DNA of 52,174 nucleotides from positions 74,959 to 127,132 of the forward strand of contig SWDR01000031.1 in assembly GCA_005116815.1 (NCBI GenBank), written 5' to 3'. This stretch comes from Nitrospira sp. GTDB lineage: Bacteria; Nitrospirota; Nitrospiria; Nitrospirales; Nitrospiraceae. Shown here piece by piece: positions 1 through 52,174 of the stretch. A program made the position numbers and the translations under genes. Position 1 is the stretch's first letter. Each line of letters opens with the position of its first letter. Below the pieces are notes generated by a model. It was not told the origin of the DNA and did no database searches. It saw only the letters and a list, made by a program, of their open reading frames with translations.

Positions 1-1
1 C

Positions 2-1030
<1,029 letters not shown>

Positions 1031-1039
1031 AACAAGCGA

Positions 1040-1096
1040 GGATGCTCAAAACGGTCATCCAACGAGGCCCGAGGTTGGTGATCGTTTTCAGCATCC
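1040..1096. repeat. Long imperfect hairpin between thiC and thi4
   Basis: Two arms of about 23 bases (1040-1063 and 1074-1096) are nearly complementary: the left begins GGATGCTCAAAACG and the right ends CGTTTTCAGCATCC, around a 10-base loop. There is no T-run, so it is not a typical terminator. It resembles REP-like intergenic elements that I recall from Nitrospira genomes. It may stabilise or attenuate the thiC-thi4 message. Confidence 0.7.
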
Positions 1097-1115
1097 GTTG
1101 AACGGAGAAGACACA

Positions 1116-1919
1116 ATGCCAAAGCCACCAACACCAGCCCCCCTACGAGAACGAGACATAACCCGCCAAATTGCGCGGGAATATTATAAAGAGTTCGACC
1201 AGCTCATCGAGAGCGATGTCATCATCGTCGGCGCCGGCCCTTCCGGCTTGATCTGCGCCCATGATCTCGCGGCGATGGGATTCAAGACCGTCATCGTCGA
1301 GCAGAGCCTCGCCCTAGGCGGCGGTTTCTGGTCGGGCGGCTATCTCATGAACAAGGCCACGATCTGCGAACCGGCCAACGAAATCCTCGAAGAGATCGGC
1401 GTGCCCTGCAAAAAGATCACGGAATGCGAAGGCATGTATATGGTCGATCCCCCGCATGCCACCGGCGCGCTAATCGCCGCGGCCTACAGAGGCGGAGCCA
1501 AGATCATGAACCTCACCAGAGTGGTCGACCTGATTATTCGGCGTGATGCGGTCCTGGAAGGGGTGGTGGTCAATAGCACGACGGCAGAAATGGCCGGCCA
1601 CGACATCATCCATGTGGACCCCATCGCGCTCGAAAGCAAGATCGTTGTGGATGCCACAGGCCACGATGCCATCGTCGTGGAGCTCCTGCACAAGCGGAAC
1701 CTTCACAAGGCCATCCCCGGCAACGGGGCCATGTGGGTCGCGCAGTCTGAGCAGGAAATCATGGACCGCACCGGCGAAGTCTATCCCAACTGTTTCGTCA
1801 TCGGATTAGCCGTGGCGGCCGTCTACGGCACGCCCCGCATGGGCCCGGCCTTCGGCTCGATGTTGCTCTCAGGACGCTACGGCGCAGAGTTGATCAAGAA
1901 GAAGCTGAAACAAGAATAG
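1116..1919 (+). CDS. thi4: Sulfide-dependent ADP-thiazole synthase (Thi4, His type)
   Basis: Makes the thiazole moiety of thiamine from NAD and glycine. It is 267 aa with an N-terminal Rossmann motif (VIIVGAGPSG) and the C-terminal GTPRMGPAFGSML segment typical of Thi4. Yeast and plant Thi4 carry a sacrificial cysteine in a CMDP motif; here the aligned motif is HVDP, with His in place of Cys. By family knowledge this marks the catalytic, sulfide-using version found in methanogens and some bacteria. ATG at 1116 is chosen over the in-frame TTG at 1098 because a GGAG sequence stands just upstream of it. Confidence 0.92.
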   Translation: MPKPPTPAPLRERDITRQIAREYYKEFDQLIESDVIIVGAGPSGLICAHDLAAMGFKTVIVEQSLALGGGFWSGGYLMNKATICEPANEILEEIGVPCKKITECEGMYMVDPPHATGALIAAAYRGGAKIMNLTRVVDLIIRRDAVLEGVVVNSTTAEMAGHDIIHVDPIALESKIVVDATGHDAIVVELLHKRNLHKAIPGNGAMWVAQSEQEIMDRTGEVYPNCFVIGLAVAAVYGTPRMGPAFGSMLLSGRYGAELIKKKLKQE

Positions 1920-1927
1920 GAGCGTAT

Positions 1928-1997
1928 AGCTGATAGCGAATGGCTGATAGCACGGACTCGGACGCTTCGAACTGCTATTAGCCATAAGCCATCAGCT
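1928..1997. repeat. Intergenic inverted repeat
   Basis: Arms AGCTGATAGCGAATGGCTGA (from 1928) and GCTATTAGCCATAAGCCATC (from 1974) form an imperfect inverted repeat of about 23 bp per arm around a 22-base loop. It is made of degenerate gctgatagc-type words and has no coding potential. It looks like a small dispersed hairpin element immediately upstream of the truncated TPR gene. Confidence 0.7.
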
Positions 1998-2010
1998 CTT
2001 GGTGCCGCAC

Positions 2011-2163
2011 ATGGATGTACAAGATTTTCTAATCCAAGGCGAAGGCCACGAAGAAGACAAACGCGAAGCCTGGCAGCTGTTCCAGCAGGCCTATGAACGC
2101 CAGATGAAGGGCGAACTGGAAGAAGCCGTCACGCTCTATAAGAAATCGATTCAGACCCATCCC
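2011..2163 (+). pseudogene. 5' fragment of a TPR-repeat protein
   Basis: ATG at 2011 opens a frame starting MDVQDFLIQGEGHEEDKREA and continuing through the first helix pair of a tetratricopeptide repeat (EEAVTLYKKSIQTHPT). At about base 2163 the similarity stops. The frame then runs as nonsense to a stop at 2301, while a PepSY protein is encoded in another frame. Full-length members of this family carry several TPRs, so the gene seems to have lost its 3' part by deletion. An assembly deletion is the main alternative. Confidence 0.6.
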
Positions 2164-2167
2164 ACGT

Positions 2168-2455
2168 GTGGCAGTTTCCCTTACCGCCTTTGCCGGCCTG
2201 GCACTCGCCGACAAGGATCACAAGAGCATCCCCAAGACGGCAGTCTCGCTGGAACAGGCGATCAAAGCTGTCACGGACAAGTACCCGGGCCGGGTCATTG
2301 AAGCGGAACTGGAAGCTGAGGACGGTAAGACCGAATACGAGGTCACCGTGGTCAGCACCAGCGGTGAGAGCCGGGAATATACCGTCGACGCGCAATCAGG
2401 CTTGGTCTCAGAGGACAAGGAAGCAGCCAAGCACGAAGGGAGCCACAAGAAGTAA
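2168..2455 (+). pseudogene. PepSY-domain protein lacking a normal 5' end
   Basis: The frame encodes one PepSY domain (AVSLEQAIKAVTDKYPGRVI, then EYEVTVVSTSGESREYTVDA) preceded by the tail of a signal peptide (LTAFAGLALA). The first in-frame start, GTG at 2168, gives a signal peptide with no positive n-region, and no ribosome-binding site is visible. The gene therefore looks truncated at its 5' end by the same event that removed the 3' end of the TPR gene. PepSY proteins are periplasmic and often accompany redox or metal proteins. It could still be translated as a 95-aa product. Confidence 0.6.
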
Positions 2456-2541
2456 GCGCGACAGTGATTCCAACGGGATCAGGCCGGAACAGTCCGGTCT
2501 GATCCCGCGCAGCCAGCCCCCATGACACAGGAGACCAGGCT

Positions 2542-2991
2542 ATGACGATCCCATTTCATCCGATGCTCGTCCATTTTCCGATCGCGCTGCTCTTCGCCAG
2601 CGTCCTCTTTGATCTAGCCAGTGCAGCCCTCACCCGCGACAGCCTCCGCGAGGCCGCGCAATGGTTATTGGGATTAGGGCTCCTGGGTGGCATCGTCGCC
2701 GCGATTGCGGGGGGCCAGGCCGAAGGAGCCGCCGAGAAAGCCGGGGTGGCCGAAGCCCTCATCGAGACCCATGAAACGCTAGCCTATGTGACGCTCGGCA
2801 TTATGGCGGTCTTGTTACTCTATCGGCTGTTGCTTCGTAATCGTTTCAGTACGAGAGCCCTTGTTGCGTATTTTATGGTGGCGGCGATCGGACTGGTCGC
2901 CATCAGTGCAACCGGCCACACCGGCGGCAATCTCGTCTATGAACATGGCGCCGGCGTACAGACGGCAACGCATGTACCTGTGAAAGGATAG
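2542..2991 (+). CDS. DUF2231 family membrane protein
   Basis: A 149-aa integral membrane protein with about four hydrophobic helices. It opens with the family signature HPMLVHFPIALL and has a small-residue segment GLGLLGGIVAAIAGG between helices. DUF2231 proteins are inner-membrane proteins of unknown role, often near cytochromes or redox genes. An AGGAG sequence precedes the ATG. It stands between the damaged PepSY gene and the metal-efflux operon. Confidence 0.85.
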   Translation: MTIPFHPMLVHFPIALLFASVLFDLASAALTRDSLREAAQWLLGLGLLGGIVAAIAGGQAEGAAEKAGVAEALIETHETLAYVTLGIMAVLLLYRLLLRNRFSTRALVAYFMVAAIGLVAISATGHTGGNLVYEHGAGVQTATHVPVKG

Positions 2992-3019
2992 TGGCGAGTC
3001 AGGGAAGTGACAAGAGACG

Positions 3020-3033
3020 TATCACGGGTGATA
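3020..3033. promoter_or_regulatory. Short palindrome upstream of the efflux operon
   Basis: TATCACGGGTGATA is an inverted repeat (TATCA/TGATA arms) about 70 bases before the first gene of the metal-efflux cluster. It could be an operator for the two-component regulator or a metal sensor. No clear -35/-10 pair was found beside it, so this is only a candidate. Confidence 0.3.
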
Positions 3034-3105
3034 TCAAAACTTGTTCCGGTGTTCCATGTGGTGTAGGCTGATCACACAGTCGTTATCGAGCGTTTCACTG
3101 CAGCG

Positions 3106-3576
3106 ATGAGGTTGAATGTGCGTCGGCTTCGCATCATTCCTGTCTTCTGGTTGATCCTCTGGATGCTGGCCATCCCGTTGATCCATGTCCACCCAGACGC
3201 GGATCAGCAACATGGGATAGCCGGGCATGACCACGGCGGAGCCTTCCACACCGTCTTCTCGCAAGACCTGGATGGCGAGTACGGACATCACGCGCACGCG
3301 CATGACGCGCCGGTGATTCAACCGTCGGTTCTTCCATTTCTCGGCGCAGCAACAGGCCTCTTGAGCCATCCGGAAATCGGATTCGCGTTTCTCTCCTCCT
3401 CTCCGGATCACCAGTCGGTCAAGCAGCCTCTGTCCCATGCCGCTCTCGCGAAATTGGATCTCACCCTGCTGATTCGTCCCGGCTTCCTCACGCACCGGGC
3501 GATGTTCCCCGCGCCCATTTTACTGCTTCTCGCACACGATCTCTCCGGCCGAGCGCCCCCTGCAATCTCCGTCTAA
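3106..3576 (+). CDS. His-rich exported protein of the metal-efflux operon
   Basis: A 156-aa protein with a basic N-terminus, one hydrophobic signal or anchor segment (residues ~12-27), then a histidine- and aspartate-rich stretch including HVHPDAD, GHDHGG and GHHAHAHD. The histidine clusters suggest periplasmic binding of a divalent metal. It is the first gene in front of czcCBA-like genes, where small His-rich proteins often act as metal buffers or chaperones. The exact family is not recognised, and the metal-binding role is inferred from composition and context. Confidence 0.7.
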   Translation: MRLNVRRLRIIPVFWLILWMLAIPLIHVHPDADQQHGIAGHDHGGAFHTVFSQDLDGEYGHHAHAHDAPVIQPSVLPFLGAATGLLSHPEIGFAFLSSSPDHQSVKQPLSHAALAKLDLTLLIRPGFLTHRAMFPAPILLLLAHDLSGRAPPAISV

Positions 3577-3751
3577 GTCGATTCCACCAAAGTGGTTCAC
3601 ATAACCCGGCCTCCCGAGGCTGGGAACATGCGCGGAGGTTCTCTCTCTGGCAGAGACAAGCCAGTTCCAGAGAGCCCACGGCTCCGGCTCGAAGAGACCA
3701 TCCAGCCTGTCTCAACCGAGCATCACGCATGTGAAAAGACGGAGGTGTCAG

Positions 3752-5008
3752 ATGTCGAATCGATGGTACCAGTTGTCTGTACTGATGACCTGCGCAAGCA
3801 CCCTCGCCATCATCGGAACCGTGGCGAGTGCTGACGCCGAGGGCCCGCAACAATATGCCCTGGCGGAGGTCATTGCCCTCGCGCTCGAACATAATCCCGC
3901 GGTAGCAGGAGCCCAGGGCGCGGTCCGGCAAAGTCTCGGACAGCAAGTCACAGCCGGAGCCTACCTCAATCCTTCAATTTCAGCAGTAGCCGGGCGCGGG
4001 AGCATTCGCGATCCCAGCACGGGGGTGAGTATCACTGAACGGACGGTGACGGTCGAACAGCCACTGGAGTGGCAAGGGAAACGCCGCGCCAGACAGCAGG
4101 CAGCGGATGCAGGAGCGGCAGGGGCCAACGCCGCGGTGGACGAAACACGCCTCAATGTGATCGCTGAAACTAAAGTCGCCTTTTACCATGTACTGTTCGC
4201 ACAGCGGGAGGTGGAGTTGGCCGGTCAAAACCTGACGATGGTGGAAGAGGTGTTACGAACCGTGAAGGCCCGTGTCGCTGCTGGCGATGCCACGGTCTTT
4301 GAAACGATGAAGGCCACCGTCGAGGTCCAGAAAGCCACGAAGGACGTCGCCCGAGCCCAGAATGCCCTGGTGGTCGTGAGAGCCAAGCTTGATATGGTGA
4401 CGTCCGGCACCTTGGGCAGACAGTTCTCGATCCAAGGAGATTTTGAGCCCCCCCAACAGGGGCTTGATCTCGAGATGCTCTCTGCACGCGCGATGGAACA
4501 GCATCCGACTCTCCGACGGCTCACCAAACTCGTCGAACAGGCGGAGTTCAGTACAACGCTCGAAAAGGAGTCCAGGGTTCCAAACGTCACGGTGCAAGGC
4601 AACTATCATCGTGAGGCCGGGGATGAGTCGGTCACCGCAGGGCTCAGTGTTCCTCTGCCACTCTGGTACCGGCGTCAAGGAGAGATCGAAACGGCACTCG
4701 GGGCCAGACATCGCGCTGAAGCCGAGCGGCTACGGGCCCAAAATGAAATCTCCCAAGCCATCACCCAACATGTGCAGGATGTCCGCACCGCGACCGAGCA
4801 ACTCCAAGTATTCGAGACGGGCTTGCTGAAGCAAGCGGAGCAGACCCTGCGAGTCGCACGCATCAGTTTCAAGCAGGGAATTGCCAGCCTCCTGGACCTG
4901 CTCGACTCCCAACGCGTGTACCGGCAAACGTTACTTGAGTACGTCCAGGCTCGCGCGGACCTCTCCATCGCCCTCGCTCGGCTTGAACGTGCCGTCGGTG
5001 GGATCTAA
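3752..5008 (+). CDS. czcC: Outer-membrane efflux channel, TolC/CzcC family
   Basis: Outer-membrane component of a tripartite heavy-metal RND pump (418 aa). It has a signal peptide followed by two long helical and coiled repeats typical of OEP-family proteins (ALEHNPAVAGAQGAV; EQHPTLRRLTKLVEQAE; ASLLDLLDSQRVYRQTLLEY). ATG at 3752 is preceded by GGAGG at 3741, which favours it over an upstream in-frame GTG at 3731. It lies 21 bases before the adaptor gene. The symbol reflects the family; the substrate metal is not proven. Confidence 0.88.
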   Translation: MSNRWYQLSVLMTCASTLAIIGTVASADAEGPQQYALAEVIALALEHNPAVAGAQGAVRQSLGQQVTAGAYLNPSISAVAGRGSIRDPSTGVSITERTVTVEQPLEWQGKRRARQQAADAGAAGANAAVDETRLNVIAETKVAFYHVLFAQREVELAGQNLTMVEEVLRTVKARVAAGDATVFETMKATVEVQKATKDVARAQNALVVVRAKLDMVTSGTLGRQFSIQGDFEPPQQGLDLEMLSARAMEQHPTLRRLTKLVEQAEFSTTLEKESRVPNVTVQGNYHREAGDESVTAGLSVPLPLWYRRQGEIETALGARHRAEAERLRAQNEISQAITQHVQDVRTATEQLQVFETGLLKQAEQTLRVARISFKQGIASLLDLLDSQRVYRQTLLEYVQARADLSIALARLERAVGGI

Positions 5009-5029
5009 CGATCCAGAAAGAGCCAGACC

Positions 5030-6214
5030 ATGAGCATCAGATGGACCGCACAGACTGGACCCTGCCTGCTCGCGCTGTTCCTGTTTCTCGCCGCCTGCGG
5101 CGATCGCGGGAGCGAACAGCCGACGCAACCGCCGAAAGCGAGCCCACAACCAGGGGCTCCTCGCACCGGCACCATTCAGGCCCCTGCTGCCGTGCGTGAT
5201 CGATTACGCACCGAGACGGTCGCCGCACATGTGGTTCCAGAAATAGTGACGGCTCCCGGTGAAGTCGCGCTCGACTTGAAGCAGGTCGCCAAAATTTCCT
5301 CCCGGATCGATGGACAAGTCGACCGCATCCATGTCCAGTTGGGCGATCGCGTCCGACGAGGTCAGCCGCTGGTCGCCATTGAGAGTCTGCGCATGGATGA
5401 ATTGGTTCAGGAATATCTCGTAACGAAGTCCCAGGTAGATGTGGCCGAGAGCGGGTTCCGGCGGACGGAGAAGCTACGGGCCGATGAAATCGTGACGGAG
5501 CGTCGACTGGTCGAAGAACGAGGCCATTACCTTGAGGCCCAAGCCCGTTATCAGCATGTTCGCGAAAAGCTGATGACGATGGGCATGACGGTAAAAGAAT
5601 TACGTGCACTGGAGCAAGGAAGTCACCAAGAGGGACATCTCTATACCCTCACATCCCCCATCGACGGGACCGTGGTCGCACAAAATGTGGTGAGGGGACA
5701 GGGCGTCTCCTCTGGCAACGAACTGTTCGAGGTCGTCGACACGAGCCGGGTCTGGGTCTTTGCCAATCTGCCGATCGAGCAGGCTCGAAAATTCAAAGAA
5801 GGCGATATGGGGACGATCCTGCCTAAGGGCGGTGAGCCGGTCACGGCTCCGATCACCTATCTTGCTCCGGTGGCGGATGAGACCACGCGCACGATTCAAG
5901 TGCGGCTCGAGGTGGTGAACAAGCAGCAGGCCCTGAAGCCGCGAGAATATGTCGACGTGCAACTGACCGTCGCGAGCGCCCCGACCTTGGCCGTTCCCCT
6001 GTCGGCCATGACGATGGTGAACAATGTGCATGGTGTCTTTGTTCAGCGGGACACCGGCTATGCCTTCGTGCCGATCGAAACAGGTCGTGAGGGCGGGGGC
6101 TGGATCGAGGTGCGAAAAGGTCTGACCGCGGGAGAGCAGGTGGTGATCGACGGCGTCTTCGATTTGAAGAATGTGCTCCTGAAGGAACATATCGGGTCCG
6201 GAGAGGGAGGATAA
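5030..6214 (+). CDS. czcB: RND efflux periplasmic adaptor, CzcB/CusB-like lipoprotein
   Basis: Membrane-fusion protein linking the RND pump to the outer-membrane channel (394 aa). The N-terminus is a lipoprotein signal ending in LAAC (residue ~23). It is followed by a biotinyl-lipoyl-like half (RIDGQVDRIHVQLGDRVRRG), an alpha-hairpin, a second lipoyl half (LTSPIDGTVVAQNVVRGQGV) and a beta-barrel domain. The order and spacing within the cluster fit an HME-RND system. There is no extended His- or Met-rich N-terminal metal site. Confidence 0.9.
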   Translation: MSIRWTAQTGPCLLALFLFLAACGDRGSEQPTQPPKASPQPGAPRTGTIQAPAAVRDRLRTETVAAHVVPEIVTAPGEVALDLKQVAKISSRIDGQVDRIHVQLGDRVRRGQPLVAIESLRMDELVQEYLVTKSQVDVAESGFRRTEKLRADEIVTERRLVEERGHYLEAQARYQHVREKLMTMGMTVKELRALEQGSHQEGHLYTLTSPIDGTVVAQNVVRGQGVSSGNELFEVVDTSRVWVFANLPIEQARKFKEGDMGTILPKGGEPVTAPITYLAPVADETTRTIQVRLEVVNKQQALKPREYVDVQLTVASAPTLAVPLSAMTMVNNVHGVFVQRDTGYAFVPIETGREGGGWIEVRKGLTAGEQVVIDGVFDLKNVLLKEHIGSGEGG

Positions 6215-6215
6215 G

Positions 6216-9200
6216 ATGGAGCGGTTGTTCATCCTCTCCCTGCGTTACCGTTTCTTCACTCTGGTGGCGGTCATGCTCGTGATCGCTCTCGGCCTCTGGT
6301 CTCTGACCCACCTCACTATCGATGCCATGCCGGATCTGACGCCGGTCCAGGTCCAGATCCTCACCCGTTCACCAGCGCTTGGCCCGGTTGAAGTGGAACA
6401 GTTCATCACCTTTCCGATCGAGGCCTCGCTGAGCGGATTGCCGGCCCTCCGTGAACTCCGCTCTGTGTCTCGCTACGGGCTCTCCGCGGTCACCGCAATC
6501 TTCGAGGATCAGACAGACATCTACCGCGCGAGGCAGTTGGTCACCGAACGGTTGACCCGCGCGATGGAACGCATCCCCGTCGACTATGGCCGTCCGATTG
6601 TCGGCCCGCTGACGACTGGGTTGGGCGAAGTCTATCAATTCACGTTGAAAGGGCAGGGCTACAGCCCCATGGCACTCAGAACCTTCCTTGAGTGGGACAT
6701 CGGGATGCGGCTGCGGGCGGTGCCGGGTGTCGTCGAAGTGAATATTTGGGGAGGCGAACCGCAACAATTCCAAGTCGTGGTGGATCCGGCGAAGCTCCTC
6801 TCCTTCAAACTCTCGATTCGGCAGGTGTTCGAAGCGCTCGAACGCAACAACGCCATCGCCGGCGGCGGTTACATCGAACGTCAGCGGGAACAATTACTCA
6901 TTCGTGGCGAAGCCTTGGCCACACAGGTCACCGACCTTGCGAGGATTGTGGTCGCGCATGGCCCCGGGGGAGTGCCGATCTACATTGCCGATCTCGCAGA
7001 GGTGAAAGAAGCATCGGCCCTCCGCATCGGCGCGGCGACATCCATGGGAGAGGGCGAAACCGTCATCGGCATGGTCCAAATGCTGGCGGGCGAGAATGCC
7101 CAGCAAGTGGTTGAGCGGGTCAAAACGAGAGTGAAAGAAATCGAAGCGACTCTCCCCCCTGGTGTGACCATCGAACCGTACTACGACCGGACGTTGCTGG
7201 TCTCGAAGGTGATGCGCACCGTGCGCAATAATCTGCTCGAAGGAGGACTGCTCGTCATCGCCGTGCTGTTCCTCTTTCTCGGCGACCTCCGCGCCGGCGT
7301 GATCGTCGCCTCCGCCATTCCTTTGTCGATGTTGATCGCGTTCAGCGGCATGATGCAGGCCGGCCTCTCCGGCAACTTAATGAGTCTCGGCGCGATTGAT
7401 TTCGGGTTGCTCGTGGACGGCTCGGTGGTGATGGTCGATAACATCCTCCGGCGATTAGCCAAGAAGGGCGTCATGACCCAAGAAGCCAGGCTGAGCGAAA
7501 TCCAGGCTGCCGGCCGCGAGGTCCTTCGCCCCATGACCCTCGCCGTCAGCATCATCATCCTCGTCTATGTGCCCATCCTGGCGCTCACCGGGATCGAGGG
7601 AAAGATGTTCCGCCCGATGGCGATGACCGTCATCCTGGCCCTGGCCGGCTCGCTCCTGCTCGCGATCACCGTCACCCCCCTACTCGCCTATTGGTTCGTG
7701 CGGGCGAAGCCGGGACATGAGGACACGCATGTGATCGGCATCCTGCGCCGTGCCTACGAACCCTGTCTCCGATGGGCAACGGCGCGCCCGGCTTGGGTCG
7801 TCACGCCGGCGGTCGGGCTGTTTGTCATGAGTCTTGGACTGAGCGCGTGGCTCGGCGTCGAGTTTGTGCCTCGACTCGACGAAGGGGATATGGCGATCCA
7901 ACTCTGGCGATTGCCCAGCGTGTCGCTGAGCGAGTCAGTCAGAAATGCCCTGGAGGTTGAACGGGTACTTCGCACATTCCCGGAAGTGGTGCAAGTAGTG
8001 ACCAGGACCGGAAGCCCCGAGGTGGCAACCGACGTGATGGGAGTGGAGATGTCCGATGTGTTCGTCATTCTCAAACCGCAGGGCGAATGGACGACAGCCG
8101 GCACGCGCGAGGACTTGATCGCCAAGATGCGTCCCGCGATTCTCGATGCCGTTCCCGGCGTCGGCCTCGGCTTTACGCAGCCGATCGAGATGCGGTTCAA
8201 CGAGTTGATCGCGGGCACACGCTCCGATCTGGCGGTCAAGATTTTCGGTCCCGATCTGGAGGTGCTCACCAAGCAGGCCGAGGCTGTGGCGCGTGTATTG
8301 GAAACCGTGCAGGGCGCAGCAGACGTCAAAGTCGAGCAGGTCGCAGGCCTTCCACTGCTGCGAGTGATCGTGGACCGGGAACAGATCGCCCGCTACGGGC
8401 TTACGGCAGATGAGGTGCTCACCCTCGTACAAACCACGCGGGTCGGACATGTCGTCGGCACCGTGGTCCAGGGCTCGCGGCGGTTTGAACTCGTCGTCCG
8501 CCTGGCCGACAGTGCCTCGGCCGATCCCGCGGCCTTGGGCCATCTGCTCATCCCAACCTCCCATGGTGAACTCGTCCCGCTCTCGCGCGTCGCAGCGATC
8601 CTGGTGGACACGGGACCGGCTCAGATCAGCAGGGAGCATGTGCAGCGGCGCATCGTGGTGGAGAACAACATCCGGGGGCGGGACTTGGGGAGCTTTGTCG
8701 CAGAGGCTCAGCGCCTGGTGGCACGTGAGGTGTCGCTCCCAATAGGATACGAACTGACCTGGGGCGGACAGTTTCAGCACCTTCAGGAGGCCACCAACCG
8801 ATTAGTCGTGGTCGTGCCCATCACCCTCCTCCTGATTCTGGGGGTGCTCTCGGTCCTCTTCGGGGCGATGCGTCCCGCGCTGCTGATTTTCCTCAATGTT
8901 CCCTTAGCTCTCTCCGGTGGCATCGTAGCGCTCTGGCTCCGCGGCTTGCCGCTCAGCATTTCCGCAGTCATCGGGTTCATTGCCCTGTTTGGCATTGCCG
9001 TGCTCAATGGGGTGGTGCTGCTCAGCCACATCCGGCAACTCGAAGCGGAAGGGCTCCCGACCGATCAGGCGGTGATGCACGGTGCGATGGATCGACTCAG
9101 GCCCGTGCTGATGACGGCGCTCGTCGCCAGCCTCGGCTTTCTCCCCATGGCCGTCGCGACCAGCATGGGCGCCGAGGTCCAGCGGCCCCTCGCCACCGTC

Positions 9201-9320
9201 GTGATCGGAGGCCTGTTCACCTCCACGATTCTCACCCTGCTGATCATTCCTGCGCTCTACAGACGCGTCTGTACCGCACAACAACCGATCGCGCAGAGGG
9301 ACACCTCTGCGACAGGGTAA
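6216..9320 (+). CDS. czcA: Heavy-metal RND pump, CzcA-like
   Basis: Proton-driven inner-membrane exporter of divalent metals (1034 aa, normal length). It has twelve predicted helices in two halves with two large periplasmic loops. In TM4 the proton-relay segment reads DFGLLVDGSVVMVDN, with Asp at about 395, 401 and 408. The first two match the Zn/Co/Ni (CzcA) type rather than the Cu/Ag CusA type; the third position, usually Glu, is Asp. The start codon follows the adaptor stop by one base, so translation is coupled. Zn/Co/Ni export is the best guess. Confidence 0.92.
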   Translation: MERLFILSLRYRFFTLVAVMLVIALGLWSLTHLTIDAMPDLTPVQVQILTRSPALGPVEVEQFITFPIEASLSGLPALRELRSVSRYGLSAVTAIFEDQTDIYRARQLVTERLTRAMERIPVDYGRPIVGPLTTGLGEVYQFTLKGQGYSPMALRTFLEWDIGMRLRAVPGVVEVNIWGGEPQQFQVVVDPAKLLSFKLSIRQVFEALERNNAIAGGGYIERQREQLLIRGEALATQVTDLARIVVAHGPGGVPIYIADLAEVKEASALRIGAATSMGEGETVIGMVQMLAGENAQQVVERVKTRVKEIEATLPPGVTIEPYYDRTLLVSKVMRTVRNNLLEGGLLVIAVLFLFLGDLRAGVIVASAIPLSMLIAFSGMMQAGLSGNLMSLGAIDFGLLVDGSVVMVDNILRRLAKKGVMTQEARLSEIQAAGREVLRPMTLAVSIIILVYVPILALTGIEGKMFRPMAMTVILALAGSLLLAITVTPLLAYWFVRAKPGHEDTHVIGILRRAYEPCLRWATARPAWVVTPAVGLFVMSLGLSAWLGVEFVPRLDEGDMAIQLWRLPSVSLSESVRNALEVERVLRTFPEVVQVVTRTGSPEVATDVMGVEMSDVFVILKPQGEWTTAGTREDLIAKMRPAILDAVPGVGLGFTQPIEMRFNELIAGTRSDLAVKIFGPDLEVLTKQAEAVARVLETVQGAADVKVEQVAGLPLLRVIVDREQIARYGLTADEVLTLVQTTRVGHVVGTVVQGSRRFELVVRLADSASADPAALGHLLIPTSHGELVPLSRVAAILVDTGPAQISREHVQRRIVVENNIRGRDLGSFVAEAQRLVAREVSLPIGYELTWGGQFQHLQEATNRLVVVVPITLLLILGVLSVLFGAMRPALLIFLNVPLALSGGIVALWLRGLPLSISAVIGFIALFGIAVLNGVVLLSHIRQLEAEGLPTDQAVMHGAMDRLRPVLMTALVASLGFLPMAVATSMGAEVQRPLATVVIGGLFTSTILTLLIIPALYRRVCTAQQPIAQRDTSATG

Positions 9321-9385
9321 GGGCCTTGCTGGCGTCGATTGCCCGGACGGAGCCGGGAGACTAGAATCGAGACAAAGGGATCAGG

Positions 9386-10063
9386 ATGCGCATTTTGATT
9401 GTGGAAGACGACCCGAACCTTGCGGGGTTCACCCAAAAGGGGCTCCGAGAAGAACGCTATGCAGTGGACCTCGCACAGGACGGCGAGGAGGGACTCCTCA
9501 TGGCGAGCACCACGCCCTATGATCTCGTCATCCTCGACGTGATGCTTCCGAAACTGGATGGGTTCACGGTCTGCCGCCGCCTCCGTGCCGCCGGCAGCAC
9601 CACACCGATCCTACTCCTGACAGCCAGAGGAACCGTTGACGACCGGGTGACCGGTCTCGACATGGGCGCCGACGACTATCTCACGAAGCCCTTCGCCTTT
9701 GCGGAACTGCTCGCCCGGGTGCGGGCCTTGATCCGACGAAAAGGCCATGACCAGGCACCGCGACTCACGGTCGCAGACCTCGAAGTCGATCCCCTCGCCC
9801 ATCGAGTCTGGCGGGGAGGCAAGGAGATCACGCTGACAAACAAAGAGTACGCATTGCTGGAATACCTCCTTCGCAACCCCGATCGCGTGCTGACAAGGAC
9901 TGCGATCATCGAGCATGTGTGGGATATCCACTATGACGGCATGACGAATATTGTGGATGTGCACATTCGGGCGCTACGGACCAAGGTCGATCGGGAACAT
10001 GCGGTCCCTCTCATCCATACCGTCCGCGGTGTCGGGTATGTGCTAAAAACACCGGAGGCGTAA
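9386..10063 (+). CDS. OmpR-family response regulator
   Basis: A 225-aa regulator with an N-terminal receiver domain (acidic pair E7-D8-D9, phospho-acceptor D51 in VILDVMLP, K101 in DDYLTKPF) and a C-terminal winged helix (LTNKEYALLEYLLRNPDRVL, VDVHIRALRTKVD). It sits between the RND pump and a sensor kinase gene, the arrangement of CusRS/CzcRS systems. It probably activates the efflux operon when metal is sensed in the periplasm. Confidence 0.92.
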   Translation: MRILIVEDDPNLAGFTQKGLREERYAVDLAQDGEEGLLMASTTPYDLVILDVMLPKLDGFTVCRRLRAAGSTTPILLLTARGTVDDRVTGLDMGADDYLTKPFAFAELLARVRALIRRKGHDQAPRLTVADLEVDPLAHRVWRGGKEITLTNKEYALLEYLLRNPDRVLTRTAIIEHVWDIHYDGMTNIVDVHIRALRTKVDREHAVPLIHTVRGVGYVLKTPEA

Positions 10064-10066
10064 GGC

Positions 10067-11479
10067 ATGGTCGCGTTCCGCACTCACATCCGCCGGTCGG
10101 CCCTCGCTCTCATGCTCGTGCTCCTGACTGCCTTTGCCGTCTTTATCCACGTCGGGCTCTCGAACCTCCTCTCTCGCCACATCGACGGGGAACTGCTCGC
10201 CATCGCCCAGCACGAAGCCTCCAGGGTCGAAATCACAACCGGCACCCTCACCACATTGGAAGATGACGAACAGCAGGAATTACGTGAGGCTGCCCGCTCC
10301 ACCGTGGTGCTGGATCCAATCGGAACGATTATATGGAAGGGGGCAGCGGTGGTGGTGCGCCCCTCATTGGAAGCCGCTGTACTGGCCGATGTCCAACAGG
10401 GACGCACGGCCTACGACACCATCACCACGCCGAATCAGGAATCTATCCGGCGCATCTCGCTCCCCATTACGAGGGACGGAACCGTGGAGTACATTCTTCA
10501 GACAGAGTCATCGCTCCGTATTGTCCAGGATGCCCTCCGCCTGTTGAGGCTCCTGCTTGGAGGCCTGGCGGCGGCTATGATCGGAGCGGCCTGGATGGGA
10601 AGCCGCTGGCTCGCCCGTCAGGCGCTGACGCCGGTCGAGGTGCTCACCACCACGGCAGAGCAGATCTCTGTCCCCTCCCTGAAGACCCGCGTGGCGCTGG
10701 ATGCGCCGTATGAAGAATTTGCCCGATTGGCCCGCGTCTTCAACGCGATGCTGGACCGGCTGCATACAGTCTTTGAAGGACAACGCCAATTCGTGGCCGA
10801 TGCCTCGCATGAGATGCAGACGCCCTTGACCGTGATCAAGGGCACCATTGAAGTCGCGTTGCTCAAGAGCCGGAACGCCGACGAATATCGGGAGGCATTG
10901 GTGACCAGTTTGGGGCAAGTTGAGCGGCTCAGTACCCTGACATGCTCACTCCTGACACTGGCCCAATTCTCCGGGGATCGCCCGCCCGTAAAACTCGTTC
11001 CTCTGGCGTTGGAGCCCTTGGTTCAGGAACTGGTGAAGGAACTGACCGTGCTTGCCGAAGATCGCACGGTTCGACTGACGCTGGAGACCCATCCGGTGGC
11101 GCTCGTCTTGGGTGATCACGGGCGACTGACACAGCTGCTGATCAATCTGCTCGATAATGCATTGGCCTATACGCCACCAGAGGGAGCGGTCACGTTGCGC
11201 CTCAAACCGGAGCAGGGACAGGTGGTCATGGAAGTGGAGGATACAGGCCCTGGCATCGCGCCGGAACATCTGCCCCATCTGTTTGCACGATTCTACCGGG
11301 GAGAGACTGCACGAGACAGGGAATCAGGCGGAGCGGGCCTGGGACTCGCGATTGTGAAAGAAATCGCGGAAGCCCATGGCGGAACCGTGCGTGCATCCAG
11401 CACCCTCGGCAGGGGATCGGTCTTCACCGTCACGCTGCCGTCGTATAGCCCGTCGCCCGTCAGCCCTTGCGCCACTTGA
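10067..11479 (+). CDS. Membrane sensor histidine kinase (CusS/CzcS-like)
   Basis: A 470-aa kinase that starts three bases after the regulator stop. It has an N-terminal helix, a periplasmic sensor segment of ~130 residues, a second helix (~165-185), HAMP, HisKA with H-box ASHEMQTPLT, and HATPase_c with N-box NLLDNALAYTPPEG and G-boxes DTGPGI and GGAGLGLAI. Together with the preceding regulator it forms a two-component system, presumably for the adjacent metal pump. No metal ligand cluster is obvious in the sensor domain. Confidence 0.92.
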   Translation: MVAFRTHIRRSALALMLVLLTAFAVFIHVGLSNLLSRHIDGELLAIAQHEASRVEITTGTLTTLEDDEQQELREAARSTVVLDPIGTIIWKGAAVVVRPSLEAAVLADVQQGRTAYDTITTPNQESIRRISLPITRDGTVEYILQTESSLRIVQDALRLLRLLLGGLAAAMIGAAWMGSRWLARQALTPVEVLTTTAEQISVPSLKTRVALDAPYEEFARLARVFNAMLDRLHTVFEGQRQFVADASHEMQTPLTVIKGTIEVALLKSRNADEYREALVTSLGQVERLSTLTCSLLTLAQFSGDRPPVKLVPLALEPLVQELVKELTVLAEDRTVRLTLETHPVALVLGDHGRLTQLLINLLDNALAYTPPEGAVTLRLKPEQGQVVMEVEDTGPGIAPEHLPHLFARFYRGETARDRESGGAGLGLAIVKEIAEAHGGTVRASSTLGRGSVFTVTLPSYSPSPVSPCAT

Positions 11480-11509
11480 CTTCCACTTGGTCTGGGACTA
11501 AATTCCCAA
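11476..11509 (+). promoter_or_regulatory. Promoter with TGGGA-N6-TCCCA palindrome before the DUF6502 gene
   Basis: TTGACT (11476-11481) and TAAATT (11499-11504) are 17 bases apart and form a plausible sigma-70 promoter. The -10 lies inside the palindrome CTGGGACTAAATTCCCAA (11492-11509). The same palindrome occurs three times in front of the divergent cytochrome genes near 27.5-27.7 kb. A transcript would start at about 11511, nearly at the GTG start (11514), so the mRNA may be leaderless. Confidence 0.55.
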
Positions 11510-11513
11510 GTCT

Positions 11514-12353
11514 GTGAAACCAGGCCACACGAAAGCTCTTTCGGCTGCCACGCTGACCCTTCTCCGTCCGCTCGTCCGGCTCTTTCTCCGGAACGGCTTC
11601 GCGGCAAAAACATTTTTTGACCTCGTCAAGCAGACGTATGTTGAGGTCGCCCGGGACGAATGTGGCGTCAAAGGGAAACAGGCCTCCATCTCCCGCATCG
11701 CCATTCTGACCGGACTGACTCGCAAAGAGGTTCAGCAGCTACTGACCAGCCCTGAAGCCCGCGATACTGCGCCAGAAGAACAATACAACCGGGCCGCGAG
11801 AGTCATTGGCGGATGGCTGAAAGATCCGGCCTTCGGTGACGGAAAGGGGCATCCCGCCCCGCTCGAACTGGATGGCAAACGTGGATCGTTTAGCGCGTTG
11901 GTCAAACGCTACAGTGGGGACATGCCTGTCCGCGCGATCTTCGACGAACTGGTACATGTCGGAGCCATCCAAGAACTTAAGGATGGGCGAATTTGCCTTC
12001 GTGCTCGAGGCTATATCCCGCAAAAAGGCGACGCTGAGAAACTCGCCATTCTTGGCACTGATACTGCAGATCTCATTGCAACGATCGATCACAACCTCTA
12101 CGAGACTCCGAGCAAGCCTCGATTCCAGAGAAAAGTGATGTACGACAACGTCCCGCAAGAGGTAGCGAAAGAATTTCAAATCCTTGCGGCGGCACAAGGA
12201 CAGGAATTCCTGGAAACACTAGACCGCTGGCTGGCCCATCGAGACCGCGATGTGAATCCTTCTTCAAAAGGCACAGGGCGGGTCCGTGTGGGACTGGGGA
12301 TCTATCAATTCGAAGAACGATCGGACTCCGATCAAGAACATTCAGAATCATGA
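11514..12353 (+). CDS. DUF6502 family protein, possible DNA-binding regulator
   Basis: A 279-aa protein whose N-terminus (LTLLRPLVRLFLRNGFAAKT, then FFDLVKQTYVEVA) matches my recollection of DUF6502. Residues ~57-77 (SISRIAILTGLTRKEVQQLL) look like a helix-turn-helix. The GTG start has no ribosome-binding site but fits the family start and a leaderless message. Its stop overlaps the next gene's ATG (ATGA), so the two are translationally coupled. Its promoter carries the palindrome shared with the cytochrome divergon, so an autoregulatory role is an attractive but untested idea. Confidence 0.75.
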   Translation: MKPGHTKALSAATLTLLRPLVRLFLRNGFAAKTFFDLVKQTYVEVARDECGVKGKQASISRIAILTGLTRKEVQQLLTSPEARDTAPEEQYNRAARVIGGWLKDPAFGDGKGHPAPLELDGKRGSFSALVKRYSGDMPVRAIFDELVHVGAIQELKDGRICLRARGYIPQKGDAEKLAILGTDTADLIATIDHNLYETPSKPRFQRKVMYDNVPQEVAKEFQILAAAQGQEFLETLDRWLAHRDRDVNPSSKGTGRVRVGLGIYQFEERSDSDQEHSES

Positions 12354-13831
12354 GATCGTTGTCTCACATTGTGGTTCTCTCTCTTCTCGCGCTGCTGGCA
12401 GTGTCCACCTCCTGTGGCCCTAGTCCTCAAGCGGGTGGAGGTATCGGCGGGACAGGATCCGTGGCCACGGTTTCCTCTGGCCCGGTGACTAAGTTCGGTA
12501 GCGTCTTTGTATCCGGGACGGAATACGACAATACCAATACTCTCTATTGTATCGACCACGACCCCTGTAGCCGGGAAAACCGACTCAAGATTGGGATGGT
12601 GGTGGTCGTCAACGGCACCCGCACTGTGGAATACACATCGAACCAGACGCTGACGCATCTCGCCGACAAGATTACCTACGAAGAAACCGTCGAAGGGGAG
12701 GTACAGTCGGTTGGTACCGACGGCCTTAGCCTAGTGGTGTTAGGCCAAGTCGTGTCGGTGAATCAGAAGACGGAAATTGACCTGTCGCTCCAAGGGGCCT
12801 CTCCCCATGCACTCAATCCGACCGCAGTCTCTGGCACCCTTGTCGAGATCAGCGGCTTCGTGACAGGGGATGGCACCATCCTCGCAACCCTGATCCAACC
12901 CCATACCGGTATCCCCCATTTCGAAATTGAGGGTGTCATCAAGAATCACGACCACACGGCAAAGACCTTTGCCATCGGATCTCTCGTCGTCGACTATTCG
13001 CGTCCGACGACTGACAGCAGCCTGATGCCCTCTCCAACCAGCCAGAACTGGGACGGCTTGGTGGTATTCGTTCTGGGCGATCGATGGAGCCAGGGCGGAC
13101 CGGGTCCCTATGGAGCCCGGATGAGCGCGACGAGCGTGAAACCGAAGGCCCTCGGAGTCTCAGACATCCAGGACACAGCAGTCGAAGACTTTGTCACGCG
13201 GGTGGACGGGCCGGGCGACTTCTTTTTGAACAACGTGCGTGTACGGACGAACGCCGGCACGACCTTCGAAGGTGGAACCCTCAACGACATCCTGGTTGGT
13301 GCCCATCTGGAGGTGTACGGTTCGCTGGTCGGCGGTATTGTGAACGCGACGAAAGTGGAGTTCGAAGGAGAGACTGAACTGCAGGCGAATGTGGCTGCGG
13401 TCAATGCGAGCGACAACACGTTGACGTTGGCAGGACTTTCAGCGCTTACAATCCAATTCGACGCTCAGACAACCCTCCATGGCCAGGGGAATCCACATGG
13501 TCTCAACGATCTTCGCAGTGGCGACCATCTCCAGATTCACGGTCAACTTCGTGGCGGGAATACCATTTTGGCAAAAGAAGTGGAACGGAGTGCGCCAGCA
13601 TCAACCGTTCAGATAAAGGGATTGGTCATGTCCGCCGCAGATCCACTTCTCGTCCTCTTCGGATCTTCCATCGACACATCCTCGATTCCAGAGAATCGAT
13701 TTTTGTGGCGCTCTGGAGTGATCGGAAGAAGTGGCTTCTTTGCCAATCTCTCAATCGGGAAAACTATCGTCCTCCGAGGAACCTATCAGACAAATACTGT
13801 GACGTGGTCATCGGTTTTCCTTGGCGATTAG
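12350..13831 (+). CDS. DUF5666 repeat lipoprotein
   Basis: A 493-aa exported lipoprotein: signal peptide with lipobox STSC (Cys ~22), a glycine-rich linker (GGGIGGTGS), then four to five tandem small beta-barrel DUF5666-type modules recognisable by repeats such as VEGEVQSVGTDGLSLVVLGQ and LVEISGFVTGDGTILATLIQ. The function of this family is unknown. Coupling to the DUF6502 gene by a 4-base overlap suggests a joint role. It faces the convergent Sel1 gene across about 60 bases. Confidence 0.8.
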   Translation: MRSLSHIVVLSLLALLAVSTSCGPSPQAGGGIGGTGSVATVSSGPVTKFGSVFVSGTEYDNTNTLYCIDHDPCSRENRLKIGMVVVVNGTRTVEYTSNQTLTHLADKITYEETVEGEVQSVGTDGLSLVVLGQVVSVNQKTEIDLSLQGASPHALNPTAVSGTLVEISGFVTGDGTILATLIQPHTGIPHFEIEGVIKNHDHTAKTFAIGSLVVDYSRPTTDSSLMPSPTSQNWDGLVVFVLGDRWSQGGPGPYGARMSATSVKPKALGVSDIQDTAVEDFVTRVDGPGDFFLNNVRVRTNAGTTFEGGTLNDILVGAHLEVYGSLVGGIVNATKVEFEGETELQANVAAVNASDNTLTLAGLSALTIQFDAQTTLHGQGNPHGLNDLRSGDHLQIHGQLRGGNTILAKEVERSAPASTVQIKGLVMSAADPLLVLFGSSIDTSSIPENRFLWRSGVIGRSGFFANLSIGKTIVLRGTYQTNTVTWSSVFLGD

Positions 13832-13893
13832 CCGTGAGCTGGATCTCCCCTCCTCCCCCCAATTCCCTTTCGCGCTCGAAACTGTCCTTATTG

Positions 13894-14517
13894 CTACGGG
13901 ATCTTGTTGACCATGACGCTGGCTCTGGAGGGTTTCCATTGTTTGATGAGTTTCCTTAGATTCGCCACCTCGGCGGGCGGCAATTGCTTGGAGAGGATCT
14001 CGCTCTGTCGGCCAGCCTCTTCATCACCTTGGGCGGCAGACAGCACAAGCCACATGTATGCTTGGGATTTGTCCGGTGCCACCCCCTGGCCGCCTCCTGC
14101 CAGTAGTTTCCCCAGGCTATGTTGCGCAGGGGCAAAACCTTTATCTGCCGCAAGACGCCACCACCGCACGGCCTCTTTATCGTCCTTCGGCACACCCGTG
14201 CCCTCCCAGTAATTGTCACCGAGCGCATTTTGAGCGAAGGTATCCCCTTGCGTGGCCGCAAGACGATACCAGCGGAGCGCTTCACTCTTATCTTTAGGCA
14301 CCTCTCGTCCGCGATCGTAAAGTAGCCCTAGATTGAACTGGGCTTCCGCATCTCCCTTTTCAGCCTGCTTATGCAATTGCTGAACGGGAGCCGCCAGCAC
14401 AGTGCCTTGCTTGGCTATGTAAGGTGACGTGTCTTGTGTCGCAGGTAGTGACCGTGATCCCCCACAGGCGTTCATCGATAACAGAATCGTACTGGCGATC
14501 ACGATCCGACTCCACAT
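13894..14517 (-). CDS. Sel1-repeat lipoprotein
   Basis: A 207-aa protein with a lipoprotein-type signal (lipobox-like MNAC) and three to four Sel1-like TPR repeats (AQFNLGLLYDRGREVPKDK, AQNALGDNYWEGTGVPKDD, AQHSLGKLLAGGG). ATG at 14517 is preceded by AAGGAGG and is clearly better than the longer in-frame extension to 14625. It is the last gene of the minus-strand cytochrome/ccm cluster. Sel1 proteins serve as protein-interaction scaffolds; the partner is unknown. Confidence 0.85.
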   Translation of the reverse strand: MWSRIVIASTILLSMNACGGSRSLPATQDTSPYIAKQGTVLAAPVQQLHKQAEKGDAEAQFNLGLLYDRGREVPKDKSEALRWYRLAATQGDTFAQNALGDNYWEGTGVPKDDKEAVRWWRLAADKGFAPAQHSLGKLLAGGGQGVAPDKSQAYMWLVLSAAQGDEEAGRQSEILSKQLPPAEVANLRKLIKQWKPSRASVMVNKIP

Positions 14518-14537
14518 GGGGACCTCCTTGAGCAATG

Positions 14538-15851
14538 CTACTTCGCCACGGCCGTGCCGTAGTAGGTATCGACCATCACGCCGATTTCTTTGAGCATGGG
14601 AATGGGCAGGGTCCCGCCGGCACACACAATCACGGCGTCGTTTTTCACTGAATAACTCTTACCCTCCTGCTCAAGCGTCACCGTATCTTTCCCAATCTGT
14701 TTCACACTCGCATTCAGAAATATCTTCAGCTTCCCTTGTGTCGCGAATTCTTTCAGCCGCATCCGGTTCTTTTCCTTGGGCCTCGTGAGGATATCGTCAC
14801 CCCGACTGGATACCGACACCGTCGTGCCCCGCTCTTCCGCAATCGCCAAGGCCGCCTCCGCCGCACTGTCTCCACCGCCGACGACCAAGACATGCAGCCC
14901 CCGGTACTGCTCTGGATCGATCAAGCGATAGACAACTTTAGGCTGTTCTTCTCCCGGCACACCCAGCTTACGAGGCGTGCCACGCCGCCCAATAGCGAGC
15001 AACACGTTCACCGTCCTATACTCCGCCTTAGGCGTCTTCACGACAAATATGCTCCCGATTTTCTTCAGCGAGTCCATCCGCTCGGAAAAGTTGATCGTGA
15101 TGTTTGTCTGTTGAATGATCTTGTTCCAGAAAGCGAGCAACTCTTCCTTGCTGATCTCGAACTTGTTGAACTTGCCGACAATGGGCAGCGTCATCGGCGC
15201 CGTCATCGCCACCTTCCGGCGGGGATACTGGTAGATGGCGCCGCCGAGTGAGTCTTCCTGCTCGACCGTCACGAACCGCAATCCTGCCTCTTTCGCCGCC
15301 AGCGACGCCGAGATGCCGGCCGGCCCGGCCCCGACGATGACCACATCCAATTCACTTCCCTTGCTTTTATTTTTCAGGATCGTTGCGATCGCCCGCTGTC
15401 CTTGATCCACGCCTTTTCTGATCAGGCCCATCCCGCCAAGTTCGCCGGCGATGAAGATTCCGGAAACGTTCGTTTCAAAGGTCGGCTTAACTTGTGGAAT
15501 ATCGATGCCGCGCTTCTCAGACCCGAACACCAACTGAATTGCTTCCACGGGGCAGGCCGCCGCGCAGGCACCATGCCCGATGCAATGATCGGACTGGATG
15601 AGCACGGCTTTCCCCCGTACGATTCCAAGCGCATGCTCCGGACAAGCCTTCACACAGGCGCTTGAGCCAATGCACTTATTGGTATCGATGACGGGGTGAA
15701 GTGACAGGGGCTCTGGAATTCCAGACTTCACTGTCTCAGCCAGGCGAGCGCGGTAATGGGTATCTCGCTTATGATGGCGCCGGTAATACAGAATCAGTGC
15801 CAGGATCAGTGGCAGGAGGTAGAGCAGAGCAGTGAGATACGAGTGCGACAT
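14538..15851 (-). CDS. Membrane-anchored ferredoxin-flavoprotein oxidoreductase
   Basis: A 437-aa protein with one N-terminal helix, a ferredoxin-like domain (~52-110), then a thioredoxin-reductase-like FAD/NAD(P)H oxidoreductase (VVIVGAGPAGISAS at ~170; second dinucleotide fold VLVVGGGDSAAEAAL). The two cluster motifs read CIGSSACVKACP and CIGHGACAAACP: the usual second cysteine of CxxCxxCxxxCP is Ser in one and His in the other. There is no redox-active CxxC of thioredoxin reductase. Its place at the end of the ccm gene run suggests electron supply for haem or cysteine reduction, or for the multihaem proteins; this is inference. Confidence 0.8.
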   Translation of the reverse strand: MSHSYLTALLYLLPLILALILYYRRHHKRDTHYRARLAETVKSGIPEPLSLHPVIDTNKCIGSSACVKACPEHALGIVRGKAVLIQSDHCIGHGACAAACPVEAIQLVFGSEKRGIDIPQVKPTFETNVSGIFIAGELGGMGLIRKGVDQGQRAIATILKNKSKGSELDVVIVGAGPAGISASLAAKEAGLRFVTVEQEDSLGGAIYQYPRRKVAMTAPMTLPIVGKFNKFEISKEELLAFWNKIIQQTNITINFSERMDSLKKIGSIFVVKTPKAEYRTVNVLLAIGRRGTPRKLGVPGEEQPKVVYRLIDPEQYRGLHVLVVGGGDSAAEAALAIAEERGTTVSVSSRGDDILTRPKEKNRMRLKEFATQGKLKIFLNASVKQIGKDTVTLEQEGKSYSVKNDAVIVCAGGTLPIPMLKEIGVMVDTYYGTAVAK

Positions 15852-15865
15852 ATACGCTTCCAGTG

Positions 15866-17152
15866 CTATGGAATTTCACGATCGATGACAATCGCGATCT
15901 TATTCGCTCCCGGTTTCACCGGCTGACTCATACCCTGCAAATCGCCGCTCTTCGCCATGGCCTCGCCGGACTTCGAGAGCCGCGCGACGATCACGACGGT
16001 CCCGGCATCGGACAACTTCCTGGACGGCATGGGGCTCGTTGAATCGTCGAGCCGGAAGGTGAAGGGCAAATCTTTTCTCATGACGCGTACGATCGAAACC
16101 GGCATGGGCGGGCCCTCCACCGCCTTCGCAAATACAAACAGGGTATCGGTGGGCGATCCCTTACCGGCCAAATGCGGTGCGAGGGTGACCGTTCCGGCGA
16201 TCGCACGCTCCTGCCCCGTTTGTTTGGCAGAAATGGCTGGTCCCGCAGGCGCGACCTTCACGGTCGCCGCCATCCCCTTCTCCCCCGCGAGGCCCTTCGC
16301 TTCATCGATGGCAGAGGCCAACTCTTGGAGCACCTCTTGCTCCGCATCGGGCGGCAAGTTCGCGCGCGCCTGAATCCAATACCTCGCTGCATCCGCATAC
16401 TGTTTTCGATCGAATGCCACGGTGCCGACCATCATCAGCACTTTCACATTCTGTGGATCGAGCTTCAGCGCTTGCTGAATCAGCAACTCCGGCTTCCCTT
16501 CCAATGTGCGGCCCTGGACGACACCCAACGCGTCGGCATAGTCGGCCAGTAACTGGGCATCTTCAGGAATCAGGCTGACGGCTTTCTCGTAAATCGTCAC
16601 GGCCTCGCTGTACCGCCCCATGCTCACGTAGGAGCGGGCGAGCAGCGCCCATCCCACTCCGTCGTTGGGATTTTGCTCGAGTTTTTTCTTGAGACGTTCC
16701 AACAGGGTCTCGATCCCTTCGGCACTCATGCGATCGGAATCCGAGTTGCCCTGCGCCGAAAACGCCGACGCGGATGGATGCGAGATCGCCAGCGGATTGC
16801 CGATCGTCCAGTACAGCGCCACACTCGCCAGAGGAACGACGATAGCAACGACTGCCGCGACCAGCCGGCTGTTGACCTGGCCTCGTGCTGCTGTCGGCGC
16901 CGTATCGGCGCTCCCGGTTTCGTCGAGCAGCCGACGCTCGAGCTCAGACCTCGCCTGCTGATAGAGCTCCTCCGTCAACACCCCGTTCTTCTGGTCTTGT
17001 TCGAGTTCGGTAAACTGCTGCCGGTAGACCGCCAGTCTGTTCTCGCGTTCGCCCATCGCAACCGCAGTCGTTCTCCTGAGCAACGGCCAGAGGAGGAGCG
17101 CGATCACACCGAGGGTCATAGCTGACACGATGAGCCAGAACATGAGTGTCAT
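15866..17152 (-). CDS. ccmI: Cytochrome c biogenesis protein CcmI (CycH)
   Basis: A 428-aa apocytochrome chaperone. It has two N-terminal helices (residues ~4-24 and ~98-118) separated by the CcmI cytoplasmic segment (ENRLAVYRQQFTELEQDQ), TPR repeats (~165-270) that bind the C-terminus of apocytochrome c, and a C-terminal beta domain. It overlaps ccmH by four bases and closes the ccm cassette. The long bipartite form is typical. Confidence 0.92.
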   Translation of the reverse strand: MTLMFWLIVSAMTLGVIALLLWPLLRRTTAVAMGERENRLAVYRQQFTELEQDQKNGVLTEELYQQARSELERRLLDETGSADTAPTAARGQVNSRLVAAVVAIVVPLASVALYWTIGNPLAISHPSASAFSAQGNSDSDRMSAEGIETLLERLKKKLEQNPNDGVGWALLARSYVSMGRYSEAVTIYEKAVSLIPEDAQLLADYADALGVVQGRTLEGKPELLIQQALKLDPQNVKVLMMVGTVAFDRKQYADAARYWIQARANLPPDAEQEVLQELASAIDEAKGLAGEKGMAATVKVAPAGPAISAKQTGQERAIAGTVTLAPHLAGKGSPTDTLFVFAKAVEGPPMPVSIVRVMRKDLPFTFRLDDSTSPMPSRKLSDAGTVVIVARLSKSGEAMAKSGDLQGMSQPVKPGANKIAIVIDREIP

Positions 17153-17610
17153 GAGCGTTTGATTCCTTCCGAAAGCATTTGCGCAACCGCTTGGTGATCC
17201 TCAGCTGAGAGCGTGGGATCGGGCACCGTCTTCGCTCGGCGCCGCAACGCGAGGGCTAACGTGACCCCTCCCACCACGAGCAAGAGAAACGGGCCCAGCC
17301 AGAGAAAGGTCGTCGTGGCCTTGAGCGGAGGCCGGTATAACACGAAGTCGCCGTAGCGTTGAACCAGGAAGTCGCGAATCTCTTGGTCGCTCATATTTTT
17401 CGCGATCATCTCGCGAACTTCTCGGCGTAAATCTTCGGCCAATGGCGCGGTCGAATCTGCCAGCGTCTGGTTCTGACAGACGAGACAGCGCAACTCCAGA
17501 GCAAGAGTCTTCAAACGCGCCTCTGCCTGCGGGTTCTCAGCCAACGGTTTCGCTTCCTCTGCCGACACGAGGCAGGGGATCAAGAGCAGCACAAGTAACC
17601 AGCGTCTCAT
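17149..17610 (-). CDS. ccmH: Cytochrome c biogenesis protein CcmH
   Basis: A 153-aa thiol oxidoreductase of System I. It has a signal peptide, a helical domain with the active-site motif LRCLVCQNQTLADS (RCxxC), and one C-terminal membrane helix. It reduces apocytochrome CxxCH cysteines before haem attachment. The gene overlaps both ccmG and ccmI by four bases (ATGA). Confidence 0.95.
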   Translation of the reverse strand: MRRWLLVLLLIPCLVSAEEAKPLAENPQAEARLKTLALELRCLVCQNQTLADSTAPLAEDLRREVREMIAKNMSDQEIRDFLVQRYGDFVLYRPPLKATTTFLWLGPFLLLVVGGVTLALALRRRAKTVPDPTLSAEDHQAVAQMLSEGIKRS

Positions 17611-18134
17611 TGTTGTTGTAACTCCCGCACCAGGGGCATAATTTTCTTGTCCAAAATACTCTCATCCAGCGGACCAATCTGTTTATAGCGAATCACCCCC
17701 GCTTTATCGATCACGTACGTTTCAGGGACGCCATAGACGCCATAGTTGATTCCCACACGCCCCGATTCATCGACTGCGATGACCGAATAGGGATTCCCCC
17801 ATCGCCTCAGCCAGGCGACCCCCTCGTCCCGCCGGTCCTTGTAGTCCATGCCGTAGATCGGAACTTCGCCATTTTTCGCGAGCTGCATCAACACGGGATG
17901 CTCTTCCTTGCAGCCACCGCACCACGAAGCCCAGAAATTCAGCAGCCAGACTTTGCCGCGCAGATCCTGCAGCGACAGCATCTGCTGAGGGTCGTGTAAT
18001 TGTGGCAAGGCAAACTCCGGCGCCGGTTTACCCACTAACGGCGATGGCACTTCGCGAGGGTTCAAGGTAAGCCCAATACCCAGAAACCCGACGACCACCA
18101 CAAAGATCGCAAGAGGGAGAAGGAAACGTTTCAT
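17607..18134 (-). CDS. ccmG: Periplasmic thioredoxin CcmG/DsbE
   Basis: A 175-aa membrane-tethered thioredoxin-fold protein (TlpA/DsbE family) with an N-terminal anchor and the active site NFWASWCGGCKEEHP, plus the GVYGVPETYVID cis-proline loop. It keeps apocytochrome cysteines reduced for haem ligation. It overlaps the ccmF stop by four bases, consistent with one transcript. Confidence 0.95.
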   Translation of the reverse strand: MKRFLLPLAIFVVVVGFLGIGLTLNPREVPSPLVGKPAPEFALPQLHDPQQMLSLQDLRGKVWLLNFWASWCGGCKEEHPVLMQLAKNGEVPIYGMDYKDRRDEGVAWLRRWGNPYSVIAVDESGRVGINYGVYGVPETYVIDKAGVIRYKQIGPLDESILDKKIMPLVRELQQQ

Positions 18135-20122
18135 GAGACCTCTGGTCCCACCGGACGCGGCAGGTCTGACACGAGCGATTCTTCACGCCGCCCGGCTAAG
18201 CGATAGCGGCGATCGGTCATCGCGAGGACCCCGCCCAACGCCATAATCAAACAACCGCCCCAGATCCAGTCAATGAAGGGCTTGTGGTACAACCGCACGC
18301 TCCAGGCTCCCCCTGGGAGCGGTTCCCCGAGCGACACATAGAGGTCGCGCAGCAGCCCTGTATCGATCGCAGCTTCGGTCATCGCCTGATTCTGAACCGG
18401 ATAATGCCGCTTTTCAGGGAACATGTCGGTGACGTCATGCCCCCCCTGGCTCACGTGAAACATCCCGCGTGCCGCCGTATAGTTCGGCCCTTTGATGTTT
18501 TGCACGCCATCGAACCGGAAGGTATAGCCGCCAATGGTGGAAGTCTCGCCGACATTCATGCGTAGATCTTGTTCGACCTCGAACCCTTTGACCATAGTGA
18601 CACCCACGATAAACACCGCGATGCCGCAATGAGCGACTACCATGCCCCAATAGGCCCGCGGAAGCGTTACTAAAGCGCTCATGACGCTGGTGTCGACGAG
18701 GCGACTCACTCGCTCCCACACATTCACCGCTGCCGTCGTCACAACCCAAGACGCCAACAACAGCCCCAGGCTGAGAAGCGGCGTCCACTTGCCCAGCACG
18801 AAGGGGAGCAGCAGCGCAGTGACGACGCTCGCACCGAAGGCCCAACGCAGGCGTCGCGCCAAGTCCGGCAAGCTCGCTTTCTTCCACTGCGCCAATGGGC
18901 CGATTCCCATGAGAAAAATGGCCGGGGTCATGAGGGGGACAAACACCGTATCGAAATAGGGCGGGCCGACTGAAATCTTCCCGAGACCCATCGCGTCGAG
19001 AAACAACGGGTACAGCGTACCCAGGAAGACCGACCCCAAGGCTGCAACCAATAATACATTGTTCCCCAGCAGCATCGCTTCGCGCGAAACCATGTCGAAG
19101 CCTCCCCCCAACCCTACGCGCGGGGCACGCCAGGCATAGAGGACTAACGATCCGCCAATGACGATCGCGAGGAAGACCAGAATAAACAAGCCGCGTTTTG
19201 GATCGGTCGCGAAGGCATGGACCGAGGTCAGGACACCGGATCGGACCAAGAAGGTCCCGACCAAACTCAATGAGAAGGCGAGAATCGCGAGCAGCACCGT
19301 CCAGACTTTGAAACCGCCTCGTTTATCCGTCACGGCCAGCGAATGCATCAGCGCGGTCCCTGCCAGCCAAGGCATGAAGGAGGCGTTTTCCACCGGGTCC
19401 CAAAACCACCAGCCGCCCCAGCCCAGTTCGTAATAGGCCCAGCCACTGCCTAACGCGATGCCCACGGTGAGAAAACACCAGGCAGCGGTCGTCCAAGGGC
19501 GGGACCAGCGGGCCCAGGCTGCGTCCAGGTTGCCTCCCAACAGGGCTGCAATCGCAAAGGCGAACGCCACGGAAAACCCCACGTACCCCATATAGAGCAT
19601 CGGCGGATGCATGACCATGCCGGGGTCTTGCAGCAAGGGATTGAGATCGCGCCCATCGGCTGCAGCAGGGATCAACCGTTCGAATGGATTCGACACGGTC
19701 AACATGAACAGGAGAAATCCCAAGCTGACCAACCCCATGACGCCAAGAATGCGGGCCCGCATCGCCTCCGGCAGATGTTCGGAGAAGAACGTCACGGCGA
19801 CCATCCAGACCGTGAGAATGAACGTCCAGAGGAGCAACGACCCCTCATGCGCGCCCCAGATGGCAGCGAGGCGATAATGTAGGGGGAGATGGGAGTTCGA
19901 CGTGGCCGCGACATACAAAACCGAGAAGTCTTTGACGGCGAACGCGTATCCCAGGCAACAGAAGGCCAACAGGACCAGGATGAATTGCCCGCGCGCCGCC
20001 GGCTTCGCAACGGACATCAAGGCCGCATTCCCGACTGCGGCCCCGTATATGGGCAGACTCCCCTGCACGACCGCCACGCAGAGCGCAAGAATCAACGCAA
20101 AATGACCGATTTCTGGAATCAT
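18131..20122 (-). CDS. ccmF: Haem lyase subunit CcmF
   Basis: A 663-aa polytopic membrane protein that attaches haem to apocytochrome c together with CcmH and CcmI. The haem-handling tryptophan motif reads WGGWWFWDPVENASFMPWL, and the external histidines of the family are present (HPPMLYMGYVGFS). The length and roughly 15 helices match the family. It starts 12 bases after the ccmE stop. Confidence 0.96.
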   Translation of the reverse strand: MIPEIGHFALILALCVAVVQGSLPIYGAAVGNAALMSVAKPAARGQFILVLLAFCCLGYAFAVKDFSVLYVAATSNSHLPLHYRLAAIWGAHEGSLLLWTFILTVWMVAVTFFSEHLPEAMRARILGVMGLVSLGFLLFMLTVSNPFERLIPAAADGRDLNPLLQDPGMVMHPPMLYMGYVGFSVAFAFAIAALLGGNLDAAWARWSRPWTTAAWCFLTVGIALGSGWAYYELGWGGWWFWDPVENASFMPWLAGTALMHSLAVTDKRGGFKVWTVLLAILAFSLSLVGTFLVRSGVLTSVHAFATDPKRGLFILVFLAIVIGGSLVLYAWRAPRVGLGGGFDMVSREAMLLGNNVLLVAALGSVFLGTLYPLFLDAMGLGKISVGPPYFDTVFVPLMTPAIFLMGIGPLAQWKKASLPDLARRLRWAFGASVVTALLLPFVLGKWTPLLSLGLLLASWVVTTAAVNVWERVSRLVDTSVMSALVTLPRAYWGMVVAHCGIAVFIVGVTMVKGFEVEQDLRMNVGETSTIGGYTFRFDGVQNIKGPNYTAARGMFHVSQGGHDVTDMFPEKRHYPVQNQAMTEAAIDTGLLRDLYVSLGEPLPGGAWSVRLYHKPFIDWIWGGCLIMALGGVLAMTDRRYRLAGRREESLVSDLPRPVGPEVS

Positions 20123-20134
20123 ACAGGTGGTGTC

Positions 20135-20617
20135 CTACTGCGGTTGTACGACCAACGTGCTGCTACTCTGTGCGCCTTTTGCTTTGGCTTTGGCCAACGC
20201 CTCAGCGACTTCCGGCGGCATATAGTTCTCATCGTGCTTGGCCAGCACCTCGCTGGCGATGAATGTCCCATCGGCCCCAAGTTGCCCCTGCGCCACTGCG
20301 CCCTTCCCCTCCTTGAAAAGGTCAGGAAGAATCCCTTTGAACGAGACCGGAACACGCTTCGCCATATCGGTCACGATGAAATGAACGGTGAGACCGTCGC
20401 CCTCACGCGTCAGACTTCCTTGTTCAACCATCCCGCCGATGCGGAAGCTGCGGCCCTGAGGCACCTCGCCATTGGCGACTTGCGTCGGCGTAAAAAAGAA
20501 CACGAGGTTACTTTGGAACGCATTCAGCACTAATACCGCCGCCACGGCCAACGCCACGAGACCGAGCCCTATGAGCACAAAACGTTTCTGTCTGGGTTTC
20601 ATCGTCGTTCCATTCAC
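20135..20617 (-). CDS. ccmE: Haem chaperone CcmE
   Basis: A 160-aa periplasmic haem chaperone with an N-terminal anchor, an OB-fold and the HDENYMP motif, whose His binds haem covalently (the usual His form). GTG at 20617 overlaps the ccmD stop (GTGA), which supports that start; an internal ATG at 20602 is the alternative and would shorten the protein by five residues. Confidence 0.94.
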
Positions 20618-20781
20618 CGGTCTTGAAATGATTGACGGGCGCCCTCACGTGCCGCCGCATGCCGTCGTCGCAAGCTGAACACTTCCCACAGCATACCGAA
20701 CGCCGTGACGCCAAACGACGTCCACACGTAGAGGCCGTATCCGCCCATGGCCACAAACTCTGACACACTGCCCCACTGCAT
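20614..20781 (-). CDS. ccmD: Small haem exporter protein CcmD
   Basis: A 55-aa single-helix membrane protein ([20 protein letters not shown], followed by a basic tail LRRRH). CcmD joins CcmABC and helps release holo-CcmE. Its ATG overlaps the ccmC stop by one base (TGATG), and its stop overlaps the ccmE GTG. Size, hydrophobicity pattern and position identify it. Confidence 0.88.
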
Positions 20782-21545
20782 CAGGAAACCTCCAGCGCGT
20801 CTTGCTGCGATGGCGGTGTGTCCCAAGAGGCTTGCCGCTCACGTTCGAGGATCACACAACGCATCCGTGCAAGCGTGACGGCGAGACTGTACATCCAGAA
20901 CCCCAGCGTCATCACCAACATCGCCATGAGCATCGTCGCCGCCATTTTTGGCGCAGCCGTCATACTGACCGACGCACCCTGGTGGAGCGTATTCCACCAA
21001 CGCACGGAGAAATAAATAATGGGAACATTCACGACTCCGACTAGCGCGAAGACGGCGCTGGCACGATCGGCGCGGCGGGAGTCATCGATGGACGTGCGGA
21101 GCAGCATCACCCCGCCATACAGAAACAAGAGAATCAATTCGGATGTCAGCCTGGCATCCCAGACCCACCAGGCGCCCCAAGTCGGCTTGCCCCACATGGC
21201 GCCGGTCACCAGCGCAAGAAAGGTAAAGAGCGCCCCGGTCGGAGCAATCGCTTGAGCCATCATAAACGAAGGCCGCGCATTGAGGCCCAATCCAAGCCCG
21301 GCCCAGATGGCCATGACCACATAGAGGAACATCGACATCCAGGCAGCCGGGACATGGACGAAAATAATGCGATAGGACTGTCCTTGCTGAAAATCGGTCG
21401 GCGCGACAAAGAATCCAAGATAGAGACCCGCCCCGATCAACAACATCGCTGCAGCGGCGCACCAGGGGATCAGACGTCCGGCCAGGGGATAGAACGCTTG
21501 CGGCGACGAATACTTGAACCAATTGATGCGAGCGAAACCCATCAT
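20781..21545 (-). CDS. ccmC: Haem-handling membrane protein CcmC
   Basis: A 254-aa membrane protein with six helices and the tryptophan-rich motif WGAWWVWDARLTSELIL that presents haem to CcmE. Conserved periplasmic histidines flank it (IFVHVPAAWMS). The gene starts eight bases after the ccmB stop. Family assignment is firm. Confidence 0.95.
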   Translation of the reverse strand: MMGFARINWFKYSSPQAFYPLAGRLIPWCAAAAMLLIGAGLYLGFFVAPTDFQQGQSYRIIFVHVPAAWMSMFLYVVMAIWAGLGLGLNARPSFMMAQAIAPTGALFTFLALVTGAMWGKPTWGAWWVWDARLTSELILLFLYGGVMLLRTSIDDSRRADRASAVFALVGVVNVPIIYFSVRWWNTLHQGASVSMTAAPKMAATMLMAMLVMTLGFWMYSLAVTLARMRCVILERERQASWDTPPSQQDALEVS

Positions 21546-21553
21546 AGTCGTGG

Positions 21554-22237
21554 TTACTCCAGCGCGATCCGTAGCGATGTGGCCGTGGCCCAGGGCGCCA
21601 GTGCGAGAGCCAGTAACAAACCCGCGCCCAAAAGCGAGAGATGTGCGCCGGCGCCGATACCCGAGGCACTGCTCGACACGGCGCCGGCACCGAAAATCAG
21701 GACCGGAATAAACAATGGCAACACGAGGAGCGCAATCAGCACACTACTGCCACGCACCCCCAGGGTCAACGCGGCACCGATCGCCCCGATGAAACTCAAT
21801 GTCGGCGTGCCCAGCAAGAGCGAAAGGGTCAGGACGCCCAACGCCTCCCCGGTCAGACCGAATTGCAGGCCCAGGAGCGGCGAAAGGAGCACCACCGGCA
21901 ACCCGGAAATCAGCCAATGCGCGGTCACCTTCCCGATGACCAGCAGGGACAATGGTTGCGGAATCAGCAGCATCTGCTCCAATACTCCGTCGGCATAGTC
22001 AGCCGTAAACAGACGACCCAGCGACAGCAAACACGAAAGTAGCGCAGCGACCCACAACACTCCCGGTGCGATCGTCCGCAGCACCGCTGGTTCCGGTCCG
22101 ACGCCCAAAGGGAAGAGGCTCCCGACCAGGATGAAAAACAGCACCGTCGTCAGGACATCCGAACGGCGTCTCAGCGCCAACAAGAGATCCCGCCGGATGA
22201 TGTCACACAGGGCTGCAAACATGCCAAGCTGATTCAT
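21554..22237 (-). CDS. ccmB: ABC transporter permease CcmB
   Basis: A 227-aa permease with six helices that partners with CcmA in the complex releasing holo-CcmE. Family landmarks include RRSDVLTTVLFFILVGSLFP near the N-terminus and LLSLGRLFTADYADGVLEQM. It overlaps the ccmA stop by four bases. Confidence 0.94.
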   Translation of the reverse strand: MNQLGMFAALCDIIRRDLLLALRRRSDVLTTVLFFILVGSLFPLGVGPEPAVLRTIAPGVLWVAALLSCLLSLGRLFTADYADGVLEQMLLIPQPLSLLVIGKVTAHWLISGLPVVLLSPLLGLQFGLTGEALGVLTLSLLLGTPTLSFIGAIGAALTLGVRGSSVLIALLVLPLFIPVLIFGAGAVSSSASGIGAGAHLSLLGAGLLLALALAPWATATSLRIALE

Positions 22238-22854
22238 CCAGCGAGCCTCAGCTGATCGAGGCGATCAGCGCCGACTTCGATCTCTTGGTGAGTCGCCGCG
22301 ATAACGATCCCCCCGTGACTGAGATGCGCCCGCAGCTGTTGCATCAGCAGACCGGTCGACGCCGCATCCAGCGCTGCGAACGGTTCGTCCAAAATCCAGA
22401 GTACCCGCTGTGAGACCCACAAGCGCGCCAGTGAGACCCGGCGCTTCTGTCCCTGTGACAGCACCCTCGTCGGCAACCGGTGAATGGCCCGCGCAAGGCC
22501 AACCGCCTCCAACGCCTCACAGGTTTTTTCGACTGAGATCGCTTCACCAGCCAAGCGAGCCGAAATCGTGACATTTTCGACCGGAGTCAGGTCATCTTTC
22601 AGACTGTTGAGATGCCCGATATAGATCAGGCTGGCCAGGTACCGTTCCCTGCAGGCACGAACGTCTTCCCCATCCCAGAGAACACGTCCCTGCTCCGCCG
22701 GCAGCAGGCCGCACAACATGCGCAAGAGGCTGGTTTTTCCGCTCCCGTTCGCCCCCGTCACTGCGAGAAGCCTGCCCCGCTCTAGCGTGAAGCTCAGCGC
22801 CGTAATGAGCCGGCGTTCCCCACGAACACAACTTACGTTGTCTGCTTTCAACAT
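22234..22854 (-). CDS. ccmA: ABC transporter ATPase CcmA
   Basis: A 206-aa ATPase with Walker A TGANGSGKTS, signature LSQGQKRRVSLAR and Walker B LWILDEPFAALD. It powers release of holo-CcmE. ATG at 22854 lies one base after the stop of the upstream beta-barrel gene (TAG-C-ATG), so the ccm cassette is coupled to that gene. A longer in-frame start at 22881 would overlap the barrel gene and is less likely. Confidence 0.94.
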   Translation of the reverse strand: MLKADNVSCVRGERRLITALSFTLERGRLLAVTGANGSGKTSLLRMLCGLLPAEQGRVLWDGEDVRACRERYLASLIYIGHLNSLKDDLTPVENVTISARLAGEAISVEKTCEALEAVGLARAIHRLPTRVLSQGQKRRVSLARLWVSQRVLWILDEPFAALDAASTGLLMQQLRAHLSHGGIVIAATHQEIEVGADRLDQLRLAG

Positions 22855-22855
22855 G

Positions 22856-25162
22856 CTAGGAAAAGTCCCACCGGATACCAAAGAAAAAGAACTCCCTTGT
22901 CGTCGAGTCCTTTTGTGTCGTGCTATCCGTCAACGTTTTCTCCACCCCGCCTGAGGCCTCGAAGGTCCAACTGTCGAGGAAGCGATAGTCGATGCGAATG
23001 GTCGGAGTCACACGATACAGTTCCACGTCAAAACTATCTTTTTGGTGATAGAGAATCACAAACGTGTCGAACTGCAACCGTGGCCCAAGACGAGCCATCG
23101 AATTGAGCGCAAGCGATTGCCCTCGATATGCTGGGCTTGTAATATAACTGGCATTCGCCACAAAGGTCGTATTCTCGAACGGGAAGTTCGCCCCGATCGC
23201 TTGAGCCGTATAACTCCAGATATTGCCAGTCCCTGGCTGCGCTTGCAAGGAGCAAGGCGCATCGGAAATGGCGTTTGGATTGAGAAAGAGCGTGCTGGTC
23301 CCCGGCAGGATGACCAAACAGTTCGTGGCGCTCGTCCCGGAGATACGGTTGACACGGACATCCCCACCGAGTTGCCAATCTTTCGACACGGCATGCAGCA
23401 CACCGGCCATGAGCAAATCACTTGTCGCTGTCACTGCCTTGGCCTGGTCGCGCAAAAGGCTTTCATTCGTGGCGTTGATGGTCTCGAGCGTGGCATTCGG
23501 CGTCCCGAAGAGCGAATTCGTCGTTTGCAGATAGGGCGTTCTGCGATGGTCCGCCAGTAACGTGTAGGTCGTCCCTTCGGTCACCCAATTCCCGTTGAGC
23601 ATCGCGACGTTGAGAACTTTATATGAGACGTCGTAGTCGACTAGGCCGAAGGCATTCTTGCCGTTGGCCGCATACCGTAACTCTGTCCCCACGGCCCGGC
23701 GGTCCACAATGCCATTGACCATCTGGTTGATGAAATACGCATTGCCGCTCCAGGCCTGTCCGATCGGACCGATGTCGACGTTCGCTCCATAAAAATATCG
23801 CTTCAAATCGGCCCGGAAGTTCCGGGGATCGTCGGGCACATAGTTCGACGTCAAACTGAATTGCCTGGGCTGGCCGGCAAGAAGATTAATATTCAAAAAT
23901 TGAGGGACGGCGGTATAACGCACCCAGGCTCCGTCGAACCGGAAATCCAGCACACCACCGCTGTTCCCCGGTTGACGACCGACCCGGACGAGGTATGAAT
24001 CCTGACTCGAGTGCTCGTAATACAGCGCCCTGAGACGGCTGATATTTCGTCGGACATCCGAGGTTGCCAGTAGATCGTAGGTCTGCGTCCCACGCACGAC
24101 GAGCTTGTTATCATACTCGTCTTTACGGTAGCGGCCGGTGACATCGAATGCAGACTGGAGCATCGATTGGTCCTGGTTCCTGAAATTCGTCGTGCTATTC
24201 GCCACTTTGTCTGTGATTTTCGTCTGGGAATTTCCGCCATAGTAATACTCGTACACGCTCCCGTAGACCCGCATCTCATCGATTTTCTTCGCCGGCTTTT
24301 TTGCCTTTCCCTGAGCAATGGCAGATTTCAAGTCCGCGACCTTGGCCAATCGTTGCCGTACGCGAACGGCACCTTCCCCATCGGGATAGATCTTGAGATA
24401 ATGTTCATATTCCGCCTTGGCTTTATCGATATCGCCGGTTCCCTCTCGGGCAACACCGATCATTTCTTGCGCATCACGAGACCGTGTGTTCGGCGGAAGA
24501 TTCAAGGCTGCGTTAAAAATCAGGACGGCTTTTTCGTAATCTTCCGCGGTGAGGGCGGTTCGCCCGAGGGCCAACAGGTCTGCGCCATATTGCTCGATGT
24601 CCATGCCTTGCTTGAAGGGAGGGACGTCAAGCGATTGCGCGGATCCACCGGCTGCTGGCGGCTTCGAAGTGGGAGGCGCCTTCACTTCCGGCGGCAGCGC
24701 GAGCGGCATGACAGGCTTATCCAGTTTCACTGCAATCACGATTCGACTGCTACTTCTGATGTCTCGCTGGCTCACTCGAAATCGAACCGGTCGTTCAAAC
24801 TTAATTGAAAGCCCGTTGGTGGCTTGGTCAGGAAAGGTGACCTGAAATTTCGGGATGAGATCGCTAGGAGGGGATGACGCCAGTTCTCGAGCGAATCGGC
24901 GGGAGCGATCCAAGTCGGGAAAGTCCAAGAAAACTCGGATGAGATCGCCTTTGTCGGAGGGGGTATGTCTGAGATACAGGGCCCGCGCATTGAATATGAT
25001 GTGAATCTCGGCCACGCCAGGCGTTTCCACAATCTCAATACGGTCGAGCACCTGGGCAACGGCTGAGCCTGGTTCAATGAGAGTCACAAGAAAAAGAAGT
25101 GCCCCCAGAAGGACGCTCCCCATCACATAGCGCAGCCTAATTATAGAGATTTCTCGCAACAT
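22856..25162 (-). CDS. AMIN/TPR outer-membrane beta-barrel protein
   Basis: A 768-aa exported protein. After a signal peptide (~residues 15-36) comes an AMIN-like domain (LDRIEIVETPGVAEIHIIFN, ~40-150) expected to bind the cell wall, a proline-rich linker, two or three TPR-like repeats (~195-290), and a C-terminal region of about 460 residues rich in alternating polar and aromatic strands ending FFFGIRWDFS, typical of an outer-membrane barrel. It lies between a ~25-haem cytochrome gene and ccmA on one strand, so a porin role in electron transfer across the outer membrane is possible. It is not an obvious MtrB/PioB relative. Confidence 0.7.
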   Translation of the reverse strand: MLREISIIRLRYVMGSVLLGALLFLVTLIEPGSAVAQVLDRIEIVETPGVAEIHIIFNARALYLRHTPSDKGDLIRVFLDFPDLDRSRRFARELASSPPSDLIPKFQVTFPDQATNGLSIKFERPVRFRVSQRDIRSSSRIVIAVKLDKPVMPLALPPEVKAPPTSKPPAAGGSAQSLDVPPFKQGMDIEQYGADLLALGRTALTAEDYEKAVLIFNAALNLPPNTRSRDAQEMIGVAREGTGDIDKAKAEYEHYLKIYPDGEGAVRVRQRLAKVADLKSAIAQGKAKKPAKKIDEMRVYGSVYEYYYGGNSQTKITDKVANSTTNFRNQDQSMLQSAFDVTGRYRKDEYDNKLVVRGTQTYDLLATSDVRRNISRLRALYYEHSSQDSYLVRVGRQPGNSGGVLDFRFDGAWVRYTAVPQFLNINLLAGQPRQFSLTSNYVPDDPRNFRADLKRYFYGANVDIGPIGQAWSGNAYFINQMVNGIVDRRAVGTELRYAANGKNAFGLVDYDVSYKVLNVAMLNGNWVTEGTTYTLLADHRRTPYLQTTNSLFGTPNATLETINATNESLLRDQAKAVTATSDLLMAGVLHAVSKDWQLGGDVRVNRISGTSATNCLVILPGTSTLFLNPNAISDAPCSLQAQPGTGNIWSYTAQAIGANFPFENTTFVANASYITSPAYRGQSLALNSMARLGPRLQFDTFVILYHQKDSFDVELYRVTPTIRIDYRFLDSWTFEASGGVEKTLTDSTTQKDSTTREFFFFGIRWDFS

Positions 25163-25233
25163 GCGTTCCCATAAGTTGTGGATAGCCGAAACGGAAGATC
25201 CTCACCCGTACCAGGCAAAGACCTTCCGTTGAA

Positions 25234-25356
25234 TTAGACGCTGCCGGTGGGTCGGTGCAGACCGCAGCTGGTCATGTGAGATTCAAAAGCCGACTCATCA
25301 TCGACTTCCCACACATCGATCACACAATCCGTCGCACGGATGCCCTGCTCTGTCAT
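25234..25356 (-). CDS. Possible 40-aa small protein
   Basis: ATG at 25356 opens a frame of 40 codons (MTEQGIRATDCVIDVWEVDD, ending CGLHRPTGSV) with CGGAG close upstream. The amino-acid mix looks protein-like, and the frame continues open upstream to a stop near 25406 (HEFRDIARQLKRGDQRS). It may be a genuine small gene or the tail of a decayed one. No family is recognised. It fills most of the 251-base gap between the cytochrome and barrel genes. Confidence 0.3.
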   Translation of the reverse strand: MTEQGIRATDCVIDVWEVDDESAFESHMTSCGLHRPTGSV

Positions 25357-25413
25357 ACTCCGCTGATCTCCCCGCTTGAGCTGTCGAGCGATGTCACGAA
25401 ATTCATGACGTAA

Positions 25414-27432
25414 TCAAAAACCATTACCAACCCTATGACAGCCTGAATTATCACAAGAGTTTGGCGCTGCTCGACTCCCACTATGTTGAGACGGTCTCTT
25501 GCCCTGCACCCCGAGCCAAGTCGTGCCACGCTCATGACAGGTGTTGCATTGCCCTGGGATTGCCGTCACAGAAGCGTGATACCTCGACCCGGAAAAGGCT
25601 GTCGTGTTCCTGTGGCACACATCGCATGACTGCGTGCTGGGGATATGATTCGCCGGTTTCCCTGTTACACCATTAGTACCGTTGTGGCAGGTGGCACAGG
25701 TTCCCGGCGTGACCCCGGTATGACTAAACGTAGCCGGCGTCCAGGCTGTCGTCCGGTGACAATTACTGCAAGCCCCCGCGGTCATCCCGCCTCGGTGCCC
25801 CGCCGGAATGCCGCGTGACAACGTATTGTTGTGACAGGTCGAACAGGGCGTCGCCGCCACGACCGTGTGGTTCATCGTCGCCGGGATCCAGCCCGTCGTC
25901 CGGTGACAGCTATCGCAGGCCGCCGCCCGGTTCGTCCCGCCTTTGTGGTTCGTCGGAAGACCGGTCGACGAGACCCCGTGACAAGTCGCGCAGCTCCCTG
26001 GCGTCACCCCAGTATGGTTGAACGTGGCCGGCGTCCAGGCCGTCGTCGTGTGGCAGGTGTTGCAAGCCCCTGGCGCCATGCCGCCTCGGTGCCCCGCTGG
26101 AATACCGCGGGCCAGGGTGGTGTTGTGACAGGTCGAGCACGGCGTCGCCGCCACGACCGTGTGGTTCATCGTCGCCGGGATCCAGCCCGTCGTCCGGTGA
26201 CAGCTATCGCAGACCGCCGCCCGGTTCGTCCCGCCTTTGTGGTTCGTCGGAAGACCGGTCGACGAGACCCCGTGACAAGTCGCGCAGGTCCCTGGCGCCA
26301 CATTCGCATGACTGAATGAAGCGGGCCGCCAGGCCGTCGTCGTATGACAGGTATTGCAGGCCCCCGGGGTCATCCCGCCTCGGTGGCCTGAGGGAATTCC
26401 GGTCGACAACGCCCCATTATGACAAGTGGCACAGGATGAAGCGGCGACGATGGAATGGTTCATGGTCGCCGGCCGCCACGCCGTCGTGCGGTGGCAGGTA
26501 TCACAGGCGGCGGCCCGGTTCGTGCCGCCTTTATGGGAAGCAGGAATTCCTGTTGAGGAGACCCCGTGACAAGTGGCGCAGGTCCCCGGGGCCACTCCCG
26601 TGTGGGTAAACGTCGCGGGCCTCCAAGCAGTGGTTCGATGACAGCTATCGCAGGCGGCGGCCGGATTCGGACCACCTCTGTGGCCGGTCGGAATACCAGT
26701 GGAGGTCCTTCCGTGACAGGTTGTGCACGTTCCTGGTCCCACTCCGGTATGGTTGAACGTTGTAGGCCTCCAGGCTGTGGTCCTGTGGCAGCTGTCGCAT
26801 GACCCAGGAGCCATCCCGCCTTTGTGCCCAGCAGGAACACCAGTCGCGTTGATGCCGTGACAGGTCGTGCAGGTCCCCGGCATCACACCTGAATGGTTAT
26901 AACCACTCGTCACAAGCCTCCAGCTTCCGCCGCCACCGCCCTTACGATGGCACGAATCGCAAGAGGCCCCCGTGCTCATGTGGCTCGTGGGTTTGCCCTC
27001 GGCGGTGGAGCCGTTATGGCATTTCGAACAGGTCCCCGGCAGAATCCCGTTGTGAGTAAAGAAGGCCGGTCTCCAGTTCGTGGTGCGGTGACAACTGTTA
27101 CAGTTGACCGACGTCGGCAAGTGGTTCGTCGGCTTAAAGGTGGCAACGACACGGCCGCCAGGAGAATGGCATTGCATACATTGCGTCGGCGTGCCTCGGA
27201 ATATGCCCTGCAAATGGCACCGCTCGCATACGACCTGCGCATGGCCGCCGCTGAGTTGGAAGCCGGTACTGCTGTGATCGAATTCGATATCGGAACGACT
27301 GGTACGATTTTGGGCCCCCGACTCGCTCGGCCAGATGAAGCCCAGGCACAACACGAGCGAGACAAGGAGCACTCCGATCAGCCGCACCGCACAAAACCGG
27401 CTATTCAGGTTGTTCATATTGGTAACATCCAT
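25414..27432 (-). CDS. Giant multihaem cytochrome c (24 CxxCH plus one CX4CH)
   Basis: A 672-aa exported cytochrome. A signal peptide ends near ESGAQN. The mature protein holds 24 CxxCH motifs and a final CDNSGCH (CX4CH), so about 25 haems c. The core repeats a ~98-residue, four-haem module with one extra His per haem (NHTGV, NHKGG, NHTVV, GHRGG), as expected for bis-His haems. ATG at 27432 is preceded by AGGGGA at a good distance and is preferred over TTG at 27450. The spacing of haems suggests a long, wire-like periplasmic or outer-surface protein. The natural electron partner is unknown. Confidence 0.92.
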   Translation of the reverse strand: MDVTNMNNLNSRFCAVRLIGVLLVSLVLCLGFIWPSESGAQNRTSRSDIEFDHSSTGFQLSGGHAQVVCERCHLQGIFRGTPTQCMQCHSPGGRVVATFKPTNHLPTSVNCNSCHRTTNWRPAFFTHNGILPGTCSKCHNGSTAEGKPTSHMSTGASCDSCHRKGGGGGSWRLVTSGYNHSGVMPGTCTTCHGINATGVPAGHKGGMAPGSCDSCHRTTAWRPTTFNHTGVGPGTCTTCHGRTSTGIPTGHRGGPNPAAACDSCHRTTAWRPATFTHTGVAPGTCATCHGVSSTGIPASHKGGTNRAAACDTCHRTTAWRPATMNHSIVAASSCATCHNGALSTGIPSGHRGGMTPGACNTCHTTTAWRPASFSHANVAPGTCATCHGVSSTGLPTNHKGGTNRAAVCDSCHRTTGWIPATMNHTVVAATPCSTCHNTTLARGIPAGHRGGMAPGACNTCHTTTAWTPATFNHTGVTPGSCATCHGVSSTGLPTNHKGGTNRAAACDSCHRTTGWIPATMNHTVVAATPCSTCHNNTLSRGIPAGHRGGMTAGACSNCHRTTAWTPATFSHTGVTPGTCATCHNGTNGVTGKPANHIPSTQSCDVCHRNTTAFSGSRYHASVTAIPGQCNTCHERGTTWLGVQGKRPSQHSGSRAAPNSCDNSGCHRVGNGF
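25833..26420 (-). repeat. 294-bp tandem modules inside the 25-haem cytochrome gene
   Basis: Two successive 294-bp units (from 25833 and from 26127) are almost identical over their first ~155 bases and diverge after that. Each encodes 98 residues with four haem motifs. More divergent copies extend to about 26.9 kb. The high DNA identity points to recent duplication or gene conversion, and such repeats are also prone to assembly collapse. Confidence 0.85.
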
Positions 27433-27506
27433 GTTCATTCCCCTACACAACCCCGCACATCAGCCCCCCGCCCAAGCACCTCGGCTCTTCTTGCTCGATA
27501 ATATTA

Positions 27507-27524
27507 TTGGGAATATAATCCCAA
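27507..27524. promoter_or_regulatory. Palindromic operator candidate, site 1
   Basis: TTGGGAATATAATCCCAA has six-base perfect arms. On the minus strand its centre contains TATATT, a good -10 hexamer for the 25-haem cytochrome gene, leaving a leader of about 73 bases; the matching -35 is weak. A protein bound here would cover the -10, which suggests repression, or activation of a promoter with a poor -35. Confidence 0.6.
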
Positions 27525-27553
27525 CTACAGACTTGCACCATATTTACCTCAAG

Positions 27554-27571
27554 ATGGGAAATCAATCCCAA
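27554..27571. promoter_or_regulatory. Palindromic operator candidate, site 2
   Basis: ATGGGAAATCAATCCCAA shares the TGGGA-N6-TCCCA core with sites 1 and 3. Its centre is 47 bases from site 1, close to 4.5 helical turns. No -10 hexamer lies inside, so it may be an auxiliary site for cooperative binding or looping. Confidence 0.55.
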
Positions 27572-27712
27572 ATTCGTTGACCAGTGCTACGCAATAGGTA
27601 TACCGTTCCGTCTCAATCCCCTAACGTGATGATTTGCCACAGAAGACCAGGCAGAGCAGACCCACTCATCGCGTGCAAATAAGACCGTTTGGAACGGAAC
27701 TGAAGGGGAATG

Positions 27713-27746
27713 CAGACATCGAATACAAATGGGAATATGATCCCAA
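27713..27746 (+). promoter_or_regulatory. Rightward promoter with palindromic operator, site 3
   Basis: CAGACA (27713-27718) and TATGAT (27736-27741) are separated by 17 bases and point to the cytochrome-b-like gene. The -10 lies inside the palindrome ATGGGAATATGATCCCAA (27729-27746). The overlap of operator and -10 is the same as at site 1 and at the DUF6502 promoter. Confidence 0.6.
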
Positions 27747-27878
27747 ATGACAACTCCGTGCAAAAACTAGCAGCCCGCCGCCACCCTTGCGGGCGTGGGA
27801 ATTGCCTTCACCTATAGGGTTCGAGAAAGAAGCCGTGCGCGATTTTCGGCGGATTACCCGCAGGAGGAGTACGATGAC

Positions 27879-28802
27879 ATGCCGTCGGCAGAGCTAATCC
27901 AAGCAGAACAACGCACCACGGGCACCACGGCCTCTCGACCGTCGCCCTCTCACGCCAGGCCCGCGAAGGAACAGCAGCCCGCTTCTTCTATGTTAGGCCA
28001 GCTTGGTGGAGCTATTATCTTAAGTGTCTTGGGCTGGGCCTCCTATGAGGCAGCTTATGGGAAGTACTACACGCCCCGCTCGAACTTCGGATTCTACCTC
28101 GGCGTCGTCGGCACGGTCATGATGCTCTTATTACTGGCCTATCCGCTCCGCAAACATGTGCCCTGGATGCAGCGGTGGGGAGCACTCAAAAACTGGTTTC
28201 GCATCCACATGATCATGGGCATCGTCGGCCCAACCCTTATCTTGTTCCATTCGACCTTTCATATCCGATCCACCAACGCAGCTGTGGCGCTCTTCAGCAT
28301 GCTGGGGGTCGTCATCAGCGGTATCATCGGGCGCTTCGTCTACACCAAGATTCATTATGGCCTCTACGGAAGCCGCGCGACGCTGGGAAAAATTCAGGAA
28401 GAATTTGCAGGCCATTCGAATGATGCCAAATCCAGAATGCACTTCGCCCCCCGCGTCGAGCAATGGCTCCATTCATTCGAACGCGACTCGACGCAAATCG
28501 ATCGTTCCTTTTTCTCGCATCTCCTCCACTTCCTGACGCTTGGCTTCAGGAGAGTCATTCTGGGATTCCGCTGTGCGAGAGAGCTGCGGCGGATTCTCAA
28601 GACCCAGCGGTGCAAGGAGTTCCCTGGTGGGGCATCGGAGGCAATTCAGCTGACGTCATCGTACTTGAGAGAAAGTCAGCGTGTTTCTCAGTTTAGTACC
28701 TACGAACGTTTCTTTGCGTTGTGGCACGTGCTGCACATTCCCCTAATCTACATCCTAGCCGCGAGTACGGTGTTTCACATCATGGCCGTGTACATGTACT
28801 GA
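27879..28802 (+). CDS. Cytochrome b-like membrane protein of the multihaem locus
   Basis: A 307-aa membrane protein with a ~50-residue hydrophilic N-terminus, helices at about 58-76, 88-106, 125-145 and 152-170, a cytoplasmic or periplasmic domain, and a last helix (LWHVLHIPLIYILAASTVFH). Histidines in or near helices (FRIHMIMG, LFHSTFHI, LWHVLHI, FHIMAVY) could ligate two b haems. It is 15 bases upstream of a 24-haem cytochrome gene, so it may pass quinol electrons to that protein. The family is not recognised. ATG at 27879 follows AGGAGGAG. Confidence 0.7.
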   Translation: MPSAELIQAEQRTTGTTASRPSPSHARPAKEQQPASSMLGQLGGAIILSVLGWASYEAAYGKYYTPRSNFGFYLGVVGTVMMLLLLAYPLRKHVPWMQRWGALKNWFRIHMIMGIVGPTLILFHSTFHIRSTNAAVALFSMLGVVISGIIGRFVYTKIHYGLYGSRATLGKIQEEFAGHSNDAKSRMHFAPRVEQWLHSFERDSTQIDRSFFSHLLHFLTLGFRRVILGFRCARELRRILKTQRCKEFPGGASEAIQLTSSYLRESQRVSQFSTYERFFALWHVLHIPLIYILAASTVFHIMAVYMY

Positions 28803-28817
28803 GGCCTATCAACGATC

Positions 28818-30614
28818 GTGCGCGCCTCACCAAATTACATTTCCCTGCTTCTCCTCAGCACTTTGATGCTCATGGCCATGCCGGCCCTGGCAGACAACGT
28901 CGAGACGGCGTTGATGCCAGGACAAGTGATCGAAGGCCATGCCAAATGGGAAGAAGATTGCGCCAAATGTCACAAACGCTTCGACAAGGGGGCGCAGAAT
29001 GCGCTCTGCCAAGAGTGCCACAAAGACATCCGCAAGGACGTCGAGCAAAAGCAGGGCTCCCACGGACGGTTCAAAGAACAGCGGGACTGCAAGTCATGCC
29101 ACACGGAGCATAAGGGACGAGCGGAGAATATCGCTCCGATGACGGACCAGACGTTCGATCACGAGCGGACGGACTTCCCCCTCAAGGGCGCCCATGCCAA
29201 CGCCAAGAAGGTCGAGTGCAAGGCCTGCCATAAGTCCAAAGCCAAGTATCGCGACGCGCCCTCCGATTGTTATGCCTGCCACAAGAAGGACGACAAACAC
29301 AAAGAAAACTTGGGCCCTGCCTGCGCAGACTGTCATACCGAGAAGAACTGGAAGGACACAGCGGCGAAGTTCAATCACGACAAGACGCGTTACCCGCTCC
29401 GCGGCAAACACGTCGACGCCAAATGCCAAGACTGCCATGCCAATGAGCGGTACAAGAACACGCCGATGGATTGCTACTCCTGCCACAAGAAGGACGACAA
29501 ACATAAGGGCCAGGAGGGGACGAAGTGCGAGGAATGCCACGACGACCGGTCATGGAAGAAATCGCCGTTCGACCATAATAAATCGCGCTTCCCGTTGATG
29601 GGCAAACATGCCAAGATCGAGTGCAAACAGTGCCACCTGACCCCCGCCTTCAAAGATGCGCCGCTAGACTGTTACGCCTGTCACAAGAAAGACGACAAAC
29701 ACAAAGGGGCCTACGGAGAGAAATGCGAGAGCTGCCACGCGGAAAATGATTGGAAGACCATCACGTTCGATCATGATCTGCACTCCAAATACCCGCTACG
29801 AGGCCGGCATATCACGACAAAATGCGAGTCCTGCCACAAGGGGCACCTCTATAAGGACACCACGCCTGTCGCCTGTCTGGCCTGTCACAAAAAAGACGAC
29901 AAGCACAAGGGACAATTTGCCGAAAAATGTGAAACCTGTCACACGGAACGGAATTGGAAAGTGCTCCTCTTTGAGCACGACCACGACACGAAATATCCGT
30001 TGAGAGGGAAGCATCGAACGACAAAGTGTGAGTCCTGCCACAAAGGGCCTCTCTATAAGGATCCCACGCCTGTCGCCTGTTTGGCCTGTCACAAAAAAGA
30101 TGACAAACACAAGGGACAATTTGCCGACAAATGTGAAACCTGTCACACCGAACGGAATTGGAAAGTGCTCCTCTTTGAGCATGACCACGATACAACCTAT
30201 CCGCTACAAGGCAAACACCGAACCACGACCTGCGAGAGCTGCCACAAGGGGCGGCTCTATCAAGACAAGACCCCCACAGCCTGTTACGCTTGCCATAAGC
30301 TCGACGACATACACCGGCGCAGGTTGGGCACCGAGTGTCAGAGCTGCCATAGCATACGAGACTGGAAGCTCTGGGACTTCGATCACGATACCAGGACCCG
30401 ATTCAAACTGGAGGGCGGGCACAAAGGAGTCGAATGTACTGCGTGCCATAAAGATCGGATGGAGGCGAAGGTCAAGACGTCAACACAATGTGTCAGTTGC
30501 CATAAGAAAGACGATAAACACGAGGGGAATTACGGCCTACAATGCGAGCGCTGTCATGACACGTCGATATGGAAGAGCCTCAAGCCCGGAACGGGATCGT
30601 TTCGGTTCCGATAG
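28818..30614 (+). CDS. Multihaem cytochrome c with 24 CxxCH motifs
   Basis: A 598-aa exported cytochrome of the cytochrome-c3-like, doubled-CxxCH type, beginning with a signal peptide that ends at PALADN. I count 24 CxxCH motifs. The body repeats a ~68-residue, three-haem module (CESCH, CLACH, CETCH) with the recurring phrase CHKKDDKHKG; extra histidines in each module fit bis-His ligation. It is Lys-rich, unlike the Thr/Gly-rich 25-haem protein encoded in the opposite direction. The GTG start lacks a clear ribosome-binding site and may rely on coupling to the preceding membrane gene. Confidence 0.92.
   Translation: MRASPNYISLLLLSTLMLMAMPALADNVETALMPGQVIEGHAKWEEDCAKCHKRFDKGAQNALCQECHKDIRKDVEQKQGSHGRFKEQRDCKSCHTEHKGRAENIAPMTDQTFDHERTDFPLKGAHANAKKVECKACHKSKAKYRDAPSDCYACHKKDDKHKENLGPACADCHTEKNWKDTAAKFNHDKTRYPLRGKHVDAKCQDCHANERYKNTPMDCYSCHKKDDKHKGQEGTKCEECHDDRSWKKSPFDHNKSRFPLMGKHAKIECKQCHLTPAFKDAPLDCYACHKKDDKHKGAYGEKCESCHAENDWKTITFDHDLHSKYPLRGRHITTKCESCHKGHLYKDTTPVACLACHKKDDKHKGQFAEKCETCHTERNWKVLLFEHDHDTKYPLRGKHRTTKCESCHKGPLYKDPTPVACLACHKKDDKHKGQFADKCETCHTERNWKVLLFEHDHDTTYPLQGKHRTTTCESCHKGRLYQDKTPTACYACHKLDDIHRRRLGTECQSCHSIRDWKLWDFDHDTRTRFKLEGGHKGVECTACHKDRMEAKVKTSTQCVSCHKKDDKHEGNYGLQCERCHDTSIWKSLKPGTGSFRFR
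29861..30268 (+). repeat. 204-bp tandem duplication inside the 24-haem cytochrome gene
   Basis: Units starting at 29861 and 30065 (CACGCCTGTCGCCTG) are 204 bp apart and nearly identical for most of their length. Each encodes 68 residues and three haem sites. Earlier modules in the gene are more divergent, so this is the latest duplication in a ladder-like expansion. Confidence 0.85.
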
Positions 30615-30660
30615 GATTCAGGCTCTCCGTTCAACGCATACAACAGAGAATTATTAATCC

Positions 30661-32223
30661 ATGTATCACAAAGACATCTCGCATATTATTCGCCTCCTCA
30701 CCTGTGGCCTCGTCCTGTTCCTGGTCTACCAGATCTGGCTGAAACCAACCTATTTCAGTCCAATGCCATTGCCTCAACCGCCCACGGGGACTGCGACCTT
30801 TCCCCCTCCCTCAACCCCTGATCAAACCTTCAGACCAGAGCCTGGGCGATGGAGCGAGCCGCAAACACGACTCCTAGAATTCGGTCAGCCTCCAAACGCG
30901 AAACTTGGTTTGATTCGAGAGGACCTTGAGAAGGGGAACTACGCCGAGACCGAACGTCATCTGCGCGCACTCCCTGAAAAAACGCTCACGAACACCCAGG
31001 TCCGTAAATATGTTGCCGCGCTCTGGAATAATCTCGGCATTCAACAGGAAAAGTTCGGCGGGATAGAAGTCTCGGTCAAAGCTTTCAAGCGATCCGTGGC
31101 GCTCGATCCATCGAATCCCATCGCGCACCTCAACTTGACCCAGGCCTACTGGGGGCTGCGCGATCCAGCGATGACGCCTCAGTTTCTTGAAACAGTGATT
31201 CGCCTCATCCCGCAGGATCCGTTCCCCCATCTGGCTCTCGCGGATCTCCTGCTGGAGAAAGGCCAGGTCACCGTGGCGGCCACCCACCTGAGCCAAGCCC
31301 GCACACGAGCGGAGGCCGATGCCACACTGCGGCCTTACCTGAAAAAGCTGACCACCAAAGTTGAATCAGCGACTCCCGCAAGCCAATCGGTCGCACACGT
31401 GGCCCCTTCCCCCAAACTCGTCGCACCGACTCCCGGCCCACAAGATAGGCAGCTCCCTCCATCCGTTGTAGCACCCGCGAGCCAGGCCCTCACTGTGAGC
31501 ATAAGCCCATCGGAGGAACGGCCGCGACAGCTCTCTCCTCCCGAAACTGGGCACTTCACTGTTCAGTTTGACGGATCGCCTGATCAGGCGACCTGGACCC
31601 GCATGAAGGCAATCCTGGACTATGCGTACGAAGAGATCACTCAAAAATTCGGCCACGTCCCCTCTAAACCCATGACGGTTATCCTTCATACCAACCAGAA
31701 ATTTTCCGGACCGCCTGGCTCCCCCGTCTGGGCCGATAGCTTGTTTGATCGCACCTCAGGAGCCATCCACCTTCCGACAGAGGGTGCGCTGGAAGACTTG
31801 GCCTTGTTCAGCCGCATCGCTCGACATGAATTCGTCCATGCCCTTCTCTTTGAGTACCTGAAAGGGCGCAGCACAGTGGCGCCCACCTGGCTCATAGAGG
31901 GTCTCGCGATGCACTTAGCGGAGGATCCCTGGTCGGACATGGAAGAGACCAAACAGCCTGGCACGGCTCTTATTCCACTGACGTCATTACAAGGATCCTG
32001 GGGGAAACTCCCGAGTGGATCGTTATTGACCGCCTATCTCGAGGCAAGTTCGGCGACGCAACTTCTTCTGGATAGTTATAGTCTGCACAACGTGCGGCAG
32101 GTAATGAGTGCCTTACGAGAGGGGCGGTCGCTTGATGCAGCCATGCAACAAAAGTTGTCGGTGCCCTACGACCAGTTTCAGCGCCAGTGGGAAAAGGCTA
32201 GCCAGCAGCCGAATAACGGGTGA
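30661..32223 (+). CDS. TPR and gluzincin metalloprotease (peptidase MA-like) membrane protein
   Basis: A 520-aa protein with an N-terminal anchor helix (~8-26), proline-rich linkers, TPR repeats (~75-225) and a C-terminal zinc protease domain. The zinc site HEFVH (389-393) with WLIEGLAMHLAE (E413) fits peptidase-MA/DUF1570-type gluzincins. It follows the 24-haem gene by 46 bases on the same strand, so it may process or assemble the cytochrome system. The substrate is unknown. Confidence 0.78.
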   Translation: MYHKDISHIIRLLTCGLVLFLVYQIWLKPTYFSPMPLPQPPTGTATFPPPSTPDQTFRPEPGRWSEPQTRLLEFGQPPNAKLGLIREDLEKGNYAETERHLRALPEKTLTNTQVRKYVAALWNNLGIQQEKFGGIEVSVKAFKRSVALDPSNPIAHLNLTQAYWGLRDPAMTPQFLETVIRLIPQDPFPHLALADLLLEKGQVTVAATHLSQARTRAEADATLRPYLKKLTTKVESATPASQSVAHVAPSPKLVAPTPGPQDRQLPPSVVAPASQALTVSISPSEERPRQLSPPETGHFTVQFDGSPDQATWTRMKAILDYAYEEITQKFGHVPSKPMTVILHTNQKFSGPPGSPVWADSLFDRTSGAIHLPTEGALEDLALFSRIARHEFVHALLFEYLKGRSTVAPTWLIEGLAMHLAEDPWSDMEETKQPGTALIPLTSLQGSWGKLPSGSLLTAYLEASSATQLLLDSYSLHNVRQVMSALREGRSLDAAMQQKLSVPYDQFQRQWEKASQQPNNG

Positions 32224-32235
32224 TCGCCTCTGGCC

Positions 32236-32275
32236 CTGTCGCGCAAAGTTAGGGTGGTCATCCTCATTGCGACAG
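32236..32275. terminator. Weak hairpin between convergent genes
   Basis: CTGTCGC (32236-32242) pairs with GCGACAG (32269-32275) around a 26-base loop. It lies between the metalloprotease and methyltransferase genes, which converge here. There is no T-run, so a role in termination is uncertain. Confidence 0.3.
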
Positions 32276-32282
32276 AGTATCT

Positions 32283-32936
32283 CTACCCACCTCCACCTTT
32301 CAGCCTCACGACCAGAACTCCGTCCCGGATCGTGACAAGCACGGCAGACACGCGTGGATCAGCTGCAACCGCTCGATTCAGTTCTTGAATAGCCGCCGTC
32401 TTCTCATCTGGCGGAGGCTGCTTCAGCACATCCCCGTCCCACAGGACGTTATCGATCAGGATCACGCCGGTCGGCGAGAGCAAATCCAGGGCTCGCCGGT
32501 AATAATTCACATAATTGATTTTATCTGCGTCGATAAAGATCAGGTCGAACGGTCCCGCGAGCTGCCGCATCGTATCGAGTGCAGGCCCCATGCGAACCTC
32601 GATCTTCTTGCCAATGGGCGAGCGCGCGAAATACTGGCGCGCAAGCGCAGCAGGTTCTTCATCGACTTCGCACGTGACTACCGTTCCATCCGCCGGTAAC
32701 GCTTCCGCAAAACAGAGGGCGCTATAACCGGTGAACATGCCGATCTCCAGCACCCGCTTGGCACCCACCAGCTGCGCCATCATTTTGAGGAAGGCCCCTT
32801 CGAGCGACCCCACGATCATCTGCGGAGACTCCATGCGCCGCTGCGTCTCTTCCCGCAAAGCGCGGCAGAGGTCGGACTCCGGCATGGAATGGGCCTGGGC
32901 ATAGGCTTCGATGTCGGCAGAGACGAGGCTCTTCAT
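32283..32936 (-). CDS. SAM-dependent O-methyltransferase (CCoAOMT-like)
   Basis: A 217-aa class I methyltransferase of the metal-dependent catechol/caffeoyl-CoA O-methyltransferase type. SAM-binding motif VLEIGMFTGYSALCFAEALP, metal ligands in LIFIDADKINYVNYY and GVILIDNVLWDGDV. It is a cytoplasmic enzyme acting on vicinal hydroxyls; the substrate is not deducible. It is divergent from the carboxypeptidase gene and appears to be alone. Confidence 0.9.
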   Translation of the reverse strand: MKSLVSADIEAYAQAHSMPESDLCRALREETQRRMESPQMIVGSLEGAFLKMMAQLVGAKRVLEIGMFTGYSALCFAEALPADGTVVTCEVDEEPAALARQYFARSPIGKKIEVRMGPALDTMRQLAGPFDLIFIDADKINYVNYYRRALDLLSPTGVILIDNVLWDGDVLKQPPPDEKTAAIQELNRAVAADPRVSAVLVTIRDGVLVVRLKGGGG

Positions 32937-33046
32937 TGTTCGGGCTCACTCCTGGTTTGAAAACGGCTGGTTCGTTGCGTACACTGCCTCGAACGTGCAG
33001 ATCGACGAGATCATACCATGACGATTCTTGGAGGAGACACCCTACC

Positions 33047-34579
33047 GTGAAGACCCTGAAGACTGTGGAAGCTTTGACGACCAGACTCCTAGAGATCCAG
33101 CGCATTAACAGTGCGGCCTCACTTCTCTCATGGGATCAAGAGACCTATATGCCGGCCGGCGGTGGAGAGGCCCGTGCCGAGCAGATTTCGACGCTCCAGG
33201 GCATCGCACACCAGAAGCTCGTCTCACCGGACATTGAACGATTGCTCTCTGCCTGGATCGATCCACAAACCGGCGCCATCCAGGACAGCCCGGGGGATGC
33301 CTGGGACGAACCCTCGCGCTCCTTACTCCGTGAAGTGTGGCGTGACTATAGCCGCGCCAAAAAGCTCCCCTCCGATTTTGTGGTGACACTCAGCCGGGAA
33401 TGTTCGCTGGCACAGCAAGTCTGGGCCGAAGCGAAGAAGACGAGCAACTTCGCCATGTTTCTTCCGAACCTGCGCACCGTCCTGTCGCTCAAACGGCAGG
33501 AAGCCCAGTATCTCGGCTATAAGGATTCACCCTACGATGCGTTACTGGACGTGTACGAACCAGGCTCGACGATTGCCGCGCTTCGCCCGCTGTTCGCACA
33601 GGTGAAGGCACGTCTCGTTCCGCTGCTGCAGAAGATTCAGAATAGTTCAGTGCAAGTCGACGATGCCGCGCTCTTCCGCAGCTTCGACGTGACCCGACAG
33701 ATGGAATTCGGCCGGCTCGTCTTGATTGCCATGGGTTACGACTTCGAGCGGGGACGCCTCGATCTGTCGGCCCATCCCTTCACGACCTCCTTTCACCCGA
33801 CGGACGTGCGAGTCACGACACGTGTCTTCGAACATGACCTGCAATCCTGCTTATTCAGCTGTATCCATGAAGGGGGCCATGGCCTCTACGACCAGGGACT
33901 CGATACGCGCTACTACGGGACGCCGCTCGGCGATTCAGTCTCGCTGGGCATTCATGAGAGCCAGTCGCGCATGTGGGAGAACTGCGTGGGCCGCTCGCGA
34001 TCCTTCTGGCGCTTCTTTTATCCCCTGCTGCAACAGACGTTTCCGCAGCAATTGGGTGCGCTCGATGGGGAGCAGTTCTATGCGGCCATCAATCGCGTCA
34101 AACCGTCGATGATTCGAGTCGAAGCCGACGAGCTCACCTACAATCTCCACATCATGCTGCGGTTTGAGATCGAACAGGATCTCATCGAAGGACGGACAAA
34201 CCCGGAGGACCTGCCGGGGATCTGGAACCGGAAGATGGAAGAATATCTGGGCATCGTCCCCGCGAACGATGCGGAGGGCGTGCTGCAAGACGTACATTGG
34301 TCGTTCGGCGCCTTCGGCTACTTTCCAACCTACACGCTTGGCAACCTCTACTCCGTTCAATTCTACGAACAGGCCCAGCGGGAAATTCCACGGCTGGAGG
34401 AAAAAATTACGGCAGGGCAACTCATCGAGTTGCGACGCTGGCTCGAGCAGAAGATTCATCGCTGGGGCCGAATGTTCACGCCGGACCACCTGGCCCAACG
34501 CGTCACGGGAAAGAGCCTCGACCCTGAACCATTTCTATCGTATGTCGAGAAAAAATATGGCGAGATCTACAAGCTCTAG
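33047..34579 (+). CDS. Carboxypeptidase Taq (M32 family)
   Basis: A 510-aa zinc carboxypeptidase. The zinc motif HEGGH (274-278) and the second ligand motif HESQSRMWEN are intact, as is the C-terminal YTLGNLYSVQFYEQA segment of M32 enzymes. GTG at 33047 is preceded by GGAGGAG at 33030-33036 and matches the family start, so the longer in-frame extension to 32936 is rejected. It trims C-terminal residues from peptides in the cytoplasm. Confidence 0.94.
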   Translation: MKTLKTVEALTTRLLEIQRINSAASLLSWDQETYMPAGGGEARAEQISTLQGIAHQKLVSPDIERLLSAWIDPQTGAIQDSPGDAWDEPSRSLLREVWRDYSRAKKLPSDFVVTLSRECSLAQQVWAEAKKTSNFAMFLPNLRTVLSLKRQEAQYLGYKDSPYDALLDVYEPGSTIAALRPLFAQVKARLVPLLQKIQNSSVQVDDAALFRSFDVTRQMEFGRLVLIAMGYDFERGRLDLSAHPFTTSFHPTDVRVTTRVFEHDLQSCLFSCIHEGGHGLYDQGLDTRYYGTPLGDSVSLGIHESQSRMWENCVGRSRSFWRFFYPLLQQTFPQQLGALDGEQFYAAINRVKPSMIRVEADELTYNLHIMLRFEIEQDLIEGRTNPEDLPGIWNRKMEEYLGIVPANDAEGVLQDVHWSFGAFGYFPTYTLGNLYSVQFYEQAQREIPRLEEKITAGQLIELRRWLEQKIHRWGRMFTPDHLAQRVTGKSLDPEPFLSYVEKKYGEIYKL

Positions 34580-34581
34580 AC

Positions 34582-34665
34582 GAGGGGCAAGGGGTCCGAG
34601 GCGAGAGGAACTTTCACCAACAGGCTCAGTGGGCTCTTGGCTCTCGCCTCTAGCCCCGCGCCTCT
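34582..34665. repeat. Intergenic inverted repeat after the M32 gene
   Basis: The left arm GAGGGGCAAGGGGTCCGAGG (continuing to GCGAGAG) and the right arm CTCTCGCCTCTAGCCCCGCG form an imperfect inverted repeat around a ~34-base loop. It resembles the other two GC-rich hairpin elements in this window. It lies between convergent genes and may help terminate transcription. Confidence 0.6.
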
Positions 34666-34682
34666 AGCCTTCCTCGAAGAGG

Positions 34683-35246
34683 CTAATACCCCATCGCCTG
34701 ATTGAGCTTGGCGAGCACCGGCGCAGGCAGCAGAAACTCCGCCTGCACCTCGATGCGGGACGGCACCAGAAGCGTCGTATGGAAGACAATATCGCGAATC
34801 GCGATCTTAAATTCAGGATCCTGAGGCGTACTGAGTTCAACTGATTCGACCGACTGGGTAATGGCTCCGCTATCTTGAGGGCCGTAGACCGTTACGACCG
34901 CCTTCAAAATCTCCATGACCTTCTCGTTCGTCTCAACTCCCTCGATACCCTTCTCCAACAAGGGAATGGCCTCTTCCCGTGCCTGGTCAGACAGGGTAAA
35001 GTTTTCCACCCGCTCTTTCCGGCGCAGCGAGGTGAGATCGTTGTCGAGATCCTTGCTGAACGCCCCGTAGGCGAACCGGAAGAATTCAAAGTGGAAACCC
35101 TTGAATCCCTTGCCGAACATTTGCAATTCGCATAAAAAGCAGAGCTGCTGCAGTTTTACATCGCTGAGCAGCCCGTGCGGCTCCGCCAGATGCAGAACAT
35201 AGAGCAGGAGGGCCCGGTCGACCGTGATTTGATTAGGTTTTCGCAT
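34683..35246 (-). CDS. Panacea/SocA-like domain protein
   Basis: A 187-aa protein with the layout of the Panacea (DUF4065, SocA-like) or YwgA-like fold: LLLYVLHLAEP, VKLQQLCFLCELQMF, FRFAYGAFSKDLDNDLTSLR. Panacea domains act as antitoxins or proteolysis adaptors in other systems. No toxin-like gene is next to it, so a toxin-antitoxin role is not supported here. The family call is from pattern memory and is moderate. Confidence 0.55.
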   Translation of the reverse strand: MRKPNQITVDRALLLYVLHLAEPHGLLSDVKLQQLCFLCELQMFGKGFKGFHFEFFRFAYGAFSKDLDNDLTSLRRKERVENFTLSDQAREEAIPLLEKGIEGVETNEKVMEILKAVVTVYGPQDSGAITQSVESVELSTPQDPEFKIAIRDIVFHTTLLVPSRIEVQAEFLLPAPVLAKLNQAMGY

Positions 35247-35351
35247 TCGCTGATGCCTCGCTCGTACCGTGTGTGGGACGGCGCACTATAAACAGCGCCG
35301 GAGTTCTCCGTCAATTCCTCTTCCCCGCTCCGGCTCCCAACAGGATGCCCC

Positions 35352-35380
35352 TTGACCGGCTGGGCCGTTTCGTCTTTAAT
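35352..35380 (+). promoter_or_regulatory. Sigma-70-type promoter of the fur-family gene
   Basis: TTGACC (35352-35357), a 17-base spacer and TTTAAT (35375-35380). Each hexamer matches five of six consensus positions. The predicted start is about 16 bases before the ATG at 35403, leaving a short leader with GGAGG. Confidence 0.65.
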
Positions 35381-35402
35381 GAGGCCCCATCGGAGGCCCG
35401 TC

Positions 35403-35837
35403 ATGGCAGCGAAGCATGTGAAAGAAATGGAGGCGCTGAAGGAGCACCTCGGCAAACATCAGCTCAAACTCACGCGCCAACGTGAATTGATTCTGAGTGC
35501 CTTCCTCCGGCAAGAACACATTACCGCGGAAGCCATGTACCATCAACTGGCCAAGTCCGATCCACATCTCGGGCTCGCCACCATCTATCGAACACTCAAT
35601 CTGTTCTGCGATGCCGGCCTGGCACAAGCCCGCCACTTCGGCTCTCAGACGCAGTACGACAATATCGCGCACAAGGGCCACCACGATCACCTGATCTGCA
35701 CCGGCTGCGATAAAATTGTAGAGTTTGAAAACTGCGACATTGAGCGCCTTCAGGAAGAAGTGGCGACCCAGAACGGATTTATCATCAAAACCCACCGACT
35801 TGAGCTCTACGGCCTCTGTTCTCGCTGCCGCCATTGA
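35403..35837 (+). CDS. fur: Fur-family transcription regulator
   Basis: A 144-aa metal-responsive repressor. Winged-helix DNA-binding part (KLTRQRELILSAFLRQEHIT, LGLATIYRTLNLFCDAGLA), metal-binding HHDHLICTGC, and two CxxC pairs (CTGC, CSRC) for a structural zinc. It sits directly upstream of an Fe(III) ABC transporter, so iron (Fur proper) is the likely signal; Zur or PerR cannot be excluded from sequence alone. ATG at 35403 follows GGAGG. Confidence 0.88.
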   Translation: MAAKHVKEMEALKEHLGKHQLKLTRQRELILSAFLRQEHITAEAMYHQLAKSDPHLGLATIYRTLNLFCDAGLAQARHFGSQTQYDNIAHKGHHDHLICTGCDKIVEFENCDIERLQEEVATQNGFIIKTHRLELYGLCSRCRH

Positions 35838-35879
35838 CGAAACCGCTTTTTTTTAGTATCATTTTGAGACAGCTTATCA
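35834..35879 (+). promoter_or_regulatory. Promoter with Fur-box-like site before the Fe(III) transporter
   Basis: TTGACG (35834-35839), 17-base spacer, TATCAT (35857-35862). Just downstream, TGAGACAGCTTATCA (35865-35879) matches about 10 of 14 informative positions of the 7-1-7 Fur box, and further ATTATC-like hexamers follow. The start site would be near 35870, so the operon can be repressed by the Fur protein encoded immediately upstream. Confidence 0.55.
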
Positions 35880-35902
35880 ATTTCAATTCCATAAGGATCC
35901 CC

Positions 35903-36943
35903 ATGGCATTTGTATGCTCTCTCCCAACATGGCGACGGACCATGCTCTCCTCTCTCATGCTGATCGCGGTCGCCTGGATCTTCGTACCCTCCGCCCCGGC
36001 CGCCGATAAAATCACCATCTACTCCGGCCGCTCGGAACGTCTCATCAAACCGGTGCTCGATGCCTTTACGGCAAGTACCGGAATCCAGGTCGAACTGTTG
36101 TCCTCCGGCACGACGGAATTGGTCAATCGGCTGAAGGCGGAAGGCGAACGCACTTCAGCCGACCTCCTGATCACGAACGATGCCGGCAGCTTGGAGTTGG
36201 CACGGACCGCCGGCCTCCTCCGCCCCCTGAACATGCGGGAAATCGAACGGGCGATTCCATCGCAGTTTCGCGCACCGGACAATGCTTGGGTGGGTCTCTC
36301 CGGACGATTCTGGATCGTGGTCTACAACACCACAATGGTCAAGCCGGACCAAGTGAAGTCGCTCCTCGACCTCGCCGATCCAAAATGGAAAGATAAGATT
36401 GCGATTCCGAATTCTGGCAGTGAATATCTGCAAGCCGGCGTCTCGGTCATTCGCGCCACGCATGGCGAGGAGAAGACCAAACAATTCCTGCAAGGCCTCA
36501 AGACCAATGCAGATAGCCAGGTCTACCAGAAAAGCTCACAGATCGTGGATGCCGTGGCCAAGGGACAGGTCGCACTGGGCATCGTAAATCACTACTACGT
36601 CTATCGTCATCTTGCCACGCAACCCACCGCGCCGATCGCCGTGCTGATGCCGGACCAGCAAGAGGGCGGCATGGGGGCGATCATGAATGTCGCCGGTGTC
36701 GGCATCGTCAAGTCGACCAAGCACCTCGACAGTGCGAAATTGCTCGTGGAATTTCTGGTCGCTCAAGCGGGGCAGAAGTTGTTTGCCGATCTCGACAAGG
36801 AATACCCCCTCCATGCAGATGTGAAAGCAGATCCGGCGCTCGTGGACCGGAAGAGTTTCCGTGCCGCGCTGGTCCCCCTCACCAAGTTGGCGGAATTGCG
36901 CGAACCGACCCTCACACTGATCGAGCAAGTGGGTCTCCGGTAA
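35903..36943 (+). CDS. fbpA: Fe(III) ABC transporter substrate-binding protein
   Basis: A 346-aa periplasmic iron-binding protein (FbpA/FutA type). After the signal peptide (ending SAPAADK) it has ITIYSGRSERLIKPVLDAF and the tyrosine-rich iron site NHYYVYR. ATG at 35903 with AAGGA upstream is chosen: the longer in-frame TTG start at 35834 would overlap the -35 of the promoter. It delivers ferric iron to the permease encoded next. Confidence 0.9.
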   Translation: MAFVCSLPTWRRTMLSSLMLIAVAWIFVPSAPAADKITIYSGRSERLIKPVLDAFTASTGIQVELLSSGTTELVNRLKAEGERTSADLLITNDAGSLELARTAGLLRPLNMREIERAIPSQFRAPDNAWVGLSGRFWIVVYNTTMVKPDQVKSLLDLADPKWKDKIAIPNSGSEYLQAGVSVIRATHGEEKTKQFLQGLKTNADSQVYQKSSQIVDAVAKGQVALGIVNHYYVYRHLATQPTAPIAVLMPDQQEGGMGAIMNVAGVGIVKSTKHLDSAKLLVEFLVAQAGQKLFADLDKEYPLHADVKADPALVDRKSFRAALVPLTKLAELREPTLTLIEQVGLR

Positions 36944-36958
36944 TCGAAGGAACCCACC

Positions 36959-38542
36959 GTGAACACGATTCGCCGCCAACTGACCTCGCCACTCCAACTC
37001 CTCGCTTTAGCCACGGCAGGCATCATCCTGCTTCCGCTCGGGTACGTCACATCACAAGCCCTCTCCGCCGATCCTGCAGTCTGGAGCCGTTTGTGGGCAA
37101 CCCGTATCCCCGAGCTCCTGTTCAACACCGTCTCACTAGCCGCCAGCGTGGCAATCATCACCTTGTTTCTCGGCGTATCGACCGCCTGGCTGGTCACACG
37201 TGTGGAATTTCCCGGCCGCAGACTATGGGAGGGGGCTCTGGTCCTTCCATTGGCCATGCCCACCTATGTACTAGCCTACGTCTACTCCTACATCCTTGGG
37301 TTCGGCGGTCCCGTCGAACATGTCTGGCAGCTCCTGGCAGGGCCTCAGGCCAGGATTTTTTCTCCCCATAGTTATTGGGGTGCGACGCTGGTCATGGCGC
37401 TGGATACATTTCCCTTCGTCTATCTGCTCAGCCGGAGTGCGCTCCTCAGCATGAACGTGTCCTTCGAAGAAGTGGCGAGGGCCAGCGGCGTCTCCCGCCT
37501 CTCGACCCTCTGGCGCGTCACCCTGCCGCTGATGCGCCCTTCGATCGCTGCCGGTGTCGCGCTCGTCATTTTATATGTCGTGTCGGACTTCGGCGCGGTA
37601 TCGTTGCTGCGCTACCAGACCCTCACCTATGCCGTGTTCCAGCAGATGACCGGCCGGTCCGATAATACCGCGGCGAGCATCTTGAGCCTCTTGCTGGTCG
37701 GGCTGGCACTGATCTTCCTGATCACGGAACGCTGGTTCCGGCAGAAGAGCCGGTTCTATCAGACCACCGGCCGCTACCGGGCGCCGCAACGGCAGCGTTA
37801 TGGATGGCTTGGCACCGCCGCCGTCACCGGCTATCTCGGACTGATCGTCGGCGCGGCCTTCGCACTTCCTGCTGCACTCTTGATTCAATGGAGCCTGTCG
37901 CCGGAGGCCCAGGCCACTCTCGACAGCCGCTTCTTCGGATTCGTCTGGAACAGCGGCGTCCTGGCGGCCAGCGCGGCCACCGGCGGCGTCTTAATCGGCT
38001 TGCCGCTCGCCTATCTGGCGAGCCGCCGCCCGACCTTCCTGAATCTGAGCTGCCTCCAAGCTGCCTATGCCGGCTATGTGCTGCCGGGACCGGTTGCCGC
38101 CCTCGCCGTCCTCGTCCTCTTTACCAAGCTAGCCCCGGTGTTCTATGGCTCAGTCCTGATCCTGATCGTGGCCTATGTGATCCATTTTCTCCCGGCCGGA
38201 CTCCAGTCTCTGGAGCCGGCGCTCCAGCAAATTACGCCGAACCTCGAAGAGGTTGCACGCACACTCGGCTTTGGAATGCGTGGGACCTGGCGCCGGGTCA
38301 CTCTGCCGCTCGTGCGGAACGGATTCGTCGTCGCCTGGGTCTTGATGTTCCTGCAAACGATGAAGGAGTTGCCCGCAACCCTCTTGTTGCGGCCGGTGGG
38401 ATTCGACACCCTGGCCATTCGCGTCTGGATGGAAGCGAGCGAGGAATATTTTCAACTCGCGGCCCCTTCGGCACTCTTGATCGTCGTGCTGAGCCTTCCG
38501 GCATTGGCCTTGTTAGTTTCAAAAGATTGGCGCGCAGCCTAA
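36959..38542 (+). CDS. fbpB: Fe(III) ABC transporter permease
   Basis: A 527-aa double-length permease with about twelve helices and two EAA loops (EEVARASGVSRLSTLWRVTL and EEVARTLGFGMRGTWRRVTL), as in FbpB/SfuB. The GTG start has GAAGGA upstream. It lies 15 bases after the binding-protein gene and 19 bases before the ATPase gene. Confidence 0.93.
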   Translation: MNTIRRQLTSPLQLLALATAGIILLPLGYVTSQALSADPAVWSRLWATRIPELLFNTVSLAASVAIITLFLGVSTAWLVTRVEFPGRRLWEGALVLPLAMPTYVLAYVYSYILGFGGPVEHVWQLLAGPQARIFSPHSYWGATLVMALDTFPFVYLLSRSALLSMNVSFEEVARASGVSRLSTLWRVTLPLMRPSIAAGVALVILYVVSDFGAVSLLRYQTLTYAVFQQMTGRSDNTAASILSLLLVGLALIFLITERWFRQKSRFYQTTGRYRAPQRQRYGWLGTAAVTGYLGLIVGAAFALPAALLIQWSLSPEAQATLDSRFFGFVWNSGVLAASAATGGVLIGLPLAYLASRRPTFLNLSCLQAAYAGYVLPGPVAALAVLVLFTKLAPVFYGSVLILIVAYVIHFLPAGLQSLEPALQQITPNLEEVARTLGFGMRGTWRRVTLPLVRNGFVVAWVLMFLQTMKELPATLLLRPVGFDTLAIRVWMEASEEYFQLAAPSALLIVVLSLPALALLVSKDWRAA

Positions 38543-38561
38543 TAGGAAGGATTGTGATTTC

Positions 38562-39686
38562 GTGATCTCAGACCATTCCACCGCACCAAGTCCATCCGGG
38601 GAGAGCACTTTCCAGGGTAACCTCTTTACACCGGCCTCCTCGGTCTTAGAACTGCGCCATGTGTCCTGTTCATATGAAACCGGTCGCCCCGCAGTCCAGG
38701 AGATTTCCTTCGCGGCACGGGAGGGAGAAATTCTCTGTTTACTCGGCCCCTCCGGCTGTGGCAAGACCACGATTCTGCGCGCAATTGCAGGCTTTGAACC
38801 GGTTCGTTCAGGCCAGATCTTTTTGTCCGGCCAACTCATGTCGTCGCCGGACGTGATGACCCCCACCGAAAACCGGCGGGTCGGCATGGTCTTTCAAGAA
38901 TACGCACTGTTTCCCCACTTGTGCGTGCAGGACAACATCGCCTTTGGGCTCCAACAGCTCACGCGAAACATACGTGCCGCGCGGGTCCAGGAAATGCTGA
39001 GGCTCACGGGGCTGGAAGGATTCGAGCGACGCTATCCGCATGAACTCTCCGGTGGCCAGCAACAGCGGGTTGCCCTCGCTCGCGCCCTGGTCCAAAACCC
39101 CGTCGTGCTGCTGCTCGATGAGCCCTTCAGCAATCTGGACCCAGACATGGCCGGGCGCATGCGCCAGGAATTGCACGAACTGCTCCGCCGGACGAAGACG
39201 ACAACCGTGCTCGTCACACACGACCATGACGAGGCGTTTGCCATGGCCGATCGGATCGCCGTACTCAACCAAGGGCGCTTGGAGCAATTCGACACCCCGG
39301 AAATGATCTACCACATGCCGGCGACGCCGTTCGTGGCCGATTTTGTCGGCCAAGCGGACTTCATTCCCGGAACCGTATCCCGCGGCATGGTCCAGACTGA
39401 GCTGGGAGAGTTTCCTGACACGATCGGGTGTAAAGATGACACGGCCGTCGTCGTCATGATCAGGCCGGACGACATTCATCTGGTGCCCACGGAAGGCGCC
39501 CGCGCTCGCGTCCTCTCCCGTCAATTCCGCGGCTCGGAGAATCTGTACACGGTCAGCCTCCCCTCCGGTCAAATCGTCCATAGCAGTCAGAGCTCTACGA
39601 GCGTATATCAAGCAGGTACAACCGTAGAGCTTCGTGTCTTGGCGACCCATACGGTGCTCTTTCGGCAGGAAAAAGTCTCTGGCTAG
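38562..39686 (+). CDS. fbpC: Fe(III) ABC transporter ATP-binding protein
   Basis: A 374-aa ATPase with Walker A LLGPSGCGKTT, signature LSGGQQQRVALARAL, Walker B VVLLLDEPFSNLD and the switch His in VLVTHDHDEAFAMADR, then a C-terminal TOBE-like regulatory domain (IRPDDIHLVP). It energises ferric iron import. The GTG start is 20 bases after the permease stop. Confidence 0.93.
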   Translation: MISDHSTAPSPSGESTFQGNLFTPASSVLELRHVSCSYETGRPAVQEISFAAREGEILCLLGPSGCGKTTILRAIAGFEPVRSGQIFLSGQLMSSPDVMTPTENRRVGMVFQEYALFPHLCVQDNIAFGLQQLTRNIRAARVQEMLRLTGLEGFERRYPHELSGGQQQRVALARALVQNPVVLLLDEPFSNLDPDMAGRMRQELHELLRRTKTTTVLVTHDHDEAFAMADRIAVLNQGRLEQFDTPEMIYHMPATPFVADFVGQADFIPGTVSRGMVQTELGEFPDTIGCKDDTAVVVMIRPDDIHLVPTEGARARVLSRQFRGSENLYTVSLPSGQIVHSSQSSTSVYQAGTTVELRVLATHTVLFRQEKVSG

Positions 39687-39692
39687 CTATCG

Positions 39693-39735
39693 CTGTCAAT
39701 CCGACCGAGCACCAGGGAGCATTGACAGGCTTTTT
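39693..39735 (+). terminator. Terminator of the Fe(III) transporter operon
   Basis: CTGTCAAT (39693-39700) pairs with ATTGACAG (39721-39728), followed closely by TTTTT (39731-39735). The hairpin begins seven bases after the ATPase stop. Confidence 0.75.
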
Positions 39736-39817
39736 CATGATCTGGCATTGATAGATCCTCACGACAGGTCCAACCTCACCAGGCCGTGAATCACACAGAG
39801 AAAGTGAGACCTCGCTC

Positions 39818-39958
39818 ATGAATGCGTTACAAAACCTGGTCGATTACGGAATCATCGGCCTCTTACTGGCACTCAGCCTCTGGACAGTAGCCGTCGCCGT
39901 CGAGCGATGGCTCTTCTACCGCCGCGTCGATCTTGCCCACACCAGCGCCCCTGACTGA
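39818..39958 (+). pseudogene. 5' fragment of exbB (TolQ/ExbB family)
   Basis: ATG at 39818 encodes MNALQNLVDYGIIGLLLALS and the family segment AVERWLFYRRVDLA, the first helix of an ExbB/TolQ proton channel, then stops after 46 codons at 39956. The remaining ~170 residues, all of exbD and the front of tonB are missing; a TonB C-terminus is encoded in another frame beginning at the break. This looks like a single deletion through an exbB-exbD-tonB operon. Confidence 0.7.
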
Positions 39959-40307
39959 CGCAGCGCCAGCGCAGACTGCCTCCATCGCTCAGGCACCAGC
40001 GAACGCACCGACGAAGCGCGACTATGGCTGGCTCTCAGAAGCAATCTTACGGCGGGTAGAAGAACTGAAGCGCTATCCTGCCTCGGCCAGAGCGGAACGA
40101 GCTGAAGGAAAAGTCGTGGTGAAAGCCGTGATCAACGAGGATGGAAGCATTGGCGAGATGGAAGTCTTTCAGAGCTCCGGGCATCCCGGTCTCGACAAGG
40201 CCGCGATGGACACCATGAAACAGGCAGCACCCTTTCACTTGCCTCACCCATTGGGCCAACCGCGCATGACCATCAAGATTCCCATGAGTTATCGATTGGA
40301 TCGGTAA
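39933..40307 (+). pseudogene. 3' fragment of tonB
   Basis: The frame carries a Pro/Ala-rich linker (APAQTASIAQAPANAPTK) and a complete-looking TonB C-terminal domain (RYPASARAERAEGKVVVKAV, then DGSIGEMEVFQSSGHPGLDKA). The N-terminal anchor needed for TonB function is absent, and the only start is a TTG inside the exbB fragment in another frame. It therefore cannot work as a normal TonB unless translated by an unusual route. The break falls near 39935. Confidence 0.7.
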
Positions 40308-40340
40308 ATCGAACGGGGAGCGGGAAGGATCCTGCCCATT

Positions 40341-40649
40341 TCAACAATCCTGCTGTTGCCAGTCTCTCAGAATCCCTTCTCGATCGAATATCAGCACATA
40401 GGCTCGGCAAAAGGATGAGCGGGCCGTACCAGCGTAGCCGGAGTTGGCGCTCCCGCGGTCAAAATACGTCCAGACTACGTGATGGTCCAACCGCTCCTCA
40501 ACCTTATGGGGGGAGCCATAACGCTTCGCCACCCGCTCAGCCGTAGCTTCATTGATGCGATCTTTGAAATAGTGGGTTTCGATCTCCGAACAGGCGCCAA
40601 CTGCCCCTAGGGTACAGAGAAGCAGAATGTGCTGAACGGCCCGCATCAT
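40341..40649 (-). CDS. Small lipoprotein coupled to apbE
   Basis: A 102-aa protein with a lipoprotein signal (LGAVGAC, Cys ~20) and a short domain (VAKRYGSPHKVEERLDHHVV, then SSFCRAYVLIFDREGIL) whose size recalls BamE/OmlA-like modules; no firm family. Its ATG overlaps the apbE stop (ATGA), so the two are co-translated. It may belong to the flavin-based system described next to it. Confidence 0.7.
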   Translation of the reverse strand: MMRAVQHILLLCTLGAVGACSEIETHYFKDRINEATAERVAKRYGSPHKVEERLDHHVVWTYFDRGSANSGYAGTARSSFCRAYVLIFDREGILRDWQQQDC

Positions 40650-41692
40650 CGATCCGGTCCTTTGACATCTGACTGCACTGGAAACCGAACACGCGTCTGC
40701 AGGCCGGAAGAGAGAAAGAGGCGGCCGTCAGCACCGACGATGATGGCTTCGATATCCGGCAGCAGTTCGACGAGTTCCATGCCTCGCTCCGGCCCCATGA
40801 CAAAGATGCCCGTATCGAGTCCATCCGCCCAGACCCCTTCTTTGGCGATCACCGTCACACTTTGACAACCCCTGGCAGGCTGAAGAGTCTTCGGATCAAG
40901 TATATGATGGTACCGAACCCCGTCACGTTCGAAAAATCGTTCATAATCGCCTGCCGTTGAAATCGCTTCATTTTCCAAATCGATAAAAACAAGGACCGCT
41001 CCCTCTTTGCGGGGATGCTGAATGCCGACGGGAAACTTCCTTCCGCCCGGCAACTGTCCAAATGTTTTGATATCCCCTGAGAGCGCCACCACTCCAGCCA
41101 ATGCCCCCGCCATTTTCATGGCTAACACTGCCTGATCCGCGGCATAACCCTTTCCGATCCCTCCGACATCGATCCGCATACCTGGCTTTTGAAGATAGAG
41201 GGTCTGCTCATGCAGATCGGCCCGAACCGCCTGCAGATCCACCAAGGGACGAAGCGCCGCTAACTCAGCCTCTGTCGGTATACGTTGGTCTTCGGTGACA
41301 CGCCAAAGGTCGACGGCCGGACCGATGGCAATATTGAATCCACCGCCTGTTATGTCTGCTGCCTGCTGCGCACGTTGAACAACCGTCCAGGTCTCAAGAC
41401 TCACAGGGACAGGCTTGATTCCTGCCGAAACATTCACGCGAGAAAGCTCGCTGCTTGGAATCCAGGTACTCAAGAGTTGCTCAAGCCGCTTCACTTCTTG
41501 GAAACCCGCATTGATTGCCCTGTTCGCGGCCTGATCGGTTGGCGCCACAGCCGTAATGGAAACCAGCGTTCCCATAAGCATCTGCGTTCGCTTCACCACC
41601 ACGGAAGAAGAATCAGGCGACAGCCCAACGCACCCGAATCCCATCATCAGAACGAGGCAGAAACAGCATGAGGATGTAATTATTCGAACCAT
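40646..41692 (-). CDS. apbE: FAD:protein FMN transferase ApbE (lipoprotein)
   Basis: A 348-aa exported flavin transferase that links FMN to Thr/Ser of target proteins outside the cytoplasm. Lipobox MGFGC, then ApbE motifs TQMLMGTLVSI, LSTWIPSSELSRVN, DVGGIGKGYAAD, STAGDYERFF and HILDPKT. ATG at 41692 has GGAGG upstream and yields a proper lipoprotein signal; longer in-frame starts exist. It is divergent from a cluster encoding a likely target (an FMN-binding protein with an SGAT motif at 44.7 kb). Confidence 0.92.
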   Translation of the reverse strand: MVRIITSSCCFCLVLMMGFGCVGLSPDSSSVVVKRTQMLMGTLVSITAVAPTDQAANRAINAGFQEVKRLEQLLSTWIPSSELSRVNVSAGIKPVPVSLETWTVVQRAQQAADITGGGFNIAIGPAVDLWRVTEDQRIPTEAELAALRPLVDLQAVRADLHEQTLYLQKPGMRIDVGGIGKGYAADQAVLAMKMAGALAGVVALSGDIKTFGQLPGGRKFPVGIQHPRKEGAVLVFIDLENEAISTAGDYERFFERDGVRYHHILDPKTLQPARGCQSVTVIAKEGVWADGLDTGIFVMGPERGMELVELLPDIEAIIVGADGRLFLSSGLQTRVRFPVQSDVKGPDR

Positions 41693-41824
41693 AGACCTGA
41701 GCAGCCTCCTACCTGACATCCCGTAAATGATCGCAAGGCCCACTGAACCATCATGGCAGAATTATAGGCAATATCCCGCAGGAAAGCATGCGCTTCCCCC
41801 TCCAAAAATCGTGCGCCACCCCCC

Positions 41825-41866
41825 TTGACAATCGAGCAACTGTCAGGATATTAATAATCGTTCTCA
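41825..41866 (+). promoter_or_regulatory. Promoter with overlapping Fur box, flavin/porin locus
   Basis: TTGACA (41825-41830, perfect -35) and TATTAA (41849-41854, spacer 18) form a strong promoter pointing to the zinc-ribbon/porin genes. TAATAATCGTTCTCA (41852-41866) matches the 7-1-7 Fur box at 12 of 14 informative positions and overlaps the -10. This is the classical layout for iron repression. The divergent apbE start is about 160 bases away and could also be affected. Confidence 0.75.
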
Positions 41867-41894
41867 ATTTCATTTAGATCGATTAGCACTCACA

Positions 41895-42086
41895 ATGGTC
41901 ACAACAAACGCTCCTACATCACAGGCCCATCATGGCGACGAAACACGCTGCGAGTGCGGACAGCTCATGGCCAAGGTACGGGGGCAAGGCCTTGAGCTGA
42001 AATGCAAACGCTGCAAACGGATTGTTATCATCCCCTTCACCGCCATAGAGGGCTGGACGGATCTCCCGTCCAGTACCGCATCATGA
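41895..42086 (+). CDS. Small zinc-ribbon (Com-like) protein
   Basis: A 63-aa cytoplasmic protein with two cysteine knuckles, CECGQLMAKVRGQGLELKCK and CKRCKRIVI, resembling the Mu Com-type zinc ribbon. It is the first gene after the Fur-controlled promoter. It may be a small regulator or a metal-site protein; the role is unknown. Confidence 0.7.
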   Translation: MVTTNAPTSQAHHGDETRCECGQLMAKVRGQGLELKCKRCKRIVIIPFTAIEGWTDLPSSTAS

Positions 42087-42199
42087 AAGGAGGCTTTCGT
42101 TCATCGTCCCGTACGAACTGTCACTATGGAACATCAACACGACCAGAGACCGCCGAGTCCCGAGTCAGACCACAACCCTACTCACCGTGGAGGATACCG

Positions 42200-43708
42200 A
42201 TGAAGATCAGGTCAATCCTCGGGGCTCTTATCATCGCCAGCTTGCCGGTCATGCCGGCTTTGGCAGAGAACATGACCCCGGAGGACATTAAGAAGCTCGT
42301 CGACGAAGCCGTTAACAAACGGATGCAGGAACATGAACGCCGGGAAAGTCCCATGGAACGAGCCATGGAAAAGAAAGAAGGGCAAGCAGACGCCGTCCAA
42401 TACCCCACCGCGACCGGACCGATGACCGATATCAGGGTCGAGCGGAAGGGAGAAGAGAAGGTCGCCTTAGGCTTCGGTTCAACCGGGTCAGGAAAACTGA
42501 TCTATGCCAAGCCCTTCTTGAGCGCCCCGAAAGCCACAGTCGGTGGCTACGCCGACGTCATGTACAACAACCTATCGCGTCAGAACCTGGACAATCCCAG
42601 CCGCCATAGTTTCGGACAGCAGCGGATGGTGCCCTTCATCTATGCGGACATTACCGACCACATCAAGTTTGCCACGGAAATCGAGATTGAGCGCGGAGGA
42701 ATGAATGCCCCGCAGGGACCAAGCACGACAAGCTCGGGCGGTAACGTAAACAGCGTGTCGTTCGGCGACGGTTCAATGCAGATCGAGTTCGCGCAAATAG
42801 ACTATCTGGTCCACGAGGCCGTCAATCTCCGTGCCGGTATCCTCCTGATGCCGGTGGGCAAATTCAATTTGCTGCACGATTCACCATTGAACGACCTCGT
42901 AGATCGGCCGATGGTCTCCAGAATCATCATCCCCAGCACCTGGTTTGAATCGGGCGCCGGTATCTACGGCACCCTCTATCCTTCCTCCCTGTCTAAGCTG
43001 GACTATGAAGTCTACGCGGTCAACGGTATGAGCCAGACCGCAGGCGCCATCACCGACTTGGGAGTGCGAAATGCGCGCGGGAGCGTCTCTCGGGATCGCG
43101 ACGACAACAAGGCCGTCGTCGGTCGCCTTGCCTTCAGCCCGATGCTCGGGATTGAAGTGGCAGGGTCCGGTTATCATGGTGCATACAAGCCCTCCGCCGG
43201 GGCCATCGGAACCGGAAGGATCAGCATCTTCGCCCTCGACTGGACTCTCCAGAAGGGCCCCTTCGAAGTGATCGGAGAATCGGCCTGGACCAGAATCAGT
43301 AATAACAATGCGACCGGGGCTACCGGTAACGGTATCGGCCCGGCCGGCATGCAGGGCTACTACATTCAAGGAAACTACCATTTCATGCCGGACTTCCTAA
43401 AGAAATGGGCCCCCAGCCATTTCTCAGATGCCTCGACCTTCACCGCAGTTGTACGCTGGGAACAGGTCGATACCGATACCGACAATCGCACTAGCAAGGC
43501 GCCGAATACGGTGGGACATCGACGAGAGTTGGAACGGTTGACGCTCGGTTTGAACTTCAGGCCGATTGAAGACACCGTCTTCAAGTTCGACTGGCAGTTC
43601 AATACACAGAAAAATGCAACAGGCCTAGTCAACGCTGGAGACCTTGGCAGCGCAAATAGCCCGATGAATGGGAACGGGTTCCTGATTCAAGCAGCGACAT
43701 ACTTCTAG
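42200..43708 (+). CDS. Outer-membrane porin with N-terminal coiled coil
   Basis: A 502-aa exported protein: signal peptide ending PALAEN, a short coiled coil (EDIKKLVDEAVNKRMQEHER), then a beta-barrel with alternating strands and a terminal aromatic (QAATYF). It resembles phosphate-selective-porin-like (OprO/P) barrels. ATG at 42200 follows GGAGG at 42189-42193; the long in-frame extension to 42002 lacks a signal peptide and is rejected. Under the Fur-controlled promoter it may admit an iron chelate or support redox exchange at the surface. Confidence 0.82.
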   Translation: MKIRSILGALIIASLPVMPALAENMTPEDIKKLVDEAVNKRMQEHERRESPMERAMEKKEGQADAVQYPTATGPMTDIRVERKGEEKVALGFGSTGSGKLIYAKPFLSAPKATVGGYADVMYNNLSRQNLDNPSRHSFGQQRMVPFIYADITDHIKFATEIEIERGGMNAPQGPSTTSSGGNVNSVSFGDGSMQIEFAQIDYLVHEAVNLRAGILLMPVGKFNLLHDSPLNDLVDRPMVSRIIIPSTWFESGAGIYGTLYPSSLSKLDYEVYAVNGMSQTAGAITDLGVRNARGSVSRDRDDNKAVVGRLAFSPMLGIEVAGSGYHGAYKPSAGAIGTGRISIFALDWTLQKGPFEVIGESAWTRISNNNATGATGNGIGPAGMQGYYIQGNYHFMPDFLKKWAPSHFSDASTFTAVVRWEQVDTDTDNRTSKAPNTVGHRRELERLTLGLNFRPIEDTVFKFDWQFNTQKNATGLVNAGDLGSANSPMNGNGFLIQAATYF

Positions 43709-43720
43709 ATATCATGGGTA

Positions 43721-43743
43721 CTCCCCACCACCCTGGTGGGGAG
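43721..43743 (+). other. Strong hairpin after the porin gene
   Basis: CTCCCCACCA (43721-43730) and TGGTGGGGAG (43734-43743) are perfectly complementary around a three-base loop. No T-run follows directly; four to five T's come about 18 bases later. It may reduce read-through or protect the 3' end of the porin message, giving more porin than downstream products. Confidence 0.65.
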
Positions 43744-43766
43744 CACCAGACAGGATTGGATTTTTC

Positions 43767-44222
43767 ATGTATCTTATGCGGCTCTGCCTCCTCATCATGA
43801 CCGGCCTCCTGGCAGCCTGTGCCTCCACGAGCGGCATGCAGCAGCGATTTGCCGTCTGCAGCTATGACCATGCCTGGGAAGCGGCCCTTGAGGCCGTGAA
43901 AGATCGCGCGATCAACACGAAGGATAAGGACGCCGGTCTGATCGTGACCGGCTGGCTGGAAATCCCGATGCCGGGACGGACCTTTGGTGCCCTCCAACGC
44001 GACGTGGGGGACAGCAAAGATCGGTCCCGTATTACGCTTTCGGTCAAACGGCTCGACGACGTGACAAAGATCAGTTTTGTAGAAGAACGGCAACGGTGGG
44101 CATTCCGGGGCGGCTCTCGTCTCTTTGGCTGGGCCTCGACAGACCCGTCCGACGACGTCATGCGTGACGTGCAGAATCGCCTAGATGCCAAGCTGAAGGA
44201 GCACGGATGTTCACTAACCTGA
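43767..44222 (+). CDS. Lipoprotein of unknown family
   Basis: A 151-aa lipoprotein (lipobox LLAAC, Cys ~18) with a compact alpha/beta domain (YDHAWEAALEAVKDRAINTK, then RSRITLSVKRLDDVTKISFV), somewhat BamC-like in flavour but not recognised. It overlaps the FMN-binding protein gene by 16 bases, so the two are co-translated and probably work together in the envelope. Confidence 0.75.
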   Translation: MYLMRLCLLIMTGLLAACASTSGMQQRFAVCSYDHAWEAALEAVKDRAINTKDKDAGLIVTGWLEIPMPGRTFGALQRDVGDSKDRSRITLSVKRLDDVTKISFVEERQRWAFRGGSRLFGWASTDPSDDVMRDVQNRLDAKLKEHGCSLT

Positions 44223-44893
44223 GTGCGTACCGCACCATTGTCATTGTTGGCTTATTCACATTTTCACCATTTCCAGCCCTGGCTGGTGAGAAAATCTGGG
44301 ATAACGAATTGCGACGCTATGTCACAGAAGACGACTTTAAATACGAAGAATTCATGACGGAAGAACAAGCCCTGAAAACTGTCATGCCAAAATCTCAGCA
44401 GATTCGCAAGGAAATGATCCGGCTCACCGCGGAGAAAAAAGAGCTGATCGAACAGCGGATCGGATGGAAGTTTCCGGAAGATTCGTTCGAACTCTACATC
44501 GGTCAAACCGGCGATAAGATCGACGGCTATGCCATGGTGCACAATACTATCGGTAAATATAAGCCCATGACCTACATGGTCGGAGTCGATGCCAAGGGTA
44601 CCTGCACCGATGTGGAACTCCTCGTATTTCGGGACGCCAAAGGCAGTGAAGTCAGGACAAAGCGTTTCAACGCTCAATACGACGGCAAAACGGTGACGGA
44701 CCCGATTCGGATCAATAAGGATATCATCAACATCAGCGGAGCGACCATGTCCGTTCGCTCCATGAGCGCCGGCGTCAAGCGAGTCCTCGTCCTCGTGGAT
44801 GAGTTTTATTTGAAACCGGCAGGGTTGGGCAGCGATACGGTCGCAACCCGCAAGAGTGACAAGGGCTTTTTCACCTCAATATTCGGCAACTAA
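44207..44893 (+). CDS. Exported FMN-binding domain protein, probable ApbE target
   Basis: A 228-aa protein with a signal peptide (ending PALAGEK) and an FMN-binding domain of the RnfG/NqrC type. The flavinylation motif reads IINISGATMSVRS with Thr at residue 180 as the expected FMN attachment site (family pattern S-G-A-T). The domain lacks a membrane helix besides the signal, so it is likely a free periplasmic flavin carrier. With apbE encoded nearby and a 4-TM protein next, a transmembrane electron path to a periplasmic flavin is plausible. Confidence 0.85.
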   Translation: MFTNLSAYRTIVIVGLFTFSPFPALAGEKIWDNELRRYVTEDDFKYEEFMTEEQALKTVMPKSQQIRKEMIRLTAEKKELIEQRIGWKFPEDSFELYIGQTGDKIDGYAMVHNTIGKYKPMTYMVGVDAKGTCTDVELLVFRDAKGSEVRTKRFNAQYDGKTVTDPIRINKDIINISGATMSVRSMSAGVKRVLVLVDEFYLKPAGLGSDTVATRKSDKGFFTSIFGN

Positions 44894-44917
44894 GAGAAGA
44901 GGACCGAGCGTCCCACT

Positions 44918-45436
44918 ATGAAAAATTTCAATCAGCGATTCAAACTTCGTGATTCCGACCGCCATATCAGAATGCTCTATACGCAGTTCTTGCTGCTGAT
45001 GTTGATCGGGTTTTTATTTTCATTCTTTTGGGCCCATAGCATGACGAGCTTATCTCCTCAGGGCATTGCCGACCATTACCGCGGATCGGATGCCACCTTC
45101 GGCGAACCGATGTCGTTCCGTGAATTGGCCGAGATCACCCACTTCCATTTGTTTACCATGCCGGTGGTGTTCATGATTCTCGTCCATGTCCTGTTTCTGA
45201 CCAACGCCAGCCCCGCCATGAAAGTATGGCTCTCATGGCTGTCCTTCGCCGGAGTGGGGCTCGATCTCCTGTCTCCTTGGCTCATCAGCTATGTCTCGCC
45301 TATCTTCGTGTTGACCATGCTGACCGGCGATACCCTCATGATGGTGACCTTTCTCATCATGATGTGGATTCCCCTGTATGAAATGTGGATTTTGAAACAG
45401 CCGCTCATGTCCGGCAAACGCCCAGACCCGACATGA
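44918..45436 (+). CDS. Four-helix membrane protein of the flavin locus
   Basis: A 172-aa protein with four helices at about residues 20-43, 77-97, 105-124 and 130-155. Histidines at the ends of helix 2 (ITHFHLF, FMILVHVLF) could bind haem b. It lies 24 bases after the FMN-binding protein gene and ends the cluster before a terminator. It may carry electrons from the quinone pool to the flavinylated protein; the family is not recognised and the role is inferred from context. Confidence 0.65.
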   Translation: MKNFNQRFKLRDSDRHIRMLYTQFLLLMLIGFLFSFFWAHSMTSLSPQGIADHYRGSDATFGEPMSFRELAEITHFHLFTMPVVFMILVHVLFLTNASPAMKVWLSWLSFAGVGLDLLSPWLISYVSPIFVLTMLTGDTLMMVTFLIMMWIPLYEMWILKQPLMSGKRPDPT

Positions 45437-45487
45437 CCGGGTAGCAGCGCGCGCACAGCCTATCTCGGCCAGAGGTTTTTCACCCAG

Positions 45488-45526
45488 AGCCCAAGATCAC
45501 GAGAGTGGTCTTGGGCTTTGTGTTTT
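45488..45526 (+). terminator. Terminator of the flavin/porin cluster
   Basis: AGCCCAAGATCAC pairs with GTGGTCTTGGGCT (45505-45517) around a four-base loop, followed by TTTGTGTTTT. A typical intrinsic terminator. Confidence 0.85.
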
Positions 45527-45542
45527 CCATGGAGAAACGACG

Positions 45543-46223
45543 ATGGAACAGCGGATCTGTGAACATGTCCACCCTGGGATCTTCACAATACTGGCCATGC
45601 TCAGAAAAATAGACCGCCTCTGTCTTCCGATCGCCTCACGCCGTGACGTTGAAAGCATCCTCGTCCGGCAAGTCAGTCAGGAGTTGGATCGGGCACTTCC
45701 CTGGCAAGCAGGCCACGGGCGCCGCACAGCGGCGATCGCTCTGTTGATTGGACAAGCCGTCGGCCTCGCTCACGACGAGTTACACCAGCTCAAGCTCGCC
45801 GCGTTGCTGCATGATATCGGGATCCTGATGCTCCCGCCCCACTTCGCAGAAATCCAGGACCCACTTGAGCCCGAGTCCTACGTCGCCATTCAGAACCATT
45901 CCAGGCTGGGTGCGATACTCCTTGAACCGTTCTCATTCTTGAGTGAGGCCTCCATTCTCATTGCGCATCACCATGAACGATGGGACGGCTCCGGGTACCC
46001 CTATGGCATCAGGGGTCGATTCATCCCGCTTGGAGCCAGGATTCTTTCGATCGCCGACGCCTTTGACGCTATTCATGTGCCGAACGTCTGCTGCCTCTCA
46101 CAGCGCCAGACCGTTGCGTTACGAATGATACGCGTTTCTGCAGGCAGTCAATTCGACTCTGAGTTGGTGGAGGTATTCGTGAGGTCTTTGAACGGCATGC
46201 CGAGGAGCATCGTGCAAGAGTAA
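45543..46223 (+). CDS. HD-GYP domain protein (probable c-di-GMP phosphodiesterase)
   Basis: A 226-aa soluble protein made of an HD-GYP domain: HGRRTAAIALLIG, LAALLHDIGI (metal-binding HD), IAHHHERWDGSGYPYGIRG (the GYP signature) and ILSIADAFDAI. There is no receiver or sensor domain, only a ~50-residue N-terminal extension. It should hydrolyse cyclic di-GMP. It has its own start shortly after the preceding terminator and seems to be a single gene. Confidence 0.88.
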   Translation: MEQRICEHVHPGIFTILAMLRKIDRLCLPIASRRDVESILVRQVSQELDRALPWQAGHGRRTAAIALLIGQAVGLAHDELHQLKLAALLHDIGILMLPPHFAEIQDPLEPESYVAIQNHSRLGAILLEPFSFLSEASILIAHHHERWDGSGYPYGIRGRFIPLGARILSIADAFDAIHVPNVCCLSQRQTVALRMIRVSAGSQFDSELVEVFVRSLNGMPRSIVQE

Positions 46224-46301
46224 CCGAGATCTATTGCGAAGCACCGTGGCCGGTGCCCGACACACCGGCAACGGAGTGGGAGTTGTGCCCTCCCACTTCA
46301 C

Positions 46302-46339
46302 GGGCGGGGGTCCTCACGTCCTCCTGAGACCCCCCGCCC
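46302..46339. terminator. Bidirectional GC-rich hairpin between convergent genes
   Basis: GGGCGGGGGTC (46302-46312) pairs with GACCCCCCGCCC (46328-46339) around a short loop. It separates the convergent HD-GYP and bacterioferritin genes and probably ends both transcripts. Confidence 0.65.
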
Positions 46340-46399
46340 TCTCTTTCATGCAGAAATATAGAATTGTGCCGGCTAGTGGAGAACAAACGAAGCGCGCAG

Positions 46400-46870
46400 C
46401 TACTTCTTGATCTGCTCGGCGAGATACCGGTCGAGTCCCACTTGATCGATCGCCCGGAGCTGGGTCTCAAACCAATCGACATGCTCCTCCGAGTCGATCA
46501 CCATATCTTCCATCAAGTGGCGGGTGGTGAAATCTCCAACCTTGGCGCAATGGACAATGGCTTTTCTGAGGGACTCGACATCTTCACGTTCAAACCCCAG
46601 ATCTGCCTTGAATAGGTCCTTCACCGTGCGCCCCGCCCCCACCTGATCGAGATGCGCGACATCCGGGATCCCGTCTAGATAGAGAATATGATCGATCAGA
46701 CCGGAAGAATGACTGACTTCCTCTTGCGCCAAATGGCTGAAGTGTTCATGCAGCCGCTCATAACCCCAATTCTTACACATGGCCGCATGCAGCAGGTATT
46801 GATGTACCGCCGTCAGCTCCGACTTCAAGACCTGATTGAGGAACTCGACGACGCCTTCTTTGGCTTTCAT
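46400..46870 (-). CDS. bfr: Bacterioferritin, ferroxidase-type subunit
   Basis: A 156-aa iron-storage subunit. It aligns without gaps to E. coli Bfr as I recall it: E18, E51, H54, E94 and H130 of the di-iron site are present, while position 127 is Ser (followed by E128). Met52, the haem ligand, is Val. So it should oxidise iron but not bind the inter-subunit haem in the usual way. It lies eight bases after the second bacterioferritin gene, which has the opposite features. Confidence 0.9.
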   Translation of the reverse strand: MKAKEGVVEFLNQVLKSELTAVHQYLLHAAMCKNWGYERLHEHFSHLAQEEVSHSSGLIDHILYLDGIPDVAHLDQVGAGRTVKDLFKADLGFEREDVESLRKAIVHCAKVGDFTTRHLMEDMVIDSEEHVDWFETQLRAIDQVGLDRYLAEQIKK

Positions 46871-46878
46871 GGTCGCCC

Positions 46879-47355
46879 TCAGCTCTCTTTCTTGATCTGT
46901 TCGGCGAGATAGTTCTCCAGGCTGACTTGCTTGATCGTTTCCATCTGCGTTTCGATCCAGTCGATATGGACATCGACGTCTTTTGCCATATCTTCGAACA
47001 TATGGCGGGTCGTGAAATCCAGAACCTTCGTGCAATGGACGATGCCTTCGTTCAGCAATGTCAGCATTTCCTGCTCAGCCTTGAGATCGAGCTTGAGCTG
47101 CTCAGGAACCGTTTCCCCCACCTGAACGGCATTCATGCGTTGCACGTTCGGCACACCCTCCAGATAGAGGATATGCCCGATGAGTTCATCGGCATCCTTC
47201 ATCTCGTCGATGCTGCGCTCACGCACTTTATGCTGGAGCCGCTCATAGCCCCAGTTCTCACACATCTTGGCATGGACGAAGTATTGATTGATCGCGGTCA
47301 GATCTGCGGTCAGCACCTTATTCAGAACATTGACGACACCCTCTTTTGCTTTCAT
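46879..47355 (-). CDS. bfr: Bacterioferritin, haem-binding subunit with degenerate ferroxidase site
   Basis: A 158-aa subunit. The haem ligand Met52 is kept (SIDEMKDAD), but di-iron ligands are altered: E18 is Asp, H54 is Asp and E127 is Val, with E51, E94 and H130 kept. It is first in a two-gene operon with a good AGGGGAGA ribosome-binding site. Heteropolymers of a haem-type and a ferroxidase-type subunit are known in other bacteria, and this pair fits that pattern. Confidence 0.9.
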   Translation of the reverse strand: MKAKEGVVNVLNKVLTADLTAINQYFVHAKMCENWGYERLQHKVRERSIDEMKDADELIGHILYLEGVPNVQRMNAVQVGETVPEQLKLDLKAEQEMLTLLNEGIVHCTKVLDFTTRHMFEDMAKDVDVHIDWIETQMETIKQVSLENYLAEQIKKES

Positions 47356-47605
47356 AGTTTCTCCCCTTTCTTAAGTTGGCTTGGCCCTCATCGTTAGGGG
47401 CGCGCAGATGGGTCATCCGAGCCGAAGGCTCATGCAGAACACATAGGTTCATTATCGGCACCGGCTGACCATTCGTCAACCGAGCGGCGGGCGACGAGGC
47501 CGTTCAACAGCCTGCACCGATGACATGTCTGTTCACGGTCGATTCAATCGAGGAAGCGAAAAATTGGGAAATACTAGCAGTAGATCGAAATGGCGTGAAC
47601 GAGGC

Positions 47606-49984
47606 TTACCCGGCCTCGCGATAACCGCATGCTTCGTCGCGGCATTGGACGCTTCGCCCGACTTGCTTCGTCACTTTTTCAATGAGGAACGGGGCGCTGC
47701 AGGTCGGGCAGGCCTTGTTGATCGGACGATCCCACATGGCATATTCGCATGCCGGATATTTACTGCAGGCAAAAAATGCCCGCGCGCCCTTCTTGGTGCG
47801 CTTCTGCACAAGATCGCCACCGCAGCCGGGCTGTGGGCATTTCACGCCCAGCGCAAGCGGCTTGGTCGTCTTACATTCCGGGTACGCAGAGCAAGCAATG
47901 AACTTGCCAAATCGCCCGGTCTTCACCACCATTGGACTACTGCATTTCTCGCACTTCTCATCCGTCGTCAACTCGATCTTCGGGACGATCTTAATAGTGC
48001 CATCCTCGAGCTTCTCGAAGTTCTGCGTATTCTTGCAGGGCGGCTTGTCCTTGTAAGCAGGGCAGGCGAGAAACTTTCCATTCCGCCCCCACTTAATCTC
48101 CATCATCTTGCCGCACTTCTCGCAGGGAAGATCCGTCGGTGGCTCCACCGTGTCCTTGGGGCCGGGAATGGCCTTCGCCTTTTCCAGATCCGTGGTGAAG
48201 GTCCCGTAAAACTCCCGCACGGCCGTCACCCAGGGTTTGTTGCCTTCTTCGACTGCGTCCAACTCCTCCTCCATGTGCGAGGTGAAGTCGACGTTGATCA
48301 GATCCGGGAATCCCTTCAGCAGGAAATCGTTGACGGTCCTCCCGGTTTCAGTAGGGCCGAACCGCCCATCCACCTTCTCGGCATATTTGCGATCCTGAAT
48401 CGTGGAAATAATGCTCGCGTACGTGGATGGCCGACCGATACCTTTTTCTTCCAATTCTTTAATCAGCAACGCTTCGTTATACCGGGGCGGCGGCTGAGTG
48501 AAATGCTGTTTCGAGAGGACGCCCGGAACCGTCTGCCCCTCCAACGACACCAGCTGTAACTTCTCTCCCTCGTTCAGCATCGGCAACTGACGTTCCGCCT
48601 CGTCCTCAACCTCCTGCTCGCCTTTTTGCTTCTGTGCGAGCAACTCCTTATCGACGCCCTCCATATAAACGATCGTATGGCCGGGAAACTTCACGACAGT
48701 ACCGGTCGAGCGGAAGAGAAACTTCTCCTTCGTCTTGACGGGGCTTGAGTCGACGCGAGTCACGTCGAAGATCGCGGGAACCATCTGCGAGGCAATAAAT
48801 CGATTCCAGATCAATTGGTACAGCCGATACACATCCAGCTCTAAGTACTGCTTGATCGATTCCGGGTCACGGGACGCCGACGTGGGGCGAATCGCTTCAT
48901 GTGCTTCTTGCGCCGCTTTCTGCGTTTTATACAGGTTCGGCGTGGCGGGCAAATACTCGGCCCCGAACCGCTCCTGGATCACCTGCCGCGCTTCGTTCAT
49001 CGCCTCGGTCGAGATACGCGGAGAGTCGGTTCTCATGTAGGTGATGAGACCGGTCTGGCCCTCCGCACCGATTTCAATACCTTCGTAAAGCTTCTGCGCC
49101 AACGTCATAGTTTTCTTCGACGAAAAATGCAGCTTGCGCGCCGCTTCCTGTTGCAGGCGGCTGGTGATGAATGGGGCGACCGGATTCCGTTTCTTTTCTT
49201 TTCGCTCAATCGAATCGACGACAAACTCTTTCCCCTGGATGGCATCGACAATGCGCTGCGCGTCGGTCGCGGTCTCAATCGATGCGTCCTGTCCATTGAT
49301 CTTCTGCAGCTTGGCGTCGAACGACGGAGGGTTGGTCCCCGACAACAGCACGGCAATCGACCAATACTCTTCCGCCCGAAACGCTTCTCGTTCCTGTTCC
49401 CGTTCGCAAATCAATCGCATCGCCACAGATTGAACCCGACCCATGCTGAGTCCGCGCCGTACCTTAGTCCAGAGCAATTGGCTGCCTTGATACCCGACGA
49501 TCCGATCCAGCACCCGGCGGGCCTGCTGCGCGTTCACCAGTTTCATATCGACCTGCCCAGGCGACTGCAGTGCGCGTTTGATGGCCGATTCCGTGATTTC
49601 ATTGAAGAGGACCCGGAACACCTTACCCTCTGGTTGGTCCTTCGATTTAGACTTGGATTTGGACTTAGACTTTGATTTAGGCTTCTCGAGCAATTCCTGT
49701 TCGAGATGCCAGGCGATGGCTTCGCCTTCTCGATCGGGGTCCGACGCAAGAAACACCTTGTCGGCCTCTTCCGCCTTTTTCTTGATGTCGGCCAAGACCT
49801 TTGACTTCCCCTTGATCGTCACATATTGGGGCTCGAAGTCGTGCTCCAAATCGACCCCAAGCTTGCTGGTGGGAAGATCTTTAATATGTCCGACCGAGGC
49901 CATGACGGTATACCCACGCCCCAGATACTTACTGATGGTGCGTGCTTTCGTCGGGGACTCGACAATGATGAGTGACTTGGACAT
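47606..49984 (-). CDS. topA: DNA topoisomerase I
   Basis: A 792-aa type IA topoisomerase that relaxes negative supercoils. TOPRIM domain (LIIVESPTKARTISKYLGRG; DPDREGEAIAWH), active-site tyrosine in GLITYMRTDSPRIS, and four C-terminal zinc ribbons (CEKC...CPAYKDKPPC; CEKC...CSAYPEC; CPQPGC...CSKYPAC; CPTC...CRDEAC). A run of Lys-Ser pairs (KSKSKSKSKS, ~106-118) is inserted in the TOPRIM region. It follows dprA on the same strand, a common arrangement. Confidence 0.96.
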   Translation of the reverse strand: MSKSLIIVESPTKARTISKYLGRGYTVMASVGHIKDLPTSKLGVDLEHDFEPQYVTIKGKSKVLADIKKKAEEADKVFLASDPDREGEAIAWHLEQELLEKPKSKSKSKSKSKSKDQPEGKVFRVLFNEITESAIKRALQSPGQVDMKLVNAQQARRVLDRIVGYQGSQLLWTKVRRGLSMGRVQSVAMRLICEREQEREAFRAEEYWSIAVLLSGTNPPSFDAKLQKINGQDASIETATDAQRIVDAIQGKEFVVDSIERKEKKRNPVAPFITSRLQQEAARKLHFSSKKTMTLAQKLYEGIEIGAEGQTGLITYMRTDSPRISTEAMNEARQVIQERFGAEYLPATPNLYKTQKAAQEAHEAIRPTSASRDPESIKQYLELDVYRLYQLIWNRFIASQMVPAIFDVTRVDSSPVKTKEKFLFRSTGTVVKFPGHTIVYMEGVDKELLAQKQKGEQEVEDEAERQLPMLNEGEKLQLVSLEGQTVPGVLSKQHFTQPPPRYNEALLIKELEEKGIGRPSTYASIISTIQDRKYAEKVDGRFGPTETGRTVNDFLLKGFPDLINVDFTSHMEEELDAVEEGNKPWVTAVREFYGTFTTDLEKAKAIPGPKDTVEPPTDLPCEKCGKMMEIKWGRNGKFLACPAYKDKPPCKNTQNFEKLEDGTIKIVPKIELTTDEKCEKCSSPMVVKTGRFGKFIACSAYPECKTTKPLALGVKCPQPGCGGDLVQKRTKKGARAFFACSKYPACEYAMWDRPINKACPTCSAPFLIEKVTKQVGRSVQCRDEACGYREAG

Positions 49985-50059
49985 GAAGACTCCGATTCGC
50001 TACGAGGGTGACCCTCTCATCCGTATCAAATAATGCAAATCCGTGCAACTGTTCGACGA

Positions 50060-51250
50060 TTATTTCTGAATGTAGCGTTGCCCCGGCAGTTGCTTGACTC
50101 GCAGTCGAAGCTCCAGGGACAAGAGCGAAGCCATCACAACGGATACCGACAGCCCGGTGGAGGCAATCACGTCGTCCACGGTGAGCGGATCGTACGATAA
50201 GGCATCATACACTAGCTGTTCTTCTTTACCCAACTGATCGCTGGGCCCCTTCTTCGGCTGAGCAGGTTGCAGACGCAATCGTAGCGCCGGCTCCAGCTGC
50301 GGCAGCACCGCATCGATAACATCCTGCGCTCGCTCGATCAAGGCCGCACCATCTTTGAGCAAGGCGTTCGTCCCGCGACTGGTGTCTTGCTTCACAAAAC
50401 CAGGAACCGCAAAGACCTCCCGACCTTGCTCAGCAGCCAGTCTCGCGGTAATCAACGACCCACTGTTGATGGCCGCCTCTGTGACGATCACCCCCAGGGA
50501 CAGACCGCTGATGATACGATTTCGCCGTGGAAAATGGTGGCTATGGGGAGGCGCGCCCACCGGCGCCTCAGACAGGATGGCCCCGCGCTCCTCAATCTGT
50601 TTGCGCAATCGGTCATGTTCCGGCGGATAGGTTCGATCGATCCCGCAACCGAGAACAGCAACAGTGCGCCCCTGCGCGGCGAGGGCGCCACGGTGAGCTG
50701 CGGCATCGACACCACGCGCAAGACCGCTCACCACCGTCATCCCCGCTGCCGCCAAATCGTGGCTGAGCTCTTCGGTCATGGCACGCCCGGCAGCTGTTGC
50801 CCGCCTGGCGCCGACAATAGCGATCGCCAGCTCATCCTGCTCCGTCAATGTGCCGGTGATATACAAGAGGGGCGGAGGGTCCGCAATCATCTTCAGCCGC
50901 GCGGGATAGTTGGCATCCAAGAAGCACCGGACTTCGATCCGGCCATGCTCGATCCTCTTGAGCTCCTGCTCGACGTTCCGGCAGACCTTGCTCTGAGGTC
51001 CTCGCCGTATCGCATCCGCCAGCTCGGGGCTACAGCCACCACCGATCAAGTCATCACGGGAAGCCGACAGGACCGCATCGGGAGAATGCCAAACTCGAAT
51101 CAACTTGAGAGCTGTGACGTCCCCCACCCCCTCGATAGCCAAGAGGCGAAGCCACGGCTCTAACCGCGTCCTGGTCATCGGCTGGCCCGAAGAAGGCAGG
51201 GAGACCTCAGCCGAGGAGTCCGCACGTGCAGGCTGGCTAGAAGGCAACAT
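50060..51250 (-). CDS. dprA: DNA-processing protein DprA (Smf)
   Basis: A 396-aa protein that loads RecA on incoming single-stranded DNA. N-terminal SAM/HhH-like part (LLAIEGVGDVTALKLIRVWH), Rossmann core (IAIVGARRATAAGRAM, VVSGLARGVDAAAH, PRRNRIISGLS, SLITARLAAEQGREVFAVPG) and a C-terminal winged helix (~345-396). ATG at 51250 follows GACGAGG; ATG at 51178 is an alternative start. It lies 29 bases after the RNase G-like gene. Confidence 0.93.
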   Translation of the reverse strand: MLPSSQPARADSSAEVSLPSSGQPMTRTRLEPWLRLLAIEGVGDVTALKLIRVWHSPDAVLSASRDDLIGGGCSPELADAIRRGPQSKVCRNVEQELKRIEHGRIEVRCFLDANYPARLKMIADPPPLLYITGTLTEQDELAIAIVGARRATAAGRAMTEELSHDLAAAGMTVVSGLARGVDAAAHRGALAAQGRTVAVLGCGIDRTYPPEHDRLRKQIEERGAILSEAPVGAPPHSHHFPRRNRIISGLSLGVIVTEAAINSGSLITARLAAEQGREVFAVPGFVKQDTSRGTNALLKDGAALIERAQDVIDAVLPQLEPALRLRLQPAQPKKGPSDQLGKEEQLVYDALSYDPLTVDDVIASTGLSVSVVMASLLSLELRLRVKQLPGQRYIQK

Positions 51251-51279
51251 AGGCCTCGTCGCACGGAAAACTGCAATCG

Positions 51280-52174
51280 TTACAGCACTGCGAGATCGTA
51301 CTGCTCCAGATGCAAATGTTCGTCCGGCATAACAATGATTTTCGCGGCGCACTCACGCTCCACAGCCTCAAGACCAGGCCGCTCTTCATCTTGCAGCAGC
51401 CCGACGACCGAAGGATGGGCGCCGACGACAATCTTCTGCGTCTCGGGACCGCTGCCGATTCGACGGACATCACGGAAGATCTCATAGACGACTGTGGTCG
51501 GAGACTTCGTATAACCCCGCCCTTCGCAATAGTGACAGGGCTCTGAGAGCGAGCGCAGGAGGTCCTCTCGCACCCGTTCACGAGAAATTTCAATCAGCCC
51601 CAGGTCTGAAATCCGAGACACTCTGGTGCGGGCCTTGTCTGTGGACATCGCATCAAGCAACGCGTGATAGACCTTATCGCGATTTTTCTCCCGCTCCATG
51701 TCGATGAAGTCGACGATGATGATTCCGCCGATCCCGCGCAACTTCATTTGATAGGCCACTTCTTTCGCGGCCTCTAGATTGTTCCGGAGAATGGTCTCCT
51801 CCTGATCGCGCTTCCCGACAAACCGGCCGGTATTGACGTCGATGACGGTCATCGCTTCCGTATGGTCGATCACGAGATGCCCGCCGGATTTGAGCCAGAC
51901 TTTGCGGCTGAGCGCCCGCGCCATTTCCTGCTCTACGCCCAAATGATCGAACAGGCTTTCCTCTTTGTCGTAGAAGTGAATGCGCGAGGTCTGTTCGGGC
52001 GAGAAGCGCTGCACGAAGTCACGGACGGCCTGATATTCCTCCCGCGAATCGATCCAGAGCCGATCGACTTTCTTCCCGAACAGATCGCGCACGACGCGGA
52101 AACTCAAGCTCAAATCGGCATGGAGCAACGCCGGGGCCCCCTTCTGCTCGCGCTTCGACAGAATGTCCTGCCAC
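51280..52174 (-). CDS. rng: Ribonuclease E/G family protein (5' part outside window)
   Basis: The 3' 297 codons of an RNase G/E-type endoribonuclease involved in rRNA and mRNA processing. The catalytic metal-binding motifs are present (MTVIDVNTGRFVGK and IIIVDFIDME), as is the zinc-link pair CHYC. The frame is open to the window end, so the S1 domain and N-terminus are missing from view. No long disordered C-terminal scaffold follows, which favours RNase G over RNase E. Confidence 0.92.
   Translation of the reverse strand, partial: WQDILSKREQKGAPALLHADLSLSFRVVRDLFGKKVDRLWIDSREEYQAVRDFVQRFSPEQTSRIHFYDKEESLFDHLGVEQEMARALSRKVWLKSGGHLVIDHTEAMTVIDVNTGRFVGKRDQEETILRNNLEAAKEVAYQMKLRGIGGIIIVDFIDMEREKNRDKVYHALLDAMSTDKARTRVSRISDLGLIEISRERVREDLLRSLSEPCHYCEGRGYTKSPTTVVYEIFRDVRRIGSGPETQKIVVGAHPSVVGLLQDEERPGLEAVERECAAKIIVMPDEHLHLEQYDLAVL

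Follow-up and report, generated by a model that had tools for sequence, protein, structure and literature searches.

The DUF6502 protein of this Nitrospira sp. is probably a regulator that binds the palindrome TGGGA-N6-TCCCA and represses its own operon as well as operons for multihaem c-type cytochromes. Computation finds the palindrome at a fixed place in the DUF6502 promoter, conserved there among orthologues, co-occurring with DUF6502 genes across genomes and recurring before cytochrome operons. In the window, meaning the whole stretch of 52,174 nucleotides analysed (contig SWDR01000031.1, positions 74,959 to 127,132), TGGGA-N6-TCCCA is present four times, every copy being exact, versus 0.07 copies expected from dinucleotide shuffles; the shuffled windows held at most one exact match and none of 100 got to four. 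Operator 1 (TGGGACTAAATTCCCA, 11493..11508) covers the -10 hexamer of the DUF6502 promoter, with the GTG start codon 5 bases further on. The remaining three, operator 2 (TGGGAATATAATCCCA, 27508..27523), operator 3 (TGGGAAATCAATCCCA, 27555..27570) and operator 4 (TGGGAATATGATCCCA, 27730..27745), stand in the control region of a cytochrome divergon and are all retained in relatives; no strand is assigned to any of the four. With these 16-bp cores, all copies listed in the preliminary description were recovered at their places, while its 18-bp coordinates include an additional flanking base pair that is complementary only at 27507/27524. Three copies had also been described as covering a -10-like hexamer. 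This holds for TAAATT (11499-11504) in operator 1 and for the rightward TATGAT (27736-27741) in operator 4, but the leftward TATATT proposed for operator 2 stays under the promoter scan threshold of 8 of 12 and is outscored by a rightward TATAAT (27514-27519, with TTGCTC 17 bp upstream) inside the same operator. Operator 3 does not bear a -10 element.

In the whole assembly (1.97 Mb in 81 contigs, 71.6% complete), five exact copies were counted, four of them inside the window, compared to four matches of the backwards-pattern control, so that for a single genome the count is ordinary and it is the clustering in the window that is notable. For the fifth genomic copy (locus L001), no association was established.

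The DUF6502 gene is preceded by a sigma-70-type promoter on the plus strand (11476..11504) composed of TTGACT (11476-11481), a 17-bp spacer and TAAATT (11499-11504). For comparison, upstream DNA was collected from PF20112 genes of the genus and phylum samples and from related loci, giving 73 distinct regions. At spacing N6, these contain 45 exact and 14 one-mismatch sites, whereas all other spacings between 0 and 12 yielded only two one-mismatch matches altogether. Among the resulting 59 sites, to which one locus (L071) contributes two, the gap between palindrome and start codon amounts to 1-6 bases in 55 cases, most commonly 3 bases (28/59). Of the 59 sites, 21 have TATAAT and 10 have TATATT at palindrome positions 7-12, and in 34 a perfect TTGACA is found 16-18 bp ahead of the -10 element. 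Flanks and cores vary while the arms are kept. An asymmetric form, TGGGAATATAATACCA, accounts for nine of the 59 sites. The upstream region of locus L022 contains TGGGC-N6-GCCCA, which may be read as a paired change, and a putative variant with spacing five, TGGGT-N5-ACCCA, is seen at L099. Hence, conservation upstream of orthologues, on which the preliminary description had made its case depend, was found across families and classes of the Nitrospirota. Judged from its sequence, the DUF6502 promoter is near-consensus with the predicted operator placed on the -10 box, i.e., at the RNA polymerase site of the gene's own promoter, as expected for an autorepressor. Transcription usually starts 6-7 bases beyond the -10 element, and with the observed geometry the DUF6502 mRNA would thus begin at or beside the start codon, suggesting a leaderless start. 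Within one Nitrospira subclade (L028, L029, L031, L059-L066 and others), no such site was found at DUF6502 in the upstream regions compared; several of its members retain sites further down.

The other three operators are associated with divergent genes for multihaem proteins. On the minus strand, a multihaem c-type cytochrome (25414..27450, the ATG probably at 27433) matching Pfam Cytochrome_C7 and relatives is encoded, which had been introduced as a 25-haem protein; 24 CXXCH motifs are confirmed, while the 25th is of the CX3-4CH type. Rightward, on the plus strand, the operon starts with a membrane protein gene (27795..28802, annotated start uncertain), followed by a second multihaem c-type cytochrome (28818..30614) identified by Pfam and with 24 CXXCH by motif count, and by a TPR protein weakly matching Peptidase_MA (30661..32223), which is likely the last gene of the operon and is co-linear in relatives. 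Calling the membrane protein cytochrome-b-like is not backed by any Pfam match and relies on a reading by eye of its hydrophobic segments bearing histidines. The rightward promoter (plus strand) consists of CAGACA (27713-27718), 17 bp and the TATGAT covered by operator 4. Successive divergon sites are 47 and 175 bp apart, up to 222 bp overall.

Full-length orthologues of the 27795 gene are present in 13 of 32 genus genomes, 12 of which show one or more exact sites upstream of it; in the remaining genome (G019), where both DUF6502 and the cluster are present, no exact site was found at the cluster. DUF6502 itself is encoded in 12 of these 13 genomes versus 4 of the 19 others (p = 1.7e-4). Sites are also kept where the cytochrome cluster and DUF6502 are located on different contigs (L116, L123, L130). 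In the distant family f21 (L196, L198, L200, L201, L204), a site is found ahead of a homologue of the 27795 gene, and next comes a cytochrome gene encoding 37-49 CXXCH motifs. Further sites are close to an NHL-repeat protein adjoining a multihaem gene (L118), to PKD-domain proteins (L119, L125) and to cytochromes, namely one of NapC/NirT type, which has three sites (L120), and a small cytochrome c (L029). Genes not tied to electron transfer are preceded by sites as well, namely those for an ankyrin protein (L206), a glycosyltransferase (L216) and a DUF4382 protein (L207), besides ATP-grasp and phosphoesterase genes (L199). A reading frame with at least six CXXCH motifs is found within 1.5 kb of 38 of the 91 AT-rich-core sites outside DUF6502 promoters, of 3 of 18 GC-rich-core sites and of none of 26 control loci (AGGGT-N6-ACCCT), a descriptive count only, as one site of genome G228 was counted twice (L066 = L214), some loci were chosen because the cluster is there and close relatives are not independent; sites from genomes negative for DUF6502 are included.

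PF20112 was detected in 16 of the 32 genus genomes and in 64 of 395 genomes sampled from the phylum, with 62 of the latter hits above cut-off. In the genus, the 16 genomes with DUF6502 contain 85 TGGGA-N6-TCCCA sites compared to 21 backwards controls, and the 16 without it 22 compared to 15. For the phylum-wide search, the AT-core form TGGGANWWWWNTCCCA was used, which is present in 47 of 64 genomes with DUF6502 versus 35 of 331 without (Fisher p = 1.6e-24), while the backwards control occurs in 10 of 64 and 65 of 331, respectively (p = 0.82); as the sampled genomes are related, these p-values overstate the number of independent events. By number of sites, DUF6502-positive genomes show 98 versus 12 controls, an about eight-fold enrichment to which the DUF6502 promoters themselves contribute in part, whereas in DUF6502-negative genomes 39 sites are found versus 72 controls. 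Consequently, both expectations of the preliminary description, co-occurrence with DUF6502 genes and a frequency above background, are borne out by the AT-core form, the latter in DUF6502-positive genomes, with the motif staying below control in the negative ones.

The 17 DUF6502 genomes without an AT-core match comprise two with only fragment hits under the cut-off (G075, G211), nine that have the asymmetric form, and a remaining six. Within this last group, the sites of G020 and G397 are exact but have a G or C within the core, those of G016 and G170 deviate by one mismatch, G015 has no site of its own, and in G131 the DUF6502 gene is interrupted by a stop codon. Conversely, DUF6502 was not found in G007 (99% complete) and G246 (93%), though the cytochrome cluster and one or more sites are present; in addition to the search with PF20112, a profile search with 47 DUF6502 members, run without a positive control, was empty in all seven genomes asked. 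In G007, one exact site remains at the cytochrome cluster. These two genomes and the subclade mentioned above fit a loss of the regulator or of autoregulation, respectively, although they would also be compatible with a different owner of the site.

DUF6502 also occurs on plasmids, mostly of Rhizobium, while phage records gave no DUF6502 match. From the 75 plasmid records listed as matching, 10 loci were examined, nine from Alphaproteobacteria and one from Acinetobacter. In four of the nine alphaproteobacterial loci (Azospirillum, Microvirga, Methylocystis and Pseudoroseomonas), GTGGGA-N5-TCCCAC is located upstream of DUF6502, and in the entire sequence of these four plasmids (2.49 Mb) this exact form occurs four times, one copy apiece, each before DUF6502. 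When permitting one mismatch, Azospirillum gave 1 match versus 4 in the control and Microvirga 7 versus 6, so that only the exact N5 form is informative. A second, one-mismatch copy is placed at a distance of 29 bp in Microvirga, 31 bp in Pseudoroseomonas and 59 bp in Methylocystis, and the Mesorhizobium locus, the fifth of the nine, carries a one-mismatch form. In the upstream regions of the four Rhizobium loci and the Acinetobacter locus, the site was not found at DUF6502. As in the window, an overlapping DUF5666 gene follows DUF6502 in Azospirillum, Methylocystis, Pseudoroseomonas and Rhizobium acidisoli; such a gene is not annotated beside DUF6502 in Rhizobium C104 and Acinetobacter, the plasmid gene tables being incomplete.

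The proposed regulator is a protein of 279 aa (11514..12353, plus strand) and a full-length member of PF20112 (E 6e-125, 415.9 bits at a cut-off of 27, model positions 2-267 of 268), which is the only Pfam family found in it and to which Pfam assigns no function; NCBIfam gave no match. A helix-turn-helix-like segment had been placed at residues 57-77. Here it is placed at residues 58-78, approximately, with the conserved pattern [TS]-x-S-R-[IV]-x-x-x-T-G-x-x-R-K-E-V; the fold matches are insignificant. In an alignment of 47 members (40 Nitrospirota and 7 Pseudomonadota), S60, G67 and R70 are identical throughout and R61 and K71 in all but one. AF2 models, calculated from 11 sequences (the window protein and ten from related loci), are weak (mean pLDDT 48.7 and 63.2) and predict with modest confidence helices at 59-66, 70-78, 126-134 and 139-148 and strands at 152-154 and 160-162, the helix-helix-strand-strand unit of residues 126-162 representing a possible winged helix. 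For the N-terminal model, the best Foldseek match is IclR from T. maritima (about 2.7 A over 76 columns, probability 0.94), not significant at E 0.17. IclR-type winged-helix repressors are one-component regulators, as DUF6502 would be, but a Pfam IclR match is lacking in the 47 members (25 families listed). A significant DNA-binding relative was not found among PDB sequences, in Pfam at lax threshold or by Foldseek. A DNA-binding fold of DUF6502 is at most likely. The gene overlaps at ATGA with that of a DUF5666 protein (PF18914; 12350..13831, plus strand) bearing a lipoprotein-like signal, and DUF5666 adjoins DUF6502 in all 16 DUF6502-bearing loci compared. As the DUF5666 N-terminus resembles that of exported lipoproteins, only DUF6502 is likely to be the DNA-binding member of the shared operon.

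Conservation and co-occurrence therefore support the dedicated regulon suggested in the preliminary description with DUF6502 as its possible regulator, while binding by DUF6502 itself is what we infer. DUF6502 would be a one-component DNA-binding protein with the helix-turn-helix-like segment reading TGGGA, and two subunits, presumably as a dimer, would occupy the inverted pair TGGGA-N6-TCCCA. At the N-terminal end of the second helix, the invariant arginine and the lysine could contact GGG. As the palindrome covers the -10 element of the DUF6502 promoter and that at 27730, binding would exclude RNA polymerase, and DUF6502 would thereby repress the operon it shares with DUF5666 (autorepression) and also the divergent operons of the multihaem cytochromes. 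Derepression might then be triggered by a signal connected with the envelope, with redox state or with electron transfer; both the nature of the targets and the presence of an exported DUF5666 partner hint at an envelope or electron-transfer cue. The distances of 47 and 175 bp between divergon sites would be compatible with looping or a dual role.

This last point leads to a variant in which DUF6502 binds but activates or acts both ways, with the divergon sites working by looping or from upstream. It could explain the site at 27555, which is not combined with a -10 element, the spread of the divergon sites over up to 222 bp and the several target genes beginning 200-400 bp from a site. At DUF6502, however, the palindrome is on the -10 element in nearly all site-bearing orthologues, the classic place of a repressor, and we consider activation or dual control improbable. 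Likewise unlikely is that another regulator owns the site, e.g., a CRP/FNR-type protein recognising TGGGA half-sites, with DUF6502 and the cytochromes as its co-regulated targets. The CRP/FNR-type operator is TGTGA-N6-TCACA and shares inverted five-base half-sites and a spacing of six with the DUF6502 site; also, none of the known DNA-binding families was matched significantly by DUF6502, and G007 and G246 combine sites and cytochromes with an empty result for DUF6502, including that of the profile search without positive control. On the other hand, the third half-site base is T in CRP/FNR operators and G in the DUF6502 site, the alphaproteobacterial form has spacing five, and in DUF6502 neither cNMP-binding nor Crp-type HTH domains were found by Pfam, which returned PF20112 only. 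Moreover, the site tracks DUF6502 through the phylum sample, so that any other owner would need an identical distribution, and on the four alphaproteobacterial plasmids the sole exact copies stand before DUF6502.

MraZ, which binds TGGGN-type repeats at a division-gene promoter, has the same half-site letters and would resemble the proposed DUF6502 in binding TGGG-containing units in its own promoter, and it is encoded in 30 of the 32 genus genomes. MraZ sites, however, are described as series of direct repeats at the division cluster (PMC7761207, PMC8475190), whereas the DUF6502 site is an inverted repeat with spacing six at other genes. In the genus genomes, the site neither occurs wherever MraZ does nor forms direct repeats. 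MraZ is found whether or not DUF6502 is there, whereas the palindrome tracks DUF6502; both genus genomes without MraZ match (G006, 70% complete; G022, 82%) have DUF6502, the former with a site before this gene and the latter with one at the cytochromes. MraZ boxes are thus a very improbable explanation, and MraZ was rejected as site owner since its distribution does not follow the site. Chance recurrence or a mobile palindromic repeat might be suspected from the shortness of the motif and from five genomic copies against four of the control, but is practically negligible in view of the fixed place at DUF6502, the enrichment in DUF6502 genomes only and the arms being conserved between differing flanks and cores. 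Chance was rejected on the four copies versus 0.07 expected, the N6 conservation and that same enrichment.

An operator on the -10 element of an autoregulated gene is a known kind of mechanism, but the protein family, the operator and the target set appear to be undescribed. In the literature searched (open-licence PubMed Central), neither the term DUF6502 nor the literal spellings of the operator were found, and among the matches listed no title pointed to a study of a Nitrospira multihaem-cytochrome regulator. Repression of its own and the cytochrome operons by DUF6502, if true, would assign to this family a function together with its binding site and its targets, and makes for a sharp prediction, i.e., a single protein, a single palindrome and a single spacing per phylum. 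More broadly, DUF6502 may well represent an unrecognised repressor family in at least two phyla, using a TGGGA half-site whose two copies are spaced by six bases in Nitrospirota and by five in Alphaproteobacteria, and usually followed by an exported DUF5666 protein that is maybe part of the signal path; in Nitrospirota, it would serve as dedicated switch of multihaem electron conduits, in which a single protein holds as many as 49 haem-binding motifs. This would open a way to learn when multihaem cytochromes are turned on in Nitrospira and in other Nitrospirota.

In nine DUF6502 promoters from families f31 and f34, the operator has one common asymmetric form, TGGGAATATAATACCA, which lies upstream of the DUF6502 gene at loci L097, L098 and L100-L106, and the DUF6502 protein of these families possibly carries a change matching this operator. 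Many of the profile matches for the f31 and f34 DUF6502 genes are flagged for one stop within the matched stretch; despite this flag, an open reading frame of 277-304 aa is reported for such matches.

At locus L120, three TGGGA-N6-TCCCA sites with a spacing of 194-195 bp are found within a repeated stretch (L120:13132-13536), where the sequence after each site is alike and contains runs of the GGGAAATTAATACA type, and a gene encoding a NapC/NirT-type cytochrome is located downstream of this stretch. At the f21 locus L198, a gene for a sigma-70-type factor (L198:5311-6549) is oriented divergently to the site and the giant cytochrome operon. The everted arrangement of the half-sites, TCCCA-N6-TGGGA, is present in 78 copies in G048 and in 49 copies in G080, both genomes belonging to f21, compared to 0-10 copies in each of the other 28 genomes scanned for it, and its abundance in the former two probably represents a repeat family.

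In the window, a cytochrome c maturation set comprising ccmH, ccmF, ccmE, ccmC, ccmB and ccmA (15866-22881) is encoded between the DUF6502 gene and the cytochrome divergon, with a gene order that is co-linear in loci L125 and L131. Beyond the cytochrome operon, at a distance of 8-12 kb, the gene for the flavin transferase ApbE is grouped with those for a porin-like and an FMN_bind protein (40646-44893), a set reminiscent of flavin-based electron transfer.
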